64,000 nt of DNA from assembly GCA_026713105.1 (NCBI GenBank), contig JAPOPC010000064.1, positions 1 to 64,000 of the forward strand. The letters run 5' to 3'. A program made the translations under genes and the position numbers. The stretch comes from Acidimicrobiaceae bacterium (GTDB lineage Bacteria > Actinomycetota > Acidimicrobiia > Acidimicrobiales > Poriferisodalaceae). Below the pieces are notes generated by a model that was given only the letters and a program-made list of their open reading frames with translations, did no database searches and was not told where the DNA came from. This document shows positions 1 to 64,000 of this stretch, in pieces (within the stretch, counting starts at the first letter, position 1; each line of letters begins with the position of its first letter).

Positions 1-179
1 CAGATGCCCCAACTCGTCGCCGCGCTCGCCCGTCACGCCGAGACAGTCACACCCACCTGCAATACTGCCCAACACTCGATCGCTGCATGACAACCGGAGC
101 CACCACCCGCAGCGACTTCAACAGCAAATGGGACATCCTCGTCGACGGGCGGGTCCATTGGTTTCCCGACTTTCCATGA
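1..179 (+). other. Left-edge fragment: end of one frame overlapping a 30-codon frame
   Basis: Frame 1 is open from the window edge to a TGA at 88-90 and gives 29 C-terminal codons of an unrecognised protein. An ATG at 87 overlaps that stop (ATGA) and opens a 30-codon frame ending with TGA at 177-179, containing the stretch SKWDILVDGRVHWF. Neither matches the Calx-beta repeat frame that becomes recognisable from about base 172. The overlap looks like an ordinary translationally coupled gene pair whose second member is cut off by the junction. The protein families are not recognised. Confidence 0.4.
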
Positions 180-258
180 CGCCGATCAGGACGATGAGTC
201 GTTCACGGTCACGATCACCGGGGCGCCGACGGGGTATTCGATCGGGTCTCCGTCGTCG

Positions 259-2457
259 GTGACGATCACGATCGTTGATGATGACAAGCCGTCGGTGTCG
301 TTGTCGGCGTCTCCGAACCCGGTGCGCGAGGGCGACCCGGTGACGGTCACCGCGAGGCTGTCGCAGGCCACGGCGGGTGCGTTGACGATTCCTGTGGTGT
401 TGAGCCGAGGCACATCGGAGTCGGGCGATCACGGCACGCTGACGAGCATCAATGTCGCGGCGGGCGCGACGTCGGGCAGCGCGACGGTGTCGACGGTCGA
501 GGACGCCGATGAGGACGATGAGACGTTCACGGTGTCGTTGGGTTCGTCGTTGCCGGCGACGGTGACGCGGGGCAGCCCGGCGTCTGTGACGGTGACGATC
601 AGCGAGGCGATCGAGGTGTCGTTGGGGCCCGCGCAGGTGTATGTGGCCGAGGGCGAACGGGCGCGGCTGTTGTTGGGGTTCTCAGCGGCGCCGCCCGACG
701 CGCAGTCCAAGGCGTTCGCGGTGACCACCAAGCGGGTCAGTTCTGAGCCGGGCGATCATTCCGAGCGGCAGTGGGTGACCTATTACGACGCGGAAGGCGG
801 CGACCGCAGCACGCAGGTGTTCATCGACACCAACGTCGACGGCGATTCCGATGACGAGGTGTTCACTGTCGAGTTGGACGCCTCCAAGCTGCCCGAGGGC
901 TATGTGGCGGCTGCGCAGTCGAAGGTGACCGTGACCATCATCGAGCCGCCCGAGGCGTCGCTGTCGGTGTCGGAGAAACGCGTGCTCGCCGGCCACCCGG
1001 TCACCGTCACCGCCACGCTGGCCAGACCGGCGCCCGCTGACACCCAGGTGTGGGTGCAAGTCACCCCGGGCACCGCAGACACGAGCGACTACAGCGCGTT
1101 CTGGCACAACCGTGAAGGGTTCCTGGCATTCGGCGTCGCTGCTGGGACCACGACCGGCACCACCCAGGTACGCACCAACGGCAAAGACGGCGACGCCTGC
1201 GACGAGACATTCACCGTCAGCGTGTACAAGAACCCCAGATACGAACTCGGCGACCCCTCCAGCGTCGAAGTGACCATCGCCGGCACACACCCCCAATCCG
1301 CCGAATGCACACCAAAAGCCCCCACCGACACCGGAGGCACAGGCACCGGCACCGGCACCGGCACCGGCACCGGCGGCGATACCGGGGGCGGCACAGGCAC
1401 CGGCACAGGGGGCGGCACCGGCGGCGGCACAGGGGGCGGCACCGGCGGCGGCACCGGCGGCGGCGGTACTGGCGGCGGCGCCGATGCCGAACGCGTCTTT
1501 GAGCGGCTGTGGGGCGCGGACCGTTACGCGACGTCGCTGCGGGTCGTCGAAGAAATCGCCGACGCCGGCGACGGCACGCTCGACACCGTGGTGCTCGCAG
1601 GCGGCCACAGCTTCGCCGACGCGCTCGTGGCGGGGCCGCTCGCGGCCAGTCTCGACAACGCGGCGCTGCTGCTCACCGCTGCGGGCGGGCTGCCCGAAGC
1701 CGTCGTCGCGCGTCTCGCCCAGCTCGGCGTCACCGAAGTCATCGCCGTGGGCAGCACCGACCACATCACCGACGCCGCGCTCGAAGCGCTCAACAGCCTC
1801 GACGCCGACCCCGAGCGCATCACCGCAGCCACCCCTTATGCCGTGTCCGCAGCCGTCGCGCGACGCATCGGACAGCCCGACACCCTCGGGCCCCAGCTCG
1901 GACGCACCGTGATCGTCGCGTCAGCCCAGAAATTCCCCGACGCGCTCGCCGCAGGACCCCTCGCCGCCGAAGGACCCCACCCGGTGCTCTACGCCGACAC
2001 CGGCACCCTCGACACCGAAGTCGCCGCCTACCTCGCCGCCAACGCCGACCACGTCATCGTCATGGGCGGCACCAAAGCCGTCACCCAGAACACCGAGGAC
2101 CAGATACGCGCCCTCAAACAAGCCAACCGGCCGCTCCAAGCCATGGCAGTCACCCGCATCGCCGGCGACGACCGCTACCACACCGCCGCCCTGCTCGCCC
2201 AATGGCTCACCGCCAGCCCCGACACGCAGGGACGCACCTGCTTCACCGCAGCCACCGCCGGACTCGCCAGCGGCCTCAACGCCGCCGACGCCGCCGCATC
2301 AGCACCAGTGCTCGCCCGCAGATGCGCACCCCTGCTGCTCACCCAACCCGACCGAATACCCCAACACACCAGAACATTCCTGCGCAACACCAACACCATC
2401 ATCATCTTCGGCGGCACCAAAGCCATCACCCAAACCGCACTCGACGACCTCGACTGA
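259..2457 (+). CDS. 5'-truncated Calx-beta repeat surface protein with cell wall-binding repeat 2 domains
   Basis: This is the C-terminal part of a secreted or cell-envelope protein. The coordinates start at the first in-frame GTG, but the Calx-beta coding frame is already recognisable from about 172 (HDADQDDESFTVTI) and is closed by a stop at 88-90, so no real start or signal peptide is present. Three Calx-beta-like repeats of about 110 residues (DADEDDETFTVSL, DGDSDDEVFTVEL and a third) are followed by a Thr/Gly linker (residues about 357-407). Three cell wall-binding repeat 2 units follow (from about residue 413; LAGGHSFADALVAGPLA, IVASAQKFPDALAAGPLA and a degenerate third). The CWB2 domains should anchor it to the wall. 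A perfect hairpin follows the stop. Confidence 0.85.
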   Translation: MTITIVDDDKPSVSLSASPNPVREGDPVTVTARLSQATAGALTIPVVLSRGTSESGDHGTLTSINVAAGATSGSATVSTVEDADEDDETFTVSLGSSLPATVTRGSPASVTVTISEAIEVSLGPAQVYVAEGERARLLLGFSAAPPDAQSKAFAVTTKRVSSEPGDHSERQWVTYYDAEGGDRSTQVFIDTNVDGDSDDEVFTVELDASKLPEGYVAAAQSKVTVTIIEPPEASLSVSEKRVLAGHPVTVTATLARPAPADTQVWVQVTPGTADTSDYSAFWHNREGFLAFGVAAGTTTGTTQVRTNGKDGDACDETFTVSVYKNPRYELGDPSSVEVTIAGTHPQSAECTPKAPTDTGGTGTGTGTGTGTGGDTGGGTGTGTGGGTGGGTGGGTGGGTGGGGTGGGADAERVFERLWGADRYATSLRVVEEIADAGDGTLDTVVLAGGHSFADALVAGPLAASLDNAALLLTAAGGLPEAVVARLAQLGVTEVIAVGSTDHITDAALEALNSLDADPERITAATPYAVSAAVARRIGQPDTLGPQLGRTVIVASAQKFPDALAAGPLAAEGPHPVLYADTGTLDTEVAAYLAANADHVIVMGGTKAVTQNTEDQIRALKQANRPLQAMAVTRIAGDDRYHTAALLAQWLTASPDTQGRTCFTAATAGLASGLNAADAAASAPVLARRCAPLLLTQPDRIPQHTRTFLRNTNTIIIFGGTKAITQTALDDLD
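1330..1480 (+). repeat. GGCACC-type hexanucleotide low-complexity repeat
   Basis: Runs of GGCACC/GGCGGC hexamers encode a Gly/Thr linker between the Calx-beta and cell-wall-binding parts of the surface protein. Hexamer gain or loss keeps the frame, so slippage would change linker length rather than switch the gene off. Confidence 0.85.
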
Positions 2458-2466
2458 TTCGCGCAG

Positions 2467-2483
2467 GCTCCAAGGATTGGAGC
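2467..2483 (+). terminator. Hairpin after the surface-protein gene
   Basis: A perfect 7-bp stem (GCTCCAA/TTGGAGC) with a 3-nt loop lies 9 nt after the stop codon. There is no T-run, as is common in high-GC actinobacteria, so terminator function is inferred. Confidence 0.4.
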
Positions 2484-2729
2484 AAGCATGGGATTCATGG
2501 ACACAGAAGCGGGCCCGGCGGCGACGGCCGGCCACAGCGTGACTCGCGCACCGTCAGCGGTCTTGGTGTCGAGCAGAGGCTCGAGCGGTGTGGACGCCCC
2601 GGCCGCGACAAGGGTGTCCTCGATGGCCTCGGAGACGACCGTCTAGAGTTGGCCGAGTCATTCGAGACGCGCAGGCGCTGACCGAAGCTTGGCGTTCTCG
2701 AGCTTTGCAAGACAGATGGGGAGATCACG

Positions 2730-3566
2730 ATGTCGACGAACGATCTTGGAACGCGCACGCACGCCCAACGGCGTGCCGCAGCGCTCGAAGTGTTCGAAGG
2801 GTTCACCAATGGCGAGCTCGATGCTGAACGGGCGCAGCGCTCGATGACCCAGCGCTTGGGCGCACTCGGCACATTCGCCTTCGATGTCGTCATGGGCGAC
2901 GTTTGGTCGCGACCAGAACTCTCTCGCCGCGACCGCAGCCTCATCGTCATCGCTTCTCTCGCGGCCACCGGATCAGTCGAGGAGTTGTCACTGCATACCG
3001 AGATCGGGCTGAACCACGGCCTGACTCGCACTGAGATCGAGGAGATCATGCTGCACGTGGCCGCCTATGCCGGATTCCCGACGGCCAGGGCAGCCCAGCA
3101 GGTCGTGGACGACCGTTTTCGCACCCTCGATGGCGTCGACAGGCTGCCGGAACGCTCGTCGGCAGCCGAGCTGGACGACAGCGAACGCGAGCGGCGAGGT
3201 GTTGAAGTGCGCCAGTCGCTGACCGGAGGCCGTTCTTCGGGCGACCCGGCCGCAGACATGGCAGGGCTGGTCGGGTTGCTCGGCGGTGTCGGCCGCATCG
3301 CGTACCGCTGGGTGTTCGGTGACCTCTGGTCCAGAGACGAGCTGTCGCGTCGGGATCGCAGCATCGTCGTGATCTCAATCCTGACAGTGCTCGGCTGCAC
3401 CGACGAGCTTGCTTTCCACGTACCCGCAGCCCTCAACCACGGTCTGTCACGCACAGAGATCGAGGAGATCATGGTGCAGATGACCATCTACGGGGGCATT
3501 CCGCGCGCTGGTGAAGGATTCCAGGCAATGAAGAGAGCCTTCGACACCGTGGATTCTCGCGGTTGA
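2730..3566 (+). CDS. Tandem carboxymuconolactone decarboxylase-like protein
   Basis: A 278-residue protein carrying two CMD/AhpD-fold domains in tandem. Each has the same core: RRDRSLIVIA...EELSLHTEIGLNHGLTRTEIEEIM near residues 65-115, and RRDRSIVVIS...ELAFHVPAALNHGLSRTEIEEIM near 205-250. The conserved His residues and the absence of a CxxC pair point to PcaC-like rather than AhpD-like chemistry. A good ribosome site (GGGGAG) precedes the ATG. The fold assignment is firm; the substrate is unknown. The protein may act in ring-cleavage lactone metabolism or simply be a stand-alone CMD paralogue. The esterase gene follows on the same strand. Confidence 0.85.
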   Translation: MSTNDLGTRTHAQRRAAALEVFEGFTNGELDAERAQRSMTQRLGALGTFAFDVVMGDVWSRPELSRRDRSLIVIASLAATGSVEELSLHTEIGLNHGLTRTEIEEIMLHVAAYAGFPTARAAQQVVDDRFRTLDGVDRLPERSSAAELDDSERERRGVEVRQSLTGGRSSGDPAADMAGLVGLLGGVGRIAYRWVFGDLWSRDELSRRDRSIVVISILTVLGCTDELAFHVPAALNHGLSRTEIEEIMVQMTIYGGIPRAGEGFQAMKRAFDTVDSRG

Positions 3567-3633
3567 AGCTGCGGGGCTACTCTCGGCGCGACGCCGCGGA
3601 GGCAAGGGGCCGCCAGGCGCACAGGGGGCCATC

Positions 3634-4707
3634 ATGAGCACGACAGAAGTACATCGGCCGGGACGGCTCGGCGATCCGGACATGACCATTGCGGAGGATC
3701 CTCGGGCCGACCCGCGCATGGCCGCAGTGCTGGAGCTGGTCGGCATGGGCGGCCACGGCGAACCGTCGCCCGCCACCGCAGACACGTCGATGGAAGACCT
3801 GTACGCATGGGTGAACGAGGCCGAGCCCGGCTTCGAAATGCTCTTCGGCGCGCTCTTCGGGGATCTGCCGCCGGTCGAGGGCGTGGAGTCACGCACCGAG
3901 GTCATCAGCGGGGTCGACGGCAACGACATCAATCTCTATATCCATCGCCAGACAGACGCCGAGGGCCCGCAGCCGTGCGTGTACCACATCCATGGCGGCG
4001 GCATGGTGCTGCTGAAGGCATCGGGCCTGTCCTATGTGCGCTGGCGGGACGAGCTGGCAGCGCTCGGACTGGTCGCGATCGGCGTGGAGTTCCGAAACGG
4101 CGGCGGCGAACTGGGCAATCACCCGTTCCCGGCCGGTCTCAACGACTGCGCGTCGGGACTGCAATGGGTCGCCGCCAACTCCGAAGCGCTCGGCGTGTCC
4201 ACGATCACCGTGTCGGGCGAGTCCGGCGGCGGGAACCTGACGCTGGCAACCGCGCTCAAGGCCAAGAGCGACGGGTACCTCGATCTCATCGACGGCGTGT
4301 TCGCGCAATGCCCGTACATCTCGGGCATGTACGCCGATCCGCCCGCCGACCTGCCGTCGCTGCACGAGAACAACCAGTACTTCCTGGACTGCGAGAACAT
4401 GGGCGGCATCGCCAAGGTGTACGACCTCGGAGGGCCGGACCGAACGAACCCGCTGGCGTGGCCACTGCACGCCACCGCGGACGATCTGGCCGGGCTGCCG
4501 CCGCACGTCATCTCGGTGAACGAGCTCGACCCGCTGCGCGATGAAGGGCTCGCCTACTACCGCAAGCTGGCTGCCGCTGGCAACAGCGTTCAGGCCCGCA
4601 CGGTCAACGGCACCTGCCACGCAGGCGACGTGATCTTCCGCGGCGCCATGCCAGAGGTGTACGCGGCAACCGCCGCCGCGCTGCGCGACTTCGCCTACTC
4701 GGTGTAG
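3634..4707 (+). CDS. Alpha/beta hydrolase, HSL-type esterase
   Basis: A 357-residue hydrolase of the hormone-sensitive-lipase family. The oxyanion-hole motif HGGG starts at H120 and the nucleophile elbow GESGGG has S197. A late Asp (NELDPLRDEG) and His (GTCHAGD) complete the catalytic triad. It should hydrolyse small carboxylic esters in the cytoplasm, as no signal peptide is seen. It lies 67 bp after the CMD-like gene on the same strand and may be co-transcribed with it. Natural substrate not inferable. Confidence 0.88.
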   Translation: MSTTEVHRPGRLGDPDMTIAEDPRADPRMAAVLELVGMGGHGEPSPATADTSMEDLYAWVNEAEPGFEMLFGALFGDLPPVEGVESRTEVISGVDGNDINLYIHRQTDAEGPQPCVYHIHGGGMVLLKASGLSYVRWRDELAALGLVAIGVEFRNGGGELGNHPFPAGLNDCASGLQWVAANSEALGVSTITVSGESGGGNLTLATALKAKSDGYLDLIDGVFAQCPYISGMYADPPADLPSLHENNQYFLDCENMGGIAKVYDLGGPDRTNPLAWPLHATADDLAGLPPHVISVNELDPLRDEGLAYYRKLAAAGNSVQARTVNGTCHAGDVIFRGAMPEVYAATAAALRDFAYSV

Positions 4708-4831
4708 GCAGCCGCCACCGCTCGCCGCCAAGCACGCTGCCTCGCCGTCGGCTTGCGCCAAGCATCCACGGCTCCGCAAGCCACGCCCCAAGTGCATTCT
4801 CTACTGGTAGCCAGATTGGTATGTTCAGTGC

Positions 4832-5086
4832 ATGTCAACCACGCAGATTGCGGTTCGACTGCCAGACGCGCTCTTGACGCAGTTGGACCATCTGGTCACC
4901 ACTGGCGTCTTCGAATCGCGCGCCGCTGCCGTGAGGGCGGGTGTGGAGTCGGTCACGGCTGAGAGCGCGCGTCAGGAGATCGACCGAGCCATTGTCGACG
5001 GGTATCGGCGCATACCGCCGACCAATGACGAGTTGCTTGCCGCACGGGCATTCCTGCGCAGTTCCATACTCGAGGAGCCGTGGTGA
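4832..5086 (+). CDS. Ribbon-helix-helix antitoxin
   Basis: An 84-residue protein whose N-terminus (MSTTQIAVRLPDALLTQLDHLV followed by SRAAAVRAGVE) is a typical ribbon-helix-helix DNA-binding domain. The C-terminal tail should wrap and neutralise the toxin. Its stop overlaps the start of the downstream MazF-like gene, the usual antitoxin-first order. Two TGGTA half-sites 12 bp apart lie just upstream of the ATG and could be its operator. RHH antitoxins paired with MazF are known from mycobacteria (MazE-type), so this is a recognised combination. Confidence 0.85.
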   Translation: MSTTQIAVRLPDALLTQLDHLVTTGVFESRAAAVRAGVESVTAESARQEIDRAIVDGYRRIPPTNDELLAARAFLRSSILEEPW

Positions 5087-5400
5087 TGATTCCTCGTCAC
5101 GGGGAAGTCTGGTGGGGCGAGCACGAAGACGCCGGCCGTCGGCCGTATCTGGTGATGACGCGAGATGCAGCCATCGGTGTGGTCGACCGCGTCATCGCCG
5201 TGCCGCTGACACGCACGATCCGCGATATCCCGACCGAGGTCCACCTAGACCGCCAAGACGGCGTACCCCAGGAATGCGCCGCAAGCCTCGACAACATCGG
5301 TGTGGTGCCCACAGGCGATCTGACCGAGCGAATCTGCACGCTCGGGCCCGCCCGTCTCGCGCAGGTCTGTGCGGCTCTCGCTGTCGCCGTCGACTGCTGA
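5086..5400 (+). CDS. MazF/PemK-like endoribonuclease toxin
   Basis: A 104-residue MazF-fold toxin predicted to cleave mRNA. Visible family features are RHGEVWWGE at the N-terminus, GRRPYLVMTRD in the first strands, the VPLTRTIRDIPTEV segment and ECAASLDNIG near residue 65. The ATG at 5086 overlaps the antitoxin stop (TGATG) and gives the usual MIPRHGEVWW start; in-frame GTGs at 5080 and 5083 are less likely. The pair forms a type II toxin-antitoxin module at the left side of the defence-like island. Confidence 0.9.
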   Translation: MIPRHGEVWWGEHEDAGRRPYLVMTRDAAIGVVDRVIAVPLTRTIRDIPTEVHLDRQDGVPQECAASLDNIGVVPTGDLTERICTLGPARLAQVCAALAVAVDC

Positions 5401-5487
5401 GCGGTCGAGAGGGCACTGGCCGCGTCTGCCGACGAGGCGACCGAACTACAGGCCGAGGTCGAACAGCGGTGCCGCATAGCGGTGCAA

Positions 5488-5515
5488 GTGGTGTAAGTGG
5501 TGTATGTTGCACCAC
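5488..5515 (+). promoter_or_regulatory. GTGGTG direct/inverted repeat operator candidate
   Basis: GTGGTG occurs at 5488-5493 and 5497-5502, and its inverse CACCAC at 5510-5515, ending directly before the ATG at 5516. Short repeated half-sites are typical of ribbon-helix-helix operators, and the downstream protein begins with an RHH domain. Autoregulation is inferred. Confidence 0.4.
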
Positions 5516-5950
5516 ATGCGCCGGCTGAGCGTGACCATTTCTGACGAACTCGATGCCGAGATCGAGCGGTACCGCGAACAGCAACCGGTGCCGCCGCCCA
5601 CCGCTTCGCTGGTTCAGCATGCACTCGGAGAATTCCTCAGCCGCCATTCGCAACCGGCACAGACGACGCTGGAACGCGTCCTGCGGCATCGAGACGACAT
5701 CAAGCAGCTCGCGACCGAGCACCACGTCGCCGACGTGCGACTGTTCGGCTCCACCGCACGCGGCACCGCCGGCACCGACAGCGATATCGACCTGTTGGTC
5801 ACGGTGTCGGACACTGCAACGCTGTTCGACTTGGCGCGGCTCAGCAGTGTGCTTGAAGCGCTCTTGGATGCGCCAGTCGATGTCGTCAGCGACAACGGCA
5901 TGACTGAGGCCGAGCGTCGAGCAGTCGACCGTTACGCCATCGCGCTGTGA
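5516..5950 (+). CDS. RHH-fused MNT nucleotidyltransferase antitoxin (MntA-like)
   Basis: A 144-residue two-part protein. Residues 1-41 form a ribbon-helix-helix domain (MRRLSVTISDELDAEIERY). Residues about 60-144 form a minimal nucleotidyltransferase with the exact hallmark GSx10DxD (G78, S79, D90, D92). MntA proteins AMPylate a Tyr of the partner HEPN toxin and so inactivate it. Most MntA antitoxins lack a DNA-binding domain, so the RHH fusion is unusual and suggests built-in autoregulation. The ATG at 5516 is preferred over 5504, which lies inside the putative operator. The stop overlaps the HEPN start (GTGA). Confidence 0.88.
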   Translation: MRRLSVTISDELDAEIERYREQQPVPPPTASLVQHALGEFLSRHSQPAQTTLERVLRHRDDIKQLATEHHVADVRLFGSTARGTAGTDSDIDLLVTVSDTATLFDLARLSSVLEALLDAPVDVVSDNGMTEAERRAVDRYAIAL

Positions 5951-6294
5951 ATGACGAAGACGCCTTCCGTCTCAGACACGTGCTCGACGCAGCCGAGCGT
6001 GCGATCCGATACTCGGGTCTGCGCGCGGAGATTCCCGATGACACGATGGCTGCGGACGCTCTGCTGCGGTGCTTGACGGTCATCGGCGAATGTGCTTCGC
6101 GGTTGACCGACGAAGCGGCGGCAATGATCCCGACGCTGCCGGTGGCGATGGCCCGTGGGTTGCGAAATCGCATCGTGCACGCCTATTGGACCATCGATGC
6201 ATCAACGGCGTGGCGAACTGCCGAGGACGACCTTCCATTGCTCGCCGATGAGGTGCGCGCCGCTCTCGAACGAGTCAGACGATCTCGGCAGTGA
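5947..6294 (+). CDS. HEPN-domain ribonuclease toxin (HepT-like, DUF86)
   Basis: A 115-residue helical HEPN protein with the diagnostic RX4HXY motif (R73, H78, Y80 in RNRIVHAY). R and H are the RNase catalytic residues, and the Tyr is the site AMPylated by MntA in the characterised HepT/MntA system. Preceding features (DDTMAADALLRCLTVIGECASRL) match DUF86. It overlaps the MNT gene by 4 bases, indicating translational coupling. Confidence in the TA assignment is high; the RNA target is unknown. Confidence 0.9.
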   Translation: MNDEDAFRLRHVLDAAERAIRYSGLRAEIPDDTMAADALLRCLTVIGECASRLTDEAAAMIPTLPVAMARGLRNRIVHAYWTIDASTAWRTAEDDLPLLADEVRAALERVRRSRQ

Positions 6295-6402
6295 TCCAGT
6301 CGTCATCAAAGCGGAAGCCGGACCGCACCACCGCCCGCCCGTACACTCTGGTCACCTTGGGTCAGCCACTGCGGATCGGCGCATTAGCCGCGGAGAGCTT
6401 TC

Positions 6403-7815
6403 ATGTTCACATCGATGAGACTGAAGAACTTCAAGTCATGGGCGGACACCGGCGAATTGCGTCTCGCCCCAGTAACCGGATTCTTCGGTGCCAACAGTTC
6501 GGGCAAGTCAAGCCTTCTGCACGCCTTCGTGCTCATGAAGCAAACCGCTCAATCTAGCGATGCCGCTAGCGCCCTCAACCTTGGTGACAAAAATCGCATC
6601 GTTGATTTCGGCAACCTCTCGCAAGTCACTCACGGGAATATCTTCGAACAACTTGGCATGGAGTTCCGGTGGGAAACTGAGCCTTGGCTTGCTGCGCTCA
6701 CGCGAAGAGCCGCCAAGAAAACGGAGACATCTAGCGACGCAATAGATCGTTACCATAGGATCGCGTTTGACAAGGACCTAGAGTTTCAGTTCCAAATGGT
6801 CGGACTGGGTAGCGACATTGAGAGCTTGAGTTATAAGACCGGTGCCAATATCCTTGAGTATAAGAAAACCAGCGACTCTCTGGTCGCCGAAAATGGAAGC
6901 TTTGAGCTGAGATTTGCTACCGTTAGCGAGCAACCGCTTAACGCGCTTCCCGATGACAGCATCCCGGATCTAGATCCACCGACCAAATGCTACAAGTTCT
7001 CCAACAGCGCTCACCACGCGACTCACGGCTCATCGATTCTAGCTACGCTGGAACGCGAGTTCGAGCAGCAGTTCGTCCAGAAACTCCATTATTTGGGTCC
7101 GCTGAGAACGCGCGGGGAGCGAGTGTATAATTGGAGACAATCTGCGCCATTCGATGTCGATGTGGATGGATCCAACACAGTACAAGCACTCTTGGCTGCG
7201 AGAGACCACGGTAAACCAAATGCGCGCCCGTCAAGAATGGAAGGATCATCTGGAGAACCAATCAGCGTCGAGGAGCACGTTGCGCAATGGCTCAAAGAAC
7301 TGGGATTGGCATCGGTATTCGAAACGCGCAAGCTGCAAGGTGCGGACGACTTCTATGAAGTACTGCTACGAACGGAATCGAAGTCAAAGCCGATTTCGCT
7401 CGTCGACGTAGGATTTGGGGTGTCTCAAGTGCTGCCGGTCCTTGTGCTGCTGGCGTACGTGCCTGAAGGCGTGACAGTCCTGCTTGAGCAACCCGAAATG
7501 CATCTTCACCCAGCTTCTCAATCCGCACTCGCCGATATCCTGCTGGAAGTTGCCACAGAACGTAAATTGCAGGTGATCGTCGAGAGCCATAGCGAACACC
7601 TATTGACACGACTCCAACGACGCGTCGCGGAAGGAGTCGTGGACGATGACGATGTGGCACTGTACTTCTGTGAGCACGATGGGCACAAGTCTGAGATAAC
7701 GCCGTTGAAGCTGAATGAGGATGGCGAGATCGGCAACTGGCCGAAGAACTTCTTTGGAGACGCCATGGGCGAAGCAGTGGCGATGGTCGAAGCCCGTGCG
7801 CATCGGCACAAGTGA
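6403..7815 (+). CDS. AAA/ABC-type ATPase (OLD/DUF3696-like)
   Basis: A 470-residue SMC/ABC-like ATPase. Walker A is GANSSGKS at residues 29-36, an ABC-signature-like stretch DVGFGVSQVLPV lies near 330, Walker B is LLEQPEMHLHP with E362 and E365, and the H-loop is VESHSEH. The C-terminal GEIGNWPKNFFGD stretch is DUF3696-like. Unlike OLD nucleases it has no TOPRIM domain; its probable effector is the PIN-like protein encoded 30 bp downstream. The gene is visibly more AT-rich than its neighbours, suggesting horizontal transfer. GGAGAG precedes the ATG. A defence function is inferred from architecture and neighbours. Confidence 0.85.
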   Translation: MFTSMRLKNFKSWADTGELRLAPVTGFFGANSSGKSSLLHAFVLMKQTAQSSDAASALNLGDKNRIVDFGNLSQVTHGNIFEQLGMEFRWETEPWLAALTRRAAKKTETSSDAIDRYHRIAFDKDLEFQFQMVGLGSDIESLSYKTGANILEYKKTSDSLVAENGSFELRFATVSEQPLNALPDDSIPDLDPPTKCYKFSNSAHHATHGSSILATLEREFEQQFVQKLHYLGPLRTRGERVYNWRQSAPFDVDVDGSNTVQALLAARDHGKPNARPSRMEGSSGEPISVEEHVAQWLKELGLASVFETRKLQGADDFYEVLLRTESKSKPISLVDVGFGVSQVLPVLVLLAYVPEGVTVLLEQPEMHLHPASQSALADILLEVATERKLQVIVESHSEHLLTRLQRRVAEGVVDDDDVALYFCEHDGHKSEITPLKLNEDGEIGNWPKNFFGDAMGEAVAMVEARAHRHK

Positions 7816-7845
7816 CTCGTAGATCGCAACTCGACGCCGCCCAGC

Positions 7846-8331
7846 ATGGAACTCCAAGTCATTGATACCAACGTCCTTGTTGCGGCGAACGGTGCTGATA
7901 CACATGCAGGCCGGTCGTGCCAACTGGCCTGCGCTCGCCGGCTAAGCGAGACAAAGAACAACGATGTCCTCGTCTTGGACTCAGATCGGTATATTCTCGG
8001 CGAATACCAGCGCAACATGCCATCTGGAGCGTCGAATTCTCCGGCCTACCTTTTCTTTACATGGGCATCGCGGACTACGCCGAGGCTATTGATCAACCTC
8101 ACTCCCCATGACACAAGGACATTTGCTCAATTCCCATCGAATCCGCTACTCGGGACATTCGACGAGGACGATCGCAAGTTCGTCGCAGCAGCAACCGTGG
8201 CGCAACGAACAGGCCCGACAGTCTTGGTCAACGCACTAGACCGTGACTATTCCGAGCACGGCGATGCTCTTCGGAGAGAAGGCATCCGGGTCGACGAACT
8301 CTGTCCCCAACACATCGGGAGCAGGTCATAA
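7846..8331 (+). CDS. PIN-like nuclease partner of the ATPase
   Basis: A 161-residue protein starting MELQVIDTNVLVAANG. This is the first strand and catalytic Asp (D7) of a PIN domain. Further acidic residues fit the PIN active site: D45/D47, E53 in ILGEYQR, D106-D109 in FDEDDRKFVAAA, and D132/D134 in NALDRDYSEHG. It is likely a metal-dependent RNase or nickase. It follows the ATPase by 30 bp and is presumably its effector. It lacks a VapB-type antitoxin, so it is not an ordinary VapC toxin. Confidence 0.75.
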   Translation: MELQVIDTNVLVAANGADTHAGRSCQLACARRLSETKNNDVLVLDSDRYILGEYQRNMPSGASNSPAYLFFTWASRTTPRLLINLTPHDTRTFAQFPSNPLLGTFDEDDRKFVAAATVAQRTGPTVLVNALDRDYSEHGDALRREGIRVDELCPQHIGSRS

Positions 8332-8360
8332 CTCCATATCGCTCCAGAAGGGCGAGACGT

Positions 8361-9242
8361 TCATAGGCCGAGGATTCGTGCGGCGTTGTCGCGCAAGTAT
8401 TTGCGCTCGATGTGCGGGGGCAGCTCCCAGCCGGCCACGATGCGGCGCAGGTCGGTGAGCGGGCCGCAGTTGGGGTAGACGCTCCCGAACAGGATCTGGT
8501 CCGGCAGCTGGCGCGCCAGCGCGGTCACGTAATCCTCTGAGCCGGGGAACCCGTAGTGGACGTACTGGCCGGGCACGATGACCACGTTGGGCTGCCTGTA
8601 GGCGACGCCCAGCGCTTCACGCACGTACGGCCAGCCGCCGTGCTGAATGGACACCGTGAGGCCGGGAAAGTCGGTGGCGACGTGGTCGACGTACTCAGGG
8701 CGGCAGTCGTCCTGGTACGGGCCGAGCAAACAGCTCATGGTGGTGGACACGATGAGGCCGAGACGCTGCGCTTCCTCGTAGATCGGATAGAGCGCCGGAT
8801 CGTTGAAACGGCGGCTGATCTGGGCGGTGGACGGGTCGATCGTGACGCCACGCATTCCGTGGGATGCGAGCTCGCCGATGGCCGCGACAGCAGCGCTGAC
8901 GTCACTGGGTTCGACAGAGCCGAACCCCACGAAGCGTTCCGGATGCGCATCGACGATGGCCCTGATCTCGGCCGAGCCGGTGGGGTCGAGTCCGCGGATG
9001 CCTGTGGGGCCCGGCACGCCGATGACGCCCAGCGAGGTCCCGGCCTCGTTCATCTCGGCGAACATCAGCTCTCGTGACTGGGACACGAAGCTGGGGCACG
9101 GCTCGAGGCCCATCCGCTCGAGGTAGTGGTAGGTGGTCTCGGGTGTCCAGCTGCGCGCTCCGATGGGCCGGAACCGGAAGTCGATGACAGCTATGTCGTC
9201 GCCGTCGCTGCCGTCCGCCGAGGCGTTCGGGTCGTGGGCCAC
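8361..9242 (-). CDS. Amidohydrolase_2-family protein lacking canonical metal ligands
   Basis: A 293-residue TIM-barrel protein of the amidohydrolase-2 family (relatives include 2-pyrone-4,6-dicarboxylate lactonase). The N-terminal HxH that normally ligates metal is replaced (DFRFRP, residues 21-26). The C-terminal LFGTDYP has become LFGSVYP (251-257), so the catalytic Asp is missing. HGG (201-203) remains. It starts with GTG 11 bp after the MDR oxidoreductase and is the last gene of a three-gene minus-strand operon. It may use a different metal site, or act as a metal-independent hydrolase or decarboxylase. Confidence 0.8.
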   Translation of the reverse strand: MAHDPNASADGSDGDDIAVIDFRFRPIGARSWTPETTYHYLERMGLEPCPSFVSQSRELMFAEMNEAGTSLGVIGVPGPTGIRGLDPTGSAEIRAIVDAHPERFVGFGSVEPSDVSAAVAAIGELASHGMRGVTIDPSTAQISRRFNDPALYPIYEEAQRLGLIVSTTMSCLLGPYQDDCRPEYVDHVATDFPGLTVSIQHGGWPYVREALGVAYRQPNVVIVPGQYVHYGFPGSEDYVTALARQLPDQILFGSVYPNCGPLTDLRRIVAGWELPPHIERKYLRDNAARILGL

Positions 9243-9253
9243 TGCAACGAGGC

Positions 9254-10273
9254 TCAGACCGGCGCGTCAGCGGTGATGACGATCTTGCCGAAGAAGCGGC
9301 GCTCCTCCATGGCCCGGTGTGCCTCCACACCGTCGGGCAACGGCACCAGGGAGTCGATGACCGGCACCAGCTCGCGGGTCTGTACCATCCGAAGCAGCTC
9401 GTCGAGGTCGTCTCGCTTCCAGCCGTTGGATCCGCGGATGTCCATCTCGGCGGTCCAGATGAACCGCAGGTCGGTCGGCGGGTCGTAGCCGGCTGTCGCG
9501 CCGCACGTCAGGACGCGCCCACCCTGGCGGACGCAGCGCAGCGAGCGGGCCCACGTGTCGCCGCCCGTGAAGTTCACCACCACGTCGTAGCCGCCTCCGC
9601 CGAACAGACCGCCGGTCTGCTCGCGGCAGTAGCGGGCGATGTCGACCTCGGAGTAGTTGATCGTTTCGTCGGCGCCGAGGTCGGCGAGGCGCTGGCATTT
9701 CTCGTCGGTGCCGGCTGCGGCAATCACCCGCGCACCTCGCATCTTCGAAATCAGCAGCGCGCTGGTGCCCACGCCCCCGCTGGCGCCCAGAATCAGCACG
9801 GTGTCGTCGGGACCGACTTCGCCACGGGTGATCATCATCCGGTGTGCCGTGCCGTAGGCCACCGGCAGGCACGAAGCGTCCTCGTAGGAGACGTCATCGG
9901 CCAGCGCAATCAGCTGGCTCGCAGCCACCACGACGTGTTCGGCGTAGGCACCCCACAGCGTGTCGCCGATCATCGAGAACGTGCCGGTCCCGCGATTCCA
10001 CCGGACCGGGTCCACCAGCACCCGGTCGCCCACCGACCATCCCTCGACATCGGACCCGAGTTCGGCAACCTGCCCGGCGGCGTCACAGCCGGGAATGCCG
10101 GGCAGCGGCACCTTGATGCCAGGCATGCCCCTGCGGGTGAACACATCGTGATAGTTGAGCGAGCAGGCTCGCACCGCAATCCGAACTTCGTCAGGTTCCA
10201 ACTCGGGCGCTTCGATGTCGCGATACGCCAGAACGTCGATATCGCCGTGCTCGTCGAAGACGATTGCTTTCAT
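9254..10273 (-). CDS. Zinc-type alcohol dehydrogenase / quinone oxidoreductase (MDR family)
   Basis: A 339-residue medium-chain dehydrogenase/reductase. The GroES-like N-terminal half contains SLNYHDVFTRRGMPG and PGIPGCDAAGQV. A Rossmann half follows with LILGASGGVGTSALL and then AAAGTDEKCQRLADLGAD. It should reduce enones or quinones, or oxidise alcohols, with NAD(P)H. It lacks the structural-zinc Cys cluster of classical ADHs, which favours a quinone-oxidoreductase-like role. It sits between the crotonase and amidohydrolase-like genes in one operon, so a shared catabolic pathway is likely. Confidence 0.87.
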   Translation of the reverse strand: MKAIVFDEHGDIDVLAYRDIEAPELEPDEVRIAVRACSLNYHDVFTRRGMPGIKVPLPGIPGCDAAGQVAELGSDVEGWSVGDRVLVDPVRWNRGTGTFSMIGDTLWGAYAEHVVVAASQLIALADDVSYEDASCLPVAYGTAHRMMITRGEVGPDDTVLILGASGGVGTSALLISKMRGARVIAAAGTDEKCQRLADLGADETINYSEVDIARYCREQTGGLFGGGGYDVVVNFTGGDTWARSLRCVRQGGRVLTCGATAGYDPPTDLRFIWTAEMDIRGSNGWKRDDLDELLRMVQTRELVPVIDSLVPLPDGVEAHRAMEERRFFGKIVITADAPV

Positions 10274-10307
10274 CGTGAAGTCCCTCTTCGCTGCTTTCCC
10301 CGGTGCG

Positions 10308-11042
10308 CTACGACAGTGACGCTCGATCTCGCTCGATCGATGCGTCCATGTCGGCCAGCACGTCGCCGCGCAGTGCCGCCACTGTGCCCGCGTAGGCGCG
10401 GGGGTCCAGTGTCTCGGCCAGCTCCGCCGCTGTTTCGAGCGCCCGGTCGATGACAGCGTCCGGCGCTACTGCCTCGTCCAGGAACCCTGCTTCGGTCGCA
10501 CGTTCGCCGTCCAAGAGACGAGCGTTGGCGACGCATCGCTGCAGGTGGCACCGCGACAGGCGCTCCTTGGAGATTGTCAAGGCCCAGTCCGGCAGGGTCA
10601 GCGCAATCGCGACCTCGTTCAAGCCGATCTTGACTGGGGCATCGGGCCCAATCCGGTGGTCGCAACCCAGCAACAGCAGAGCCCCGGCCGCGACCGCATG
10701 GCCGGTGCAGGCCGCCACCACCGGCACCGACGCGCCGTAGGCCCGTCGAACCATCGCGCCGCCCGCGGACACCAGCTCCATGGTTGCGGCACGGTCGCCG
10801 CTGCGGATCACGTTGAGGTCGAATCCCGCGAAGAACGCTCGGTCGTTGCCTGCGATCACCACAGCCCCGACGCCGTCGTCGGCCTCCGCCTCGTCGATCT
10901 GGGCATCGAGCGCCGCAAGCATCGGCGCCGAGAATGCGTTGGCTTTGCCGTCGTCCACCCGGACCAGCAGCACGCTGCCGTGCCGCTCGGCCGAGACCGT
11001 GCCGTTGGGGGGTTCGTTACCTGATGCTGGGGTGTCGCTCAT
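10308..11042 (-). CDS. Enoyl-CoA hydratase/isomerase family protein
   Basis: A 244-residue crotonase-fold enzyme acting on acyl-CoA thioesters. The oxyanion-hole segments are FFAGFDLNVI and GHAVAAGALLLLGCDHRIG, followed by KIGLNEVAIALTLPDWA. The start was set at the ATG at 11042 (MSDTPASG). The frame stays open upstream but only through an interspersed repeat, so that extension is not real coding sequence. First gene of an operon with the MDR oxidoreductase and amidohydrolase-like genes. The substrate cannot be told. Confidence 0.88.
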   Translation of the reverse strand: MSDTPASGNEPPNGTVSAERHGSVLLVRVDDGKANAFSAPMLAALDAQIDEAEADDGVGAVVIAGNDRAFFAGFDLNVIRSGDRAATMELVSAGGAMVRRAYGASVPVVAACTGHAVAAGALLLLGCDHRIGPDAPVKIGLNEVAIALTLPDWALTISKERLSRCHLQRCVANARLLDGERATEAGFLDEAVAPDAVIDRALETAAELAETLDPRAYAGTVAALRGDVLADMDASIERDRASLS

Positions 11043-11068
11043 CGCCCGAATGCTACGGCTGCGCCTGA

Positions 11069-11148
11069 GAGGCTGAGGCGATAGGCGAAGCCGTGGCCCG
11101 AGCGGCCCGTGAGCGACAGCGAACACGAGCGGGGAACAATTGGTGCGA
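11069..11148 (+). repeat. Interspersed leader repeat, copy A
   Basis: About 80 bp starting GAGGCTGAG and containing the core GCGAAGCCGTGGCCCGAGCG, then GGCCCGTGAGCG, ending AGCGGGGAACAA. Nearly identical copies lie at 28871-28950 (minus) and 30965-31045. It ends about 80 bp before the P450 start, in the same orientation as that gene, within the divergent crotonase/P450 promoter region. Confidence 0.85.
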
Positions 11149-11229
11149 CAACGAAGGGGTGCACCCAACCGCGTATTCGCTGAGGACATGCCGGTGCCGG
11201 GGCAGCGCAGCGGTTATTAGGGTGCGCCC

Positions 11230-12447
11230 ATGGCTGTGCCGGTTGCCGAGGTGGAGATGCCCGAAATCGGCCTCGACGCCGACGCCAGCGAAGCGCAGCG
11301 CCGGGCTGCGCTGACCGATCTGGCTGCGCGTACCTGGATCGCCCGCACCCCGCTGGGATATGTCATCACCCGGCACGCGGACGTGACCGCCATGCTGCGG
11401 GATCGGCGCTGGTTCAGCGCCATCGGCCTCATCGCCCAGATGCAAGGCGTCGACGACCCCGAATGGAACCGTCGCAGCGGGCAGAACATCCTGGGCATGG
11501 AAGGTGACGAGCATCAGCGGCTGCGTCGGCTCGTGGGACCGGCATTTACTCCCAAGGCGGCCGAACGGCTGCGCCCGTTCATGGCCGAAGTCATCAATGA
11601 GCTGGCAGACCCGCTGTGCGCCCGCGGCCACGGCGATTTTGTCGTCGAAGTCTGCGAGCCGTACCCGATACCGATTGTCTGCGAACTGCTGGGTGCCCCC
11701 CGAGACGACTGGGAGCTGTTCAGCCGCCTCGCCACCGACATTTTCCGAGTGTTCAACGGCAACCTGGCGCGCGACCTGCAAACGATCATGGCCGCTCAGG
11801 ACGAGATGGGCGCCTACATGTCCCAGCTCATCGCCGAACGGCGCGCCGAGCCCCGCGATGACCTGCTCTCGGATCTGATCGCTGCGGAGGAAGCAGGTGA
11901 CCGGCTGACCACCGAGGAGATGCAGTCGCTGGCCAATGCCGTGCTGCTCGCCGGCACCGACACCACGCGAAATCAGCTCGCCTGCGCTGTGGAGCTGTTC
12001 GCTCGCAGCCCGGACCAGCTCCGCCTGCTGCGCGACCAGCCGTCGCTCGCACCCCAGGCGGCCGAGGAAGTCATGCGGCACTTCGGCGCGATCCGAGGCA
12101 CCGCCCGTTACGCCAGCGAGAACATCGCCTACCGCGGCGTCGAGTTCCCGTCCAGCACCCTGATCTTCCCCAGCTTCACCGCCGCCAACCATGACGAATC
12201 GCAGTTCGATCAGCCACTGCGCTTCGATATCACTCGCCGGTCGAGGGCGCCGCATATGACCTTCGGCAGCGGCATCCACTACTGCTTGGGCGCGTTCTTG
12301 GCTCGAGCCGAACTGCAAGAAGCACTCAAGGTCGTCGCACAGCGCATGCCGGATTTGCGCCTCGACGGCGAGGTGGAATGGAAGCCGGTGTCCAACGGCA
12401 TCTGGGGGCCATCAACGCTGCCGATCAGGTTCACGCCGGGGCACTGA
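11230..12447 (+). CDS. Cytochrome P450 monooxygenase
   Basis: A 405-residue soluble bacterial class I P450. Visible hallmarks are the I-helix oxygen-binding motif AGTDTTR near residue 240, the ExxR motif in the K helix (EEVMRHF), and the haem-ligand loop FGSGIHYCLG with the proximal Cys at 352. No ferredoxin or reductase gene is adjacent, so electrons must come from elsewhere. It is followed 17 bp later by an MFS transporter, a likely operon partner for uptake or export of its substrate. An interspersed repeat lies upstream. Confidence 0.93.
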   Translation: MAVPVAEVEMPEIGLDADASEAQRRAALTDLAARTWIARTPLGYVITRHADVTAMLRDRRWFSAIGLIAQMQGVDDPEWNRRSGQNILGMEGDEHQRLRRLVGPAFTPKAAERLRPFMAEVINELADPLCARGHGDFVVEVCEPYPIPIVCELLGAPRDDWELFSRLATDIFRVFNGNLARDLQTIMAAQDEMGAYMSQLIAERRAEPRDDLLSDLIAAEEAGDRLTTEEMQSLANAVLLAGTDTTRNQLACAVELFARSPDQLRLLRDQPSLAPQAAEEVMRHFGAIRGTARYASENIAYRGVEFPSSTLIFPSFTAANHDESQFDQPLRFDITRRSRAPHMTFGSGIHYCLGAFLARAELQEALKVVAQRMPDLRLDGEVEWKPVSNGIWGPSTLPIRFTPGH

Positions 12448-12464
12448 CCCCCGCCACCGCACAG

Positions 12465-13790
12465 ATGGGCCGTCTGCCCGAGGTCTTCACGGTCATTGCG
12501 GCCCCGCTCGTATCAAACCCAGGCGGGCTCGCCAACGCGGTGTCCACGCCGGGAGCCCCGGCAACAGACGCCGCGCCAAGCGGCAAGCCTCCGACCGAAC
12601 GCGTGCGGTGGGGGCGGGTGGTGCTGGTGGCCCTGTCCGGGGTGGTGTCGCACGTCTTCGGACGGGCCACGGTCGGGGTGCTGGTGCCCGCGATGGCCGA
12701 CGATCTAGAGCTGAGCGACACGCTGATCGGCGCACTCGGCTCGGCCAACATGGGCGCCTACTTCGCCGGAGTGGTCATCGTCACCTTCACCGCCGGGCGC
12801 ATCGAGCCGTTCATCTTGCTGCGCGCCGGCATCGTCACCTCCACCGTGGGTCTGGCAGTGATCGGCACAGCATCAAGTGCCGCAGCCGTGGTGATCGGGA
12901 CGGCGCTGGCCGGACTCGGCGGCGGCGGCATCTGGCTCACGGCGCCGGTCATTGCCAGCGAGGGTGTGCCTGCGTCTCGTCGCGGTGCTGCGCTCGGCAC
13001 GCTCACCGCCACTATGGGTGCTGCGCTGATCGGCGTGCCCATCGCGACCACTGCCCTTCGCAGCTTGGCGGCCGACGATGCGCTGTGGCGCCCGATCTGG
13101 CTGATCCAGGCTGTGCTCTCGGTTGTGCTGTTAGCGGCGCTGTCCGTCTTTGTGCGGGCTCGACGCACCGAACGCGTTGCCGCTGTGGGCGGGTTCGGGG
13201 CCCTGTTCCGAATTCACGGATGGAAGCGGGCTGTGGCGGCCTATGTGGGGTTCGCGTACATGGCGTCGTCGTTCGCCAATTTCTTGGGACGGGCGCTGGA
13301 GGGCGATCACGACTTCAGCCGGACGGCCGCGACACTCGTGTTCTCATGGATGGGCGCGGGCTCGATCGTGGGCGCGCTGGCCTTCGGCCGTCTCAGCGAC
13401 CGGATCGGACGGCCCGCAACCATGGCCACGGTCATGGCCCTGATCGCCGGTGCCAGCGCAGTCTTGGCTACACGTGCGCCTGGCGCCTTGATCATCGTCG
13501 CCGTAGTGGTCTTCGGCGCAGCGTCGTTCTCGTTCCCGTCGCTCACTGCGACCTTCGTGAGCGATCACGTCTCTGACCGCACCTTTGCCGCGGTCCTCGG
13601 CTCGATGACGATGTTCTACGGCCCCGCGTCGGTGATCGGCCCGGCAACGAGCGGCTGGCTCGCCGACCGGACCGGGAGCTTCAGCGCGACCTATTTGACC
13701 ATCGCGGCGATAGCCGCGACGTCATGCATCTGCGTGTCAACGATGCGTCGAAGGAATGTTGTGGCGCCGCAGGAGGCGCCGCTGAGCTGA
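12465..13790 (+). CDS. MFS transporter
   Basis: A 441-residue major facilitator with about 12 hydrophobic segments, e.g. VVLVALSGVVSHVFGRATVGVLV at the first helix, and the MFS signature-type loop GRLSDRIGRPATM between the halves. The ATG at 12465 is preferred; an earlier in-frame ATG at 12378 would overlap the P450 gene by 70 bases. It probably moves a small organic molecule related to the P450 reaction. It converges with the HU gene, with a strong hairpin across both stops. Confidence 0.87.
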   Translation: MGRLPEVFTVIAAPLVSNPGGLANAVSTPGAPATDAAPSGKPPTERVRWGRVVLVALSGVVSHVFGRATVGVLVPAMADDLELSDTLIGALGSANMGAYFAGVVIVTFTAGRIEPFILLRAGIVTSTVGLAVIGTASSAAAVVIGTALAGLGGGGIWLTAPVIASEGVPASRRGAALGTLTATMGAALIGVPIATTALRSLAADDALWRPIWLIQAVLSVVLLAALSVFVRARRTERVAAVGGFGALFRIHGWKRAVAAYVGFAYMASSFANFLGRALEGDHDFSRTAATLVFSWMGAGSIVGALAFGRLSDRIGRPATMATVMALIAGASAVLATRAPGALIIVAVVVFGAASFSFPSLTATFVSDHVSDRTFAAVLGSMTMFYGPASVIGPATSGWLADRTGSFSATYLTIAAIAATSCICVSTMRRRNVVAPQEAPLS

Positions 13791-13803
13791 GCGTCAGCTC
13801 AGC
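13781..13803. terminator. Bidirectional terminator spanning two convergent stop codons
   Basis: A perfect 10-bp stem (GCTGAGCTGA/TCAGCTCAGC) with loop GCG. The left arm contains the MFS stop and the right arm overlaps the HU stop, so one hairpin serves both genes. Confidence 0.6.
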
Positions 13804-14077
13804 TCATCAGCTGCTTCTTCATGGCAGCAGCGGTTGCCAGCTTGAGCGAGCGGCTCGGGCCGATCTCGATGGATTCGCCAGTCTGAGGGTTGCGTCCCAT
13901 GCGAGCGCCACGCTCAGACATGGAGAAGGAGCCGAATCCCGGCCAGGTCACCTTGCCGCCAGCCTTCACCTCCGCCGCAACGAGATCGAAGAACGCCGAA
14001 AGCGTCTTCTCTGCGTCGCCCGCAGTCACGTCGGCTTGAGCGGCTACCGCCTTGATGGTTTCTGCCTTGTTCGCCAC
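13799..14077 (-). CDS. hup: HU-family DNA-binding protein
   Basis: A 92-residue HU/IHF nucleoid protein: ANKAETIKAVAAQADVT at the N-terminus, dimer core GKVTWPGFGSFSMSERGARMGRNPQTGESIEI and the DNA-arm sequence RGARMGRNPQTG. The GTG at 14077 is chosen because it gives the family-typical start and has AGAGAGG about 8 nt upstream. There is no Lys/Ala-rich mycobacterial-type tail, so this is a standard-length HU. It bends and compacts DNA as a dimer. It lies downstream of the ABC importer genes on the same strand but probably has its own promoter. Confidence 0.95.
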   Translation of the reverse strand: MANKAETIKAVAAQADVTAGDAEKTLSAFFDLVAAEVKAGGKVTWPGFGSFSMSERGARMGRNPQTGESIEIGPSRSLKLATAAAMKKQLMS

Positions 14078-14158
14078 AGTCCAGTTCCTCTCTGAAACGA
14101 TTCGGAGCATCACCTCAGCACAGAAATACGCCGAAGTGGTGGAATTGCGGCCCGCTGT

Positions 14159-15085
14159 CTATCGGCGCGACGCAGCTCTTGCACCCCGCGGCGACCGCCG
14201 ATGCGTCTGGTCATCACGCCCGTCGCTTCTCACATCGAACGCGTCACGCAGCCCATCGCCGATGAAATTGACGCACAAGACAGTGACGACGATCGCCAAG
14301 CCAGGCGCCCACACCAGCCACGGCTCGAGCGTCATGAAGCCCTCGTTGCCCCCGATCATGTTGCCCCACGTAGGCGTGTGGGCCGCGCTGACACCAAGGC
14401 CAAGGTAGCTCAGCACCGACTCAGACAGAATCGCTCCTGCAACCGCGAGCGACACCGCCACGGTGATCTCGCCCACGAGGTTCGGCAGCAGGTGGCGAAA
14501 CATGACGCGCCCGGCACCGGCGCCCATGGAGCGTGCGGCAGTGATGAACTCCTGCTCGCGCAGCGCCAGCGTTTTCGCCCTGATGATCCGCGACAGCGGC
14601 ATCCAGCCGAGCAGCGAGAGCACCAAGATGACATCGGTCGGGCTGTCACCGAGGATGCGCGCCAGCAGGATGATCATCATGAGGAGCGGCAGCGCGAGCA
14701 GCGTGTCGGTGAACCGCATCAGCACGGCATCGATGCGTCCACCCAGATAGCCGGCGACGAGACCGACGGTCGTGCCGAGCACCGCGGCGATCAGGGCCAC
14801 CGACACGCCGATCGCGAGCGAGATCCGACCGGCAAACAGCACTTGGCTCAGGGTGTCGCGGCCCAGGGTGTCCGTCCCGAGCAGGAATTCGCCTCCGGGC
14901 GGCGCGAGGACGTGATCGAGGTTCTGCTGCCCCGATGCGTAGGGAGCGATCATGTCTGCGCCGGCCACCACCACCGCAATGACGACGAGCACGACGAGGG
15001 AGACGACCGAGAGACGACGGCTGGCAAACCGGCGCCAAGCCGTCAGGAGCGGCCGCTCCGCGAGCTTGCCTTCAGCGGGCGTCAC
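14159..15085 (-). CDS. Oligopeptide-type ABC transporter permease (DppC/OppC-like)
   Basis: A 308-residue inner-membrane permease. It has an N-terminal TM, then the DppC hallmark LLGTDTLGRDTLSQVLFAGRISL, and the EAA loop REQEFITAARSMGAGAGRVMFRHLLPN. A GTG at 15085 (VTPAEGK) is the likely start and overlaps the DppB-like gene by 14 bases; the frame is open to 15130. The C-terminal tail is unusually Arg-rich. It works with the DppB-like permease and the substrate-binding lipoprotein, but no ATPase gene is adjacent. Confidence 0.88.
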   Translation of the reverse strand: MTPAEGKLAERPLLTAWRRFASRRLSVVSLVVLVVIAVVVAGADMIAPYASGQQNLDHVLAPPGGEFLLGTDTLGRDTLSQVLFAGRISLAIGVSVALIAAVLGTTVGLVAGYLGGRIDAVLMRFTDTLLALPLLMMIILLARILGDSPTDVILVLSLLGWMPLSRIIRAKTLALREQEFITAARSMGAGAGRVMFRHLLPNLVGEITVAVSLAVAGAILSESVLSYLGLGVSAAHTPTWGNMIGGNEGFMTLEPWLVWAPGLAIVVTVLCVNFIGDGLRDAFDVRSDGRDDQTHRRSPRGARAASRR

Positions 15086-16058
15086 GCCGGATCCTGGGAT
15101 CAAGCACGCCGTAGAACACGTCGGCGGCAAGGTTTACGACAAAGACCGCCGCGGCGGTGATCATCACCGAGGCCAGCAGGACGGGATAGTCACCGCCGAA
15201 CAAGGCGTCGAGGAACAGCCGGCCCATACCGGGGTACTGGAACACCTTCTCGGTAACGATGAGACCGCCGACGAGCTGACCCGCGTCGGTGGCCGCTTGC
15301 GTCGACACGGGGATGAGCGCGTTGCGCACACCATGGCGCACTACGACGGTGCGCTCGCGCAACCCCCGGCCGCGAGCCGCGCGCACGTGGTCCAAGCTCA
15401 TGACGTCGAGCAGGCTCGACCGCATGTAGCGGCTGTAGACGGCGACGAGCTGCAGCGACAACGCCAAGACCGGCAGCGCCAGGTGACGCAGCCGGTCGAC
15501 GAGATCGAAGCTCTGCTGCCCCGGCGAGTACAGCCCAGCAGTCGGCAAGAGGGGCGGGGTCACTCCCAACCAGTTCGCCAAGTACAGCCCGAAGAACAGC
15601 TGCAGCATGAGGCCGAGCCAGAACACAGGAATGGAGATCCCGAGGAACGACACCGTGGTCGCGGCGTTATCGACGAACGATCCGCGTCGCACCGCCGACA
15701 CGGTCCCGATGGCGATACCCAATGCCAGCGAACCGATCACAGCGATGGCGATCAGGACGAGCGTGTTGGCCATCGCGGTCCTCACGATCGGCCAGACCTC
15801 CGCGCCGTTCTGGACCAGAGACGTGCCAAGGTCGCCTTGGACAAAGTTGCCCAGCCATTGCCAGTACCGACCGATGAGCGGTTCGCCGAGCCCGAGGTGT
15901 TCCCTATAGGCCGCCAAGTCTTCCGGAGCAATCCGAGGATTGACCGTGAGGCTGGCCGTGGGATCGGAAACGCGATTCGCACCCCAGAAAACGGCGACCG
16001 AGATCGCCAGCAGGATCGGAATCGTCGTCGCTAGCCGTCCGAGGACGTAGCGCGCCAC
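15072..16058 (-). CDS. Oligopeptide-type ABC transporter permease (DppB/OppB-like)
   Basis: A 328-residue permease with the usual single N-terminal helix (RLATTIPILLAISVAVFWG), a large periplasmic-type loop (LGLGEPLIGRYWQWLGNFVQGDLGTS), five further membrane segments, and the EAA loop RAARGRGLRERTVVVRHGVRNALIP. It lies 37 bp after the substrate-binding gene and overlaps the DppC-like gene, forming an SBP-B-C transport operon. Confidence 0.9.
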   Translation of the reverse strand: MARYVLGRLATTIPILLAISVAVFWGANRVSDPTASLTVNPRIAPEDLAAYREHLGLGEPLIGRYWQWLGNFVQGDLGTSLVQNGAEVWPIVRTAMANTLVLIAIAVIGSLALGIAIGTVSAVRRGSFVDNAATTVSFLGISIPVFWLGLMLQLFFGLYLANWLGVTPPLLPTAGLYSPGQQSFDLVDRLRHLALPVLALSLQLVAVYSRYMRSSLLDVMSLDHVRAARGRGLRERTVVVRHGVRNALIPVSTQAATDAGQLVGGLIVTEKVFQYPGMGRLFLDALFGGDYPVLLASVMITAAAVFVVNLAADVFYGVLDPRIRRDAR

Positions 16059-16095
16059 GGTCGAGAGCTTGCCAGCTTGCGTGCGGACGTCGTGC

Positions 16096-17838
16096 CTACT
16101 CCTCGTGCACGGTCCAGTCGAACATGTCGAAGAATCCGCCGTAGGGACTTGACACGTAAGCGCCAGGTCCCGACACTGCTGTTGCGTCCCAGATGATCAT
16201 GTTGGGCAGGATGTACAGCGGGATCCACGGCACGTCGTCGGCGAGGATCTGGCTTAACTCATGGACCAGCTCGAGGCGAGCGGCCGGATCCACCTCGGCG
16301 TCGATCGCGAAGGCCAGATCGCTGGCCTGCTGGCTGCGGTATGCCGTGAAGTTCTGGCCCGTGCGCTCATTCTCCTCGGTGGGCACGCCGTCTATGTCGT
16401 ACAGATTCGCCACCGACGGGTCAGGGTTGGTGCTGTTCGCATACAGGGCGACGGGTCCGAAGTTCAGCGCCGGCAGGCGATTCTGGAACAGCTCGCCGGG
16501 GTCGTAGTTGATGATTTCCCAGCCGATGCCCAGCGCAGCAGTCATCTCCACCACGAGGGCCTGAACGTCCTCTCGCCGCTTGTTTCCGGCGACGGTGTTC
16601 CACGCCAGCACCAGCTCTTCGCCTTCGGCGTTCACCCACAGGCCGTCGGGGTCGGGACGGGTCCAGCCCTCGGCCTCCAGCAGCTCAGCGACTTTGGCCG
16701 CATCCTGGGTGTAGCGAGCAAAGTCATCCTGGCACCAGGGGCCGAACCCCGGGTTCCATCCGGTGCATTGCAGCACGGGCGGGTCAGCGACGATCGTTCC
16801 CAACGCGATGTCAGCGACGCGTTCGCGATCGAGCGCGTAGGCAACCGCTTGGCGGACGTTGCGCGTCATGTCGAAGCGACGGTCGGGCGCGTCCTGGTTG
16901 ATCCAGAGGCCTTCCATGTACGTGCCCTCGGCAACCTCATAGGTCAGATCGCCGGTGATGCGCTCCCGGGCGCCGGGGAATGGCTGCGGAAACGCCGCCA
17001 TGGCTTCGCCGGTCTGCAGGGCCAGCAGCTCGGAGTCGGTGTCCTCGCGGGGCACCATCACCACCCGGTCCACCAGCGGGATCCGTTCGGTGTCCCAATA
17101 GCTGCGGTTGGGCACCATGATGTGCTGTTCCTGGTTCCATTCCTCCTGGATCCACGGTCCGCCCGAGACGGTGATCTCGTCGTTCCACTGGTCGGCGATG
17201 TCGGTGTCGGGACCCAGCTCATGGGCCGGCAGCAAGCCGCTGAACAGCGTCGGCCACGGCGCATACGGCTCGCTGAACGTGAGGACAGCCGTGTGGGGAT
17301 CGGAATGGTCGACATCGGTGATGAGATCCAGACCGATGGTGCTCAGCGTGCCGGTGGTGTCGAGCCCGGCACGCCACGTGAACCAGACGTCGGTGCTGGT
17401 GATGGGTGTGCCGTCGCTCCACGACGCTTCGGGGTTCAGCCGGTAGGTGAGCGTGAAAGTCCCGTCGTCTGCAGTGACGAGGCCGCCGTTCGCAACGGTC
17501 GGCTCCTCGACGAGCAACGACGACGCGACGTACGTATTGGTCTGATCGAGCTCCATGAGCCGCGGCAAGTAGTGGATCAGCACCGACCAGATCGTCCATG
17601 TGGCATTCGCACACGATGTGACGGGGTTGATGCACTCGGGCCACTGCTCGACCGCGAGCACCAGCGTGCCTCCGCTGGCACTGTCCGCTGCGGCGGGAAC
17701 TTCTGTCTCGGCTGGCGTGCTGGCAGGGGCCTCGGGCGCCGCGTCCGAGGTAGAGCTGTCGCCGCTGCAGGCCGCGAACAGCATCGCCGAAGCGATGACG
17801 ACGACCGCCCAGCGGCGGCGCGTTGGGGGCTGATTCAT
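16096..17838 (-). CDS. ABC transporter substrate-binding lipoprotein (SBP family 5)
   Basis: A 580-residue extracellular binding protein of the peptide/nickel family. The ATG at 17838 gives a classical lipoprotein signal: MNQPPTRRRW, a hydrophobic core, and lipobox LFAAC with Cys24. Upstream in-frame starts would bury that signal. Family features include NTYVASSLLVEEPTV, SDGTPITSTDVWFTW and TRNVRQAVAYALDRERVADIALG. It should deliver peptides or another oligomeric solute to the two permeases. A 7-bp inverted repeat 42 bp upstream may be an operator. Confidence 0.92.
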   Translation of the reverse strand: MNQPPTRRRWAVVVIASAMLFAACSGDSSTSDAAPEAPASTPAETEVPAAADSASGGTLVLAVEQWPECINPVTSCANATWTIWSVLIHYLPRLMELDQTNTYVASSLLVEEPTVANGGLVTADDGTFTLTYRLNPEASWSDGTPITSTDVWFTWRAGLDTTGTLSTIGLDLITDVDHSDPHTAVLTFSEPYAPWPTLFSGLLPAHELGPDTDIADQWNDEITVSGGPWIQEEWNQEQHIMVPNRSYWDTERIPLVDRVVMVPREDTDSELLALQTGEAMAAFPQPFPGARERITGDLTYEVAEGTYMEGLWINQDAPDRRFDMTRNVRQAVAYALDRERVADIALGTIVADPPVLQCTGWNPGFGPWCQDDFARYTQDAAKVAELLEAEGWTRPDPDGLWVNAEGEELVLAWNTVAGNKRREDVQALVVEMTAALGIGWEIINYDPGELFQNRLPALNFGPVALYANSTNPDPSVANLYDIDGVPTEENERTGQNFTAYRSQQASDLAFAIDAEVDPAARLELVHELSQILADDVPWIPLYILPNMIIWDATAVSGPGAYVSSPYGGFFDMFDWTVHEE

Positions 17839-17879
17839 CTTGGACTCGAAGTCCCCCGCATTGCCCTTCGATCGATCAT

Positions 17880-17902
17880 CGCTATGAGTTGCTGCCATAG
17901 CG
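17880..17902. promoter_or_regulatory. Inverted repeat upstream of the ABC importer operon
   Basis: CGCTATG (17880-17886) and CATAGCG (17896-17902) form a perfect 7-bp inverted repeat with 9 bp between the arms. It is followed by an A/T-rich stretch, 42 bp before the lipoprotein ATG. Operator role inferred from symmetry and position. Confidence 0.35.
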
Positions 17903-18079
17903 GCAAAATAACCGTGCAATCACGAGCGACAGTCGTTCTTCAGCTTCCGGGCCAGATGTCGTCGAGATTCACGGCCGCCGACGGGTGCCATGTTCCGGGC
18001 ACTCGGTGGACGCGTCTGGCAGAGTTTGCGGGATTCGGCCGGACATGCCGGCCCGAGGGCAACACGGGAGCGCATCGAG

Positions 18080-20557
18080 GTGCTGGACGGTTACCGGATT
18101 CTGGACTTGACCGACGACCGGGGGCATCTGGCCGGGATGCTGCTCGCGCAGCTCGGCGCTGAGGTCATTCTCGGTGAGCCGCCCGGCGGGCACCGGACGC
18201 GTCACCGTGGCCCGTACGTCGACGACGTGACGGATCCCGAGCGGTCGATCGAGTTTCTCGTCTACAACCGGGGCAAGCACTCGGTGGTCATCGAGGACTC
18301 GGCGCAGATCGCCCAGCTCGCTGTTCATTGCGACGCAGTCATTTCATGCGGTGCGTTCGATGTCGATCTCGCCGCGCTGCGTGGCGCCAACCCGCAGCTG
18401 GTGACGGCCTCGATCACGCCGTTCGGCGAGACGGGTCCGAAGACCGACTGGGCCGCGACCGACCTCACGATCGCCGCCTCGAGCGGCACCATGTCGCTGA
18501 CCGGCGACCGCGACCGGGCACCCGTACGCATCGGGTCGCCCCAGACGTGGCACAACGGTGCAGTGGACACCGCCGGCGCAATCCTCATGGCACTGCACGA
18601 GCGACATGCGTCCGGCTTGGGCCAGCACGTGGACACCTCAGCCCAGCAGTCGTTCGTGGATTGCACGCAATTCCAGATGATGGCCGTGCTGACCGGCGGC
18701 GAAGTCCCCGTGCGGCTCCCGGGCGCGGTGAACCTAGGCGGCTTCCTGATCCCGTGGGTGTACGAGTGCGCAGACGGCTACGTAACCGTCACTTTCCTGT
18801 TCGGGCCGATGATCGCCCCGTTTACGAGCCGGATCTTGGCGTGGGCGTGCGATGAGGGTTTCTGCGAGCCCGAACTGAGAGACAAGGACTGGGTCGACTT
18901 CGGCATGGCCATCGTGGAAGGCCGCGAATCGATGGACACGTTCGATCAAGCCATCAAGGTCTTGACCTCGTTCGTGGCCACCAAGACGAAGGCGGAGCTG
19001 CTGGAGCGTGCGCTGTCGGACAACCTGCTGATCGCGCCCATCACCACGACCGCCGACGTGCTCGCCCTCGACCACTTGGAGGTGCGCGACTACTGGCAGC
19101 ACGTCGAGATGCCCCGCGCCGACGGTCCCGCGCCGGTTCGGCTGTGCGGCGCACTGGCCAAGTCCACCGGCGAGCCGCTGGTCGATCTGGCGGTCGCACC
19201 GCGGCTGGGCGAGCACGCGGCCCTGTACCTCGACAGCAGCGGCACAGCCGGGCCGGCGATCACTACTCGTCCCCGACCCGACGTGCCGCCCACGGGCCGG
19301 ACCCTGGAGCGCCCGCTCGACGACGTCAAGATTCTCGACTTCATGTGGGCGCTGGCGGGTCCAGGAGCCACCCGCACGCTGGCCGACTACGGCGCCACCG
19401 TCGTCAAGGTCGAAAGCGAGCTGAAGCCCGACGTGCTGCGCGGCGTCCACCCGTTCATCGGCGAAGAAGGCGGGCAGGAGAACGCCCTGCAGTTCCACTC
19501 GATCAACGCCGGCAAGCTCGACTTGACGCTCGACCTGTCACTGCCCGAAGCCCGTGACGTGATCTTGGACCTGGTCGGGTGGTGCGACGTGCTCACCGAG
19601 TCGTTTTCGCCCAAGGCCATGGCGAACTGGGGGCTCACCTACGACGTGCTGCGCGAGGTAAACCCCGAGCTCGTCATGTTCTCGAGCTGCCTGATGGGAC
19701 AGACCGGACCGATGCGCATGTACGCCGGCTTCGGCACGATGGCGGCCGCCATCGCCGGCTTCTACCCGGTGACCGGCTGGCCCGATCGCATCCCGGCGGG
19801 ACCGTTCACCGCCTACACCGACTACATCTCGCCGAAGCTAGGCGTCATGCTCATCCTGTCTGCGCTGGCCGAGCGAGACCGCACGGGCCGCGGACAGCAC
19901 ATCGACTTCGCCCAGATGGAAGGCGCGCTGCACTTCCTGGCGACCGAATTCGCCGACGAAGAGATCAACGGACGCACCGCGGACCGGGCCGGCAACGCCG
20001 ACCGCCACATGAGCCCGCACAGCGTCTACCCCGCGGCTGGCGACGACCGCTGGGTCGCGATCGCGTGCGAGACCGACGCACAGTGGAGCGCGCTGGCCGG
20101 GCTGCTCGCCGGCGCTGCGGGCGAGAACAGCGAACTGGCTGCGGCCCTGGCTGGGCTCGATGCCGGAGCTGGGCTTGCATCGCTCGACGTCGCAGGCCGC
20201 CAAGCTCGCAGCGACGCCATCGACGCCGCGATCACTACTTGGACTGCAGCCCAAGATGCGGCCGACATCGAAGCGACACTGCAAGGCCACGGCGTACCCG
20301 CCCATCGCGTCAACGACGCTGCGGATCTGATGGCCGACCCCCAGATCATCGCCCGGGAGCACTTCTTGGCGGTGCCGCACGCCAAGCACGGCCACACCTG
20401 GGTCGAGAACAGCAATTTCGACCTGTCGCGGACTCCCGGCCGGCCGCTATGGGGCGGTCCGATGTTCGGCGAGCACAACATGGAAGTGCTCGAAGGCATC
20501 CTCGGCTACGACACCGACAAGATCGCCGAGTTGGTCATCGCCGGCGCTCTCACCTGA
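18080..20557 (+). CDS. Two-domain CaiB/BaiF CoA-transferase family protein (fusion 1)
   Basis: An 825-residue protein made of two full CaiB/BaiF units (LDGYRILDLTDDRG at the N-terminus and DDVKILDFMWALAGPGATRTLADYGATVVKVE at about residue 415); family members are usually about 400 residues and dimeric. The C-terminal half keeps the catalytic Asp (AYTDYISP, D581). At the equivalent N-terminal position there is a Trp (SPQTWHNGA, W157). The GTG at 18080 matches the start of its paralogue and has GGGAG upstream; the frame stays open to an ATG at 17990. It is followed by ridA-like and dtd genes. Confidence 0.88.
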   Translation: MLDGYRILDLTDDRGHLAGMLLAQLGAEVILGEPPGGHRTRHRGPYVDDVTDPERSIEFLVYNRGKHSVVIEDSAQIAQLAVHCDAVISCGAFDVDLAALRGANPQLVTASITPFGETGPKTDWAATDLTIAASSGTMSLTGDRDRAPVRIGSPQTWHNGAVDTAGAILMALHERHASGLGQHVDTSAQQSFVDCTQFQMMAVLTGGEVPVRLPGAVNLGGFLIPWVYECADGYVTVTFLFGPMIAPFTSRILAWACDEGFCEPELRDKDWVDFGMAIVEGRESMDTFDQAIKVLTSFVATKTKAELLERALSDNLLIAPITTTADVLALDHLEVRDYWQHVEMPRADGPAPVRLCGALAKSTGEPLVDLAVAPRLGEHAALYLDSSGTAGPAITTRPRPDVPPTGRTLERPLDDVKILDFMWALAGPGATRTLADYGATVVKVESELKPDVLRGVHPFIGEEGGQENALQFHSINAGKLDLTLDLSLPEARDVILDLVGWCDVLTESFSPKAMANWGLTYDVLREVNPELVMFSSCLMGQTGPMRMYAGFGTMAAAIAGFYPVTGWPDRIPAGPFTAYTDYISPKLGVMLILSALAERDRTGRGQHIDFAQMEGALHFLATEFADEEINGRTADRAGNADRHMSPHSVYPAAGDDRWVAIACETDAQWSALAGLLAGAAGENSELAAALAGLDAGAGLASLDVAGRQARSDAIDAAITTWTAAQDAADIEATLQGHGVPAHRVNDAADLMADPQIIAREHFLAVPHAKHGHTWVENSNFDLSRTPGRPLWGGPMFGEHNMEVLEGILGYDTDKIAELVIAGALT

Positions 20558-20608
20558 AACTCTCCGCCAGCCATCCATCGAGTCCGACAATGCCAATGTG
20601 AGGTCCCC

Positions 20609-21019
20609 ATGAGCACAGACAGCGGCGCCGCAGGCGTCGACAGGCAGAACATTTCGAGCGGCGGGCCTCTGGAACCTGTCGCCGGATACTCGCGGGCGGT
20701 GCGCGTGGGCGATTGGGTAGCGGTTTCGGGCAGTACCTCGCTGGGTCCTGACGGGGTGGCACACCCGAACGATTGCTACGGGCAGGCCATCTACACGCTG
20801 GGGGTCATCGAGCAAGCGCTGGCGGAGGCCGGCGCGCAGATGGGCGACGTCGTGCGGACCCGCTCGTTCGTCACCGACATCGGGATGCTCGACGACTTCA
20901 TTCGTGCGCACGGCGAGGTGTTCGGCGACATCCGGCCCGCGTCGACGCTTGTCGAGGTCTCCGGGCTGATCCATCCCGACCTCGTCATCGAGATCGAAGT
21001 CGACGCAATCATCCCCTGA
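20609..21019 (+). CDS. RidA/YjgF-family protein
   Basis: A 136-residue RidA-family trimer-forming protein that in characterised members hydrolyses reactive enamines/imines. Visible pattern: GYSRAVRVGDWVAVSGST near residue 28, QAIYTLGVIEQALAEAGAQMGDVVRTRSFVTD, and a C-terminal EVSGLIHPDLVIEIEVDA. The substrate-binding Arg is in the VVRTRSF stretch. GAGG precedes the ATG. It lies 51 bp after the CaiB/BaiF fusion and 33 bp before dtd, probably in one transcript. Confidence 0.9.
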   Translation: MSTDSGAAGVDRQNISSGGPLEPVAGYSRAVRVGDWVAVSGSTSLGPDGVAHPNDCYGQAIYTLGVIEQALAEAGAQMGDVVRTRSFVTDIGMLDDFIRAHGEVFGDIRPASTLVEVSGLIHPDLVIEIEVDAIIP

Positions 21020-21052
21020 GCTGATTTCTGCACTGCTGCTTACGCTGAGCGA

Positions 21053-21490
21053 GTGCGCGCATTGGTTCAGCGGGCTTCCGACGCCCGGGTGCGGGTCGGC
21101 GGCGAGGTCATCGGCGAGATCGGTCCAGGGCTGTGTTGCCTAGTCGGCGCGACGCACGACGACAGCCCGGAAGCGGCACGCAAGCTGGCGGGCAAGATCT
21201 GGAACCTGCGCATCTTCGCTGACGAGAACGGCCAGATGAATCGCTCGGTGGCCGACAGCAGCGGCGAAGTGCTGGTGATCAGCCAGTTCACGCTCTACGG
21301 CGACACCCGCAAGGGCCGGCGACCCTCATTCGTTGCCGCCGCAGCACCTGACATCGCCGCCGAGCTGATCGATGAACTCGGCAGCGAGTTGCGGCGCCTC
21401 GGTGCCACTGTGGCCACCGGCTCGTTCGGAGCCCACATGGAAGTGGAACTCACCAACGACGGACCCGTGACTTTGATGCTCGAAGTTTGA
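21053..21490 (+). CDS. dtd: D-aminoacyl-tRNA deacylase
   Basis: A 145-residue DTD that hydrolyses D-aminoacyl-tRNAs, a chirality proofreading step. Both family signatures are present: SQFTLYGDTRKGRRPSF (near residues 82-98) and the C-terminal NDGPVTLMLE. The start is a GTG giving MRALVQRASDARVRVGGEVIGEI, full length for the family. It is a housekeeping gene embedded at the end of the CaiB/BaiF-ridA transcript. Confidence 0.96.
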   Translation: MRALVQRASDARVRVGGEVIGEIGPGLCCLVGATHDDSPEAARKLAGKIWNLRIFADENGQMNRSVADSSGEVLVISQFTLYGDTRKGRRPSFVAAAAPDIAAELIDELGSELRRLGATVATGSFGAHMEVELTNDGPVTLMLEV

Positions 21491-21523
21491 GCTAGGTAGC
21501 GACCCCGCGGAGCAGCCCTCAGC

Positions 21524-21943
21524 TCAGGCTGGAGTGAAGCGGAGCAGCGCAGGGCCGTCGGGGGTGGGGTCGAAGACCGCTTGCACCGGTTGGCCGATAT
21601 GGACCGTCTCGGGATCGCAGCCGACGATGTTGGTGACCACCCGGGGGCCTTCGTCGAGTTCGACGTATGCCAGGACAAATGGTGCTGCTGCGCGCCAAGA
21701 CCCCGGTATGCGCCGGGTGACCGTGCAGCTGTAGACGGTGCCGCGCCCTGACGCCTCGAACCAGGTCAACGAGGTGCTGCCGCACTGGTCGCAGCGTTCG
21801 CGCGGGTACCACACGACGTGATCGCAATCGTCGCAGCGGGGCAGCTCCAGCCGGTCCTCCGCTGTCGCATCCCAGAACCGCTGCGTCTCAAGATTCGGGT
21901 TCGGCGTCGGGACAGGCAGCCCCGACGGGCCCAACTCGCTCAT
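21524..21943 (-). CDS. DUF35 OB-fold / zinc-ribbon protein (thiolase partner)
   Basis: A 139-residue DUF35 protein: a zinc ribbon (CDDCDHVVWYPRERCDQCG) followed by an OB-fold (GTVYSCTVTRRI, FVLAYVELDEGPRVVTNIVG). The start at 21943 overlaps the upstream thiolase-like stop by 4 bases (ATGA), so the two are translationally coupled. In steroid side-chain degradation the equivalent pair (Ltp2 with the DUF35 domain of ChsH2) forms a retro-aldolase; a similar complex is inferred here. Confidence 0.9.
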   Translation of the reverse strand: MSELGPSGLPVPTPNPNLETQRFWDATAEDRLELPRCDDCDHVVWYPRERCDQCGSTSLTWFEASGRGTVYSCTVTRRIPGSWRAAAPFVLAYVELDEGPRVVTNIVGCDPETVHIGQPVQAVFDPTPDGPALLRFTPA

Positions 21944-23145
21944 GACGACCTCCCCATGACGAGGGTGGCGCTGCCCATGCGGGTGGCGAGGCTGCCGCCG
22001 GTGCCGTGCGCAAGGGCCAGCTCGCAGTCGGGCACCTGCACTGCAGCGTGGGCTTCGCCGCGCAGCTGGCGCACGGCTTCGATCACCTTGGTCATGCCGC
22101 CGCGGTTGGCCGGGTGGTTGTTGCACAGGCCGCCGCCGTCGGTGTTGAACGGCAGCACGCCGCCGGGCGCCTGCAGAGCGCCGTCGGACACGAAGCGCCC
22201 GCCGTCGCCCTTGGCACAAAAGCCCAGATCCTCCAGCGTCATCAGGACCGTGATCGTGAAGCTGTCGTAGATCGACACGTAATCGATGTCGGCCGGCGTG
22301 AGGCCCGCTTCCGCAAACGCCAGCGGACCCGAGCGCGACGCACCGGTGTGGCTGAGATCGATACGACCGCCCGAGGTGTGCTTGATTGACGTGCCGGTGC
22401 CCAGCACCGGCACGCAGTGACGGTCAAGCGACGCTGCGACGGCCTCGCTGACCAGCACCAGCGCTCCCCCGCCGTCGGTGATGACGCAGCAGTCCAACCG
22501 ATGCAACGGATCCGAGATCATCGGCGAGGACACCACTTCGTCCACCGTGACGACATCTTGGAGAAACGCATTCGGGTTGTGCTGTGCGTGCGTCGACGCG
22601 GCCACTTTCACTTCTGCGAGCTGCTCCGACGTCGTGCCGAACTCGTGCATGTGCCGTGCCGCGGCCAGCGCGTAGCCGCCTGGCACCGACATGCCGAACT
22701 GGTTCTCGAACGAGGCCTCCGGTGCCGAGCTGAAACGGGCGCTCCCGCCCGGGCCGGCACCCCCGGTTCGGGGCTTGCCGGCCAGCGTGATCAGCGCCAC
22801 GTTGACGTGTCCGGCGGCAATGGCCGCAGCGGCGTGCTGAGCGTGCACCAAGTACGCCGAGCCGCCGGTCTCGGTGTCGTCGATGTAGCTGCAGTCGAGA
22901 CCGAGGTACTCCACCATCGACAGCGCACCGAATCCCGGAGCGTCGCCCGCCGAGTAGTAGGCGTCGACGTCGCTGAGGGACAAGCCCGCATCGGCAAGTG
23001 CCCCCGCGGCCACCTCGGCGTGAATCTGCGGCAGCGTGCGGTCGGGCAGCTCGCGGCCCGGATGCTCGTACGCCCCGGCGATGAGTGCCTTGCCTCGAAT
23101 CGTCACCGGCGGCACGCTAGTCGCCGCCTCCGTTGCGCTGCCCAA
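21940..23145 (-). CDS. Thiolase-like protein without nucleophilic Cys (Ltp2-like aldolase candidate)
   Basis: A 401-residue thiolase-superfamily protein. The active-site Cys of true thiolases is absent: the segment reads TETGGSAYLVHA (residues 91-102). The second-half features DYVSIYDSFTI and GGLCNNHPANRGG are kept, as in Ltp2-type lipid-transfer/aldolase proteins. It overlaps the DUF35 gene by 4 bases. Probable role: binding acyl-CoA substrates and C-C bond cleavage together with DUF35. A second such pair lies at 49511-51139. Confidence 0.88.
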   Translation of the reverse strand: MGSATEAATSVPPVTIRGKALIAGAYEHPGRELPDRTLPQIHAEVAAGALADAGLSLSDVDAYYSAGDAPGFGALSMVEYLGLDCSYIDDTETGGSAYLVHAQHAAAAIAAGHVNVALITLAGKPRTGGAGPGGSARFSSAPEASFENQFGMSVPGGYALAAARHMHEFGTTSEQLAEVKVAASTHAQHNPNAFLQDVVTVDEVVSSPMISDPLHRLDCCVITDGGGALVLVSEAVAASLDRHCVPVLGTGTSIKHTSGGRIDLSHTGASRSGPLAFAEAGLTPADIDYVSIYDSFTITVLMTLEDLGFCAKGDGGRFVSDGALQAPGGVLPFNTDGGGLCNNHPANRGGMTKVIEAVRQLRGEAHAAVQVPDCELALAHGTGGSLATRMGSATLVMGRSS

Positions 23146-23202
23146 TCATGATGCGCATTGGATCGTCGGTTTGTGGTGGGAGCGAGCGTTAGCTTCGCGG
23201 CG

Positions 23203-25662
23203 ATGCTGAAGCCATATCGAGTGCTGGACCTCACTGACCACCGGGGCGCGATGTGCACCTCGATCCTCGGCTCGCTGGGTGCCGAGGTGATCCTCGTCGA
23301 GGGCCCTGATGGTCGGGGGCGAGACCACCGCGAGCGAGGGCCCGACGGGACGTCGCTGAGCTGGTGGAACCTGCGGCGCGGTGCGCAGAGTTGCGTCATC
23401 GGCGACCGGAACGAGCTCTTGGAGCTCGTCGCCGGCGCCGACGCGCTGATCGAGTCGCCCGGCCCCGGACTCGGCCTCGATTACGACGAACTGCATGCCG
23501 TCAATCCGGGGCTGGTGCATACCACCGTCACACCATTCGGCAGCACGGGGCCCAAGGCCGACTGGGCTGCATCGGATCTCACCATCGCGGCGGCTGCGTG
23601 CAGCGCCGCCATCACCGGCGACGCCGATCGCGCGCCGCTGCGCATCACCGCACCGCAGAGCTGGCTGCACGCCGGTTCGCACGCTGCGGTCGGCACGGCG
23701 CTCGCGCTGCGCCAGCGCGACCGCAGCGGCTATGGCCAGCACGTCGACATCTCGGCGCAGCAGGCGATGATGCAGACGGCATTCCCCGGAATCATCCACG
23801 CTCCCAACGAGTACCCGTCGGCCCGGAGAACCTCCGGCGGGATCCTCTTTCTCAACTTCCACCTGCAGTTCGTGTATCCGGCGTCGGATGGCTATGTCTC
23901 CATCACACTGCTGTTCGGCGACACCATCGGTCGATTCACCAAGCGGCTCATGGACTGGGTGCATGAGAGCGGCTGCTGTGACGACGAGCTCGCGGCACTC
24001 GATTGGGTCGACTTCGGAATGCGCATGTTCACCGATCCTGAAGTTGCACCGGGCCAACTTGAGCAAACCAAGGCTGCCATCACCCGCTTGACGAGCACGC
24101 GGACCCGCGCCGAATTGTTCGCAGAAGCGCAGCTTCGTGAACTGCTGCTCGCACCCGTCTACACCCCAGCTGAGCTGACCGAGGTGGAGCATTTCGCCGA
24201 GCGCGGCTACTGGGATGCGGTTGCCGATCCTGCCTGGGGCAGCGTGATCACCCCCGGCGCTTGGTGCAAGCCCAGCAGCACTCCGCTTCGTTCCCTCGGC
24301 GCCCCGCCAGTGCTCGGTGCGGACACAGCAGCCGTAAAGGCGAAGCCGCGTTCGGCGCTGCTGGACGCCGCGGAACAGCTGCGAGACGGCGGCGGCGATC
24401 CTTCGAGCCCAAGGCCGCTCGAGGGAATCAAAGTGCTCGACACGTCCTGGGTGTACGCCGGGCCGTTCGCGACTCGGGTGCTCGCCGACTTCGGCGCCAC
24501 CGTCATCAAGGTGGAGGGACCGGCACGATTCGACGCCGCGCGCGGCAGCGGAGGCGGCTTGAAGGGCGACATGGGGCCTGACGCATCGATCCAGTACGGC
24601 ACGCTCAACGCGGGCAAGCTCGGCGTGACCATCGATCTCAACACCGCCGAGGGCCGCGAGGTGCTGTGCGACCTGGCGGAGTGGGCCGACGTCTACGTCG
24701 AGTCGTACACCCCTGGCACCCTCGAAGACTGGGGCATCGGCTATGAGACGCTGTCGGCTCGCAACCCAGGCCTCATTCTGTTGAGCACCAGCCTGATGGG
24801 TCAGACCGGACCGCTCGCCACCTTTGCCGGCTTCGGCAATCTGGCCGGTGCGATCACCGGCTACTACGAGATGACCGGCTGGCCGGACCGGGCGCCGGCG
24901 GGACCGTTCCTCGCCTACACCGACTACGTCACCCCGCAGTACATGGTGCCGCTGCTGCTAGCCGCGCTCGACGCCCGCGACGCCGATCCGGAGGGCAGGG
25001 GCCAGCATCTCGATTTCGCGCAGGCCGAGGCAGCAGTGCACTTCCTTGCGACCGAGGTACTCGAACACACGGTCAATGGAACCGCTTCCACTCGGATGGG
25101 CAATGCTGATGCCTTCCTGTGCCCCCATGCGATGTACCCGTGCGATCCCGGCGACACCGATCCGGACAACCCCATCGAGACGCCGGAGCGGTGGATCGCC
25201 GTGGTTTGCGAGACCGAGCACCAGTGGGAAGCGCTGTGCCGCCTGCTGGAGCACGACGGCCAACCCGTGCCGTCGGATCTCGCCGGCCTCGACACAGCAG
25301 GACGCCTCGCGCGCAGTACAGAAGTCGACGCCGCCGTCGCGGCGTGGGCCGCCGTGCGCACATCGACTCAGGCCCAAGCCGCGCTGCAGGCCGCAGGCGT
25401 CCCCGCACACGCCAGCCAGAACAGTCTCGGCTGCTTCGCCGATCCGCAGCTGAGCCATCGCGGCCATTGGATCGACGTCACCCATCCAGTGCACGACCGC
25501 ATGATCGTCGAGGCGCCCCGCCTGCAGCTCAGCGCGTCACCTCACGAGGTCACCAGATCGGGGCCAAGCCTGGGCGAGCACAACGACCTGATCCTGCGAG
25601 ACATCCTCGGCTACGACGACGACCGCATCGTCGAGCTCGCAGTGGCCGGCGCTATCGGCTGA
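23203..25662 (+). CDS. Two-domain CaiB/BaiF CoA-transferase family protein (fusion 2)
   Basis: An 819-residue tandem CaiB/BaiF protein closely related to fusion 1. The N-terminal unit begins MLKPYRVLDLTDHRG; the second begins EGIKVLDTSWVYAGPFATRVLADFGATVIKVEG at about residue 408. The catalytic Asp is present only in the C-terminal unit (AYTDYVTP, D574); the N-terminal counterpart is Trp (APQSWLHAG, W154). The ATG at 23203 is preferred by homology over 23158. It is divergent from the thiolase-like gene and followed 32 bp later by the CinA-like gene. Confidence 0.88.
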   Translation: MLKPYRVLDLTDHRGAMCTSILGSLGAEVILVEGPDGRGRDHRERGPDGTSLSWWNLRRGAQSCVIGDRNELLELVAGADALIESPGPGLGLDYDELHAVNPGLVHTTVTPFGSTGPKADWAASDLTIAAAACSAAITGDADRAPLRITAPQSWLHAGSHAAVGTALALRQRDRSGYGQHVDISAQQAMMQTAFPGIIHAPNEYPSARRTSGGILFLNFHLQFVYPASDGYVSITLLFGDTIGRFTKRLMDWVHESGCCDDELAALDWVDFGMRMFTDPEVAPGQLEQTKAAITRLTSTRTRAELFAEAQLRELLLAPVYTPAELTEVEHFAERGYWDAVADPAWGSVITPGAWCKPSSTPLRSLGAPPVLGADTAAVKAKPRSALLDAAEQLRDGGGDPSSPRPLEGIKVLDTSWVYAGPFATRVLADFGATVIKVEGPARFDAARGSGGGLKGDMGPDASIQYGTLNAGKLGVTIDLNTAEGREVLCDLAEWADVYVESYTPGTLEDWGIGYETLSARNPGLILLSTSLMGQTGPLATFAGFGNLAGAITGYYEMTGWPDRAPAGPFLAYTDYVTPQYMVPLLLAALDARDADPEGRGQHLDFAQAEAAVHFLATEVLEHTVNGTASTRMGNADAFLCPHAMYPCDPGDTDPDNPIETPERWIAVVCETEHQWEALCRLLEHDGQPVPSDLAGLDTAGRLARSTEVDAAVAAWAAVRTSTQAQAALQAAGVPAHASQNSLGCFADPQLSHRGHWIDVTHPVHDRMIVEAPRLQLSASPHEVTRSGPSLGEHNDLILRDILGYDDDRIVELAVAGAIG

Positions 25663-25694
25663 ATGCCGAATTGGCCCGCGAAAGGAGTCAACAC

Positions 25695-26195
25695 ATGAAC
25701 GCTGACGAGCGCCTGGCGACGATCCGGGCGATCCATGACTCGCCGTTGCGAATCGTGTTGTCGGTGACTGGCGGCGGGATGCTCGCAGTGAGCGACCTGC
25801 TGACCGTGCCGGGTGGCTCCCGCACGATTCTGGAGGCCACCGTTCCCTATTCGGTGAAGTCGTTGTACGAGCTGATGGGTTCCGATCTGGAGCCGCACGT
25901 GTCAGATGAGGCCGCGCTGGCGATGGCCGACGGCTGCCTGGCCCGGGCGCAGCACCTGGTCTCGACGCCCAAGCCGGGCGCCGAGCCGTGGCCGCTTGCG
26001 GGCATCTCGTGCACGGCTGCGCTGGTGACCGATCCGCCGCGCCGCGGTGAAGACCGGGCGCACATCGCGGCTGTCTCCGATGCGGGCACGCGCATCGCCC
26101 GCAAGATCACCTACACCACCGACGACCGCATCGCCCAGGATCGCCAGACGTCTGACGCGGTGCTCTCACTCATTGCGGAGGTCGCTGGCGGTTGA
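25695..26195 (+). CDS. CinA C-terminal-domain (NMN amidase-like) protein
   Basis: A 166-residue stand-alone CinA-type domain related to nicotinamide-nucleotide amidase. The core LRIVLSVTGGGMLAVSDLL, PGGSRTILEATVPYSVKSL and VSDEAALAMADGCL matches the CinA layout, with TGG at the active-site loop. The start is set by an AAAGGAG ribosome site 7-8 nt before ATG 25695; a longer open frame begins inside the preceding gene but reads its shadow. No N-terminal competence-type domain. Co-transcribed with CaiB/BaiF fusion 2; the reason for the pairing is unknown. Confidence 0.82.
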   Translation: MNADERLATIRAIHDSPLRIVLSVTGGGMLAVSDLLTVPGGSRTILEATVPYSVKSLYELMGSDLEPHVSDEAALAMADGCLARAQHLVSTPKPGAEPWPLAGISCTAALVTDPPRRGEDRAHIAAVSDAGTRIARKITYTTDDRIAQDRQTSDAVLSLIAEVAGG

Positions 26196-26290
26196 AGCAC
26201 GAGTGCGGTGCGGCATAGGACTCACCGGCGAGACGCGTCGAGGTGATGTCCACGGCGCGTACAGCGCTGGGATGACGGCCGACAGGCGGC

Positions 26291-28813
26291 TTACCGGAAC
26301 AGGCCCTCGCCGATGCCTTCGGCGATCTCGTCGGGCGCGTAGCCGGCGTCGGCCCAGACGTCGAAGTTGTGCTCTCCCAGGTAGGCCGGGCTGAGATGGC
26401 GCGGGTACCAGCGCTGACCGTTCCAGAGGCCGGCAAACGCGTCGACCGTCCGCTCGCCGAATACCGCATGGTCCACCGGCTGCCAGAAGCCGCGAGCCGC
26501 GTGCTGGGGATCGTCGGCGAACAGCTGGTGTGAGTTCTGCACCGGTCCCGCGGGGACGCCTGCAGCCTGCAGCGCCTCGGCTGCCGCCGTGGCTGTTCGG
26601 CCGGCAGCCCACTCCCCCAGCACAGCGTCGATGATGGATCGGCGGTCGCGGCGGCCAGCTTCAGTGGCGAGCGTCGGATCATCTAACCGAGGGTCGCCGA
26701 GCAGCCCTATGAGCCCCAGCCACTGCGCCGGCTCGGTCACCGTCACGGCCACGAAGCCGTCGGTGCAGGCATAGACCTCATTGGGCACATGGTCGGCGAT
26801 GCCGTCGCGGTTGCCCTCGGGGCGCGGAGGCGACACGCCGGCGGACTGGCGGATCACCGCAGCGCCTATCGCGTAGGTGCCGACCTCGAGCTGCGCCATG
26901 TCGATGCGTTGCCCTTCACCGGTGCGCTCTCGGGCATACAGGGCGCCGACTGTTGAGACCGCTGCGGCGAACCCCGCCAAGTGGTCATTGAGCGAGAAGC
27001 CCGGACCCACGTCGCCGCGGTCGGCGAAGTTGGTCAGGTGGGTGATGCCGCACACTGCGTGCACCGTCGGCGCATACGAGATGACGTGGCGCCAGGGTCC
27101 GTCGTGACCGCAGCCCGACATCGTCACGTAGACGAGCCGCGGGTTCCACTCGTGCACGGTTTCCCAGTCGAGGCCCCACGAGTCCAGCACCCCGGCGCTG
27201 AAATTCTCGATGAGCACGTCGCACGTCTCGATCAGCCGTCGGGCCGCAGCCAGCGCGTCGGGATGCTTCATGTCGAGCGTGGCACTGCGCTTGGAACGGT
27301 TCCACACGAAGTAGTAGGGGAAGTCGGGGGAGTTGACGAGAGTGGAACGTTCCTCGCTCTGGATGCGGATGACGTCGGCACCCAGATCACCGAGCAGCCT
27401 TGTGGCAGACGGCCCGGCAAGCACCCAGGTGAAGTCGGCGACGCGGATGCCGTCGAGCGGCCGCCGGTCACCCTCGGGCACATCTGAGGCTTCGCCGATC
27501 GGGTCGGCGGTGTCGCTCACCATCTCACCTGCGGCGTCGCGGCCAGTGTCGCCATTGCGGGCCTCGGTGGGCGGCGCCGCCCATGACGCGAGCACCTCGT
27601 CGAGGGGCGTGTCGACGCTGGCGGGCGGACTCGGCGGCACCGCGCCCGACCGGCCCGCGTCGCTCCAACGAACCAGCCGGCTCGGCACCCGCACCGGGCC
27701 GCGAGGGCCGGTCGCCGCGCGGTCCACTATTCGTGAGCCGTTCGCGGCCGCCCCGCCCGGTGGCAGGACGTCGGCAAAGAACCCACGATGCCCGAACTGC
27801 GGGTTCGCGCTGACTTCGGCGATCTCCAGCACCCCGCCGAAGGCCACATGCCGTTCCTGCGCCTCCCACCACACCTCGCGCGCATCTTGGGGCGCGATCC
27901 AGCGCCGGACCGCGTCCATCACCTCGGTCACATCCAGCAGCACATCGGCCGGATCTGCACCGAGCCACCGCTTCACTTCGTCGAAACCGGTTTCGACCAT
28001 CCACTCGAACAGCAAGTCGGGCGTCGGCGTCGGCGTGATCATGACGTAGCCGCCTTCGCCGCCGTGGCACTCGGCCAGGTCGTAGGCACCGAGCCAGTGC
28101 AGCGCACCCTGGCGCGGTGCCACCTTGGGCAGCGGCAGCGCGTCGTCGAAGAAGTACTGCATGAACAGGTTCTCGATCGAACCGGTGACGGTCTCGTGGA
28201 TGGACAGGTCGACGTGCGCCCCCCGACCGGTCGAGCGCGCCGACAGTGCCGCCCCAACCCCTGACGTCGCGGCCACGAATCCGGTGTAGTTGTAGGCTTG
28301 GCGGCCCCACACGTTGAGCGGGCGATCGGCCAGGCCTGTCAAAGCCATCATCCCGCCCATGGCGGCAGCCACGAGATCCGAGCCGAGCCAGTGCGCCCGC
28401 GGGCCCGTCCGTCCGAAGGGCGTGATCGATACCTGCACGAGAGCCGGATTGCCAGCGCTCACATCGGCGTAATCGATGCCCAATTCGGCCAGCCGGCCTG
28501 GACGTTCGGTCTCCACGATCACGTCGGCTGCCGCGGCCAGCCGGCGGTAGGCATCCCGACCTTCGGCGGAGCTCACATCCAGGCGGCAACGGCGCTTCCC
28601 GCCGTCATACCACCAGTCCGCAACGCCGCCCAGCGCAGCGGAGGCCGGGTCAGCCAGCGGCAAGCCCGGCGAGCCGGCGCCCACCCTCACCACATCGGCG
28701 CCCAACTCGCTCAGCAGCTTCGTCGCGAATCGACCCGAATCACCGGTCAGGTCGACCACGCGCAGGCCCGACAGCGCCCCGTGCACCACCGAGGGGTCCA
28801 GGTTCTGGCTCAT
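26291..28813 (-). CDS. Two-domain CaiB/BaiF CoA-transferase family protein (fusion 3)
   Basis: An 840-residue tandem CaiB/BaiF protein. Unit 1 begins LSGLRVVDLTGDSGRFATKLLSELGADVVRV; unit 2 starts near residue 448 (DGIRVADFTWVLAGPSATRLLGDLGADVIRI). The C-terminal unit keeps the catalytic Asp (SLNDHLAG, D610); the N-terminal unit has Asn/Tyr (AYNYTGF, N175). A Pro/Ala/Asp-rich linker joins the halves. Copy B of the interspersed repeat lies upstream in the same orientation. It catalyses CoA transfer between acyl-CoA and a free acid, or possibly racemisation; substrates unknown. Confidence 0.88.
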   Translation of the reverse strand: MSQNLDPSVVHGALSGLRVVDLTGDSGRFATKLLSELGADVVRVGAGSPGLPLADPASAALGGVADWWYDGGKRRCRLDVSSAEGRDAYRRLAAAADVIVETERPGRLAELGIDYADVSAGNPALVQVSITPFGRTGPRAHWLGSDLVAAAMGGMMALTGLADRPLNVWGRQAYNYTGFVAATSGVGAALSARSTGRGAHVDLSIHETVTGSIENLFMQYFFDDALPLPKVAPRQGALHWLGAYDLAECHGGEGGYVMITPTPTPDLLFEWMVETGFDEVKRWLGADPADVLLDVTEVMDAVRRWIAPQDAREVWWEAQERHVAFGGVLEIAEVSANPQFGHRGFFADVLPPGGAAANGSRIVDRAATGPRGPVRVPSRLVRWSDAGRSGAVPPSPPASVDTPLDEVLASWAAPPTEARNGDTGRDAAGEMVSDTADPIGEASDVPEGDRRPLDGIRVADFTWVLAGPSATRLLGDLGADVIRIQSEERSTLVNSPDFPYYFVWNRSKRSATLDMKHPDALAAARRLIETCDVLIENFSAGVLDSWGLDWETVHEWNPRLVYVTMSGCGHDGPWRHVISYAPTVHAVCGITHLTNFADRGDVGPGFSLNDHLAGFAAAVSTVGALYARERTGEGQRIDMAQLEVGTYAIGAAVIRQSAGVSPPRPEGNRDGIADHVPNEVYACTDGFVAVTVTEPAQWLGLIGLLGDPRLDDPTLATEAGRRDRRSIIDAVLGEWAAGRTATAAAEALQAAGVPAGPVQNSHQLFADDPQHAARGFWQPVDHAVFGERTVDAFAGLWNGQRWYPRHLSPAYLGEHNFDVWADAGYAPDEIAEGIGEGLFR

Positions 28814-28870
28814 GACGGCTCGAAGCTAGCCCCGCCAAGAAGATGCGCGGATAGGTGAACCTTCCCGCTG

Positions 28871-28950
28871 TGGCACCAGTTGTTTCCCGCTCTTGTTCGC
28901 TGTCGCTCACGGGCCGCTCGGGCCACGGCTTCGCCTATCGGCTCAGCCTC
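28871..28950 (-). repeat. Interspersed leader repeat, copy B
   Basis: Minus-strand copy of the element at 11069-11148, with near identity through GCGAAGCCGTGGCCCGAGCG and the flanking GAGGCTGAG and AGCGGGAAACAA. It ends 58 bp before the start of CaiB/BaiF fusion 3 and points toward it. Confidence 0.85.
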
Positions 28951-29015
28951 GAAGCGCTACCGCTCAGGGAGTCGCAAGGCCGCGGCGAGCCTTGACGCCG
29001 GGAGGCTGGCTGCAG

Positions 29016-29732
29016 CTAATCGAACGCGGCCGCCATGAAGTTGCGGTACAGCTGCTCGGCATCGGCGGCGAAGCCGTCCATGCAGCGGTCGGCGTCAGCC
29101 GCCAGCGCGTCCAGCGAGCCGGGGCCGAGGGTGGACTCCAAGGCGTCGCGGTACGCGTCGATGGCACCCCAGTTCCGCACGGTGTCGTCCTCAACTTCGA
29201 CGTGGTACTGCATCGACCACGCCCGCTGGCCCACGCGCATCGCCTGGACGCGGCACTCGGGGGAACTTGCGAGCACGACGGCGTCGTCGGGCGGCTGCGC
29301 GACCTGCACCGAATGCCATTGCAACGCGTGCTGGCGGTCGCCCATCTGGTCGAAGATCGAGTCGTCCCGGCCTTGCGGTGTCAGATCAACCGCTAAAACG
29401 CCGATCTCGGGCGGGCGCTGGGGGCCGCATGTGCCGCCGAGCGCGTCGGCCAGCAGTTGGTGCCCCAGGCACAGCCCAAGGAAGGGTCGTTGCAATTCAC
29501 GCACCCAGTGACGTATGGCCTGTTTCTCCGGCACCAGCCAGGGACACTCCTCCACATCCCACACGTCCATCGGGCCGCCCATGACCCACATCGCGTGGAA
29601 GTCGTCCAGCGGCGGGATGGGTTCGCCCTCGTCGAGTTCCACCGCCGTCCACTCGACGCCGTCGTCCCGCAGGAAGTCGCGCAGGCGGCCGGGATGCTCG
29701 CAGTCGATGTGCTGAAGAACCAGGAGCCGCAT
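29016..29732 (-). CDS. Class I glutamine amidotransferase-like protein
   Basis: A 238-residue GATase1 protein resembling GMP-synthase-type amidotransferase homologues. The nucleophile Cys is C88 in FLGLCLGHQLLADALGG, and the catalytic His-Glu dyad is in SMQYHVEVED. The oxyanion region is MWVMGGPMDVWD. The ATG at 29732 (MRLLVLQHID) is chosen over an earlier start. It has no synthetase domain and no obvious partner; such stand-alone proteins may act as gamma-glutamyl hydrolases. It lies 32 bp downstream of a serine hydrolase gene on the same strand. Confidence 0.87.
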   Translation of the reverse strand: MRLLVLQHIDCEHPGRLRDFLRDDGVEWTAVELDEGEPIPPLDDFHAMWVMGGPMDVWDVEECPWLVPEKQAIRHWVRELQRPFLGLCLGHQLLADALGGTCGPQRPPEIGVLAVDLTPQGRDDSIFDQMGDRQHALQWHSVQVAQPPDDAVVLASSPECRVQAMRVGQRAWSMQYHVEVEDDTVRNWGAIDAYRDALESTLGPGSLDALAADADRCMDGFAADAEQLYRNFMAAAFD

Positions 29733-29764
29733 CGCCCCTGTTGCTACCACGTCTGCGGAGGCGG

Positions 29765-30904
29765 TCAGCCAGGCGTGGTGCAGAGCCCTGCCAAGCTGCC
29801 AATCGCGGTGTCGCGGCGAGGCTGGCGAACCTCGTGCTCGTCGTAGCCGTTGGTGGTGTAGCCCAACGACAGACCGGTGGCTGGATCACCCCAGGCCAGC
29901 TGGCCGCCGGCACCGTTGTGACCGAAGGCCATCGGCGACACCGTGCGGCCCAGCCCTCGCATGTTCGACATGCCGTCGTCGCCTGCCAGGAAGAGCCCGA
30001 TCGAGCGGTTGGCCGGCATGCCCATCGGGTCGGGCATCGTGTTGCGCACCTCGCCGGTGCCGACGGCCAACATCTCGGGGTCCCACAGTTCGTCGGGGTT
30101 GCCGAGCAGGCCTTGGTAGAAGAGCGCCAGGTCGACCGCAGTGCCGAACCCTCCGCCACCGGGCACGCCCACCTCGCGCACCGATGGCTCGTTGAAGCGC
30201 AGGATCGCCTCGTTGGTGACCTCGGTCATGGGCAGCTCGCGCACGCCGAACGTCGCCTCGAGCTCGTCAGGCGTTGCCGGTTCGCCCACGAGGATCAGCT
30301 CCGCGATGCCGTCCTGATCCTCTGGTGCCAAGCCCAGCATGCGGGGCAGTCCCAGCGGCTCGGTGACCCTGTCGTGCACCTCGTCGCGGAAGTCGTTGCC
30401 GGTGACCACATTGATGATCTCGGCGAGCACCCAGTGCGCAGAGGTCGGGTGGTATTCGTACCGGGTGCCGGGTTCCCAATTCAGCCGCCAGTTCGCCATG
30501 GCGACCAGCCGCGAGTCTGAGGTGTCCCATTCCGGCGGCTTCAGCGGAGCGTGCGGGAAGCCTGACGTGTGCAGCATCACCTGTTCGACGGTGATCTGGT
30601 CCTTGCCGTTCTCGCCGAAGGCCGGCACGTAGCTGGCAGCCGTCGCGTCGAGATCCACCAGGCCTTCGCTGATGAGCTGCCACATCGTCGATGCCACGAA
30701 TGGCTTGGTGGCCGAGAAGATGCAGTAGCGGGTCTCGTCGGTGGCGTCGCCGTAGGTGGCCTGCGCAACGATCTCGCCCTCGAAGCCGACGGCCACCTGG
30801 CAGCTCGGCAGCAGCCCCGATTCGACCTCGCGCTTGCAGCGGTCGAGCAGCGCGTCGAGGCGGGATGGTTGGACAGTGGATGGGGCGTCAGTTGTAGTGC
30901 TCAC
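29765..30904 (-). CDS. Class C beta-lactamase-fold serine hydrolase
   Basis: A 379-residue beta-lactamase/EstB-type hydrolase with the catalytic SxxK as SATK (S64, K67) and a late HNGAGGQLAWGD stretch at the KTG-equivalent position. No signal peptide, so a cytoplasmic esterase is more likely than an antibiotic-resistance enzyme. The start is GTG (MSTTTDAPSTV). A homologous but distant paralogue lies at 62381-63532. Its neighbours belong to CoA-ester catabolism. Confidence 0.88.
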   Translation of the reverse strand: MSTTTDAPSTVQPSRLDALLDRCKREVESGLLPSCQVAVGFEGEIVAQATYGDATDETRYCIFSATKPFVASTMWQLISEGLVDLDATAASYVPAFGENGKDQITVEQVMLHTSGFPHAPLKPPEWDTSDSRLVAMANWRLNWEPGTRYEYHPTSAHWVLAEIINVVTGNDFRDEVHDRVTEPLGLPRMLGLAPEDQDGIAELILVGEPATPDELEATFGVRELPMTEVTNEAILRFNEPSVREVGVPGGGGFGTAVDLALFYQGLLGNPDELWDPEMLAVGTGEVRNTMPDPMGMPANRSIGLFLAGDDGMSNMRGLGRTVSPMAFGHNGAGGQLAWGDPATGLSLGYTTNGYDEHEVRQPRRDTAIGSLAGLCTTPG

Positions 30905-30964
30905 GGCCTTGGCCTAGCACCCGCGGCTACCGTCTCGCTTCACATCCGGCCCGCAGATGCACAT

Positions 30965-31045
30965 GAGGCTGAGCCGAATGGCGAAGCCGTGGCCCGAGCG
31001 GCCCGTGAGCGCAATCGCATGAGACAGGGAACATGAGCGGGAAGC
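30965..31045 (+). repeat. Interspersed leader repeat, copy C
   Basis: Third copy, with GAGGCTGAG, GCGAAGCCGTGGCCCGAGCG and AGCGGGAAGCA. It has a few more substitutions and an insertion-like difference after GTGAGCG. It ends about 15 bp before the LLM oxidoreductase start and points toward it. Confidence 0.8.
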
Positions 31046-31059
31046 AGCAGGGGGGCGCA

Positions 31060-31992
31060 ATGAGCGACAGCACACCGGCCGACGGCAACATCGAATTCGG
31101 GCTGGCGATACGCCGCAGCGATGACATCGCCGGACAGGCCCGCGAGATCGAGGCACTCGGCTACGACTACGCCACCACCGGCGAGCATGTTTTCTTCCAT
31201 GTGCCGACCTCGAACGGCTTCATCTCGCTGGCAGTCGCGGCGGGCGCCACCACCACGCTGAAGCTGATGACGTCCATCACGCTGATCCCGCTCTACCCGG
31301 CGGCGCTGTGCGCAAAGCTCGCAGCCGCGCTCGACGTGGCATCGGGCGGGCGGTTCCACCTCGGCGTCGGCGTCGGCGGCGAGTATCCGTCGGAGTTCGA
31401 GGCCTGCGACGTGCCGGTGCGTGAACGCGGCGCCCGCACGAACGAGGCGCTCGAGATCATGCAGCGCCTGTGGACCGAGGACGACGTCACCTTCGAGGGC
31501 CGCTTCAACACGCTGTCGGGCGTCACGCTCGCTCCCAAGCCCACCTCGCCGCCGCCGATCTGGGTGTCGGGCCGCCAAGACGCCGCGTGGAAGCGAGCAG
31601 CTCGTTATGGCGACGGCTGGCTGCCGTACATGTACACCCCCGAACGCCTGGCGCAATCGATCGAGGCCATTGCGGGGTACCGGGCAGAAGCAGGCAATCC
31701 GACACCGGTCGAGTCCGGCATGTTCGTGTTCTTCTGCTGCCACGAAGACAACGACACCGCCGTCGAGTACGCAGCGGAGCGCCTGTCGAAGCAGTACGCC
31801 CAGGACTTCTCCCAACTCGTGCACAAGTTCGCCATCGCGGGTGACCCTGACCGGTGCGTTGCACGCCTGCGCGAGTACATCGACGCCGGGGCCCGCACCG
31901 TCGTGCTCAGCGCGGCCTCGCCGATGCACTACATAGAGGAGAGCGAGCGATTCATGGCAGCCGAGGTGCTTCCACGAATCCGCGGCCAATAG
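31060..31992 (+). CDS. LLM-class flavin/F420-dependent oxidoreductase
   Basis: A 310-residue luciferase-like (TIM-barrel) enzyme. Typical features are EIEALGYDYATTGEHVFFH, LKLMTSITLIPLYPA, GGRFHLGVGVGGEYPSEFEA and KPTSPPPIWVSGRQDAAWKRAARYGDGW. The length and TGEHV stretch fit the F420-dependent group, but cofactor choice is inferred. The ATG at 31060 follows a GGGGGG stretch; the earlier ATG at 31033 is only just outside the repeat. It forms an operon with the acyl-CoA ligase 34 bp downstream. Confidence 0.88.
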   Translation: MSDSTPADGNIEFGLAIRRSDDIAGQAREIEALGYDYATTGEHVFFHVPTSNGFISLAVAAGATTTLKLMTSITLIPLYPAALCAKLAAALDVASGGRFHLGVGVGGEYPSEFEACDVPVRERGARTNEALEIMQRLWTEDDVTFEGRFNTLSGVTLAPKPTSPPPIWVSGRQDAAWKRAARYGDGWLPYMYTPERLAQSIEAIAGYRAEAGNPTPVESGMFVFFCCHEDNDTAVEYAAERLSKQYAQDFSQLVHKFAIAGDPDRCVARLREYIDAGARTVVLSAASPMHYIEESERFMAAEVLPRIRGQ

Positions 31993-32026
31993 GCGGCCTC
32001 GCCGGCACGCCGGGGGTGAGAAACAA

Positions 32027-33721
32027 GTGACGGCAAAGCGATTCTTCGAGACGACGCTCCAAGCAGAGCGCATCGACGAACTCGGCGCTTCGGGCGCGTG
32101 GCCGAACCGGCTGCTCGACGATCAGATCACCAAGTGGTCCGCTGAGCGGTCCAGCGAACCGGTCATCACCGACCGCTTCGGCACGATGACTTGGGGCGAA
32201 TTCGGTGCCGAGGTGGACGCAGCCAGCAAGGGTCTGCTGGAGATCGGCGTCCGCCCCGGCGTGATCGTGCAACTCCAACTGCCGAATTGGCGCCACTTTG
32301 TCGTGGCTGCGATGGCTTGCGACCGGATAGGTGCCGTGGTCAATCCAGTGGCCCCGATCTTCCGGCACAACGAAGTCACTGTCATGAGCGAGCTCGGCCG
32401 GCCGCTGGTCGTCATCACCGCCGACAGCTATCGCGGATTCAGCCTGGCGCAGATGCACGCCGAGCTGCGGGAGCGCTGTGAATGGGTGTCGGAGCTGGTG
32501 GTCGTGCCAGGCCCCTCGGTGGATACGACCGACTCAATGGAGGACGAGTCGTGGCTGCCCGCCGATGCGATGACCTGGGAAGACCTGATCGAGGAGGGCC
32601 GCTTCTCGTCCTACGACCGCTCCGCTGTCGACCTGTGCCGGCCGGGTCCCAACGACGTCTGCGAGATGATGTTCACCTCGGGTACCACCGGGATGCCCAA
32701 GGGTGTCATGCACACGCACAACATCCTGTCGGTGGCCGTCGACGCCTTCGTGAACACCGTCTGCGAGGGACTTGAGCCCCATCCGGGTTCGGGTGCGCCC
32801 CAGGCGTATGTCTGCCACATGGCATCCACCCTCGGCCACCAGACCGGGTACCTCTACGGCATGCGATTGCCGCTGTATATCGGCGGTCATGTCGTCTTTC
32901 AGGATGTGTGGGATCCGGTCGAGTTCGTGGGCCTCATCGAGAAACACCGGATCCAGCTGTCGATGGGCGCGACGCCGTTCCTCGCCGATGTGCTCAACGT
33001 CGGGAACCTGGCCGATCATGACCTGTCGTCGTGGCAGCGATTCCTGTGCGCCGGAGCGGCAATACCGCGCCCGATGCTCGAACGCGCACTCGAGCTGCTG
33101 CCGGCTTGCACCGTGCTGCCCGGCTGGGGCATGACCGAATGCGGCCTGCTGACGGTGGGCCGGCCCAGCGATCCGCTCGAGCGTCGGCTCACCGACGGGC
33201 GAGCGGTCGACGACAACGAGGTACGCGTCGTCGACGAAGCGGGCGATCCGGTGATCGATGCGGAAGGCGACCTGCAGTGCCGCGGCTCCGCGCTGTTCGC
33301 CGGCTACATGGCAGGCCGGGAGTTCACCTCCCAGCATTGGCCCGACGGCTGGTTCGACACCGGCGACCGGGCGATCATGAACGCCGACGGCTACATCGCC
33401 ATCGCGGGTCGTTCCAAGGACTTGGTCATCCGCGGCGGCGAAAACGTTCCCGTCAAAGAGGTCGAGGACGTGCTGCTGCGGCACCCTGCGGTCGGCGTGG
33501 TGGCGATCGTTGCGAAGCCGCACGAGCGGCTCGGCGAGATCGGCTGTGCCTTCGTGCAGCCGGCAGGAGACGCCCCCTCGCTTGCCGAGCTCACCGATTT
33601 CTTGGAGTCACAGAACGTGACCCGTCAGTTCTGGCCCGAAGAGCTCGTGATTGTCGACGAGTTCCCGATGACGCCGAGCGGCAAGATCCAGAAGTACCGG
33701 CTGCGTGAGCGCCTCGACTGA
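32027..33721 (+). CDS. AMP-forming acyl-CoA synthetase
   Basis: A 564-residue ANL-superfamily ligase that activates a carboxylic acid to its CoA thioester via an acyl-AMP. All core motifs are present: P-loop-like MFTSGTTGMPKGVMHTHN, GWGMTECGLLT, the hinge DGWFDTGDRAIMNADGYIAIAGRSKD, IRGGENVPVKEVED and the catalytic Lys in TPSGKIQKYRLRE near the C-terminus. GTG start with GGGGGTGAG upstream. Resembles cyclohexanecarboxylate/medium-chain ligases, but the substrate is uncertain. It follows the LLM oxidoreductase and converges with the glycosidase-fusion gene. Confidence 0.93.
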   Translation: MTAKRFFETTLQAERIDELGASGAWPNRLLDDQITKWSAERSSEPVITDRFGTMTWGEFGAEVDAASKGLLEIGVRPGVIVQLQLPNWRHFVVAAMACDRIGAVVNPVAPIFRHNEVTVMSELGRPLVVITADSYRGFSLAQMHAELRERCEWVSELVVVPGPSVDTTDSMEDESWLPADAMTWEDLIEEGRFSSYDRSAVDLCRPGPNDVCEMMFTSGTTGMPKGVMHTHNILSVAVDAFVNTVCEGLEPHPGSGAPQAYVCHMASTLGHQTGYLYGMRLPLYIGGHVVFQDVWDPVEFVGLIEKHRIQLSMGATPFLADVLNVGNLADHDLSSWQRFLCAGAAIPRPMLERALELLPACTVLPGWGMTECGLLTVGRPSDPLERRLTDGRAVDDNEVRVVDEAGDPVIDAEGDLQCRGSALFAGYMAGREFTSQHWPDGWFDTGDRAIMNADGYIAIAGRSKDLVIRGGENVPVKEVEDVLLRHPAVGVVAIVAKPHERLGEIGCAFVQPAGDAPSLAELTDFLESQNVTRQFWPEELVIVDEFPMTPSGKIQKYRLRERLD

Positions 33722-33725
33722 TTCG

Positions 33726-33749
33726 GCTCCGACACGGTCGGGCCGGAGC
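33726..33749. terminator. Hairpin between convergent genes
   Basis: GCTCCG (33726-33731) pairs with CGGAGC (33744-33749); an alternative inner stem CCGAC/GTCGG also forms. It lies in the 36-bp gap between the ligase and the minus-strand fusion gene. Confidence 0.4.
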
Positions 33750-33757
33750 GAGCAACG

Positions 33758-35797
33758 CTATTGGGGGTACGAGACGGGAATTCCGTCGGTCGTGTAGGTG
33801 ACAGTGGGATCCCACAACAGCCAGTCGCTGATGCCGAGGTCATTCGCCGCGTTGATCTGAGCACGTACCTCCTCGGGGCCGTAGTCGACTCGCATCGTGA
33901 AGTCCTGCAGCCACGGCACGACCGCGGTATTGGTGCCGGCCAGCACCTCCTGGAAGTCGGCCAGTGAGGCGTACGTGATGTCGTAGGGCTGCGCCTCGGG
34001 ATGCGCCACGCCGTACTCGCCTCGGCCCCAGTGTGACGGGTACACCATGGGCGCCACGTAGTCGACGTGATCGGACATCGCGCTGACGTCCTGTGCGATG
34101 AATTCGCCTCGCCGCGCTGATATGCCGAACACCGACACGCCATGGAATACCTCGGCTTCACGGAGCATCCCGCCCGCCTCGGAGAGGAAGCTCACGATGA
34201 CGGGCGAGGGATCGCCGCCGTCCCACCCGGGGATCCGCATGCCGCTCAGGTCGCCCTCGGGTCGGCGCATGTAGTCCCAGAGAATGTCGTCGATGCCAGC
34301 AGCCGCGGCCTCTGCGGCGATGTCCAGGTTGTACTGCCTTATGACCGGATTGTTGAAGTTGGTGAAGCCGTTGTAGTTGGAAAGCGGGCGGCCGTCGGGA
34401 GTCTGCAGCACCCAATCGAGATTCCCGTTGGCGACCGCATATCGGGTCATCACCGGGTCGCGGAACGCCACAATTCGACCGATCACCCGCACGTCGAGGT
34501 CGTGCAGCTCGTCTATGGCAGCCCGGAGGTCGAACAGGTCCTGGGTGGCACCCGAGCGCCGGGCCAGCGGAATACTCGACGTGTAGCCGATGCGGCCGCT
34601 TTCGTCCTTGAGGTCGAGTTGGACCGCATTGATGCGTCCCTGCTCGATGAGTTCCACGATGCCTGATCGGAGCCCATCGTGGTCCCAGGCTGCAGCGCTG
34701 ACATGTACGCCGGTTGTGTGCGGGTAGCCGATGGGCACGATGACATCGAACGTGGTGCTGTTGCCGGCAGCGTCTGTCGCGACCACCGGGACCGGACCGC
34801 CGGGTGGGCTCGGCAAGGTGAGGCTGAACGTTCCCGATGCCGTGTCGAGCCGCTGATCCCCGATCTGCAGGGACACGCCGGCTTCGACGGACCCGGCCAA
34901 GACCACCGGCTCGCCCAGCGTCACCGGGTCGAAGACCCTCGGCAGATCCACCGTCGGGGGTGTCCCGTCGACCGTGAACGTCACCGCGGCGGTTGCCGTG
35001 CCGAAGAAGCGTCGACTGACATCGAGCGTGACGATGTGGATGCCTTCGGTCAGCTCCGGCACCGGCCACACAATGCGGTTGTCATAACGTTGCACGCCGC
35101 TCACAGGGAAGCCGTCGAGCAGCAGCTGCGCCGAAGCGGCATCGCCGCCGTCCACGCCGAACTCCAGGACGGACCCGGCCAGCTGGGTCGGCTGCAGCAT
35201 CGCACCCTCGTTGATGCCCGAGACGGTGATCTCGGTGACTCGCAACGCATTCAGCGCCACGACTCCCACACCGATTGTGGCGGCAACGAGCAGGATGGCG
35301 ACAATCGCCCGGCCGCCGCGACGGCGCCTCGGCGGTGGCCCCGCAATGCCGATGACGGCGCGGTCAGCCACCCGGCGCGCGCGCCGGCTCAGACCGGTTG
35401 CGTACAGCGGCGCCTCTGGCTTAGGAGGCCGCCAGGGAAAACCCCAGCCCTCCGCTGGATCCGCCGCTCGAGGCGTCGCTGGGTCGTCGCCGTCGTGGGC
35501 AAGGTCGTTTCCGACCAACGACGGCCCCACCTCGTGGCCGTGCTGGGTGAGCGACCAGCGAGCGCCCCGCAGGCCCGGCACGGAGCCTGCTTGCGCCACA
35601 ATGCCGGACCGCTGCAGGGTGCCCAGCGACAAATGCACTGCCTGACTGTCCAGCGCCACAGCCGCGCTGATCTCGCCGATCTCGGCCGTACCGCCACGGA
35701 CGAGCAGCTCACGCAGTATGCGCCTGTCGGCCGGCGCCAACAATGGCATCAGATCGAGTGTATTGAGGCCGCCAGACTGGCTTCTGTCAGCAGGCAA
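33758..35797 (-). CDS. wHTH-TM-Ig-like-glycosidase fusion protein
   Basis: A 679-residue protein with an unusual domain order. Residues about 15-90 look like a winged helix (LLAPADRRILRELLVRGGTAEIGEISAAVALDSQAV). An Arg-rich stretch precedes one TM helix (163-185), and Ig/bacterial-surface-like beta domains follow (about 190-355; FTVDGTPPTVDLP, ATDAAGNSTTF). From about 361 the C-terminus is a DUF4015-type putative glycosidase (GVHVSAAAWDHDG, INAVQLDLKDESGRIGY, DDILWDYMRRPEGD, VDYVAPMVYPSHW). Topology predicts cytoplasmic wHTH and extracytoplasmic barrel. It is third in a guaB-like/queF/fusion gene row. Confidence 0.8.
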   Translation of the reverse strand: MPADRSQSGGLNTLDLMPLLAPADRRILRELLVRGGTAEIGEISAAVALDSQAVHLSLGTLQRSGIVAQAGSVPGLRGARWSLTQHGHEVGPSLVGNDLAHDGDDPATPRAADPAEGWGFPWRPPKPEAPLYATGLSRRARRVADRAVIGIAGPPPRRRRGGRAIVAILLVAATIGVGVVALNALRVTEITVSGINEGAMLQPTQLAGSVLEFGVDGGDAASAQLLLDGFPVSGVQRYDNRIVWPVPELTEGIHIVTLDVSRRFFGTATAAVTFTVDGTPPTVDLPRVFDPVTLGEPVVLAGSVEAGVSLQIGDQRLDTASGTFSLTLPSPPGGPVPVVATDAAGNSTTFDVIVPIGYPHTTGVHVSAAAWDHDGLRSGIVELIEQGRINAVQLDLKDESGRIGYTSSIPLARRSGATQDLFDLRAAIDELHDLDVRVIGRIVAFRDPVMTRYAVANGNLDWVLQTPDGRPLSNYNGFTNFNNPVIRQYNLDIAAEAAAAGIDDILWDYMRRPEGDLSGMRIPGWDGGDPSPVIVSFLSEAGGMLREAEVFHGVSVFGISARRGEFIAQDVSAMSDHVDYVAPMVYPSHWGRGEYGVAHPEAQPYDITYASLADFQEVLAGTNTAVVPWLQDFTMRVDYGPEEVRAQINAANDLGISDWLLWDPTVTYTTDGIPVSYPQ

Positions 35798-35821
35798 CCC
35801 TCGTGCTCAGCGGGGCCGTGC

Positions 35822-36190
35822 TCAGTCCAGCGATGTGTGAGCCGGGTGCCGGGCGGTGACGGTGGTCGTGATGCCGCCCCGGACGAGCCAGCGCGTCTCA
35901 ACCGTGGCCTGTTTGGGGGCGACGGCAGCCACCAAGTCGTCGAGTATGCGGTTGGTGATGGCCTCGTGGTGGACGGGCTCGTCCCGGTAGCTCCACAGGT
36001 AGAGCTTCAGCGATTTCAGCTCCACGATGCGACGGTCGGGGACGTAGGCGATGTCCACGGTGGCGTAGTCGGGCTGCCCAGTTACCGGGCAGACGCAGGT
36101 CAGCTCCGGTGTCGTGCAGCGCACCTCGTAGTCACGGTCCGGGTAGGGGTCGTCGAGCGCGATGAGGTCTTTGGACGGTTCGCTTGCCAT
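35822..36190 (-). CDS. queF: NADPH-dependent preQ0 reductase (QueF)
   Basis: A 122-residue short QueF that reduces 7-cyano-7-deazaguanine to preQ1 in queuosine synthesis. The catalytic Cys is in CVCPVTGQPDYA (C34), with the conserved ELKSLKLYLWS and the substrate-binding VHHEAI stretch. Other queuosine genes are not in the window. Start ATG with GAGGAG about 8 nt upstream. It lies 35 bp after the GuaB-like gene and 24 bp before the fusion gene. Identification is strong. Confidence 0.95.
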   Translation of the reverse strand: MASEPSKDLIALDDPYPDRDYEVRCTTPELTCVCPVTGQPDYATVDIAYVPDRRIVELKSLKLYLWSYRDEPVHHEAITNRILDDLVAAVAPKQATVETRWLVRGGITTTVTARHPAHTSLD

Positions 36191-36225
36191 GGCGGAACTC
36201 CTCGACCGGCGGGCAGCAGTACCCG

Positions 36226-37305
36226 TCAGTACGACAGGGTGGCGTGCGGGGTGTTCTCCGCCAACCCGAGGGGGGTGACGGCAACGAATTCGGCGCGTTC
36301 GGTGAATTCCGCCAGTGTGCGGGCGTTGGTGTAGCTCATGGCGCTGCGCAGGCCGGCCATCAGCTCCCCGATCAGCTTGCCCGCCTCGCCCCGGTAGGGC
36401 ACGGTGCCTTCGACTCCCTCAGGGGCCCGCTGCTCGAAGTACTCGTCGTCGATTTCCTCGCCGTGGCGCTCAGCGCGCGCCTCGATGGCTTCGAAGCTGG
36501 CCATGCCGCGAATGCGCTTGCGCAACCCGTGCGGGCCTTGCTCGACTTCGCCGGGACTCTCCTTGGTGCCTGCGAGCATGCTGCCGATCATCACGGTCTC
36601 CGCACCCACGGCGAGCGCCTTGGCGATGTCGCCCGAGTGCTTGATTCCGCCGTCAGCAATGACGGGGACGTCGAATCCGGCTTCGGCCAGGCCATTCACC
36701 ACCATGTCGGTCGCCGTCAGCTGTGGCACCCCGACGCCCGCCACGAGTCGCGTCGTGCAGACCCCGCCCGGCCCGACGCCGACCTTGATCGCATCGGCGC
36801 CGGCTTCAGCCATGTCGATCGCGCCGTCGATCGTGGCGACGTTGCCGGCGATGACATCAGTGTCGGCGAAGTGGTCCTTCAAACGACGCACGCCGTCGAT
36901 GGCGTGATCGGCATGACCGTGCGCGATGTCGAGCACCAGCACATCGGCCCCCGCGGCTACGAGCGCCTTGGCCCGGTCGCCCATGTCGTGGTCGGTGCCG
37001 ACGGCGGCTCCGGCCACCAGTGCGCCGTCGTCGACGTCCTTGATGGCGGCTATCTGTGCAGCCTGGGCGTCGATGGGCATGAAGCGATGGACGATTCCTG
37101 CGCCGCCGAGACGAGCCATGGCGATCGCCATTTCGTGCTCGCAGACCGTGTCCATGTTGGCCGCGATGACAGGCAGGACCAGTTCAATGTTGCGCGAGAG
37201 GCGCGTGCGAACCGAAACGTCGCTGCGACTGCGGATCGACGACCGCTGCGGAACGATCAGCACGTCGTCGAACGTCAGTCCGGTTGGCAAGTCGCGCAGT
37301 TTCAT
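36226..37305 (-). CDS. CBS-less IMP dehydrogenase / GMP reductase family protein
   Basis: A 359-residue GuaB/GuaC-type TIM barrel: [14 protein letters not shown] at the N-terminus, catalytic loop [20 protein letters not shown] with C183, and [25 protein letters not shown]. It lacks the CBS pair of typical IMPDH. In the flap the usual DRYF is DEYF, followed by [13 protein letters not shown], so the Arg used as general base by IMPDH is Glu. That leaves GMP reductase activity as a real possibility. ATG at 37305 chosen because the upstream open frame is low-complexity shadow. Divergent from the YceI gene. Confidence 0.85.
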
Positions 37306-37333
37306 GAGCGACCCCAAGCTACCGTGACCCGCC

Positions 37334-38224
37334 ATGAGCCCTCGGCGTCGGACCGTGTTGACCGTCGGCGTGCTGCTGGTGATCGTGGCCGCTGCGGCGG
37401 CGCTCGGCGTCTGGCGGGTCCTTGGCAACGCACCCGAAGAGGTGAGCCTGGCCGAGGCGGTCGAAGACGCCGAGATGGCCCAAGACGAGCCCGCAACTGC
37501 GACGCCATCTAGTGCGACCGCCCCTGCCGACGGTGACGCTGCCTCCGAAACCGGGGGCACTGACGGTGCCGGTACGGACGAGAGCGACAGCACTGCCAGT
37601 GCGGAAACTGGCGTCAGCGACACCGACGAGGACGTTGCACCAGAAATTGCCGTGACGTCGACTGCTGAGCTCGCGGGCACGTGGGCCGTGGATGCCGAGA
37701 CCGGGGAGTTCACGCTGGAGGACGCCACCGGCTCGTTCGCTGGCTTCCGGGTCGACGAGGAACTGGCGAGCGTCGGCGCCTTCACTGCGGTGGGCCGCAC
37801 CGGCGACGTCAGCGGCACGCTAGAGATTGCCGATGAGCACGTGACCTCCGCGGAGATCGCGGTCGACCTCACGACACTGCAGACCGACGACCGGCGACGA
37901 GACAGCGCTGTGCAGCGGGCCCTGGGAACGTCTCAGCACCAGACGGCGACGTTCGTGCTCACCGGGGAACTGCAGATCGAGGGAGCCGTAGAGAGCGGCG
38001 AGCCCGTCAGCTTCGCGGCGCCGGGCGACCTGACAGTGAACGGCATCACCCAACCCGTCGTCGTCGACATCGAAGCTCAGCTGGTCGGGAGCGTCATCGC
38101 CGTGGTCGGCTCAGTCGAGATCACGTTTGCGGACTTCGACGTAACTGTTCCGCAGGTACCGGTCGTCCTCTCAGCAGAAGACCACGGCATCATGGAATTC
38201 CAGTTGCTGTTCAGGCGCCCTTGA
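37334..38224 (+). CDS. Membrane-anchored YceI-domain protein
   Basis: A 296-residue protein with an uncleaved-type N-terminal anchor (VLTVGVLLVIVAAAAALGVWRVL, residues 7-29), an acidic Thr/Ser/Glu-rich linker to about 110, and a YceI domain (GTWAVDAETGEFTLEDATGSFAGFRVDEELASVG ... VTSAEIAVDLTTLQTDDRRRDSAVQRALGTSQHQTATFVLTG ... LTVNGITQPVVVDIEAQL). YceI domains are lipocalin-like barrels that bind isoprenoid or other long-chain lipids. It is extracytoplasmic. Its stop lies inside the first of three tandem hairpins. Confidence 0.88.
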   Translation: MSPRRRTVLTVGVLLVIVAAAAALGVWRVLGNAPEEVSLAEAVEDAEMAQDEPATATPSSATAPADGDAASETGGTDGAGTDESDSTASAETGVSDTDEDVAPEIAVTSTAELAGTWAVDAETGEFTLEDATGSFAGFRVDEELASVGAFTAVGRTGDVSGTLEIADEHVTSAEIAVDLTTLQTDDRRRDSAVQRALGTSQHQTATFVLTGELQIEGAVESGEPVSFAAPGDLTVNGITQPVVVDIEAQLVGSVIAVVGSVEITFADFDVTVPQVPVVLSAEDHGIMEFQLLFRRP

Positions 38225-38300
38225 GCGCCTGAACCATCAGACACAGCAGGCGCCCTTGAGTGCCTGAACCATCAGACACAGCAGGCGCTCCTGAGCGCCT
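38213..38300 (+). repeat. Tandem 35-bp hairpin repeat (2.5 copies)
   Basis: Units start at 38213, 38248 and 38283 (the last only 18 bp). Each begins with a hairpin of form AGGCGC...GCGCCT. Copy 3 has a perfect 8-bp stem with a 2-nt loop. The unit remainder is GAACCATCAGACACAGC. The first hairpin includes the YceI stop codon. It may act as a stacked terminator or 3' stability element before the dehalogenase gene. Confidence 0.85.
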
Positions 38301-38362
38301 ATGCGACGTGTTGCTGAGTCGGGCATGATGTGGCGCCGATCCGGCCGAACGAAGGAGCACCC

Positions 38363-39241
38363 ATGGCAAACCTCTCTGCTGAACCGCTTTCCAAGTCCTA
38401 CGCAACCGTCAACGGCAAGCAGATGGCGTACCACGACTCGGGCTCGGGCGTTGCGGTCGTGTTCCTGCACGGCAACCCGACGTCGTCGTACCTGTGGCGC
38501 AACATCGTGCCCCACGTCCGGCCGCACGCCCGAGTAGTCGTACCGGACCTGATCGGCCAGGGCGATTCGGACAAGCTGGACGACACCGGTCCCGACTCGT
38601 ACCGGTTCGTGGAGCATCGCGAGTACCTCGACGGCTTGCTCGACCAGCTCGACCTCGGCGACAACATCACCTTCGTGATCCACGACTGGGGCTCGGCGCT
38701 CGGCTTCGACTGGGCCAACCGACACCGCGACCGCGTAGGCGGCATCGCCTACATGGAGGCCATCGTTCGGCCGCTGTATTGGGCCGAGTGGCCCGAAGCC
38801 GCGACCAGAATCTTCCAAGGCTTCCGCTCGCCCGCCGGCGAGGAGATGGTGATTACCAAGAATGTGTTCGTCGAGGCCGTACTGCCCCGCTCGATCATCC
38901 GCAAGCTGTCTGACGAGGAGATGAACGAATACCGGCGCCCGTTCGTCGAGCCCGAGCACCGGCGTCCGACCCTCACGTGGCCGCGCCAGATTCCGATCGA
39001 CGGCGAGCCGGCCGACGTCACCCAGATCGTGACCGACTACGCCGAGTGGCTGTCGAGCTCAGACGTCCCGAAGCTGCTGGTCAACGCCGATCCGGGCGCG
39101 ATCCTGAACGGCCCCCTGCTCGACTATTGCCGCACCTGGCCGAACCAGACCGAGGTGACGGTCACAGGCGATCACTTCTGCCAGGAAGACAGCCCCGACG
39201 AGATCGGCCAAGCCATCGCCGACTGGCTCCAGAACCGCTGA
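38363..39241 (+). CDS. Haloalkane dehalogenase, HLD-II (LinB/DhaA type)
   Basis: A 292-residue alpha/beta hydrolase that hydrolytically removes halide from haloalkanes. Key residues fall at the LinB numbers: halide-binding N38 in [10 protein letters not shown], nucleophile D108 and halide-binding W109 in HDWGSALGF, and catalytic acid E132 in YMEAIVRP. The catalytic His is H271 in [12 protein letters not shown] (272 in LinB). The ATG at 38363 is favoured by AGGAG 6-7 nt upstream. The gene follows the tandem hairpins and converges with an LLM oxidoreductase. Substrate not inferable. Confidence 0.93.
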
Positions 39242-39265
39242 TACAGCGGGCTTGGCTGGCCTCGG

Positions 39266-40498
39266 TCAGCTGAGTCCGACAGCTTGGCGGGCGCGGGCTT
39301 CGCGCTGCTTGCGCTCTATCTCTTCGCGCTTCTCCACCGGCGTCTGGTTGGTGATCACCTGGAACAGGTCGGTATCGATGTCGTCGAGGAGGACGTCGCC
39401 GGCCAGCACCGCTGACTTCCAGTCCTGATGCTCCGCATCGCGCTCGTGGAATTCCGGCATGACCTCAGCGGCGAACAGCTCCAGGCTCGAGCAGATGTCT
39501 TCATGGGTGTTCTTGCCGGCCTGGTTCAGCAGGATGAGCTGATCGACATGGGCGTCCTCGTACATCTCCAGCTTCCGGCGGATGGTCTCGGGTGATCCCA
39601 CCAGGCCGACGTTGTTGCTGGCCTTCTGCCCTTTCGGCGACTTCTTCCACTCCTGGTACTCGTCCCACAGGTTGACCGAGCCCGGCTCGACGGGGCCGTG
39701 GGAGTTGTAGAAGACCAGCGAGAACTGGAAGAACGTCCAGCCTTCAGCCTTGGCCTGGGCTTCCTCGTCGGTCTCCGCGCACATGAACGGGCTGACGACC
39801 GCCACACCGGGGTTGGTCTGGTAGTCGCACAGCAGGTCGAGGTGGTTGAGGTAGTTGAGGTAGTAGGCGTTCACCCAGGCCCGGGCTGCGTCGGCTGACA
39901 CGAACGAGAAGCCCAGCGCTCCCATGCCTCGCTGGGCTGCCATGACGATCGTGTCGAGCTGGCTGCATGCCACCCACAGCGGCGGGTGCGGCTTCTGGTA
40001 CGGCTTGGGCACCACGTTGCGGGCCGGGAACTTGAATATCTCCCCGTCGTAGCTGTGGTTCACCTCCTGGAACATCGGCATGAGGCATCGCACGGCGTCT
40101 TCCCAGACGACGCGCTTGTCGCGGAAGCGGCGATCGAAGGGGTGCAGCTCGGTGACCGACGAGCCTTCGCCGATGCCGAGTTCGACCCGGCCGCCGCTGA
40201 CGATGTCGAGGGTGGAGACCCGTTCGGCGACGCGGGCAGGGTGATTGGTGGGCAGCTGCACGATGCCGTGCCCGAGGCGGATGTTCTTCGTGCGCTGGCT
40301 GGCAGCCGCAAGGAAAACCTCGGGCGCAGAGCTGTGGCTGTATTCCTCGAGGAAGTGGTGCTCGACCTCCCACGCGTAGTCGTAGCCGAGCTTGTCGGCC
40401 AGCTCGATCTGGTCGAGTGCCTGCTGGAACAGGACGTACTCGGAGTCGTCATTCCACGGCCTTGGCAGCTGCAGCTCGTAGAAGATCCCGAACTTCAT
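39266..40498 (-). CDS. LLM-class flavin-dependent monooxygenase
   Basis: A 410-residue luciferase-like enzyme of the two-component alkanal-monooxygenase-like type: MKFGIFYELQLPRPW, EVEHHFLEEYSHSSAPEVFL, NIRLGHGIVQLPTNHPARVAERVSTLDIVSGGRVELGIGEG and NVVPKPYQKPHPPLWVACSQ. It ends in a charged tail (KREEIERKQREARARQ). It is a clear paralogue of the enzyme at 61082-62335. No flavin reductase is adjacent. A perfect 16-bp palindrome lies in the divergent gap upstream. Confidence 0.9.
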   Translation of the reverse strand: MKFGIFYELQLPRPWNDDSEYVLFQQALDQIELADKLGYDYAWEVEHHFLEEYSHSSAPEVFLAAASQRTKNIRLGHGIVQLPTNHPARVAERVSTLDIVSGGRVELGIGEGSSVTELHPFDRRFRDKRVVWEDAVRCLMPMFQEVNHSYDGEIFKFPARNVVPKPYQKPHPPLWVACSQLDTIVMAAQRGMGALGFSFVSADAARAWVNAYYLNYLNHLDLLCDYQTNPGVAVVSPFMCAETDEEAQAKAEGWTFFQFSLVFYNSHGPVEPGSVNLWDEYQEWKKSPKGQKASNNVGLVGSPETIRRKLEMYEDAHVDQLILLNQAGKNTHEDICSSLELFAAEVMPEFHERDAEHQDWKSAVLAGDVLLDDIDTDLFQVITNQTPVEKREEIERKQREARARQAVGLS

Positions 40499-40591
40499 GG
40501 CAGTTCCCCTCGTCGACGGCCGCCGGTCATCCTAAGCGGGAGGTCTTCAGCGAGTCGGAGGAACGGGCGGAGCGGCCATCCAGGAGCCGAA

Positions 40592-40607
40592 CAAACACTA
40601 GTGTTTG
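40592..40607. promoter_or_regulatory. Perfect 16-bp palindrome, operator candidate
   Basis: CAAACACTAGTGTTTG reads identically on both strands. It sits 94 bp upstream of the LLM gene (minus) and 32 bp upstream of the beta-hydroxyacid dehydrogenase gene (plus), an ideal place for a dimeric (TetR-type) repressor controlling both. The regulator gene is not in the window. Confidence 0.6.
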
Positions 40608-40639
40608 GAGCGCAGCGTGGCGGCGAGGACGTAGCGACG

Positions 40640-41548
40640 ATGGAGACCGTCGGATTCATCGGATTGGGCACGATGGGCGGGCCGATGTGCGCCCGCTTGG
40701 TCGGTGCGGGTCACGCAGTTCAGGCCTTCGATCTGAATCCAGAGGCATTGGAGGCCTCCGTTGCGGCCGGGGCATCGGCAGTCGGTTCGGCTTCCGAAGC
40801 GGCGGCCGGGGTCGAAGTCCTGCTGACGTCATTGCCCGCACCGGCGCACGTCGAAGCAGTGATGTGCGATTCGGGCGCGCTCGCAGCGCTGTCAGCGGGC
40901 TCGATCTGGGTGGACTTGACGACCAGCCGTCCCGAGCTGATCCAGCGCCTGGCCAACGAGGCACCACCGGGTGTGACGGTGATCGACTCGCCGGTGACCG
41001 GGGCCGTGGACGGCGCACGCAACGGCACGCTCACGCTGTTCGCAGGCGGCGACGCCGAGACCATCGAACGCGTCCGCCCGCTGCTTGAACGCCTGGGGCG
41101 AGTGATCGCATGCGGCGATCTGGGAACCGGGTGCGTGGTGAAGCTGGTGACCAACCAGTTGTGGTTCGTCGGCGCTGCCGCATTGGCGGAAGGCTTGGCC
41201 GTCGGGGTGCGCAACGGCGTCGAGCTCAGCGAACTGTGGGAGGCGATCACGGCCAGCGTTGGCGACAGCTTCGTTGCCCGGCACGATGCGCCCAGCATCT
41301 TCGCCGGCCACTACGACCCGTCGTTCAGCCTGGAGCTGTGCCTGAAGGATCTGGGATTGCTGGCGGAGCTGGAGTCCGCCGTGGGCGCCGACCTGCCGAT
41401 GACCGCGGCAGCACGTAGTGCCTTCACCCGCGCCGCCCAGCGCTATGGCGCCGACGCACCCGAGTTGAGCGTGGCCCGCCGCATCGAGGATGACGCCGAT
41501 CTGTCATTGCGGCTCGAGGGCGACTGGGTGCCGCACTGGGAGTCATGA
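40640..41548 (+). CDS. Beta-hydroxyacid dehydrogenase (3-hydroxyisobutyrate dehydrogenase-like)
   Basis: A 302-residue NAD(P)-dependent enzyme. The N-terminal Rossmann signature is VGFIGLGTMGGPMCARLVGAGH, the substrate-binding motif is DSPVTGAVDGARNGTLTLFAGG, and the catalytic Lys lies in GCVVKLVTNQLW. The C-terminal helices include SFSLELCLKDLGL. The ATG at 40640 gives the canonical start; the frame is open far upstream through non-coding sequence. It overlaps no gene, and the 2OG oxygenase gene starts 1 bp after its stop, so the two are coupled. Confidence 0.9.
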   Translation: METVGFIGLGTMGGPMCARLVGAGHAVQAFDLNPEALEASVAAGASAVGSASEAAAGVEVLLTSLPAPAHVEAVMCDSGALAALSAGSIWVDLTTSRPELIQRLANEAPPGVTVIDSPVTGAVDGARNGTLTLFAGGDAETIERVRPLLERLGRVIACGDLGTGCVVKLVTNQLWFVGAAALAEGLAVGVRNGVELSELWEAITASVGDSFVARHDAPSIFAGHYDPSFSLELCLKDLGLLAELESAVGADLPMTAAARSAFTRAAQRYGADAPELSVARRIEDDADLSLRLEGDWVPHWES

Positions 41549-41549
41549 C

Positions 41550-42449
41550 ATGAGCGCAGTCGACATCGACGTCATGGACATCTCCGAGTTAGTCGACGTT
41601 GCTCATTACCCGCTCGACGGACGAGACCTGCCGACATCCGAGCCGAGCCACACCGCGTACTGGGCCGCAGTGGAGCATGCCCGCTCCAGCTTGCGAGCCG
41701 ATGGCTGCGCGTTGTTGAAAGAGTTCGTCACGCCCGCAGCTGTGCGCTTGCTCGACGACGAGATAGTTGCAGCGAAGCCACAAACTCATTTCTCGACGCA
41801 GGTCATCAACCCGTACTTCCACACTCAGGTCAATCCCTCCTTCGGCGACGATCATCCGGTGAATACGTTCACTGAGCGATCGAGCGGCTTCATCCCAGGC
41901 GACGCCTGGCCGCCGGTGTGCGGCATGGGAGCGCTGTTTCGGGCGCCGCGGGTGCGCCGCCTGCTGGCTGACTGCCTGGAAATCGACGAGCTTCATTGCT
42001 ACGACGATCCGCTGGCGGGCTTGACCGCGAACATCCTGGATCCCGGCCAGCAATTCCCTTGGCACTTCGACACCAACGACTTTGCCGTGACGGTGCTGGT
42101 GCGGCCAGCCGACGAGGGCGGCCTGTTCGAGTTCGCGCCGGCGGTCCGGTCTGCGGACGACGAGGGATTCGACGCGGTCGGCGCCTTGCTCAGCGGCAGT
42201 CGTGACGGCGTGCACACGCTCGATCTGCAACCGGGCGACCTGCAAATCTTCCGCGGGCGCCACTCGCTGCATCGGGTGACCCGGGTGGCGGCAAGCTCGC
42301 AGCCCCGACACGCAGCGATCTTCGCCTATACCCACCAGCCTGGTGTTATCGGGAGGGTCGAGCGCACCCGCCAACTGTTCGGCCGCGTGCTGCCCGAGCA
42401 TGAGGAGGCCGAGCGGCAACGCGTGCGCGAAGACGACCTGCTCGACTGA
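41550..42449 (+). CDS. 2-oxoglutarate/Fe(II) oxygenase-like protein (HalD/ArpA-like)
   Basis: A 299-residue cupin-type protein with the iron facial triad visible: H172 and D174 in PWHFDTNDFAVTVLV, and a distal His (H238 in RGRHSLHRVT). The surrounding pattern (LTANILDPGQQFPWHFD, GLFEFAPAV, GDLQIFRGRHSLH, RHAAIFAYT) resembles ArpA/HalD-type Fe(II)/2OG enzymes, where Asp in HxD implies hydroxylase rather than halogenase chemistry. It starts one base after the beta-hydroxyacid dehydrogenase stop. Substrate unknown. Confidence 0.78.
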   Translation: MSAVDIDVMDISELVDVAHYPLDGRDLPTSEPSHTAYWAAVEHARSSLRADGCALLKEFVTPAAVRLLDDEIVAAKPQTHFSTQVINPYFHTQVNPSFGDDHPVNTFTERSSGFIPGDAWPPVCGMGALFRAPRVRRLLADCLEIDELHCYDDPLAGLTANILDPGQQFPWHFDTNDFAVTVLVRPADEGGLFEFAPAVRSADDEGFDAVGALLSGSRDGVHTLDLQPGDLQIFRGRHSLHRVTRVAASSQPRHAAIFAYTHQPGVIGRVERTRQLFGRVLPEHEEAERQRVREDDLLD

Positions 42450-42542
42450 GCCACAACGCCAGCTCATTCGTCACCCCGGTGGCCAAGAACCGGTCGCGAA
42501 ATTGACTGTGCCCGACGCTGGTGCGCCACGTACCGTGCTGCC

Positions 42543-43232
42543 GTGAGCACAACAAGCGAGAACAACGCGCAACCACCATCAGCACGCACGAGGTTGCGTC
42601 GCATGGCCGAGCGGGGTCGCTACGGACGCGATGAAGTGGCCGAGATCCTTGATGCCGGGCTCATTGCGCACGTCGGTGTCGACACGCCCGACGGGCCATT
42701 GGTGCTGCCGATGGCCTACGCCCGCGACGAAGAGAACCTGTATCTGCACGGGGCGCTGGCGAACCACTTGCTGAACTCCGGCGAGGGCACCGAGATCTGC
42801 GTGACCGTCACCCACCTCGACGGGCTGGTGATGGCTCGGACGCCGTTCCACAACTCGATGAATTACCGCTGCGTCGTGGTGCGCGGTCGTGCCTATCGCG
42901 TCGAGGAAGCGGCGGCCAAGGAACGGGCACTCAAGCTGGTGACCGATCACATCGTCGCCATCTGGGACACCTCCCGGCCACCAAGCGCCGAGGATTTTCG
43001 AGCCACGCTCGTCCTGCAGCTCCCGCTCTTAGAGGCCTCTGCCAAGGTCCGCGCCGGCGACCCCGTCGACGACGCCGAAGACATGGCCGGCGACTGGTGG
43101 GCTGGCGTCGTGCCGCTCACCACCCGCTTCGAACTGCCCACGTCCGCCGCCGATCTCACCGAAGGCATCCCCACGCCGACAGCGGTAGCGAACCTCGCCC
43201 ACCGCACCCCCGACACCCGCCACTCGAGCTGA
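42543..43232 (+). CDS. Pyridoxamine 5'-phosphate oxidase-like (NimA-type) FMN-binding protein
   Basis: A 229-residue flavin split-barrel protein: RGRYGRDEVAEILDAGLIAHVGVDTPDGPLVLPMAYARDEENLYLHGA, with HLDGLVMARTPFHNSMNYRCVVVRGRAYRV continuing the barrel. This fits the NimA/PNPOx-like 2 family, members of which bind FMN, F420 or haem. True PNPOx function is unlikely. GTG start. Convergent with the GFA-family gene. Confidence 0.85.
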   Translation: MSTTSENNAQPPSARTRLRRMAERGRYGRDEVAEILDAGLIAHVGVDTPDGPLVLPMAYARDEENLYLHGALANHLLNSGEGTEICVTVTHLDGLVMARTPFHNSMNYRCVVVRGRAYRVEEAAAKERALKLVTDHIVAIWDTSRPPSAEDFRATLVLQLPLLEASAKVRAGDPVDDAEDMAGDWWAGVVPLTTRFELPTSAADLTEGIPTPTAVANLAHRTPDTRHSS

Positions 43233-43261
43233 GGGCGGGGGCTTCGACGAGCTGGGTTGGC

Positions 43262-43699
43262 CTACCCGCGCAGTTCGGTGGGAATCTCAGGATCGAGGGA
43301 GTGGTAGTCGGCGGCATCGTCGACGAAGATGGCCAGTTCCGTGTGCAGGCCCGAGGGGAGATCGAGGGTGCCGGCGCAGATCGCGATGGTGTCGACCTGG
43401 TGAGTCTCCCCCTCTGCCACCCTCCAGAACATCGACCCGCCGCACTCCCGGCAGAAGCCGTAGGCCACGTTGGGGTCGTCGGCAGGGTGGTGCCACGACA
43501 GCGAGGCATCTGAGACCAACCGCAGGTCAGCGTTCTTGCATCCCGTCGCCGCCATGAAGTGCCCTGTCCAGCGACGGCACCGCCAGCAGTGGCAGTTCCA
43601 CACCTGGCGGATCGGTCCGTGCACCTCGTAGCTCACACCGCCGCATAGGCAGTGCCCCGAAGCCACCGGCTCCGACGAAGGCTGGGCTGTCTCGCTCAT
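43262..43699 (-). CDS. GFA (CENP-V/GFA) zinc-binding family protein
   Basis: A 145-residue protein of the glutathione-dependent formaldehyde-activating fold. Zn ligands are visible as GHCLCGGVSYEV, NCHCWRCRRWTGHF and YGFCRECGGSMFWR. Actinobacteria lack glutathione, so the GFA name describes fold, not reaction. The ATG at 43699 is supported by GGAGGA 6 nt upstream. It follows the beta-propeller gene on the same strand, separated by a hairpin. Confidence 0.9.
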   Translation of the reverse strand: MSETAQPSSEPVASGHCLCGGVSYEVHGPIRQVWNCHCWRCRRWTGHFMAATGCKNADLRLVSDASLSWHHPADDPNVAYGFCRECGGSMFWRVAEGETHQVDTIAICAGTLDLPSGLHTELAIFVDDAADYHSLDPEIPTELRG

Positions 43700-43753
43700 G
43701 ACAGTTCCTCCGGGTGCCCGCTCCGGTACAGGCAGCGCTGCGATTGTCCCACG

Positions 43754-43769
43754 ACGCTCGCTGGAGCGT
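43754..43769 (-). terminator. Hairpin after the beta-propeller gene
   Basis: ACGCTC (43754-43759), loop GCTG, GAGCGT (43764-43769). It lies 7 nt past the minus-strand stop. No T-run; a weak terminator candidate. Confidence 0.35.
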
Positions 43770-43776
43770 GCACCCG

Positions 43777-45546
43777 CTAGTTGGCGGGACAGACGGCTGG
43801 CATCAGGCTTGCGGCGAAGGCGTCGGCGTCGGCTTGCGAGACAGCGAGCACCTCGCCGTACACCCCCTCGCACTCGAACCACACGCCGATCCGTTGGGGA
43901 CTGCGGCTGATGCCTGGCAATTCCGAATGCGGGTTTTCGATGGCGTCGAAGAAACGACGCGGCTCCCTGCGCTCAAATGCGATCCAGACCTCGATCACTC
44001 CCTGAGCAGATCGACCCCGGATCGAGAACTCGGCCTCGACAGCAACCGAATGCTGACTGGAGACCGTGTCGTACCCGGCCTCGCGCACGACTGTTTCGAC
44101 GACATCCAGCATCGCCCAGTACTCCGCCGAGCGGGCTGGCCGCGGCACCGCGATCGAGTACGCCCAGTGGATTGCCGGCGTATCGAATCCGTGAAAGAAC
44201 AGGTGCCGGCCGTCAGCACTCCACTGCAGCGTCGGCGCCATGCTCGGCGAAGTTCGCTCGGGCCCCTCGAGCGCAATCACATGCTGATCCCCGGGGTACA
44301 GGCCCGGACGATCTAGCACCACGATTGTCGCCCTGCCTCCCCACCAGTCACGCCACGCCGCGACACGCGAGCCATCGGGAGACCACGAGCCGCGGCCACC
44401 GACAACTCCCACCAGCAGCGTGGAATGGGAGAGAGCGTCGAGCCGCACATCTCTCAACTCGCCGCCGACCCGATAGGCGATGGCTCCGCCGTCGGGCGAC
44501 CACGACGGCCCCGAATCGTGCTCGCCTCCCGCAGTCAGCACCTGCTCTGTGCCGGTTGCCAACTCGATCACCACAAGGTGCTGGTCGAACCCGACTGCGT
44601 CACCTGTGCCACCCGTGTCATCTGTGTCGGCTGTGTCGCTTGTGCCGGTGACTTGCGTCACCCGTGCGCGGCGCGAGAAGGCGATGCGGGTTCCGTCGGG
44701 CGACCACGCAGGCTCCTGGTCCAAGACCAAACCGTCGGTGATCTGACGCAGGCCCAGAGCATCGGGCTGGACGACGTAGACGTGGCTCGCCCGTTCCCCG
44801 TCGACGATCGCTCCCTGGGAGAACGCAATCTCCTCGCCGTCGGGCGACCACGAAGGCGAGCTCAGCCCGTGCTGAGCGGTGAGGAAGGGCATGTCACTGG
44901 TGCCGTCGCCGTCCGCGACCCACAGGGTGCTCCCAACCCGGAAGACGACGCGCCTGCAGTCCGGAGACCACGACAACTGATCGACGCCTTCGGGCTTAGT
45001 GCTGGCGAAGCGAAGGGGGAGTTGAATCCGCAGTGCGGGGAGCACCCCCCTGCAGACGTCCGCAGGCGGGCCGGGCTCGTCGAGCCGTACCCGACGCGGG
45101 ATGTACGGCTCCACGCCTGAGACCGGGTGCTCCGGCTCGCCGAAGGCCTGCGACAACTCCGCGCTCTGATCGTCTTCGTCATCGGTCAATTCGTCGCCCG
45201 CGGGGTCTGGGTCGGTCTGTTCCGTCGGCGCTGAATCCGCTGGCGGCGCCTCCGTTACCTCGGTTTGCTCAGGTGGCGAATCGCCCGCGTTCGGGTCTGG
45301 CCGATCCTCAGCCACCTCGGCGCTGTCATCGGGAGTTTCTGAGCCAAGTTGCGAGCTGACGAGGACAGCGGCCACGAGCAGAACGACTGCAACAGCTGCT
45401 GCGAGCCACCAGCGCTTTCGAGGCCTGTCGGCGCCCCGCCGAGATTCGACCCTCGCAGATCCACCGTCAGTCGGCTCCAGCGGCACCAGCACCACGGGGT
45501 CATCAGGCTCAGCAGGCATGTGCGAGCGCCTCCCGAGCTCCGTCAC
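43777..45546 (-). CDS. Membrane-anchored TolB-like beta-propeller protein
   Basis: A 589-residue protein. A short cytoplasmic part ending in Arg/Lys precedes one TM helix (46-65; WWLAAAVAVVLLVAAVLV). A Pro/Glu/Asp/Thr-rich linker extends to about residue 155. A PD40/TolB propeller follows with repeated SWSPD motifs (LSWSPDCRRVVF, SWSPDGEEIAF, AWSPDGTRIAFSRR, SWSPDGGAIAY, SWSPDGSRVA, QWSADGRHLFF). A small domain of unknown type with four Cys in the tail ends it. The short Thr/Asp/Gly repeat near residue 310 is low-complexity. An extracytoplasmic scaffold or sensor is inferred. Confidence 0.85.
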   Translation of the reverse strand: MTELGRRSHMPAEPDDPVVLVPLEPTDGGSARVESRRGADRPRKRWWLAAAVAVVLLVAAVLVSSQLGSETPDDSAEVAEDRPDPNAGDSPPEQTEVTEAPPADSAPTEQTDPDPAGDELTDDEDDQSAELSQAFGEPEHPVSGVEPYIPRRVRLDEPGPPADVCRGVLPALRIQLPLRFASTKPEGVDQLSWSPDCRRVVFRVGSTLWVADGDGTSDMPFLTAQHGLSSPSWSPDGEEIAFSQGAIVDGERASHVYVVQPDALGLRQITDGLVLDQEPAWSPDGTRIAFSRRARVTQVTGTSDTADTDDTGGTGDAVGFDQHLVVIELATGTEQVLTAGGEHDSGPSWSPDGGAIAYRVGGELRDVRLDALSHSTLLVGVVGGRGSWSPDGSRVAAWRDWWGGRATIVVLDRPGLYPGDQHVIALEGPERTSPSMAPTLQWSADGRHLFFHGFDTPAIHWAYSIAVPRPARSAEYWAMLDVVETVVREAGYDTVSSQHSVAVEAEFSIRGRSAQGVIEVWIAFERREPRRFFDAIENPHSELPGISRSPQRIGVWFECEGVYGEVLAVSQADADAFAASLMPAVCPAN

Positions 45547-45662
45547 TGCCCAGCACGCCGAGGCGATTCGGGCACAGCGCCACCACGGGCCCGACCGTAC
45601 CGGCGCGCAGCGTCGAGCGAGGTCGCGGAGGCGGTTTGAGACCTCCCATCTAGGGTGGCCCG

Positions 45663-46439
45663 GTGCCCAAGCCGCTGATTGGATTGTCGGGACGACGCCG
45701 CGCCGGCGCCCGCATCCGAGGCTTCCCGCCCGTGTTCGTCGACGTCGAAGTCGATCTGTACATCGCTCACTACGCCCAGGCGGTTCATGCTGCGGGGGCC
45801 ATCGCGCTTCATGTCCCGCTCGATGCCGACCCGGCCGACGTGGTGCCGCACCTCGATGCTGTGCTGCTCACAGGCGGCGAGGACGTGGCGGCGTGCCTGT
45901 ACGCCGACCGCCTGCGCGAGCAGGTGTACGAGGGCGTCGACCCGTTCGCCGAGCGCGCTGCCGGGTTCGACAACGATCACAGCGATAACAGCAGTCCAGC
46001 CAGCAAGGTGCCGCTGCGCGATGCATTCGAGATCGCACTGCTCGACGCCGCCGTCGACAGCGGCTTGCCGGTGCTGGGCATCTGCCGTGGCCCCCAGCTC
46101 ATCAACATCGCTGCCGGCGGGACACTGCACCAGCACCTGCCCGAACACGCGGCAACCGACGGGCCGCCCGATGCCACGCCCCACACCGTCACCACGACCG
46201 AAGGCAGCCAGCTGCGCGAGATGTACGGCCCCGAGGTGGCAGTGAACTCATTGCATCACCAAGCGGTAGATCAGCTCGGCGACGGCTACATCGCCACAGC
46301 CCACTCCACCGACGGGATCATCGAAGGCATCGAGCACACCGAGCTGCCGATTCTCGCCGTGCAGTGGCATCCCGAACTGATGACCGAAGCGCTGACGGAC
46401 CCCTGCTTCAGCTGGCTCGCCGAGCGCGCCAGCCGCTGA
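45663..46439 (+). CDS. Gamma-glutamyl-gamma-aminobutyrate hydrolase-like peptidase C26 (PuuD-like)
   Basis: A 258-residue class I glutamine amidotransferase-fold hydrolase. The nucleophile Cys is C141 in LGICRGPQLINIAAGGTLHQHL, the catalytic His-Glu is in LAVQWHPELM, and VNSLHHQAVDQLG matches PuuD homologues. It should cleave gamma-glutamyl amides. GTG start. Divergent from the beta-propeller gene; no polyamine pathway genes nearby, so physiological substrate is uncertain. Confidence 0.9.
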   Translation: MPKPLIGLSGRRRAGARIRGFPPVFVDVEVDLYIAHYAQAVHAAGAIALHVPLDADPADVVPHLDAVLLTGGEDVAACLYADRLREQVYEGVDPFAERAAGFDNDHSDNSSPASKVPLRDAFEIALLDAAVDSGLPVLGICRGPQLINIAAGGTLHQHLPEHAATDGPPDATPHTVTTTEGSQLREMYGPEVAVNSLHHQAVDQLGDGYIATAHSTDGIIEGIEHTELPILAVQWHPELMTEALTDPCFSWLAERASR

Positions 46440-46516
46440 TCTGAGCGACGGAACGGCCGCAGTACAGCTGGCCGGCTAGGCCATCACCGTCCGCCACGCC
46501 GCTACCGGCTGGCTGC

Positions 46517-47545
46517 TCAGTGGCCGCCGCCCTCGACGGCTTCGCGCACCCGCGGGATGACGTTGCGGGCCAGCCGTTCAAGCGATGCGTTGAACAGCGA
46601 CGGCGCCATACCCGGCGAGGCACCCCACGTGCACACGTCGGTGAAGCCGTAGCGCGTGATGAAGTCGACCAGCTCGGCGACGCAGTGGTCCTCGTCACCG
46701 ACGATCCAGTTCTGGGGAATCGCGCCCTTGTCGGGGTCGAAGGCGGTGAACTCGTCAGGCGTCTCGGCGAAGAACTTGGCATACACGCCGAGCCGGTAAC
46801 GCTCTGCCGCCTTGATGGGGTTCCACTCCCGCTCGGCGTCGTCGGTTACGAACACCGAGCGGATGATGCCCACCCGGTAGTCGTCGGGGTCGCGGCCCGT
46901 CGCTCGCAGCTCGTCCTTCCACGGATCCATCACCACCTCGGGTGCGCCTTGGGGCAGCAGATGCGTGTCGAAGCGAGCAGCCCGCACCGCCGCATTCGCG
47001 CTCATGCCTGCGATCCACAGCGGCGGACCCCCGGGCTGCACCGGCGCAGGCGTCACCAGCAGGTCGTCGAAGTGGTGACGCTTGCCGTGGAAGCTGAACG
47101 GCTCTCCCTTCCACGCCAGGCGAAGGATCTGCACCAACTCCTCGGTCAGCGACACCCGGCGCGACTGCGGGATGCCGAAGCCCCGGAACTCGTGAGCCGC
47201 GTAGCCCATGCCGATGCCCAGCTCGATGCGCCCGTTCGAGATGTTGTCGAGGATCGCCAAATCCTCGGCCAGCCGGATCGGATGGGCGAAGGGCGCCAGC
47301 AAGATGTCGGTCGACAGGCGGATGCGGGACGTGCGCGCCGCCACCGCTCCAGCTATCGGCACGAAATTCGGCAGGTGGCCGTCGTCGAGGAAGTGGTGCT
47401 CGGTGAACCATCCGAGATCGAAGCCCAGCTCGTCGGCCATCTCGAGCTGATCGAGCGCCTGGGCGTACATCTCCCGCAGAGGCACCTCGCTGCCGGGAGG
47501 GCTGCGCAGATCGTGGACGACACCGAATCGCAGGGGTAGAGGCAT
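46517..47545 (-). CDS. LLM-class flavin-dependent oxidoreductase
   Basis: A 342-residue luciferase-like enzyme: LRFGVVHDLRSPPGSEVPLREMYAQ, ELGFDLGWFTEHHFLDDGHLPNF, IRLSTDILLAPFAHPIRLAEDLAILDNISNGRIELGIGMGYAAHEF and VQPGGPPLWIAGMSANAAVRAARFDTHLLPQG. It is more distant from the two long LLM paralogues. It is divergent from the Baeyer-Villiger monooxygenase gene, with inverted repeats in the shared upstream region. Confidence 0.88.
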   Translation of the reverse strand: MPLPLRFGVVHDLRSPPGSEVPLREMYAQALDQLEMADELGFDLGWFTEHHFLDDGHLPNFVPIAGAVAARTSRIRLSTDILLAPFAHPIRLAEDLAILDNISNGRIELGIGMGYAAHEFRGFGIPQSRRVSLTEELVQILRLAWKGEPFSFHGKRHHFDDLLVTPAPVQPGGPPLWIAGMSANAAVRAARFDTHLLPQGAPEVVMDPWKDELRATGRDPDDYRVGIIRSVFVTDDAEREWNPIKAAERYRLGVYAKFFAETPDEFTAFDPDKGAIPQNWIVGDEDHCVAELVDFITRYGFTDVCTWGASPGMAPSLFNASLERLARNVIPRVREAVEGGGH

Positions 47546-47610
47546 TCCCGGAGACTAGAGCCGGGCCGGCGAGGCCGACCGACGAGCGATACACCCCCCG
47601 GGAATTTCCT

Positions 47611-47659
47611 AACGCGCGTTCGACTATTGTTGGAATGCAGATCAATCGAACGCGCTCGA
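47611..47659. promoter_or_regulatory. Paired palindromes upstream of the BVMO gene
   Basis: AACGCGCGTT (47611-47620) is a perfect palindrome. GCGCGTTCGA (47614-47623) and TCGAACGCGC (47646-47655) form a perfect 10-bp inverted repeat spaced by 22 bp. The second arm sits inside TCGAACGCGCTCGA. The repeats lie in the 194-bp divergent gap between LLM and BVMO genes and suggest a repressor-binding region. Confidence 0.5.
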
Positions 47660-47739
47660 GCGGGGCGGCAACGCATTCGCCGAGTCCACGCCGTCCAACT
47701 CGGTGACGCGTGCAACGATTGCAGCGGGGGAAATGAAAC

Positions 47740-49437
47740 ATGCCAGCAGCAGCGACCAACGGAACCTCGAACGGCAGCGCCGCAGGCGAGCCTGAGTACG
47801 AGGTCATCATCATCGGCGCCGGCGTGGCCGGCATTTACCAGATGTACCGGCTGGCCGAGCGCGGCGTCCACGCGACCGTGCTCGAGATGGGCAGCGACCT
47901 CGGCGGCACCTGGTTCTGGAACCGCTACCCCGGCTGCCGGTTCGACTCGGAGAGCTACACCTACGGTTACTCGTTCTCCGACGAGCTGCTCGACGAGTGG
48001 CACTGGAAGGAACGCTTCTCGGGCCAACCCGAGAACCTGCGCTACCTGAACCACGTCGCCGACAAGTTCGACCTGCGCAAGTACATGCAGTTCAACTGCA
48101 CCGTCGAGACTGCACACTTCGACGACGACGCCGGCATCTGGCGCCTGCACCTCGGCGACGGGCGTGACCTGAGCTGCCGATTCCTGCTCACCGCCCTCGG
48201 CCTGCTGTCCGCGCCCACCTATCCCCGCATCGAGGGCGTCAACGCCGACGGCACCGACGTCTTCGAAGGACCGTCGTTCCACACGTACCACTGGCCCGCC
48301 GAGCCCGTCGAGATCAAGGGCAAGCGGGTTGCGGTCATTGGCACCGGCGCGACAGGCGTGCAGGCCATTGCCGCCATCGGCGAGCAAGCCGAGCACCTCA
48401 CGGTGTTCCAGCGGCGGCCCAACTGGTGCGCCCCGCTGCACAACAGCGAGATCTCCGACCAGGAGATGGACGGCATCCGCGCCCGCTACGACGAGATCTT
48501 CGACAAGTGCGCACGTACTCCAGGCGGGTTCGAGCACGAGCCCGACCGCCGCGGCTTCTGGAACGTGACACCCGAAGAGCGACGGGCGATGTGGGAGAAG
48601 CTGTACGGGGAACCGGGCTTCGGCATCTGGATGGCCAACTTCCGCGAGATCTTCTTCGACGAGAAGGCCAATGCAGAGCTGTCGGCCTTCATCGGCGACA
48701 AGATCCGCGATCGGGTCGACGACCCGGTCATCGCGGAGAAGCTCATCCCCACCGACCATGGCTTCGGCGTGCAGCGGGTCCCGCTCGAGACGCGCTACTA
48801 CGAGACCTACAACAAGCCCAACGTGAACCTGGTGGACATCAAGGAAACACCGATCACCCGCATTACCCCGACCGGCATCGAGACCACCGAGCAGCACCAC
48901 GAATTTGATCTCATCGTGTACGCCACCGGCTTCGACGCCATCACCGGCAGCTTCGACCGGATCGACTTCCGGGGCTCGGGCGGCGTGGCACTGCGCGACA
49001 AGTGGGGAGACGGGCCGGTCACCTACATCGGCCTGATGGTGAACGGATTCCCGAACCTGATGACCATCGCCGGGCCGCAGAGCGGCTCAGCGTCCACCAA
49101 CTACCCGCGCGGCATCGAGATCGGTGTCGACTGGGTGACCGGCATGCTCGACTACGTCTGGGAGAACGGCTACACCCGCTTCGAGGCCGACCAAGACGCC
49201 GAGCGGGAATGGACCAACCACGTCATCGAGATGTACTCCATGATGCTGATGCGCAAGGCGCAGGGCTGGTTCACGGGCTACAACTCGAACGTCGACGGGC
49301 ACGAGAAGGGCACGATCCGCTATCTCGTGTACAACGGCGGCGCTCCGAAGTACAAGCGCCGCATCGACGAGATCGCCGATCACGACTACGACGGCGTGTC
49401 GTTCGCGACCCAGCGCACCGCAGTCGGCGTCGGCTGA
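47740..49437 (+). CDS. Baeyer-Villiger monooxygenase (FAD/NADPH)
   Basis: A 565-residue type I BVMO converting cyclic or linear ketones to esters or lactones. It has the FAD Rossmann GAGVAG (26-31) and the exact BVMO fingerprint FxGxxxHxxxWP (F175, G177, H181, W185, P186 in FEGPSFHTYHWP). The NADPH Rossmann GTGATG lies at 201-206, and YATGFDAITG is near the C-terminus. ATG with GGGGG upstream. It is followed 73 bp later by the thiolase-like/DUF35 pair, consistent with a ketone or steroid-like degradation route. Confidence 0.94.
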   Translation: MPAAATNGTSNGSAAGEPEYEVIIIGAGVAGIYQMYRLAERGVHATVLEMGSDLGGTWFWNRYPGCRFDSESYTYGYSFSDELLDEWHWKERFSGQPENLRYLNHVADKFDLRKYMQFNCTVETAHFDDDAGIWRLHLGDGRDLSCRFLLTALGLLSAPTYPRIEGVNADGTDVFEGPSFHTYHWPAEPVEIKGKRVAVIGTGATGVQAIAAIGEQAEHLTVFQRRPNWCAPLHNSEISDQEMDGIRARYDEIFDKCARTPGGFEHEPDRRGFWNVTPEERRAMWEKLYGEPGFGIWMANFREIFFDEKANAELSAFIGDKIRDRVDDPVIAEKLIPTDHGFGVQRVPLETRYYETYNKPNVNLVDIKETPITRITPTGIETTEQHHEFDLIVYATGFDAITGSFDRIDFRGSGGVALRDKWGDGPVTYIGLMVNGFPNLMTIAGPQSGSASTNYPRGIEIGVDWVTGMLDYVWENGYTRFEADQDAEREWTNHVIEMYSMMLMRKAQGWFTGYNSNVDGHEKGTIRYLVYNGGAPKYKRRIDEIADHDYDGVSFATQRTAVGVG

Positions 49438-49510
49438 GCCTGATCAAGCCCGCGGGCCGCGCGCCAGCGGGCCCGCATGTCGACCTGCCCGCCTCCCGCT
49501 GAGGTGAATC

Positions 49511-50683
49511 GTGGATATCTCTGGAGCAGCTGCCATCGTCGGCGTCGCCGAGACCGACTACATGCGTGGCACCCCGCTGAGCGTGCCCGAGCTGGTGCTC
49601 GAAGCGACCATGGCTGCCATCGCCGACGCCGGGCTCGACCCCAGCGAGATCGACGGCATCATTCCGCCACCGGGATTCATCTCGTCCGAGGAGATCGCCG
49701 CCAACCTCGGCGCTGACGACATCCGCTACGCCGTCACGGTGCACATGGGGGGCGCCAGCCCGGTAGCCGCGCTGCAGTCGGCCACCATGGCGATCGCTGC
49801 GGGTATTGCCACCAACGTCGTGATCACGATGGGCTGGAACGGGTACTCGGCCATGCGGCCTCGGCCCGACGCTCGGCCGACGAAGCGGCGCCTCGATCCG
49901 GGCCCGTTCGTGGACGTGAGCCGCAACTTCTACGCGCCCTACGGCGTGCGCTCGGCCGTGCAGTGGTACTCGATGTACATCCAGCGCTATGTCGACCTGT
50001 ACGACGTCGAGCCCACCGATGCAGCCCAGGTCGCCCTGACCTGTCGCGAGCATGCGCACCTCAACGACAAAGCCCTTATGGGCGGGCGGCCGATGACCAT
50101 GGACGACTACCTGGCGTCGCCGCTCATCACCGAGCCGATGCGCAAGTTCGACTGCTGCTTGGAGACCGACTGCGCCGCTGCGGTGGTGCTGACCTCTCCC
50201 GAGCGGGCGAAGGATCTGCCTCATGACCCGGTGCTGTGGCTGGGCGGCGCAGAAGGTCACCCGTACCCCGCCGACGAGATCACCAACAGGCCCGACATGC
50301 TGCGTCTCGGCCTCGACTTCGCCGCGCCGAGGGCGTTCGCGATGGCAGGCGTGCAGCCGGCCGACATGGACTTCCTGCAGATCTACGACTGCTTCACCTA
50401 CGTCGTGATGATGGAGCTCGAGGCCATCGGCATGTGCCCGCCGGGCGGTGCGAAGGAGTTCGTGGCCGACGGGAACATCTCGCTCAGCGGCCGCTATCCG
50501 ATGAACACCCACGGCGGTCTGCTGTCCCAAGGACATGCCTGGGGCCTCAACCACATTGTGGAAGCGGCTCGTCAGCTGCGTCATGAGGCAGACGACGCGC
50601 AGGTGGCCGATGCCGAACTGGGTGTCGTGACGGGCTACGGCGATCTCGGCGACGGCAGCATCGCCGTGCTGGGCCGAGGCTGA
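49511..50683 (+). CDS. Thiolase-like protein without nucleophilic Cys (second Ltp2-like)
   Basis: A 390-residue thiolase-superfamily protein ([37 protein letters not shown]). The Cys position is occupied by Gly/Ala ([10 protein letters not shown], residues 78-87). The second half has [21 protein letters not shown] and [16 protein letters not shown] start with GAGGTG 6 nt upstream. It lies 36 bp before the DUF35 gene, mirroring the pair at 21524-23145. Retro-aldol or acyl-transfer role inferred. Confidence 0.88.
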
Positions 50684-50719
50684 GACTTCTCCGAGGAGCT
50701 CGCAGATGAGGCCAATGCA

Positions 50720-51139
50720 ATGACCACAGCCAAGCCGGCCCGCAAGTACGTGCCCAAGCCCGAGGGGTTGAACCTCGAGTTCCACGTGGCCTGCTTGGAA
50801 GCGGGGACGCTGTGCATCCAGAGATGCTCAGACTGCGGCGAGTTCCGCCATCCCCAGCGCTGGTACTGCCCGTCGTGCCACAGCCGCAACTCCGACTTCG
50901 CCCCCGTGGCGGGCAGCGGCCGCATCTACTCGATGGCCGTCAACCACTTCACGGTCGATCGCGGCTGGGTCGACGAGCTGCCGTACACCACCGCAGTGGT
51001 GGAGCTCGACGAAGGCCCCCGCGTCGTCGGCTCGCTGCGTGGCGTGCAGCCCGGCGAGGCCAGCATCGGCCAGCGCGTGCACGTCTCGGTGGAGCCTCGA
51101 GGCGAAGAGTTCGCATACCTCTGGGTCGACATGGCCTGA
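50720..51139 (+). CDS. DUF35 OB-fold / zinc-ribbon protein (second)
   Basis: A 139-residue DUF35 protein with a zinc ribbon (CSDCGEFRHPQRWYCPSCHS) and an OB-fold (GRIYSMAVNHFTVDRGW, YTTAVVELDEGPRVVGSLRG). Its ATG has GAGG about 8 nt upstream. It forms the partner of the upstream thiolase-like protein, as in Ltp2/ChsH2-type aldolase complexes. It shares the EGPRVV core with the DUF35 protein at 21524-21943. Confidence 0.9.
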   Translation: MTTAKPARKYVPKPEGLNLEFHVACLEAGTLCIQRCSDCGEFRHPQRWYCPSCHSRNSDFAPVAGSGRIYSMAVNHFTVDRGWVDELPYTTAVVELDEGPRVVGSLRGVQPGEASIGQRVHVSVEPRGEEFAYLWVDMA

Positions 51140-51269
51140 GCGGCCGATCAACACAGCTTCACCGATCAGCGCTGAGTACTCTCCGGCCGTCGCGAACTGG
51201 AGCCTTGGCCCGGTTCCGTTTCGTTGTCTGAACGCCAGGCAGCGCTGTACTCGGAGGATCTCCCTGCCC

Positions 51270-53540
51270 ATGAGCATGCTCGGCACCCGCGTGGAACGTA
51301 AGGAAGACCCCGAACTCCTCACCGTCGGCGGCACCTACGTCGATGACATCGAATGCGAGGGGGCACTGGTTGCCGTGTTCGTCCGATCGACGATGGCCCA
51401 CGCAGACATCACGGCCATCCACCTCGACGAGGCGCAAGACATGCCGGGCGTTGTGGGCGTGTTCACAGCGGCCGATCTCGAGCTCAGCGCCGATCCGCCC
51501 CGCATGCCCATGCTCAACCAGCAGATGCTGCGCTCGCCGCTGGCGGCAGACCGGGTGCGATATGTGGGCGATCCCTACGCCGTGGTTGTCGCCGCATCGC
51601 AGACCAAAGCGATCGATGCGGCCGAGCTGGTGTACGCCGACTACGCACCGCTCGATCCCCTGCTGGACACTGCAGAGTCCGCACGCGACAACCGGCTGAT
51701 GTTCCCCGAGGCCGAGACCAACACGGTGTTCGCCATCCCTTCGGGCCTCCAAGACGGCCAGGACCCCTTCGCCGGCTGCGAGGTCATCGTCGAGCTGGCG
51801 TTCGCCAACCCCCGGATGACCGCAGCCCCCATCGAGCCTCGCGCTGCGCTTGCCTCCTGGGACCCAGGCACGCAGCGGCTCACCTATTGGGCCTGCACCC
51901 AGTTCCCGCACCAGACCCGGGACACCCTGTCCGCCTTCTGCGGGCTGGAGCCCAGCCAGGTCCATGTCATCACGCCCGATGTCGGCGGGGGCTTCGGAGC
52001 CAAGAACGCCCAATACGTCGAAGATTTCGTGGTGGCGCGCCTCACCTGCCGCCTCGAACGCCCCGTGCGCTGGGCAGAGACTCGCTCGGAATCCATGACC
52101 GGATTCACCCATGCCCGGGCGATCTCGTACTCGGCACGGCTCGGGGGCACCCGTGACGGCAACGTGACGGCCTACGAGGTGGACGCACTGCAGGACGCCG
52201 GCGCCTACCCGATGATCGGGTCGCTGCTGCCCATGTTCGTGCGCACCATGGCAACGGGCGTGTACGACATTCCGAACGTGGCCGTGTCCACCAATTCAGT
52301 CACCACGAACACTGCGCCGGTGGGCGCGTACCGGGGAGCAGGCCGACCGGAGGCCGCGTTGGCGATCGAGCGCATGATGGACCTGTTCGCGGCCGAGATC
52401 GGGATGGACCCTGGCGAGCTGAGGCGCCGCAACTTCATCCCGCCTGAGGCGTTCCCGTTCAAGACGCCGACCGGCGCCGACATGGACTCCGGCGAATACG
52501 CCAAGGCCCTCGATGCCGTGATGCAAGCTGCGGATTATCCCAGCCTGCGGGCAGAGCAGGAGCGACGCCGCTCAGATGGCTCGTCGAAGCTGCTGGGATT
52601 GGGCTGGAGCGCTTACGTCGAGATCTCGAACCCGATGGGCGCACCGGAATTCGGGAGCATCGAGGTCCGGAACGACGGATCGGCGCTTGTGCTCACTGGC
52701 TCATCGAACCATGGGCAGGGCCATCACACCGCGTACGCCCAGATAGCTGCCGACCTCACCGGCATCGCGTTCGACATGATCGAGGTGCGCCACGGGGACA
52801 CCGACGAGGTCCCCCGCGGCGGCGGCACCGGCGGCTCTCGCTCGCTTCAGACGGGCGGGGTCGCAGTGTTCGAAGCAGCAACCGCAGTGGTCGATCAGGC
52901 CAAGCAAGCCGCTGCAGCGATGCTCGAGGCCGATCCCGCTGACATCGTGCTGGACGTCGACGCAGGCACGTTCGCCGTGGTGGGTACACCCGCACGGTCG
53001 CTCGACTGGGCCCGGGTCGCGGCTCACGTCAACGAGTCCGACGGTCGCGAGTTGCAAGCCGAGTGCGACTTTCAGCCGCCGGCGGCCACTTTCCCCTTCG
53101 GCGTGCAGCTCTCGGTCGTGGAGGTGGACCGCGACACCGGCCAGGTCACGCCGGTGCGCCATGTGACGTGCGACGACGCCGGTGTGATCGTGAACCCGAT
53201 GATCGTCGAAGGACAGGTGCATGGCGGCGTGGCCTCCGGCATCACCCACGCACTCGGCGAAGTGTTCGTCTACGACGACGACGGCAACCCGCTGACCGGC
53301 AACTTTATGGACTACGCCATCGCATCAGCGGCAGAACTGCCGAGCTTCGAACGGATCCCGCTGGAGACCCCGACCGATCGCAACCCGCTGGGCGCCAAGG
53401 GCATCGGCGAGTCAGGCACGATCGGCGCGACGCCGGCAGTGCACAACGCGGTGGTCGATGCGCTGTCGCACCTCGGCATCCGGCATGTCGAGCTCCCCTG
53501 CACGCCCGAGCGCGTGTGGCAACACCTGCAGCACGCATAA
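51270..53540 (+). CDS. Xanthine/CO dehydrogenase-family molybdopterin subunit (CoxL form II-like)
   Basis: A 756-residue large subunit of the molybdenum hydroxylase family. Seen: [36 protein letters not shown], the active-site-loop type AYRGAGR (353-359, form II rather than the AYRCSFR of true CO dehydrogenase), [13 protein letters not shown] and the C-terminal [21 protein letters not shown] with the conserved Glu. No medium (FAD) or small (2Fe-2S) subunit gene is adjacent, so it is an orphan here. Start chosen at ATG 51270 downstream of GGAGG; the upstream open frame runs antisense-like through DUF35. Confidence 0.9.
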
Positions 53541-53553
53541 CAGTTCGCAGCCG

Positions 53554-53576
53554 GAGTCGGCCCAGACGGCCGACTC
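53554..53576. terminator. Bidirectional terminator, CoxL-like / MFS
   Basis: A perfect 9-bp stem GAGTCGGCC/GGCCGACTC with loop CAGAC, in the 34-bp gap between convergent genes and reaching into the MFS stop. Confidence 0.6.
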
Positions 53577-54753
53577 AGACCGGGCCGGTGGTGTCCAGCC
53601 GGCTGGCCAGAACGGCCACGACAGCGAGACCGCCGACCGCGGCGGAGGCGAGGTACGCCGCCGTCGGGCTGACCGCAAACACCGGAAGCCACACGATCGA
53701 ACCGATGGCGTGACCGCTGAACCGAAGCGACAGCGTGAATGAGAGCGCGCCCGCCCGGTTGTCGGGCGCTGCAATGGAAGCAAGCGACTGGAAGCTGACC
53801 ACGGTGGCCTGGGTGGCTGCGCCCGCGACGAACCAGACACATGCAAGCAGCCACGTCGACTGTGCCACGGGCAGCAGGGCCACTAGTGCGGAACAAGTGA
53901 CGATGGCGATCGTGGCTGCCCGCCGCCCTCCCAAGCGGTCCAGCACGATGCCCCACAACGGCGCCGCTGCCATGCCGGCGACACCCCCCGCAAACAGCAG
54001 CACCCCCACCTGCGAACCCGTCAGCCCGATCACGTCCCGGCCGCTCAGCGCCACCAGGATCCTTGCGCCGACCGGGCCCAGTGCGGCCAACATCGCAGTC
54101 GCGGCGACAAGCAACGTCGAGCGGCGCATCAGCGTGCGCAGCTGAGGCGGCGAGATGGGTGTGCTGGACGTGGCCGGCTCATCGGGAGTCGACGCCTTCG
54201 GCAGCAGCAGTGCGATGAGTGCGCCGACGGCGGCCGTCGCGACGTACGCAAGGCGCCAGTTGGTGTCTGCGCCGATCCCGCCCAGCATCGGCGCAGACAG
54301 CTGACCGAGGGCCTGGAACGCCGCGTAGCGACCCACGACGCGCCCGACGCGACCCGTGGGCGCCGTTTCGGTCAGGATCGCCAGCAGCAGCGGCGTGATG
54401 AACGCGTTCATCGAACCTTGCGCCACGCGAGCGACGAGAAACCACACGTAGGTCGGCGCGATGGCGCATCCCAGGGTCGCCACTGCATAGAGCGCGACGG
54501 CAGGGCGCAATACCCGGGCGCGGCCCCAGCGGTCGGCGATCGTGCCCGACACCAGCAAGAGCCCGGCGAACGGCACCAGGTAGCACCAAAGAGCCCAGCC
54601 GATCTGGCCGGTGGTGACCGAGAACGTCGAGCGCAGCTCGGGGATCATCGGCAGCATCACGAACGTGCCGAGCGGTCCCATCATTCCGCCGAAATAGAGC
54701 AGCACGCGGCGCCACTCGCCGGTCGTGCCCCGTCCCTCCATAAGCCCCCGCAC
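53575..54753 (-). CDS. MFS transporter
   Basis: A 392-residue 12-helix major facilitator, drug/sugar-exporter-like: [24 protein letters not shown] in the first helix, and the loop 2-3 signature [18 protein letters not shown]. The second half contains [18 protein letters not shown]. The start may be the internal ATG at 54741. It converges with the CoxL-like gene and is divergent from CaiB/BaiF fusion 4. Substrate not inferable. Confidence 0.88.
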
Positions 54754-54951
54754 GCTAGTTCCGCGCCGCTGAATGGGCCGCTCTGGCCTGATTGTCGGGG
54801 ATGGCGTGCTGGCGCAGCGGCCGCGTGGACCTCGCGCTTAGCATCGCCTGCACGGCATGCCGGCGGGGCCCGCCTGCTCACGGGGGGAGAGCGAGCGACC
54901 CCGCCGGGTGCACGACACAGCACGATCTGGCCGAGCGCGCGGGGGTGAGGC

Positions 54952-57351
54952 ATGACGGCAGAAACGTCGGTGCCCTCTGGTCAGTCCACGCCCGCACACC
55001 CCAATGCCGGACTGGCTCATGTGCGAGTCCTGGAGCTTTCCGGAAGCGTGGGAGTTGCCTGGGCAGCGAAGCTCTTCGCCGATCTGGGCGCCGATGTCAT
55101 TCGCGTCGAGGACGGGCGCGATGTGGTCCGATCGCGGCCCCACGATGTCCATCGTTGGCTGAACTCCAACAAGCGCTCCGTCTGGTCACTGAACGATGAG
55201 CTGATCGGCGACGCCGATCTGGTGATACACGATCGCCGCGATATGGCCGATCTGACGCAGCAGAACAGCCGGCTCGTCGTGCTGGCCATCACCCCGTTCG
55301 GGCTCAGCGGGCCCTACGCGCACTACGAGGCCGCTGAGATCAACGTCATCCACGGGTCCAGTTGGGGGAACCTGTCCCCGGGGGGTGCCACCGATCCAGA
55401 CCTGCCGCCGCTGAAGGCGCCAGGCCATCACGCCAACATCAACGTGGCCACAGTCGCCGCGATCGCGGCCCTCGCGGCAACCGAACGAGCCGCCGTGAGC
55501 GGCCAGGGCGAGCACATCGATTTCGCGGCCGTCGCGGCGTCGGCCAAGATCACCGAAGTCGCTCCTGCCGCAGTCTCGTTCCTGGGCGTGGAGGCCTCCC
55601 GGCTCGGCACGCGCACGGTGGTGCCGTGGCGAATCTTCCAATGCACTGACGGGCTGCTTCAGCTCATCTGCCCCGAGCAGTCACAGTGGGAGTCTTTCGT
55701 TGAGCTCATGGACTCCCCCGAGTGGGCATCACTCGAAGTGTTCGCCACCGGACCTGATCGCACCCAGAACTCTGATGTCATCAACGTGTACTTGGAGGAG
55801 TGGTTCGCTGACCAGCGCGCCGACGACATCTACCACGACGCTCAGGCCGCTCGTATCGCCGTGACGCCGGTGAACACGATGGCACAGCTCGAAGCCGACG
55901 AGCACTTCGCCGAGCGCGGTTTTTTCGCCACAACGCCTGATGGGCTGAAGCTGCCGGGACCGGGGTTCCAGATCGATCAGCCGTGGTGGAATCTCGCTGC
56001 AGAGGCACCCGACGCGGGTGCCCACGAAGGCGAAAGCTGGCGGCACAGAACCGCCGGGGCCGAACGTGCCGAATCCCCCGCGGGAACCAACAGCACCGCT
56101 GCGGCAGCTCCGGGGCGCCGCCCGCTGGAGGGGGTGCGGGTCTGCGATTTCACCTGGATCTGGGCCGGTCCGTTCTGCACCCAGATCTTGGCCCACCTTG
56201 GGGCTGACGTCGTCAAGCTCGAGTCCCCCGACCACTTGTGCATGTTCCGGCGGCTGCCGCTGAGTCCGCCTGACAGCCCGGCGACACACGACACCTCCGG
56301 CCTGTTTCAGCTCTACAACTCCGACAAGCGCAGCGTCGGCATCGACTTGTCCCACGCCGATGCCGCAGAGGTTGTCGCACGCCTCGTCGCCGTCAGCGAC
56401 GTAGTGGTCGACAATTTCGGCGTCGGTGTCATGGAGCGGCTCGGCTTCGGCGTAGAGCAATTGCGTGCCATCAACCCAGACGTCGTCATCGCCACGCTGT
56501 CGGGCTATGGCAGCACCGGCCCCAATGCGGACTATGTGGCGTACGGACCTGCTGGCGGAGCGTTCGCCGGCCTGTATGCCTCCAACGGATACGAGGACGG
56601 CCCGGCGTTCGAGACCGGCGTGGCCATCGGTGATCCGTGCACCGGGATCACCGCCGCATGGGCGGTGGTGGCATCGCTCGCCGCTCGCCGTCGCAACGGC
56701 GTCGCCGCCACGATCGACGTCGCCATGGCGGAAGCCGTCGCCGCCACAGTCGGCGAAGGCTGGATGCAGTACCTCGCGGACGGCCGATCGCCCGCACCCA
56801 TCGGCAACCATGATCCGATCTGGTCGCCTCACAACTGCTACCGGGCCCGAGGCGACGATCAATGGGTCACGATCGCGTGCACCGACGAGCCCATGTGGCA
56901 TTCGCTGTGCGCAGTCGTGGACGCCGGGCTTGCCCAGCGGCCGGAATTCGCCAACGCTGCTGATCGCAAGCGGAACGAGGCCGAGCTCGACGCCGCGATC
57001 TCGGCGTGGACCCAGACACGAGATCGCTGGCAGATCACCGACGAGCTGCAGGCCGCCGGCGTGAACGCCTTTCCATCGGTGACGTCGCATGAGGTGTGGA
57101 CTGGCGACGCCCACTTCGAGGCCATCGGCATGCTCGAACGGCCTCACCACCCGCTCACCGGGGACCGGGTGGTGCCCGGCATCCCATGGCGATTGAGGGA
57201 CGGACCCAACGGACTGCGACGCCCTGCACCGCTGCTCGGTGAGCACACCGTCGAGGTTCTGACCGAGGTGTTGGGTTTCGCGCCTGACGCGGTGCACGAG
57301 CTGATTGCCCGTGGAGCAGTTCGGGTGCCCGCCACGGCGCAGGCCGATTGA
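54952..57351 (+). CDS. Two-domain CaiB/BaiF CoA-transferase family protein (fusion 4)
   Basis: A 799-residue tandem CaiB/BaiF protein, more diverged than fusions 1-3. Unit 1 starts LAHVRVLELSGSVGVAWAAKLFADLGADVIRVEDG; unit 2 begins near residue 390 (EGVRVCDFTWIWAGPFCTQILAHLGADVVKLE). The catalytic Asp is D561 in VAIGDPCTG in the C-terminal unit; the N-terminal equivalent is His (GHHANIN, H159-H160). ATG with GGGGGTGAGG upstream. Followed by a carboxylesterase gene. Confidence 0.87.
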   Translation: MTAETSVPSGQSTPAHPNAGLAHVRVLELSGSVGVAWAAKLFADLGADVIRVEDGRDVVRSRPHDVHRWLNSNKRSVWSLNDELIGDADLVIHDRRDMADLTQQNSRLVVLAITPFGLSGPYAHYEAAEINVIHGSSWGNLSPGGATDPDLPPLKAPGHHANINVATVAAIAALAATERAAVSGQGEHIDFAAVAASAKITEVAPAAVSFLGVEASRLGTRTVVPWRIFQCTDGLLQLICPEQSQWESFVELMDSPEWASLEVFATGPDRTQNSDVINVYLEEWFADQRADDIYHDAQAARIAVTPVNTMAQLEADEHFAERGFFATTPDGLKLPGPGFQIDQPWWNLAAEAPDAGAHEGESWRHRTAGAERAESPAGTNSTAAAAPGRRPLEGVRVCDFTWIWAGPFCTQILAHLGADVVKLESPDHLCMFRRLPLSPPDSPATHDTSGLFQLYNSDKRSVGIDLSHADAAEVVARLVAVSDVVVDNFGVGVMERLGFGVEQLRAINPDVVIATLSGYGSTGPNADYVAYGPAGGAFAGLYASNGYEDGPAFETGVAIGDPCTGITAAWAVVASLAARRRNGVAATIDVAMAEAVAATVGEGWMQYLADGRSPAPIGNHDPIWSPHNCYRARGDDQWVTIACTDEPMWHSLCAVVDAGLAQRPEFANAADRKRNEAELDAAISAWTQTRDRWQITDELQAAGVNAFPSVTSHEVWTGDAHFEAIGMLERPHHPLTGDRVVPGIPWRLRDGPNGLRRPAPLLGEHTVEVLTEVLGFAPDAVHELIARGAVRVPATAQAD

Positions 57352-57465
57352 GCGCGCGCGCATAGTGTGAGCCACGAGTTCGGGGGATCTTCGCCGCCGC
57401 CTTGGCGTGGAGGATCATCGGAATAGCTGTGCGGGGACGGCCCTGCACGCAGAGAAGGGGCAGGC

Positions 57466-58998
57466 ATGGCTGTAGAAGTGACGATCAGTTCAGGGCGTCT
57501 GGCTGGCGTCGACGACCAAGGCGTTCACGCCTACAAGGGCATTCCCTATGCGGCGCCGCCAGTGGGCGACTTGCGGTGGCGGCCACCAGTGGCCCCGGCC
57601 AGCTGGGACGGCGTCCGAAACGCCTCGTCCTACGGCCCTGTGGCGCTGCAGCAGCCCATGCCCGGCATTTTCGGCGAGCTGGGCACCCCACCGAACCCCG
57701 CTGGCGATGACTGCCTGCGGCTGAATGTGTGGACGCCGGACCCCGGCGCCGGTGGCATGCCGGTACTGGTGTGGATCCACGGCGGCGCTTTCTACGCCGG
57801 CAGCGGCGTCGACGACGTCTACAACGGCGCGGCGTTCGCCCGTGACGGCGTGGTGTGCGTGACGATCAACTACCGGCTGGGGGTGCAGGGGTACATGAAC
57901 CTCGCGAGCCACTTCGGCCACCTGCCCGCCTCGGGCAACATCGGCATGCTCGACCAGGTCGCGGCTCTGCAGTGGGTCCAGGAGAACATTGCAGCATTCG
58001 GCGGCGATCCATCGAAGGTAACGATCGCCGGCGAATCGGCGGGCGGCATGAGCTGCGGAACGCTGATGGCAATGCCGGCGGCGAAGGGGCTGTTCCAGGG
58101 TGCTATTCCCCAAAGCGGCGCTGCCCACAACGGTCTGAGCGCCGACACGGCGTCACTCATCAGCGGCTACGTGCTCGACGCCGTCGGAGTCAAGCCCGGC
58201 GACACCGACGCATTGGCCGCGGTCAGCAACGACGCCCTGCTGGCCGCACAGATCGACGTCGTCGACGATCTCGGCGCCACCCGCAACCCGGAGAAGTACC
58301 GCGAAGCGGCAGCGTCGGCGATGGCCTTCCAGCCGACGTACTTCACCGAGGAACTGCCTCAGCGCCCGATCGACGCCATCGCCGCGGGCGCAGCGTCGGA
58401 TGTGCGGGTGTTGATCGGCTCCACGATGGAAGAGGCACAGATCTTCGTGGTCGACCTCAAGGAGATGTTCAACGAGGAACTCGTACGCGCCAGCGTCGGG
58501 GCCGTGTTCGGCATGGTCGGCAAGGATGGCGATGCCGCCCTCGGGGTATACAGCGGAAACCGGCCCGAGGCCGCACCGCACGAGCTCGCTGCGGCGGTGG
58601 AGACCGACCGGATGTTCACCGTCCCGGCCGTCCGCCTTGCCGATGCGCAGGCTGCACACAACCCGGACCTGTGGATGTACCGGTTCGACTGGCGCACACC
58701 GCAGGGCGACGGGGAGTGGGGCGCCCACCACTTCCTTGAGGTGCCGTTCATGTTCGATCAGATCGACAACGACATGGCACGTGGCTTCGTCGGCGACGAC
58801 CCCCCGCTCGACTTGGTTGCCAACACCCATGAGGCGTGGGTTCGGTTCGTCACTGACGGAGATCCGAATCACACCGGGCTTCCGGACTGGCCGCGTTGGA
58901 CCACCCAATCACGCCCGACCATGCTGCTCGACACCGAGTGCCGGGTGGCAAACCGCCCGGCCGACGACGAGATCAGCCTCTGGGACGGCGTCATTTAG
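57466..58998 (+). CDS. Type-B carboxylesterase
   Basis: A 510-residue alpha/beta hydrolase of the cholinesterase-like family. Seen are VHAYKGIPYAAPPVGDLRW near the N-terminus, the oxyanion motif WIHGGAFYAGSG, the nucleophile elbow GESAGGMS with S191, and a catalytic His probably in WGAHHFLEVPFMF. No signal peptide, so cytoplasmic. It lies 114 bp after CaiB/BaiF fusion 4 and is followed by a strong hairpin. Could open lactone or ester products of the local oxygenases, which is inference. Confidence 0.92.
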   Translation: MAVEVTISSGRLAGVDDQGVHAYKGIPYAAPPVGDLRWRPPVAPASWDGVRNASSYGPVALQQPMPGIFGELGTPPNPAGDDCLRLNVWTPDPGAGGMPVLVWIHGGAFYAGSGVDDVYNGAAFARDGVVCVTINYRLGVQGYMNLASHFGHLPASGNIGMLDQVAALQWVQENIAAFGGDPSKVTIAGESAGGMSCGTLMAMPAAKGLFQGAIPQSGAAHNGLSADTASLISGYVLDAVGVKPGDTDALAAVSNDALLAAQIDVVDDLGATRNPEKYREAAASAMAFQPTYFTEELPQRPIDAIAAGAASDVRVLIGSTMEEAQIFVVDLKEMFNEELVRASVGAVFGMVGKDGDAALGVYSGNRPEAAPHELAAAVETDRMFTVPAVRLADAQAAHNPDLWMYRFDWRTPQGDGEWGAHHFLEVPFMFDQIDNDMARGFVGDDPPLDLVANTHEAWVRFVTDGDPNHTGLPDWPRWTTQSRPTMLLDTECRVANRPADDEISLWDGVI

Positions 58999-59065
58999 CA
59001 GTCTGCACACCGAAGCGCTGGCCGGTGGCTGGCCGCTGAGCGCAGTTACACCCGTAGAGTTCAAC

Positions 59066-59091
59066 GCTGCCGGGTCCTTGCACCCGGCAGC
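59066..59091 (+). terminator. Strong hairpin between carboxylesterase and typA
   Basis: A perfect 10-bp stem GCTGCCGGGT/ACCCGGCAGC with 6-nt loop CCTTGC, 68 bp after the esterase stop. It should separate its transcript from typA. Confidence 0.6.
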
Positions 59092-59210
59092 CATCACGAC
59101 GTCTGGGTGCATTGAGAACCTGCGCAGCGCTCGGCGTCATCGGCTGCACTCACCGGTGGTGAGCCTGCACGCCGATCCTGCGCCGGAACCCCTCTCCCGT
59201 GAGGCTTGCC

Positions 59211-61085
59211 ATGTCTGCAACCGAGCATCTTGTTGCGCGCGCAGACCTGCGCAATGTGGCGATCATCGCCCACGTCGATCACGGCAAGACCACCTTGGTC
59301 GACGCCATGCTGTGGCAGTCGGGCGCCTTTCGCTCCAATGAGACGGTCGCGGAACGGGTCATGGACTCCATGGATCTCGAACGCGAGAAGGGCATCACGA
59401 TCTTGGCCAAGAACACCGCCGTCCGGTATACCGACGACGCCGGCACGGAAACCAAGATCAACATTCTCGACACGCCCGGCCACGCGGACTTCGGCGGTGA
59501 AGTCGAGCGCGCCCTCACGATGGTGGACGGGGTCCTGCTGCTGGTCGACTCCAGCGAGGGTCCATTGCCCCAGACACGCTTCGTCCTGCGCAAGGCATTG
59601 GAACTGCAGCTGCCCGTCGTGCTCGTGGTCAACAAGATCGACCGGCCCGACTCCCGCGTCAGCGAAGTGGTCGACGAGGTCTACGAGCTGTTCATGGACC
59701 TCGACGCCACCGACGACCAGATCGACTTCCCCATCGTCTACACCGATGCTCGGCGCGGCACGGCCTCGTTGCAGCCCGAGTTGCCCGCCACCGATCTGCG
59801 TCCGATGTTCGACACGCTGCTCGCCACCGTCCCGGCCCCACGTCACGATCCCGAGCACCCGCTGCAGGCGTGGGTCACCAATCTCGACTCGAGTCCGTAC
59901 GTGGGACGCATTGCGCTGTGTCGTGTGATGCACGGCACCATCAAGCGCGGCCAGACCGTGTCGTGGTGCCGAACCGACGGAACCGTCTCGGCCGCCAAGA
60001 TCAACGAGCTCTACGTGACCGAGAGCCTCGAGCCCGTCGACGCCAACGAGGCCAGCGCCGGCGAGATCATCGCTATCTCGGGCATACCGGACATCACGAT
60101 CGGCGAGACGCTCACCGACCTGGAGCGTCCGGCACCACTGCCGCTCATCAGGGTGGACGAGCCGAGCCTGTCGATCACGATCGGCATCAACACCTCGCCG
60201 ATGTCAGGTCGGGAAGGCGACAAGCTCACCGCTCGCCTTATCAAGAATCGTCTCGACGCCGAGCTCATCGGCAATGTCTCGATCCGGGTCCACGAAGCCG
60301 ACCGTCCCGACACCTGGCAGGTCCAGGGTCGGGGCGAGCTGCAGCTGGCGGTGCTGGTGGAGATCATGCGGCGCGAGGGATTCGAGCTGACAATCGGCAA
60401 GCCCGAGGTGATCAGCCGCACCGTCGACGGCCAGCTCTGCGAGCCGACCGAGCGCGTCACGATCGACGTGCCCGAAGAATTCGTCGGCGCTGTCACCCAG
60501 ATGCTGGGCGAGCGCAAGGCGACCATGCTGAACATGTCGAATCACGGCACCGGCTGGGTACGGCTCGACTACGTCGTGGCGACACGCGGCCTCATCGGAT
60601 TCCGCACCGAATTCCTGACCGAAACGCGGGGCAACGGACTCATGAACAGCGTGTTCGAGGGCTACACGCCGTGGCTGGGCGAGGTGCGCACCCGCAACTC
60701 GGGCTCGATCGTCGCGGATCGCTCGGGTGCCGTCACCGGGTACGCGATCGCCGCCCTCCAAGAGCGGGCATCGCTGTTCGTCGCTCCGGGCGACGAGGTC
60801 TACGAGGGCATGGTGATCGGCGAGAACCCACGGCCCGAAGACATGGACGTCAACATCTGCCGCAAGAAGAAGCAGACCAACGTGCGGGCAGCCGCGTCAG
60901 ACGACACCGTCCGGCTGACGCCGCCCCGAGTCCTGTCGCTCGAGCAAGCGCTGGAGTTCATCGCTGATGACGAGTGCGTTGAGGTGACCCCGAACGCGGT
61001 GCGCATTCGCAAGACGGTGTTCGACGCCACCGCCCGCGGCCGAGCCCGCAAGCGCCTCCAGCGGACCAACGCCGCCGAGGGCTAG
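59211..61085 (+). CDS. typA: Translational GTPase TypA/BipA
   Basis: A 624-residue ribosome-associated GTPase of the EF-G family involved in ribosome assembly and stress response. G1 is AHVDHGKTT, the switch region includes REKGITILAKN, G3 is DTPGHADFGGEV and G4 is NKIDRP. EF-G-like domains III and V and the BipA C-terminal domain follow (GYAIAALQERASLFVAPGDEVYEGM, NICRKKKQTNVRAA). The ATG at 59211 with GAGG upstream is preferred over 59199. Its TAG stop shares the palindrome CTAG with the convergent LLM gene's stop. Confidence 0.97.
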   Translation: MSATEHLVARADLRNVAIIAHVDHGKTTLVDAMLWQSGAFRSNETVAERVMDSMDLEREKGITILAKNTAVRYTDDAGTETKINILDTPGHADFGGEVERALTMVDGVLLLVDSSEGPLPQTRFVLRKALELQLPVVLVVNKIDRPDSRVSEVVDEVYELFMDLDATDDQIDFPIVYTDARRGTASLQPELPATDLRPMFDTLLATVPAPRHDPEHPLQAWVTNLDSSPYVGRIALCRVMHGTIKRGQTVSWCRTDGTVSAAKINELYVTESLEPVDANEASAGEIIAISGIPDITIGETLTDLERPAPLPLIRVDEPSLSITIGINTSPMSGREGDKLTARLIKNRLDAELIGNVSIRVHEADRPDTWQVQGRGELQLAVLVEIMRREGFELTIGKPEVISRTVDGQLCEPTERVTIDVPEEFVGAVTQMLGERKATMLNMSNHGTGWVRLDYVVATRGLIGFRTEFLTETRGNGLMNSVFEGYTPWLGEVRTRNSGSIVADRSGAVTGYAIAALQERASLFVAPGDEVYEGMVIGENPRPEDMDVNICRKKKQTNVRAAASDDTVRLTPPRVLSLEQALEFIADDECVEVTPNAVRIRKTVFDATARGRARKRLQRTNAAEG

Positions 61086-62335
61086 ATGCTGGGGTTGGCC
61101 GGGACGGCCAGCTCCAAGCGCGGCTCGGTGTCGATGCTGTGGAAGTTCTGGAGCCGCTCGATCGTCTCCGCGTAGCGCTCACGCTTCGCGGCCTCGCGCT
61201 GGGGAGCACGCTCAGCGAACTCAGGCATGACTTCCCGGGCGAAGAGCTGCATCGACTCGCAGATGTCTTCGTGACGGTTGCGACCCGCCTGGCTGACGAA
61301 GATCAGCTCGTCGACACCGGCGTCCTCGTAGGCGCGCACGAAGTCGCGGATCTGGTCGGGCGTGCCGATGCAGCCCCGCAGTGAGTCCAGCCCGCCCTCC
61401 TCGATGCCAGTGTTGTCGTCGGCCCGCGCCTCGTCGACCTGGGCGTTCAGCTTCTCGAAGCCCATCTCGGCGCGGTTCTGCTCGAACTCGGTCCAGATGT
61501 CGGTGCGCCCCGGCGTGTGCGTGCCGAATTGGTAGTAGTGCAGCAGCGAGTAGGCGAAGAAGTGGAAGCCGTCGAGGCCCCGGTCCAGTGCCGTCTGCTC
61601 GTCTTCGTGGCACATGAAGCCCGTCGTCACCGCAATGTTCGGATTCGGCGCCAATCCCACCGGGTCAGTGCAGGCCTCGAACGCTGCGTAGTAATCCGCC
61701 ACCCACTGCTGCGCTTCTTCGGGGCTGATGAACGCGAAGCTGAGCGCCCCGATGCCTCGGCTGCCCGCCATCAGAATCGTGTCGCGCTGGCTGCACGCCA
61801 CCCAGATCGGCGGGTGCGGGCGCTGCACGGGCTTGGGCACCACGTTGCGGGCCGGCATCGAGAAGAACTTGCCGGTGTGCCCCTCATAGGGAGCCTGGGA
61901 CATCATCTTGGCGATCTCGGGGACCGCCTCTTCCCACATCGAGCGCTTGTCGGCCCGCTCGATCTCGAAACCCAGCAGCTCCATGTCGCTTGACGTCTCA
62001 CCGGTGCCGAACTCGACGCGGCCATTCGAGATGATGTCAAGCGTGCCGACCCGCTCGGCAACCCGTGCAGGGTGGTTGTAGCCGGGCAGCACCGGCACGA
62101 TCCCATGGCCGATGTGGATGTTCTGGGTGGTCGCAGCGCACGCCGACAGGAACACCTCCGGCGCAGACGAGTGCGAGTACTCCTCCAAGAAGTGGTGCTC
62201 CACCTCCCACACGGTGCTGAATCCGAGCTTGTCGGCGAGCTGCACCTGCTCGAGCGCCTCGTGCACGACGCGGGCCTCGGCCCCGTCGTCCCATGGGCGC
62301 GGCAGTTGGTGCTCGTAGAAGATGCTGAATCGCAT
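61082..62335 (-). CDS. LLM-class flavin-dependent monooxygenase
   Basis: A 417-residue luciferase-like enzyme, paralogue of the one at 39266-40498: MRFSIFYEHQLPRPW, WEVEHHFLEEYSHSSAPEVFLSAC, NIHIGHGIVPVLPGYNHPARVAERVGTLDIISNGRVEFGTGETS and NVVPKPVQRPHPPIWVACSQRDTI. A conserved tail includes GVDELIFVSQAGRNRHEDICESMQLFAREVMPEF. It lies 45 bp downstream of the serine hydrolase gene, probably one transcript, and its stop overlaps that of typA. Confidence 0.9.
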   Translation of the reverse strand: MRFSIFYEHQLPRPWDDGAEARVVHEALEQVQLADKLGFSTVWEVEHHFLEEYSHSSAPEVFLSACAATTQNIHIGHGIVPVLPGYNHPARVAERVGTLDIISNGRVEFGTGETSSDMELLGFEIERADKRSMWEEAVPEIAKMMSQAPYEGHTGKFFSMPARNVVPKPVQRPHPPIWVACSQRDTILMAGSRGIGALSFAFISPEEAQQWVADYYAAFEACTDPVGLAPNPNIAVTTGFMCHEDEQTALDRGLDGFHFFAYSLLHYYQFGTHTPGRTDIWTEFEQNRAEMGFEKLNAQVDEARADDNTGIEEGGLDSLRGCIGTPDQIRDFVRAYEDAGVDELIFVSQAGRNRHEDICESMQLFAREVMPEFAERAPQREAAKRERYAETIERLQNFHSIDTEPRLELAVPANPSI

Positions 62336-62380
62336 GGCGTGTCCTTGTGTCGTACCGGCGCTGGTGCCGTCGTGGGAAAC

Positions 62381-63532
62381 TCAGCCAGCGGCAGCGATGC
62401 TGGCGAAGGCGGAGTCCACGATGCGGTTGCCTCGTGGGTCGCCGGTGATGGTGCTCTCCATGCGGTTCATCACATAAGCCACTGACGCCCGGACATCGAA
62501 GTCGATGACCGCAACCGAGCCGCCCCAGCCTCCCCAGAACATGTGGTTCGGGTTGGGGCTGGTGACCCAGCCGTCGAGGTCGCGGGCAAAGCCCAAACCG
62601 TGGCGCATGCGCATATACAGCACGTCGTCGACGTTGTCGATCTGCTCCTCGAGGGCCCGACGGGCTCCGGACTCGGACATGATCCGGACGCCATCTACCT
62701 CGCCGCCGCAGGCCAGCATTGAGTGGATGCGCGCAATGGAGCGGGCGTTGCCGATGCCGCCAGCAGCCGGGATCTCCGCTGCCCGCCATTCGCGGGTCTG
62801 CGGCTCGGAGGCATCCAGCATGCAGCTCATCAGCGTCTTGGCACAGAGGGAGTCGAGCTCGATGGGGACGCCGTTCATCTCGAGGGCCTCGAGATTCACC
62901 TCCGGGGGAATCAGCTCCCCCATGCGGCCGTCCTCGGAGGCCGGGAGACTCATGTGAAAGTCGGCGCCGAGGGGCTCGGCGATCTCGTCGCGGAACCAGT
63001 CCGCCATACGCTTGCCGGTGATGCGGTAGAGGATCTCGCCTTCGAGGTTGCCTTGGGTGACGGCGTGATAGGCCGACTTGGTGCCTGGCTCGAACCACAG
63101 CTCCTGGGCTGCGAGCCGCTCGGCGATGGCGTCGAGGTCGTACAGGTCTGCGGCCGTTACTGGCGGCTCGTAACCGGGCAGCCCGGCCGTGTGCGACATG
63201 ACGTGGCTGACCAGTACGCCTTCCTTGCCGTTCTGAGCGAACTCGGGCCAGTACTGGCACACCGGGGCGTTGAAGTCGAGCTCGCCCCGATCGGCCAGGG
63301 CGAGCATGCAGGTGGCAGCCATCGTCTTGGTGGTGGAGTACACGTTGACGATCGTGTCGCGATCCCACGGGGTGCCGTTGGGATCGGAGTCTCCGGCCCA
63401 GATATCAACAACGGCTTCGCCGTCGACGGTCACCGCCGCTGCTGCGCCGATTTCCAGCCCGTCGTCGAAGTTCTCCACGAAGGCGTCGCGGACCGCCTCG
63501 AAACCTTCCTTGCACGTCCCGTGAACTTCCAT
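62381..63532 (-). CDS. Class C beta-lactamase-fold serine hydrolase
   Basis: A 383-residue EstB/beta-lactamase-type hydrolase. Catalytic SxxK is STTK (S66, K69), SHVMSHTAGLPGYEPP follows, the Tyr motif is probably SAYHAVTQGN, and the KTG-equivalent is MFWGGWGGS. No signal peptide. Distant paralogue of 29765-30904. Possible esterase acting on products of the LLM monooxygenase encoded just downstream. Confidence 0.9.
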   Translation of the reverse strand: MEVHGTCKEGFEAVRDAFVENFDDGLEIGAAAAVTVDGEAVVDIWAGDSDPNGTPWDRDTIVNVYSTTKTMAATCMLALADRGELDFNAPVCQYWPEFAQNGKEGVLVSHVMSHTAGLPGYEPPVTAADLYDLDAIAERLAAQELWFEPGTKSAYHAVTQGNLEGEILYRITGKRMADWFRDEIAEPLGADFHMSLPASEDGRMGELIPPEVNLEALEMNGVPIELDSLCAKTLMSCMLDASEPQTREWRAAEIPAAGGIGNARSIARIHSMLACGGEVDGVRIMSESGARRALEEQIDNVDDVLYMRMRHGLGFARDLDGWVTSPNPNHMFWGGWGGSVAVIDFDVRASVAYVMNRMESTITGDPRGNRIVDSAFASIAAAG

Positions 63533-63664
63533 TGCGTGTCCCCCTTGTGGTGCCGGCCAAATGGGTCAGCACGTCAAGCGCTCATCATGGCAGTCGCGCT
63601 ACGCGGCCGCGCACGCAGATTCTGCGACCAGGGGGCGTCGTCGGAGCGTTACCGACGAGACTTC

Positions 63665-64000
63665 TCAACTCGTGGGGACTGTGACCGGCGGGGCTTGCCC
63701 GAAGCTGTCCCAATCCGTGATGACACGGAAGGAGCCGGTGCCCTCGATGAAGGCGCTGTAGCTGACCCTCCGGATCAGGTTGTCGCCATCCACCCAGACG
63801 TCGAGCTGAACACGGTCGAGCTGCTCGGTCGGCTGCTGGTTCGTGATCATCATGAACATGCCAAGCGACATGCCGAAGCCTGCTCCCGCTCCGGCGGGTG
63901 TGGTGTGCGTGCGGTAGTGGGCCACATCGACCCCATCGAATTCCTCGTCGCCCACGTCGATGAAGTCGTACAGACCGCCGAGGTCGTCGATGGCGACACC
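63665..64000 (-). CDS. Partial LppX/LprG-like lipid-binding lipoprotein, C-terminal part
   Basis: The C-terminal 111 codons of a protein whose frame runs off the window edge (an internal GTG at 63955 is not a convincing start). The pattern RVQLDVWVDGDNLIRRVSYSAFIE and the ending TDWDSFGQAPPVTVPTS resemble LolA/LppX-fold mycobacterial-type lipoproteins (DUF1396-like), which bind and carry lipids across the envelope. Assignment rests on this short stretch only. Confidence 0.55.
   Translation of the reverse strand, partial: GVAIDDLGGLYDFIDVGDEEFDGVDVAHYRTHTTPAGAGAGFGMSLGMFMMITNQQPTEQLDRVQLDVWVDGDNLIRRVSYSAFIEGTGSFRVITDWDSFGQAPPVTVPTS

Follow-up and report, generated by a model that had tools for sequence, protein, structure and literature searches.

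Four double CaiB/BaiF genes of an Acidimicrobiaceae genome look like one-chain variants of the BbsEF-type CoA-transferase with a single predicted active site

Results

The locus and its genes

The window analysed here is a 64,000-nucleotide stretch of an Acidimicrobiaceae genome (contig JAPOPC010000064.1), and it contains four long genes in which two CaiB/BaiF domains follow one another in one reading frame (Table 1). In a Pfam search, each of the four ORFs had CoA_transf_3 (PF02515) matches in two stretches, with whole-protein scores of 483.5-502.8 bits against a curated cut-off of 23.3, in agreement with the original prediction of four double-domain fusions. All four are single ORFs without stops, and not two separate subunits as in the heterodimeric enzyme BbsEF. 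The description of the genes as tandem was not upheld: fusion 3 lies on the opposite strand, and fusion 4 is 26 kb away from fusion 3.

Table 1. Genes and matches of the window, with the residues of each fusion half at the Asp site and at position 140 (Frc numbering for the columns, own numbering for the residues).
Feature	Position	Strand	Remarks
Peptide-type ABC transporter: two permeases and SBP_bac_5 binding protein	14159-17919	-	Divergent from fusion 1
Fusion 1	17990-20557	+	855 aa from the longest ORF (original prediction: start at 18080); N-half E-type, W187 at Asp site, D158 at 140; C-half F-type, D611 predicted nucleophile, G582 at 140
Thiolase-like gene	21940-23145	-	Divergent from fusion 2
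Fusion 2	23158-25662	+	834 aa from a TTG start (counted from 23203, the residue numbers are those of the original prediction); N-half W169/D140; C-half D589/G560
Fusion 3	26291-28813	-	840 aa; N-half Y174/D146; C-half D610/A581
Class-I glutamine amidotransferase-like and beta-lactamase-family genes	29016-30904	-	Just upstream of fusion 3, same strand
Luciferase-like (PF00296) monooxygenase gene	31033-31992
Luciferase-like (PF00296) monooxygenase gene	39266-40498
Weak PF23169 (HalD, halogenase D) match	41490-42449		31.3 bits against a cut-off of 26
Luciferase-like (PF00296) monooxygenase gene	46517-47545
FMO-like gene	47740-49437		Pentalenolactone D synthase model match below cut-off
Fusion 4	54952-57351	+	799 aa; N-half N162/E129; C-half D561/G532
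Carboxylesterase-family gene	57466-58998	+	Downstream of fusion 4
Luciferase-like (PF00296) monooxygenase gene	61082-62335

The four luciferase-like genes lie within 32 kb, and the genes scanned in the window also include a P450, two thiolase-like genes, an AMP-binding enzyme and members of the esterase and beta-lactamase families. The pentalenolactone D synthase model matched by the FMO-like gene is one of the Baeyer-Villiger type.

The catalytic Asp is confined to the C-terminal half

At the column of Asp169 of Frc, Asp was found in all four C-halves and in none of the four N-halves of the window fusions, and the site letters were identical in the MAFFT and HMM alignments. This is the central claim of the original prediction, and it was confirmed; its D581, D574, D610 and D561 are D611, D589, D610 and D561 of the longest ORFs, the starts used for its numbering being 30 and 15 residues downstream in fusions 1 and 2. 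Its list of N-half residues (Trp, Trp, Asn and His) was right for both Trp and has to be replaced by Y174 and N162 for the third and fourth, since the Asn is the residue after Y174 and the His lies 2 or 3 residues before N162. An acid from elsewhere at the N-half site had also been considered: none occupies the Asp169 position, but one is present at position 140 in all four N-halves (Table 1), and the nucleophile is not restored by it.

The same arrangement extends over the whole genome, in which 67 PF02515 matches were found. Among the 16 fusions with both halves readable, Asp stands in 16/16 C-halves and 0/16 N-halves, and 21 of the 21 single-domain PF02515 genes examined carry it; therefore, the Asp-in-C-half pattern is not a matter of chance. 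One more fusion of the genome (C87) is broken by a frame change, and two neighbouring pairs (C13 and C51) are split.

The two halves match the two subunits of BbsEF

The N-halves of fusions 1, 3 and 4 and the C-half of fusion 1 were searched against the PDB by sequence. Chain A of entry 9FN0 was the best match for the three N-halves (5.8e-35, 6.1e-37 and 5.3e-22, respectively), and chain B of the same entry was the best match for the C-half (3.9e-61). The entry belongs to BbsEF, the succinyl-CoA:(R)-benzylsuccinate CoA-transferase (9FN0 and 9FOL), in which one subunit resembles each fusion half; we take chain A to be BbsE and chain B to be BbsF, and we call the partner without Asp E and the one with Asp F. 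An AlphaFold2 model of fusion 1 built with 38 sequences was confident in both halves (pLDDT 91.8, pTM 0.93), with pLDDT below 50 only at residues 1-27 and 418-426, and the BbsEF chains were hits 1 to 3 when the model was searched with Foldseek. The pseudo-heterodimer with one live half that the original prediction had proposed thus agrees with the matches of the halves and with the predicted model.

BbsEF also shares the residue pattern. As counted from printed alignments, the two entries being known here by their titles and chain alignments, only one of the chains has the Asp (D178 in chain B, with Tyr171 at that place in chain A), and the acid at position 140 belongs to the other (D142 of chain A, G149 of chain B). 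A CoA adduct of D178 is named in the title of 9FOL, and the residue of chain B that aligns with D611 of fusion 1 is number 178. All four window fusions have this pattern of Asp in one partner only and acid at 140 in the other partner only. BbsEF consists of two separate chains and has one known substrate, whereas the window fusions are single chains with many paralogs; they look like a fused variant of the BbsEF-type heterodimer, and not like BbsEF itself, as far as their sequences go.

A reciprocal residue rule in E and F partners

For a broader comparison, 296 domains were aligned, most of which had been found with fusion-1-based queries. They came from the own genome and its relatives, from a sample of the phylum and from plasmids, and from E. 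coli references together with 80 named loci. Asp169 was present in 79/79 fusion C-halves; of the N-half rows covering the site, 74/79 were without Asp and 5/79 had it, and one more row was gapped there. The pair set consisted of 124 pairs (74 fused and 50 split; the fusion C33 described below was left out of the E and F counts). In Frc numbering, Asp169 occurred in 124/124 F, 8/124 E and 26/26 single-domain rows, and an acid at position 140 in 0/124 F, 112/124 E and 19/26 single-domain rows. The homodimeric family III enzymes (Frc/YfdW, YfdE and CaiB) have the same fold and the same catalytic Asp as the fusions but, unlike them, two equal active sites.

The two partners also differ at Frc positions 75, 98 and 104, which we link to the CoA phosphates. 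At least one K, R or H at these columns was found in 39/124 E, 89/124 F and 26/26 single-domain rows, so that no basic residue was present in 85/124 E and 35/124 F rows. Part of this assignment comes from passages of the MCT paper (PMC9196870).

The rule was also examined in a hold-out set of 29 phylum-sample loci found with fusion 4 and seven plasmid loci (one of them found via fusion 1), which gave 54 domains and, after removal of 8 near-copies of training rows, 46. With classes assigned by profiles in which the two site columns were masked, and with some rows close to each other, F rows had Asp in 14/14 and the acid at 140 in 0/14, E rows had a residue other than Asp in 11/14 and the acid in 12/14, and single-domain rows had both in 18/18. 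Some E-type halves or genes (L133, L140, L150, L187, L191, L221 and others) have Asp or Glu at the nucleophile position; the E-type rows with Asp may represent an ancestral state or enzymes with two sites.

Descent of the halves and of the fused form

The trees described here held no BbsE or BbsF rows. In a FastTree of 291 rows with the site columns kept (C81_C, two C87 pieces, L113f0_C and L182s1 were left out as short), one clade (99) held 124 of the 126 N-half, E-gene or Asp-less rows. Three split genes that have Asp were also in this clade, and C-half, F-gene and single-domain rows were absent from it. The F rows formed a separate clade (98) without single-domain rows. The N-halves outside the E clade were those of C33 and of a DddD candidate from NGR234, and their C-halves were likewise outside F.

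A more careful tree of 91 rows was made with the site columns masked and with the C101b halves, RhoqE, RhoqF and Ec_CaiB removed. F was one clade (100/94), and E without RhoFus_N (30 of 31 rows) was supported at 99/86. In only 34% of 200 bootstrap trees did all 31 E rows stay together as one clade; a constraint to this effect was not rejected (AU p 0.562, with a likelihood higher by 2.87). On this tree, E needed two changes, owing to RhoFus_N, and F one. On a quick 96-row tree, E was one side of a branch with support 78, and F needed two changes, where a long row strays and long branches meet.

The fused and split states were then placed on a quick E+F tree of 124 rows (LG+G4, SH-aLRT support). 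They required 23 changes, at least 18 of them forced by starred branches, a count that does not tell fusion from fission. Fusions 1 and 2 fell into an all-fused 24-row clade (97, starred) of actinobacterial, mostly Acidimicrobiia, MAGs and genomes of the order of the window; fusions 3 and 4 lay elsewhere, the former grouped with a Dehalococcoidia fusion (87, not starred) and the latter with a proteobacterial one (93, not starred). With 23 changes and the window fusions in three places, one ancestral fusion for all four, which the original prediction had put forward for a phylogenetic check, is not favoured. The E part came first in 74/74 E-F fusions, and the gene order in 41 split pairs of named contigs was E-F in 34 and F-E in 7. 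In annotated plasmids there are split E-F pairs whose genes overlap, and many named contigs have the two genes side by side.

Two further fusion loci of the genome are worth describing. At 103864-108979 of contig C32 (L063), the fusions C32a and C32b are adjacent on the same strand and lie together in a starred clade of five rows (100) of the E+F tree; they probably arose by tandem duplication, unlike the genes of the window. The fusion C33 (L073), with both halves outside the E and F clades, is a third, unrelated fusion type in this genome. Asp169, the three basic residues and an acid at 140 are all present in its C-half; in its N-half, the Asp site is occupied by Ser.

DddD was considered as the parent family of the fusions. 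According to excerpts of the respective papers, it is one chain with two CaiB domains (PMC7174347) that couples CoA transfer and cleavage (PMC8163506), and NGR234 carries dddD (PMC3338564). The candidate found on S. fredii pNGR234b (L105), whose identity as DddD is putative, has Asp only in the C-half, as the fusions do. Unlike the window fusions, both of its halves lie outside the E and F clades, a tree position that speaks against DddD as the parent; the basic residues that bind CoA are retained in its N-half, and an acid stands at 140 in the N-half as well as in the C-half. The layout that it shares with the fusions probably arose independently.

Copies in the genus, family and order

The original prediction had read four fusions in 40 kb as a lineage expansion, and PF02515 candidate counts across the genus, family and order support this. 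In a first look that gives candidates and not confirmed genes, with at most 36 per genome scored, 47-71 candidates were counted per genome in 11/11 genomes of the genus, the own genome included. Among the other genomes of the family, 9/14 had 46-83 candidates and the remaining five had 13-39; in other families of the order, 14/16 genomes had 24 or fewer, and two had 53 and 63. Among sequences with a named source, Acidimicrobiales/Acidimicrobiia MAGs are the best relatives of the fusion-1 type, which makes an acidimicrobiial actinobacterium the most likely owner of the genome.

Constraint on the domains of each half

Evolutionary rates were compared between orthologs of the genus, with 8, 9, 10 and 6 sequences for fusions 1-4, the window included. 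Two partial sequences (L232 and L243) were omitted, as were two fusion 1 orthologs from two genomes of the genus (L040 and L042), which have one in-frame TAG each. Two composites were defined, a live one of the C-half large and the N-half small domain and a dead one of the N-half large and the C-half small domain. The omega values of the live and dead composites were 0.054/0.152, 0.127/0.161, 0.089/0.142 and 0.095/0.152 for fusions 1-4, point values from pairwise counts that are not independent and that cover whole domains rather than pocket residues. The live composite was slower in 4/4 ortholog sets, in fusion 2 only slightly, and an earlier test of fusion 1 with segment limits set by hand gave the same picture.

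At the level of single segments, none was slower than the large domain of the C-half in fusions 1 and 3, and in fusions 2 and 4 this domain came close to the slowest. The N-half small domain (about residues 236-332 in fusion 1; omega 0.069-0.211) was slower than that of the C-half in 3/4 sets, the exception being fusion 3 (0.211 against 0.155). The acid at 140 of the N-half was constant among the compared orthologs of all four fusions, and the N-half residue at the Asp site was constant save for one Tyr-to-His in fusion 3. All segments of the fusions are under purifying selection among the genus orthologs.

Over the whole family, the picture is different. The mean identity of the large domain was 0.389 in E and 0.378 in F, and that of the small domain was 0.339 in F, 0.258 in E and 0.257 in single-domain rows, a small-domain contrast that also held in those matched bins of large-domain identity that had enough pairs. 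The expectation that the parts of the dead site are less conserved over the whole family was therefore not borne out, and it holds only between close orthologs. A GN..PH loop and an Arg at the Frc 301 column are kept in F and mostly lost in E. In YfdE, as an excerpt of PMC3720670 describes, a GNxH loop lies opposite the Asp of the partner, and the F loop would, by alignment, be its counterpart.

Discussion

Taken together, the fusions are, with good confidence, family III CoA-transferases of the BbsE-BbsF type in which one chain carries an E-type and then an F-type partner, with one live site and an N-half that probably selects the acid. This reading is based on how the domains are arranged, on the residues at the two sites, on the positions in the trees, on the pattern of constraint and on a confident whole-chain model. 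One chain would fold on itself as an interlocked pair, in the way that separate subunits do; we infer this interlock, and which domains form the live and the dead site, from printed structures of homologs. In the family geometry, as far as excerpts of three structure papers describe it (PMC9196870, PMC3720670, PMC10967716), the small domain of the partner is placed in the active site, and the live site should therefore consist of the C-half large and the N-half small domain, and the dead site of the N-half large and the C-half small domain. Catalysis would take place at one site only. There, the large domain of the C-half is expected to bind the CoA thioester, and its Asp would take first the acyl group and then CoA, while the small domain of the N-half would close over the site and probably select the acid. 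The mirror site, without a nucleophile and without most of the basic residues that bind the CoA phosphates, may have been retained as a structural partner site. In a homolog, UctC, an Asp-to-Ala change is reported to have left no detectable activity (PMC3720670).

The original prediction called the N-half degenerate, which is true of the missing Asp169 and not true in the sense of decay, as its large domain is as conserved as that of the C-half. We regard the N-half as a maintained partner and probable specificity lid, and not as a relic; the dead pocket is possibly a structural or regulatory site. The small domain of the N-half changes slowly from ortholog to ortholog and quickly from paralog to paralog, as would be expected of a specificity element. 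A specificity role is therefore assigned to it, and the earlier suggestion of a specificity domain is plausible. In a more far-reaching proposal, which seems rather unlikely, an ancient duplication split the two acids (Asp169 to F and that at 140 to E), and the E-large/F-small site, unable to transfer CoA, would be a conserved pocket with a job of its own, be it in regulation, in the release of products or in a further chemical step. The joining into one chain, gained or lost many times, would then multiply matched pairs as a toolbox for acid activation.

Other explanations of the same data have to be weighed against the one-chain BbsEF-type enzyme. That the N-half is an inert scaffold, which holds the fold and has no say in specificity, would fit a half without the Asp and with few CoA-binding basic residues, but it seems unlikely to us: its small domain is constrained between orthologs over the omega range given above, it is on average the least similar domain when E rows from different pairs are compared, and the partner's small domain sits in the active site in the printed structures, as excerpted (PMC9196870, PMC3720670, PMC10967716). 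It is also quite unlikely that the N-half site is a second working site, in which the acid at 140 would be the base for a lyase, hydrolase or isomerase step after CoA transfer. Coupled transfer and cleavage have a precedent in DddD, as an excerpt of PMC8163506 reports; the acid is found in 112/124 E and 0/124 F rows and is constant among the orthologs of all four fusions, the E large domain is conserved like that of F, and the F small domain is well kept family-wide. Against this stand the 85/124 E rows with none of the three basic CoA-phosphate residues and the faster change of the N-large/C-small composite, compared with the live one, between orthologs. It is very improbable that the fusions are acyl-CoA racemases or isomerases and not transferases: alpha-methylacyl-CoA racemase (AMACR) shares the fold, but at the column that we take to be that of its His126 none of the eight halves has His (Phe, Phe, Tyr and Tyr in the C-halves and Thr, Ser, Ser and Ala in the N-halves of fusions 1-4), and the best PDB matches with a named function are transferases.

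With the one-chain BbsEF-type reading, the fusions likely serve in the activation of varied carboxylic acids by CoA transfer, as judged from their sequences, and the many versions in the cell would probably put CoA on acids that come from its monooxygenases and esterases. A comparable combination is described, in a paper on refractory dissolved organic matter (PMC5395668), for SAR202 genomes, which have expanded flavin monooxygenases and expanded CaiB/BaiF paralogs, some of them DddD-like; the proliferation of the latter is read there as a sign that many acyl compounds are used. In this large class of CoA-transferase pairs, the sequence lets one tell the catalytic half from the half that probably selects the acid, and what looked like an oddity becomes a rule whose residues can be tested. 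Such a rule would help to assign substrates to the many CaiB/BaiF paralogs of marine bacteria like SAR202 and of this actinobacterial family.

Already known were BbsEF, whose entries show a heterodimer with the Asp restricted to one of its chains, and DddD, which has two domains in a single chain. Within the literature searched, which had most subscription journals outside its scope, no paper describing fused BbsEF-type enzymes was recognised, and the fused E-F form, the reciprocity of the two acids, the recurrent switching between fused and split states and the rate pattern are new in this sense; the lineage expansion likewise adds to the known BbsEF kind. In public records, the fused forms stand under the plain name CoA transferase. 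At three loci (L095, L099 and L216), split E-F pairs lie beside a gene for a thiolase (or lipid-transfer protein) and one for an OB-fold protein, a neighbourhood that resembles what we take to be the layout of the bbs operon.
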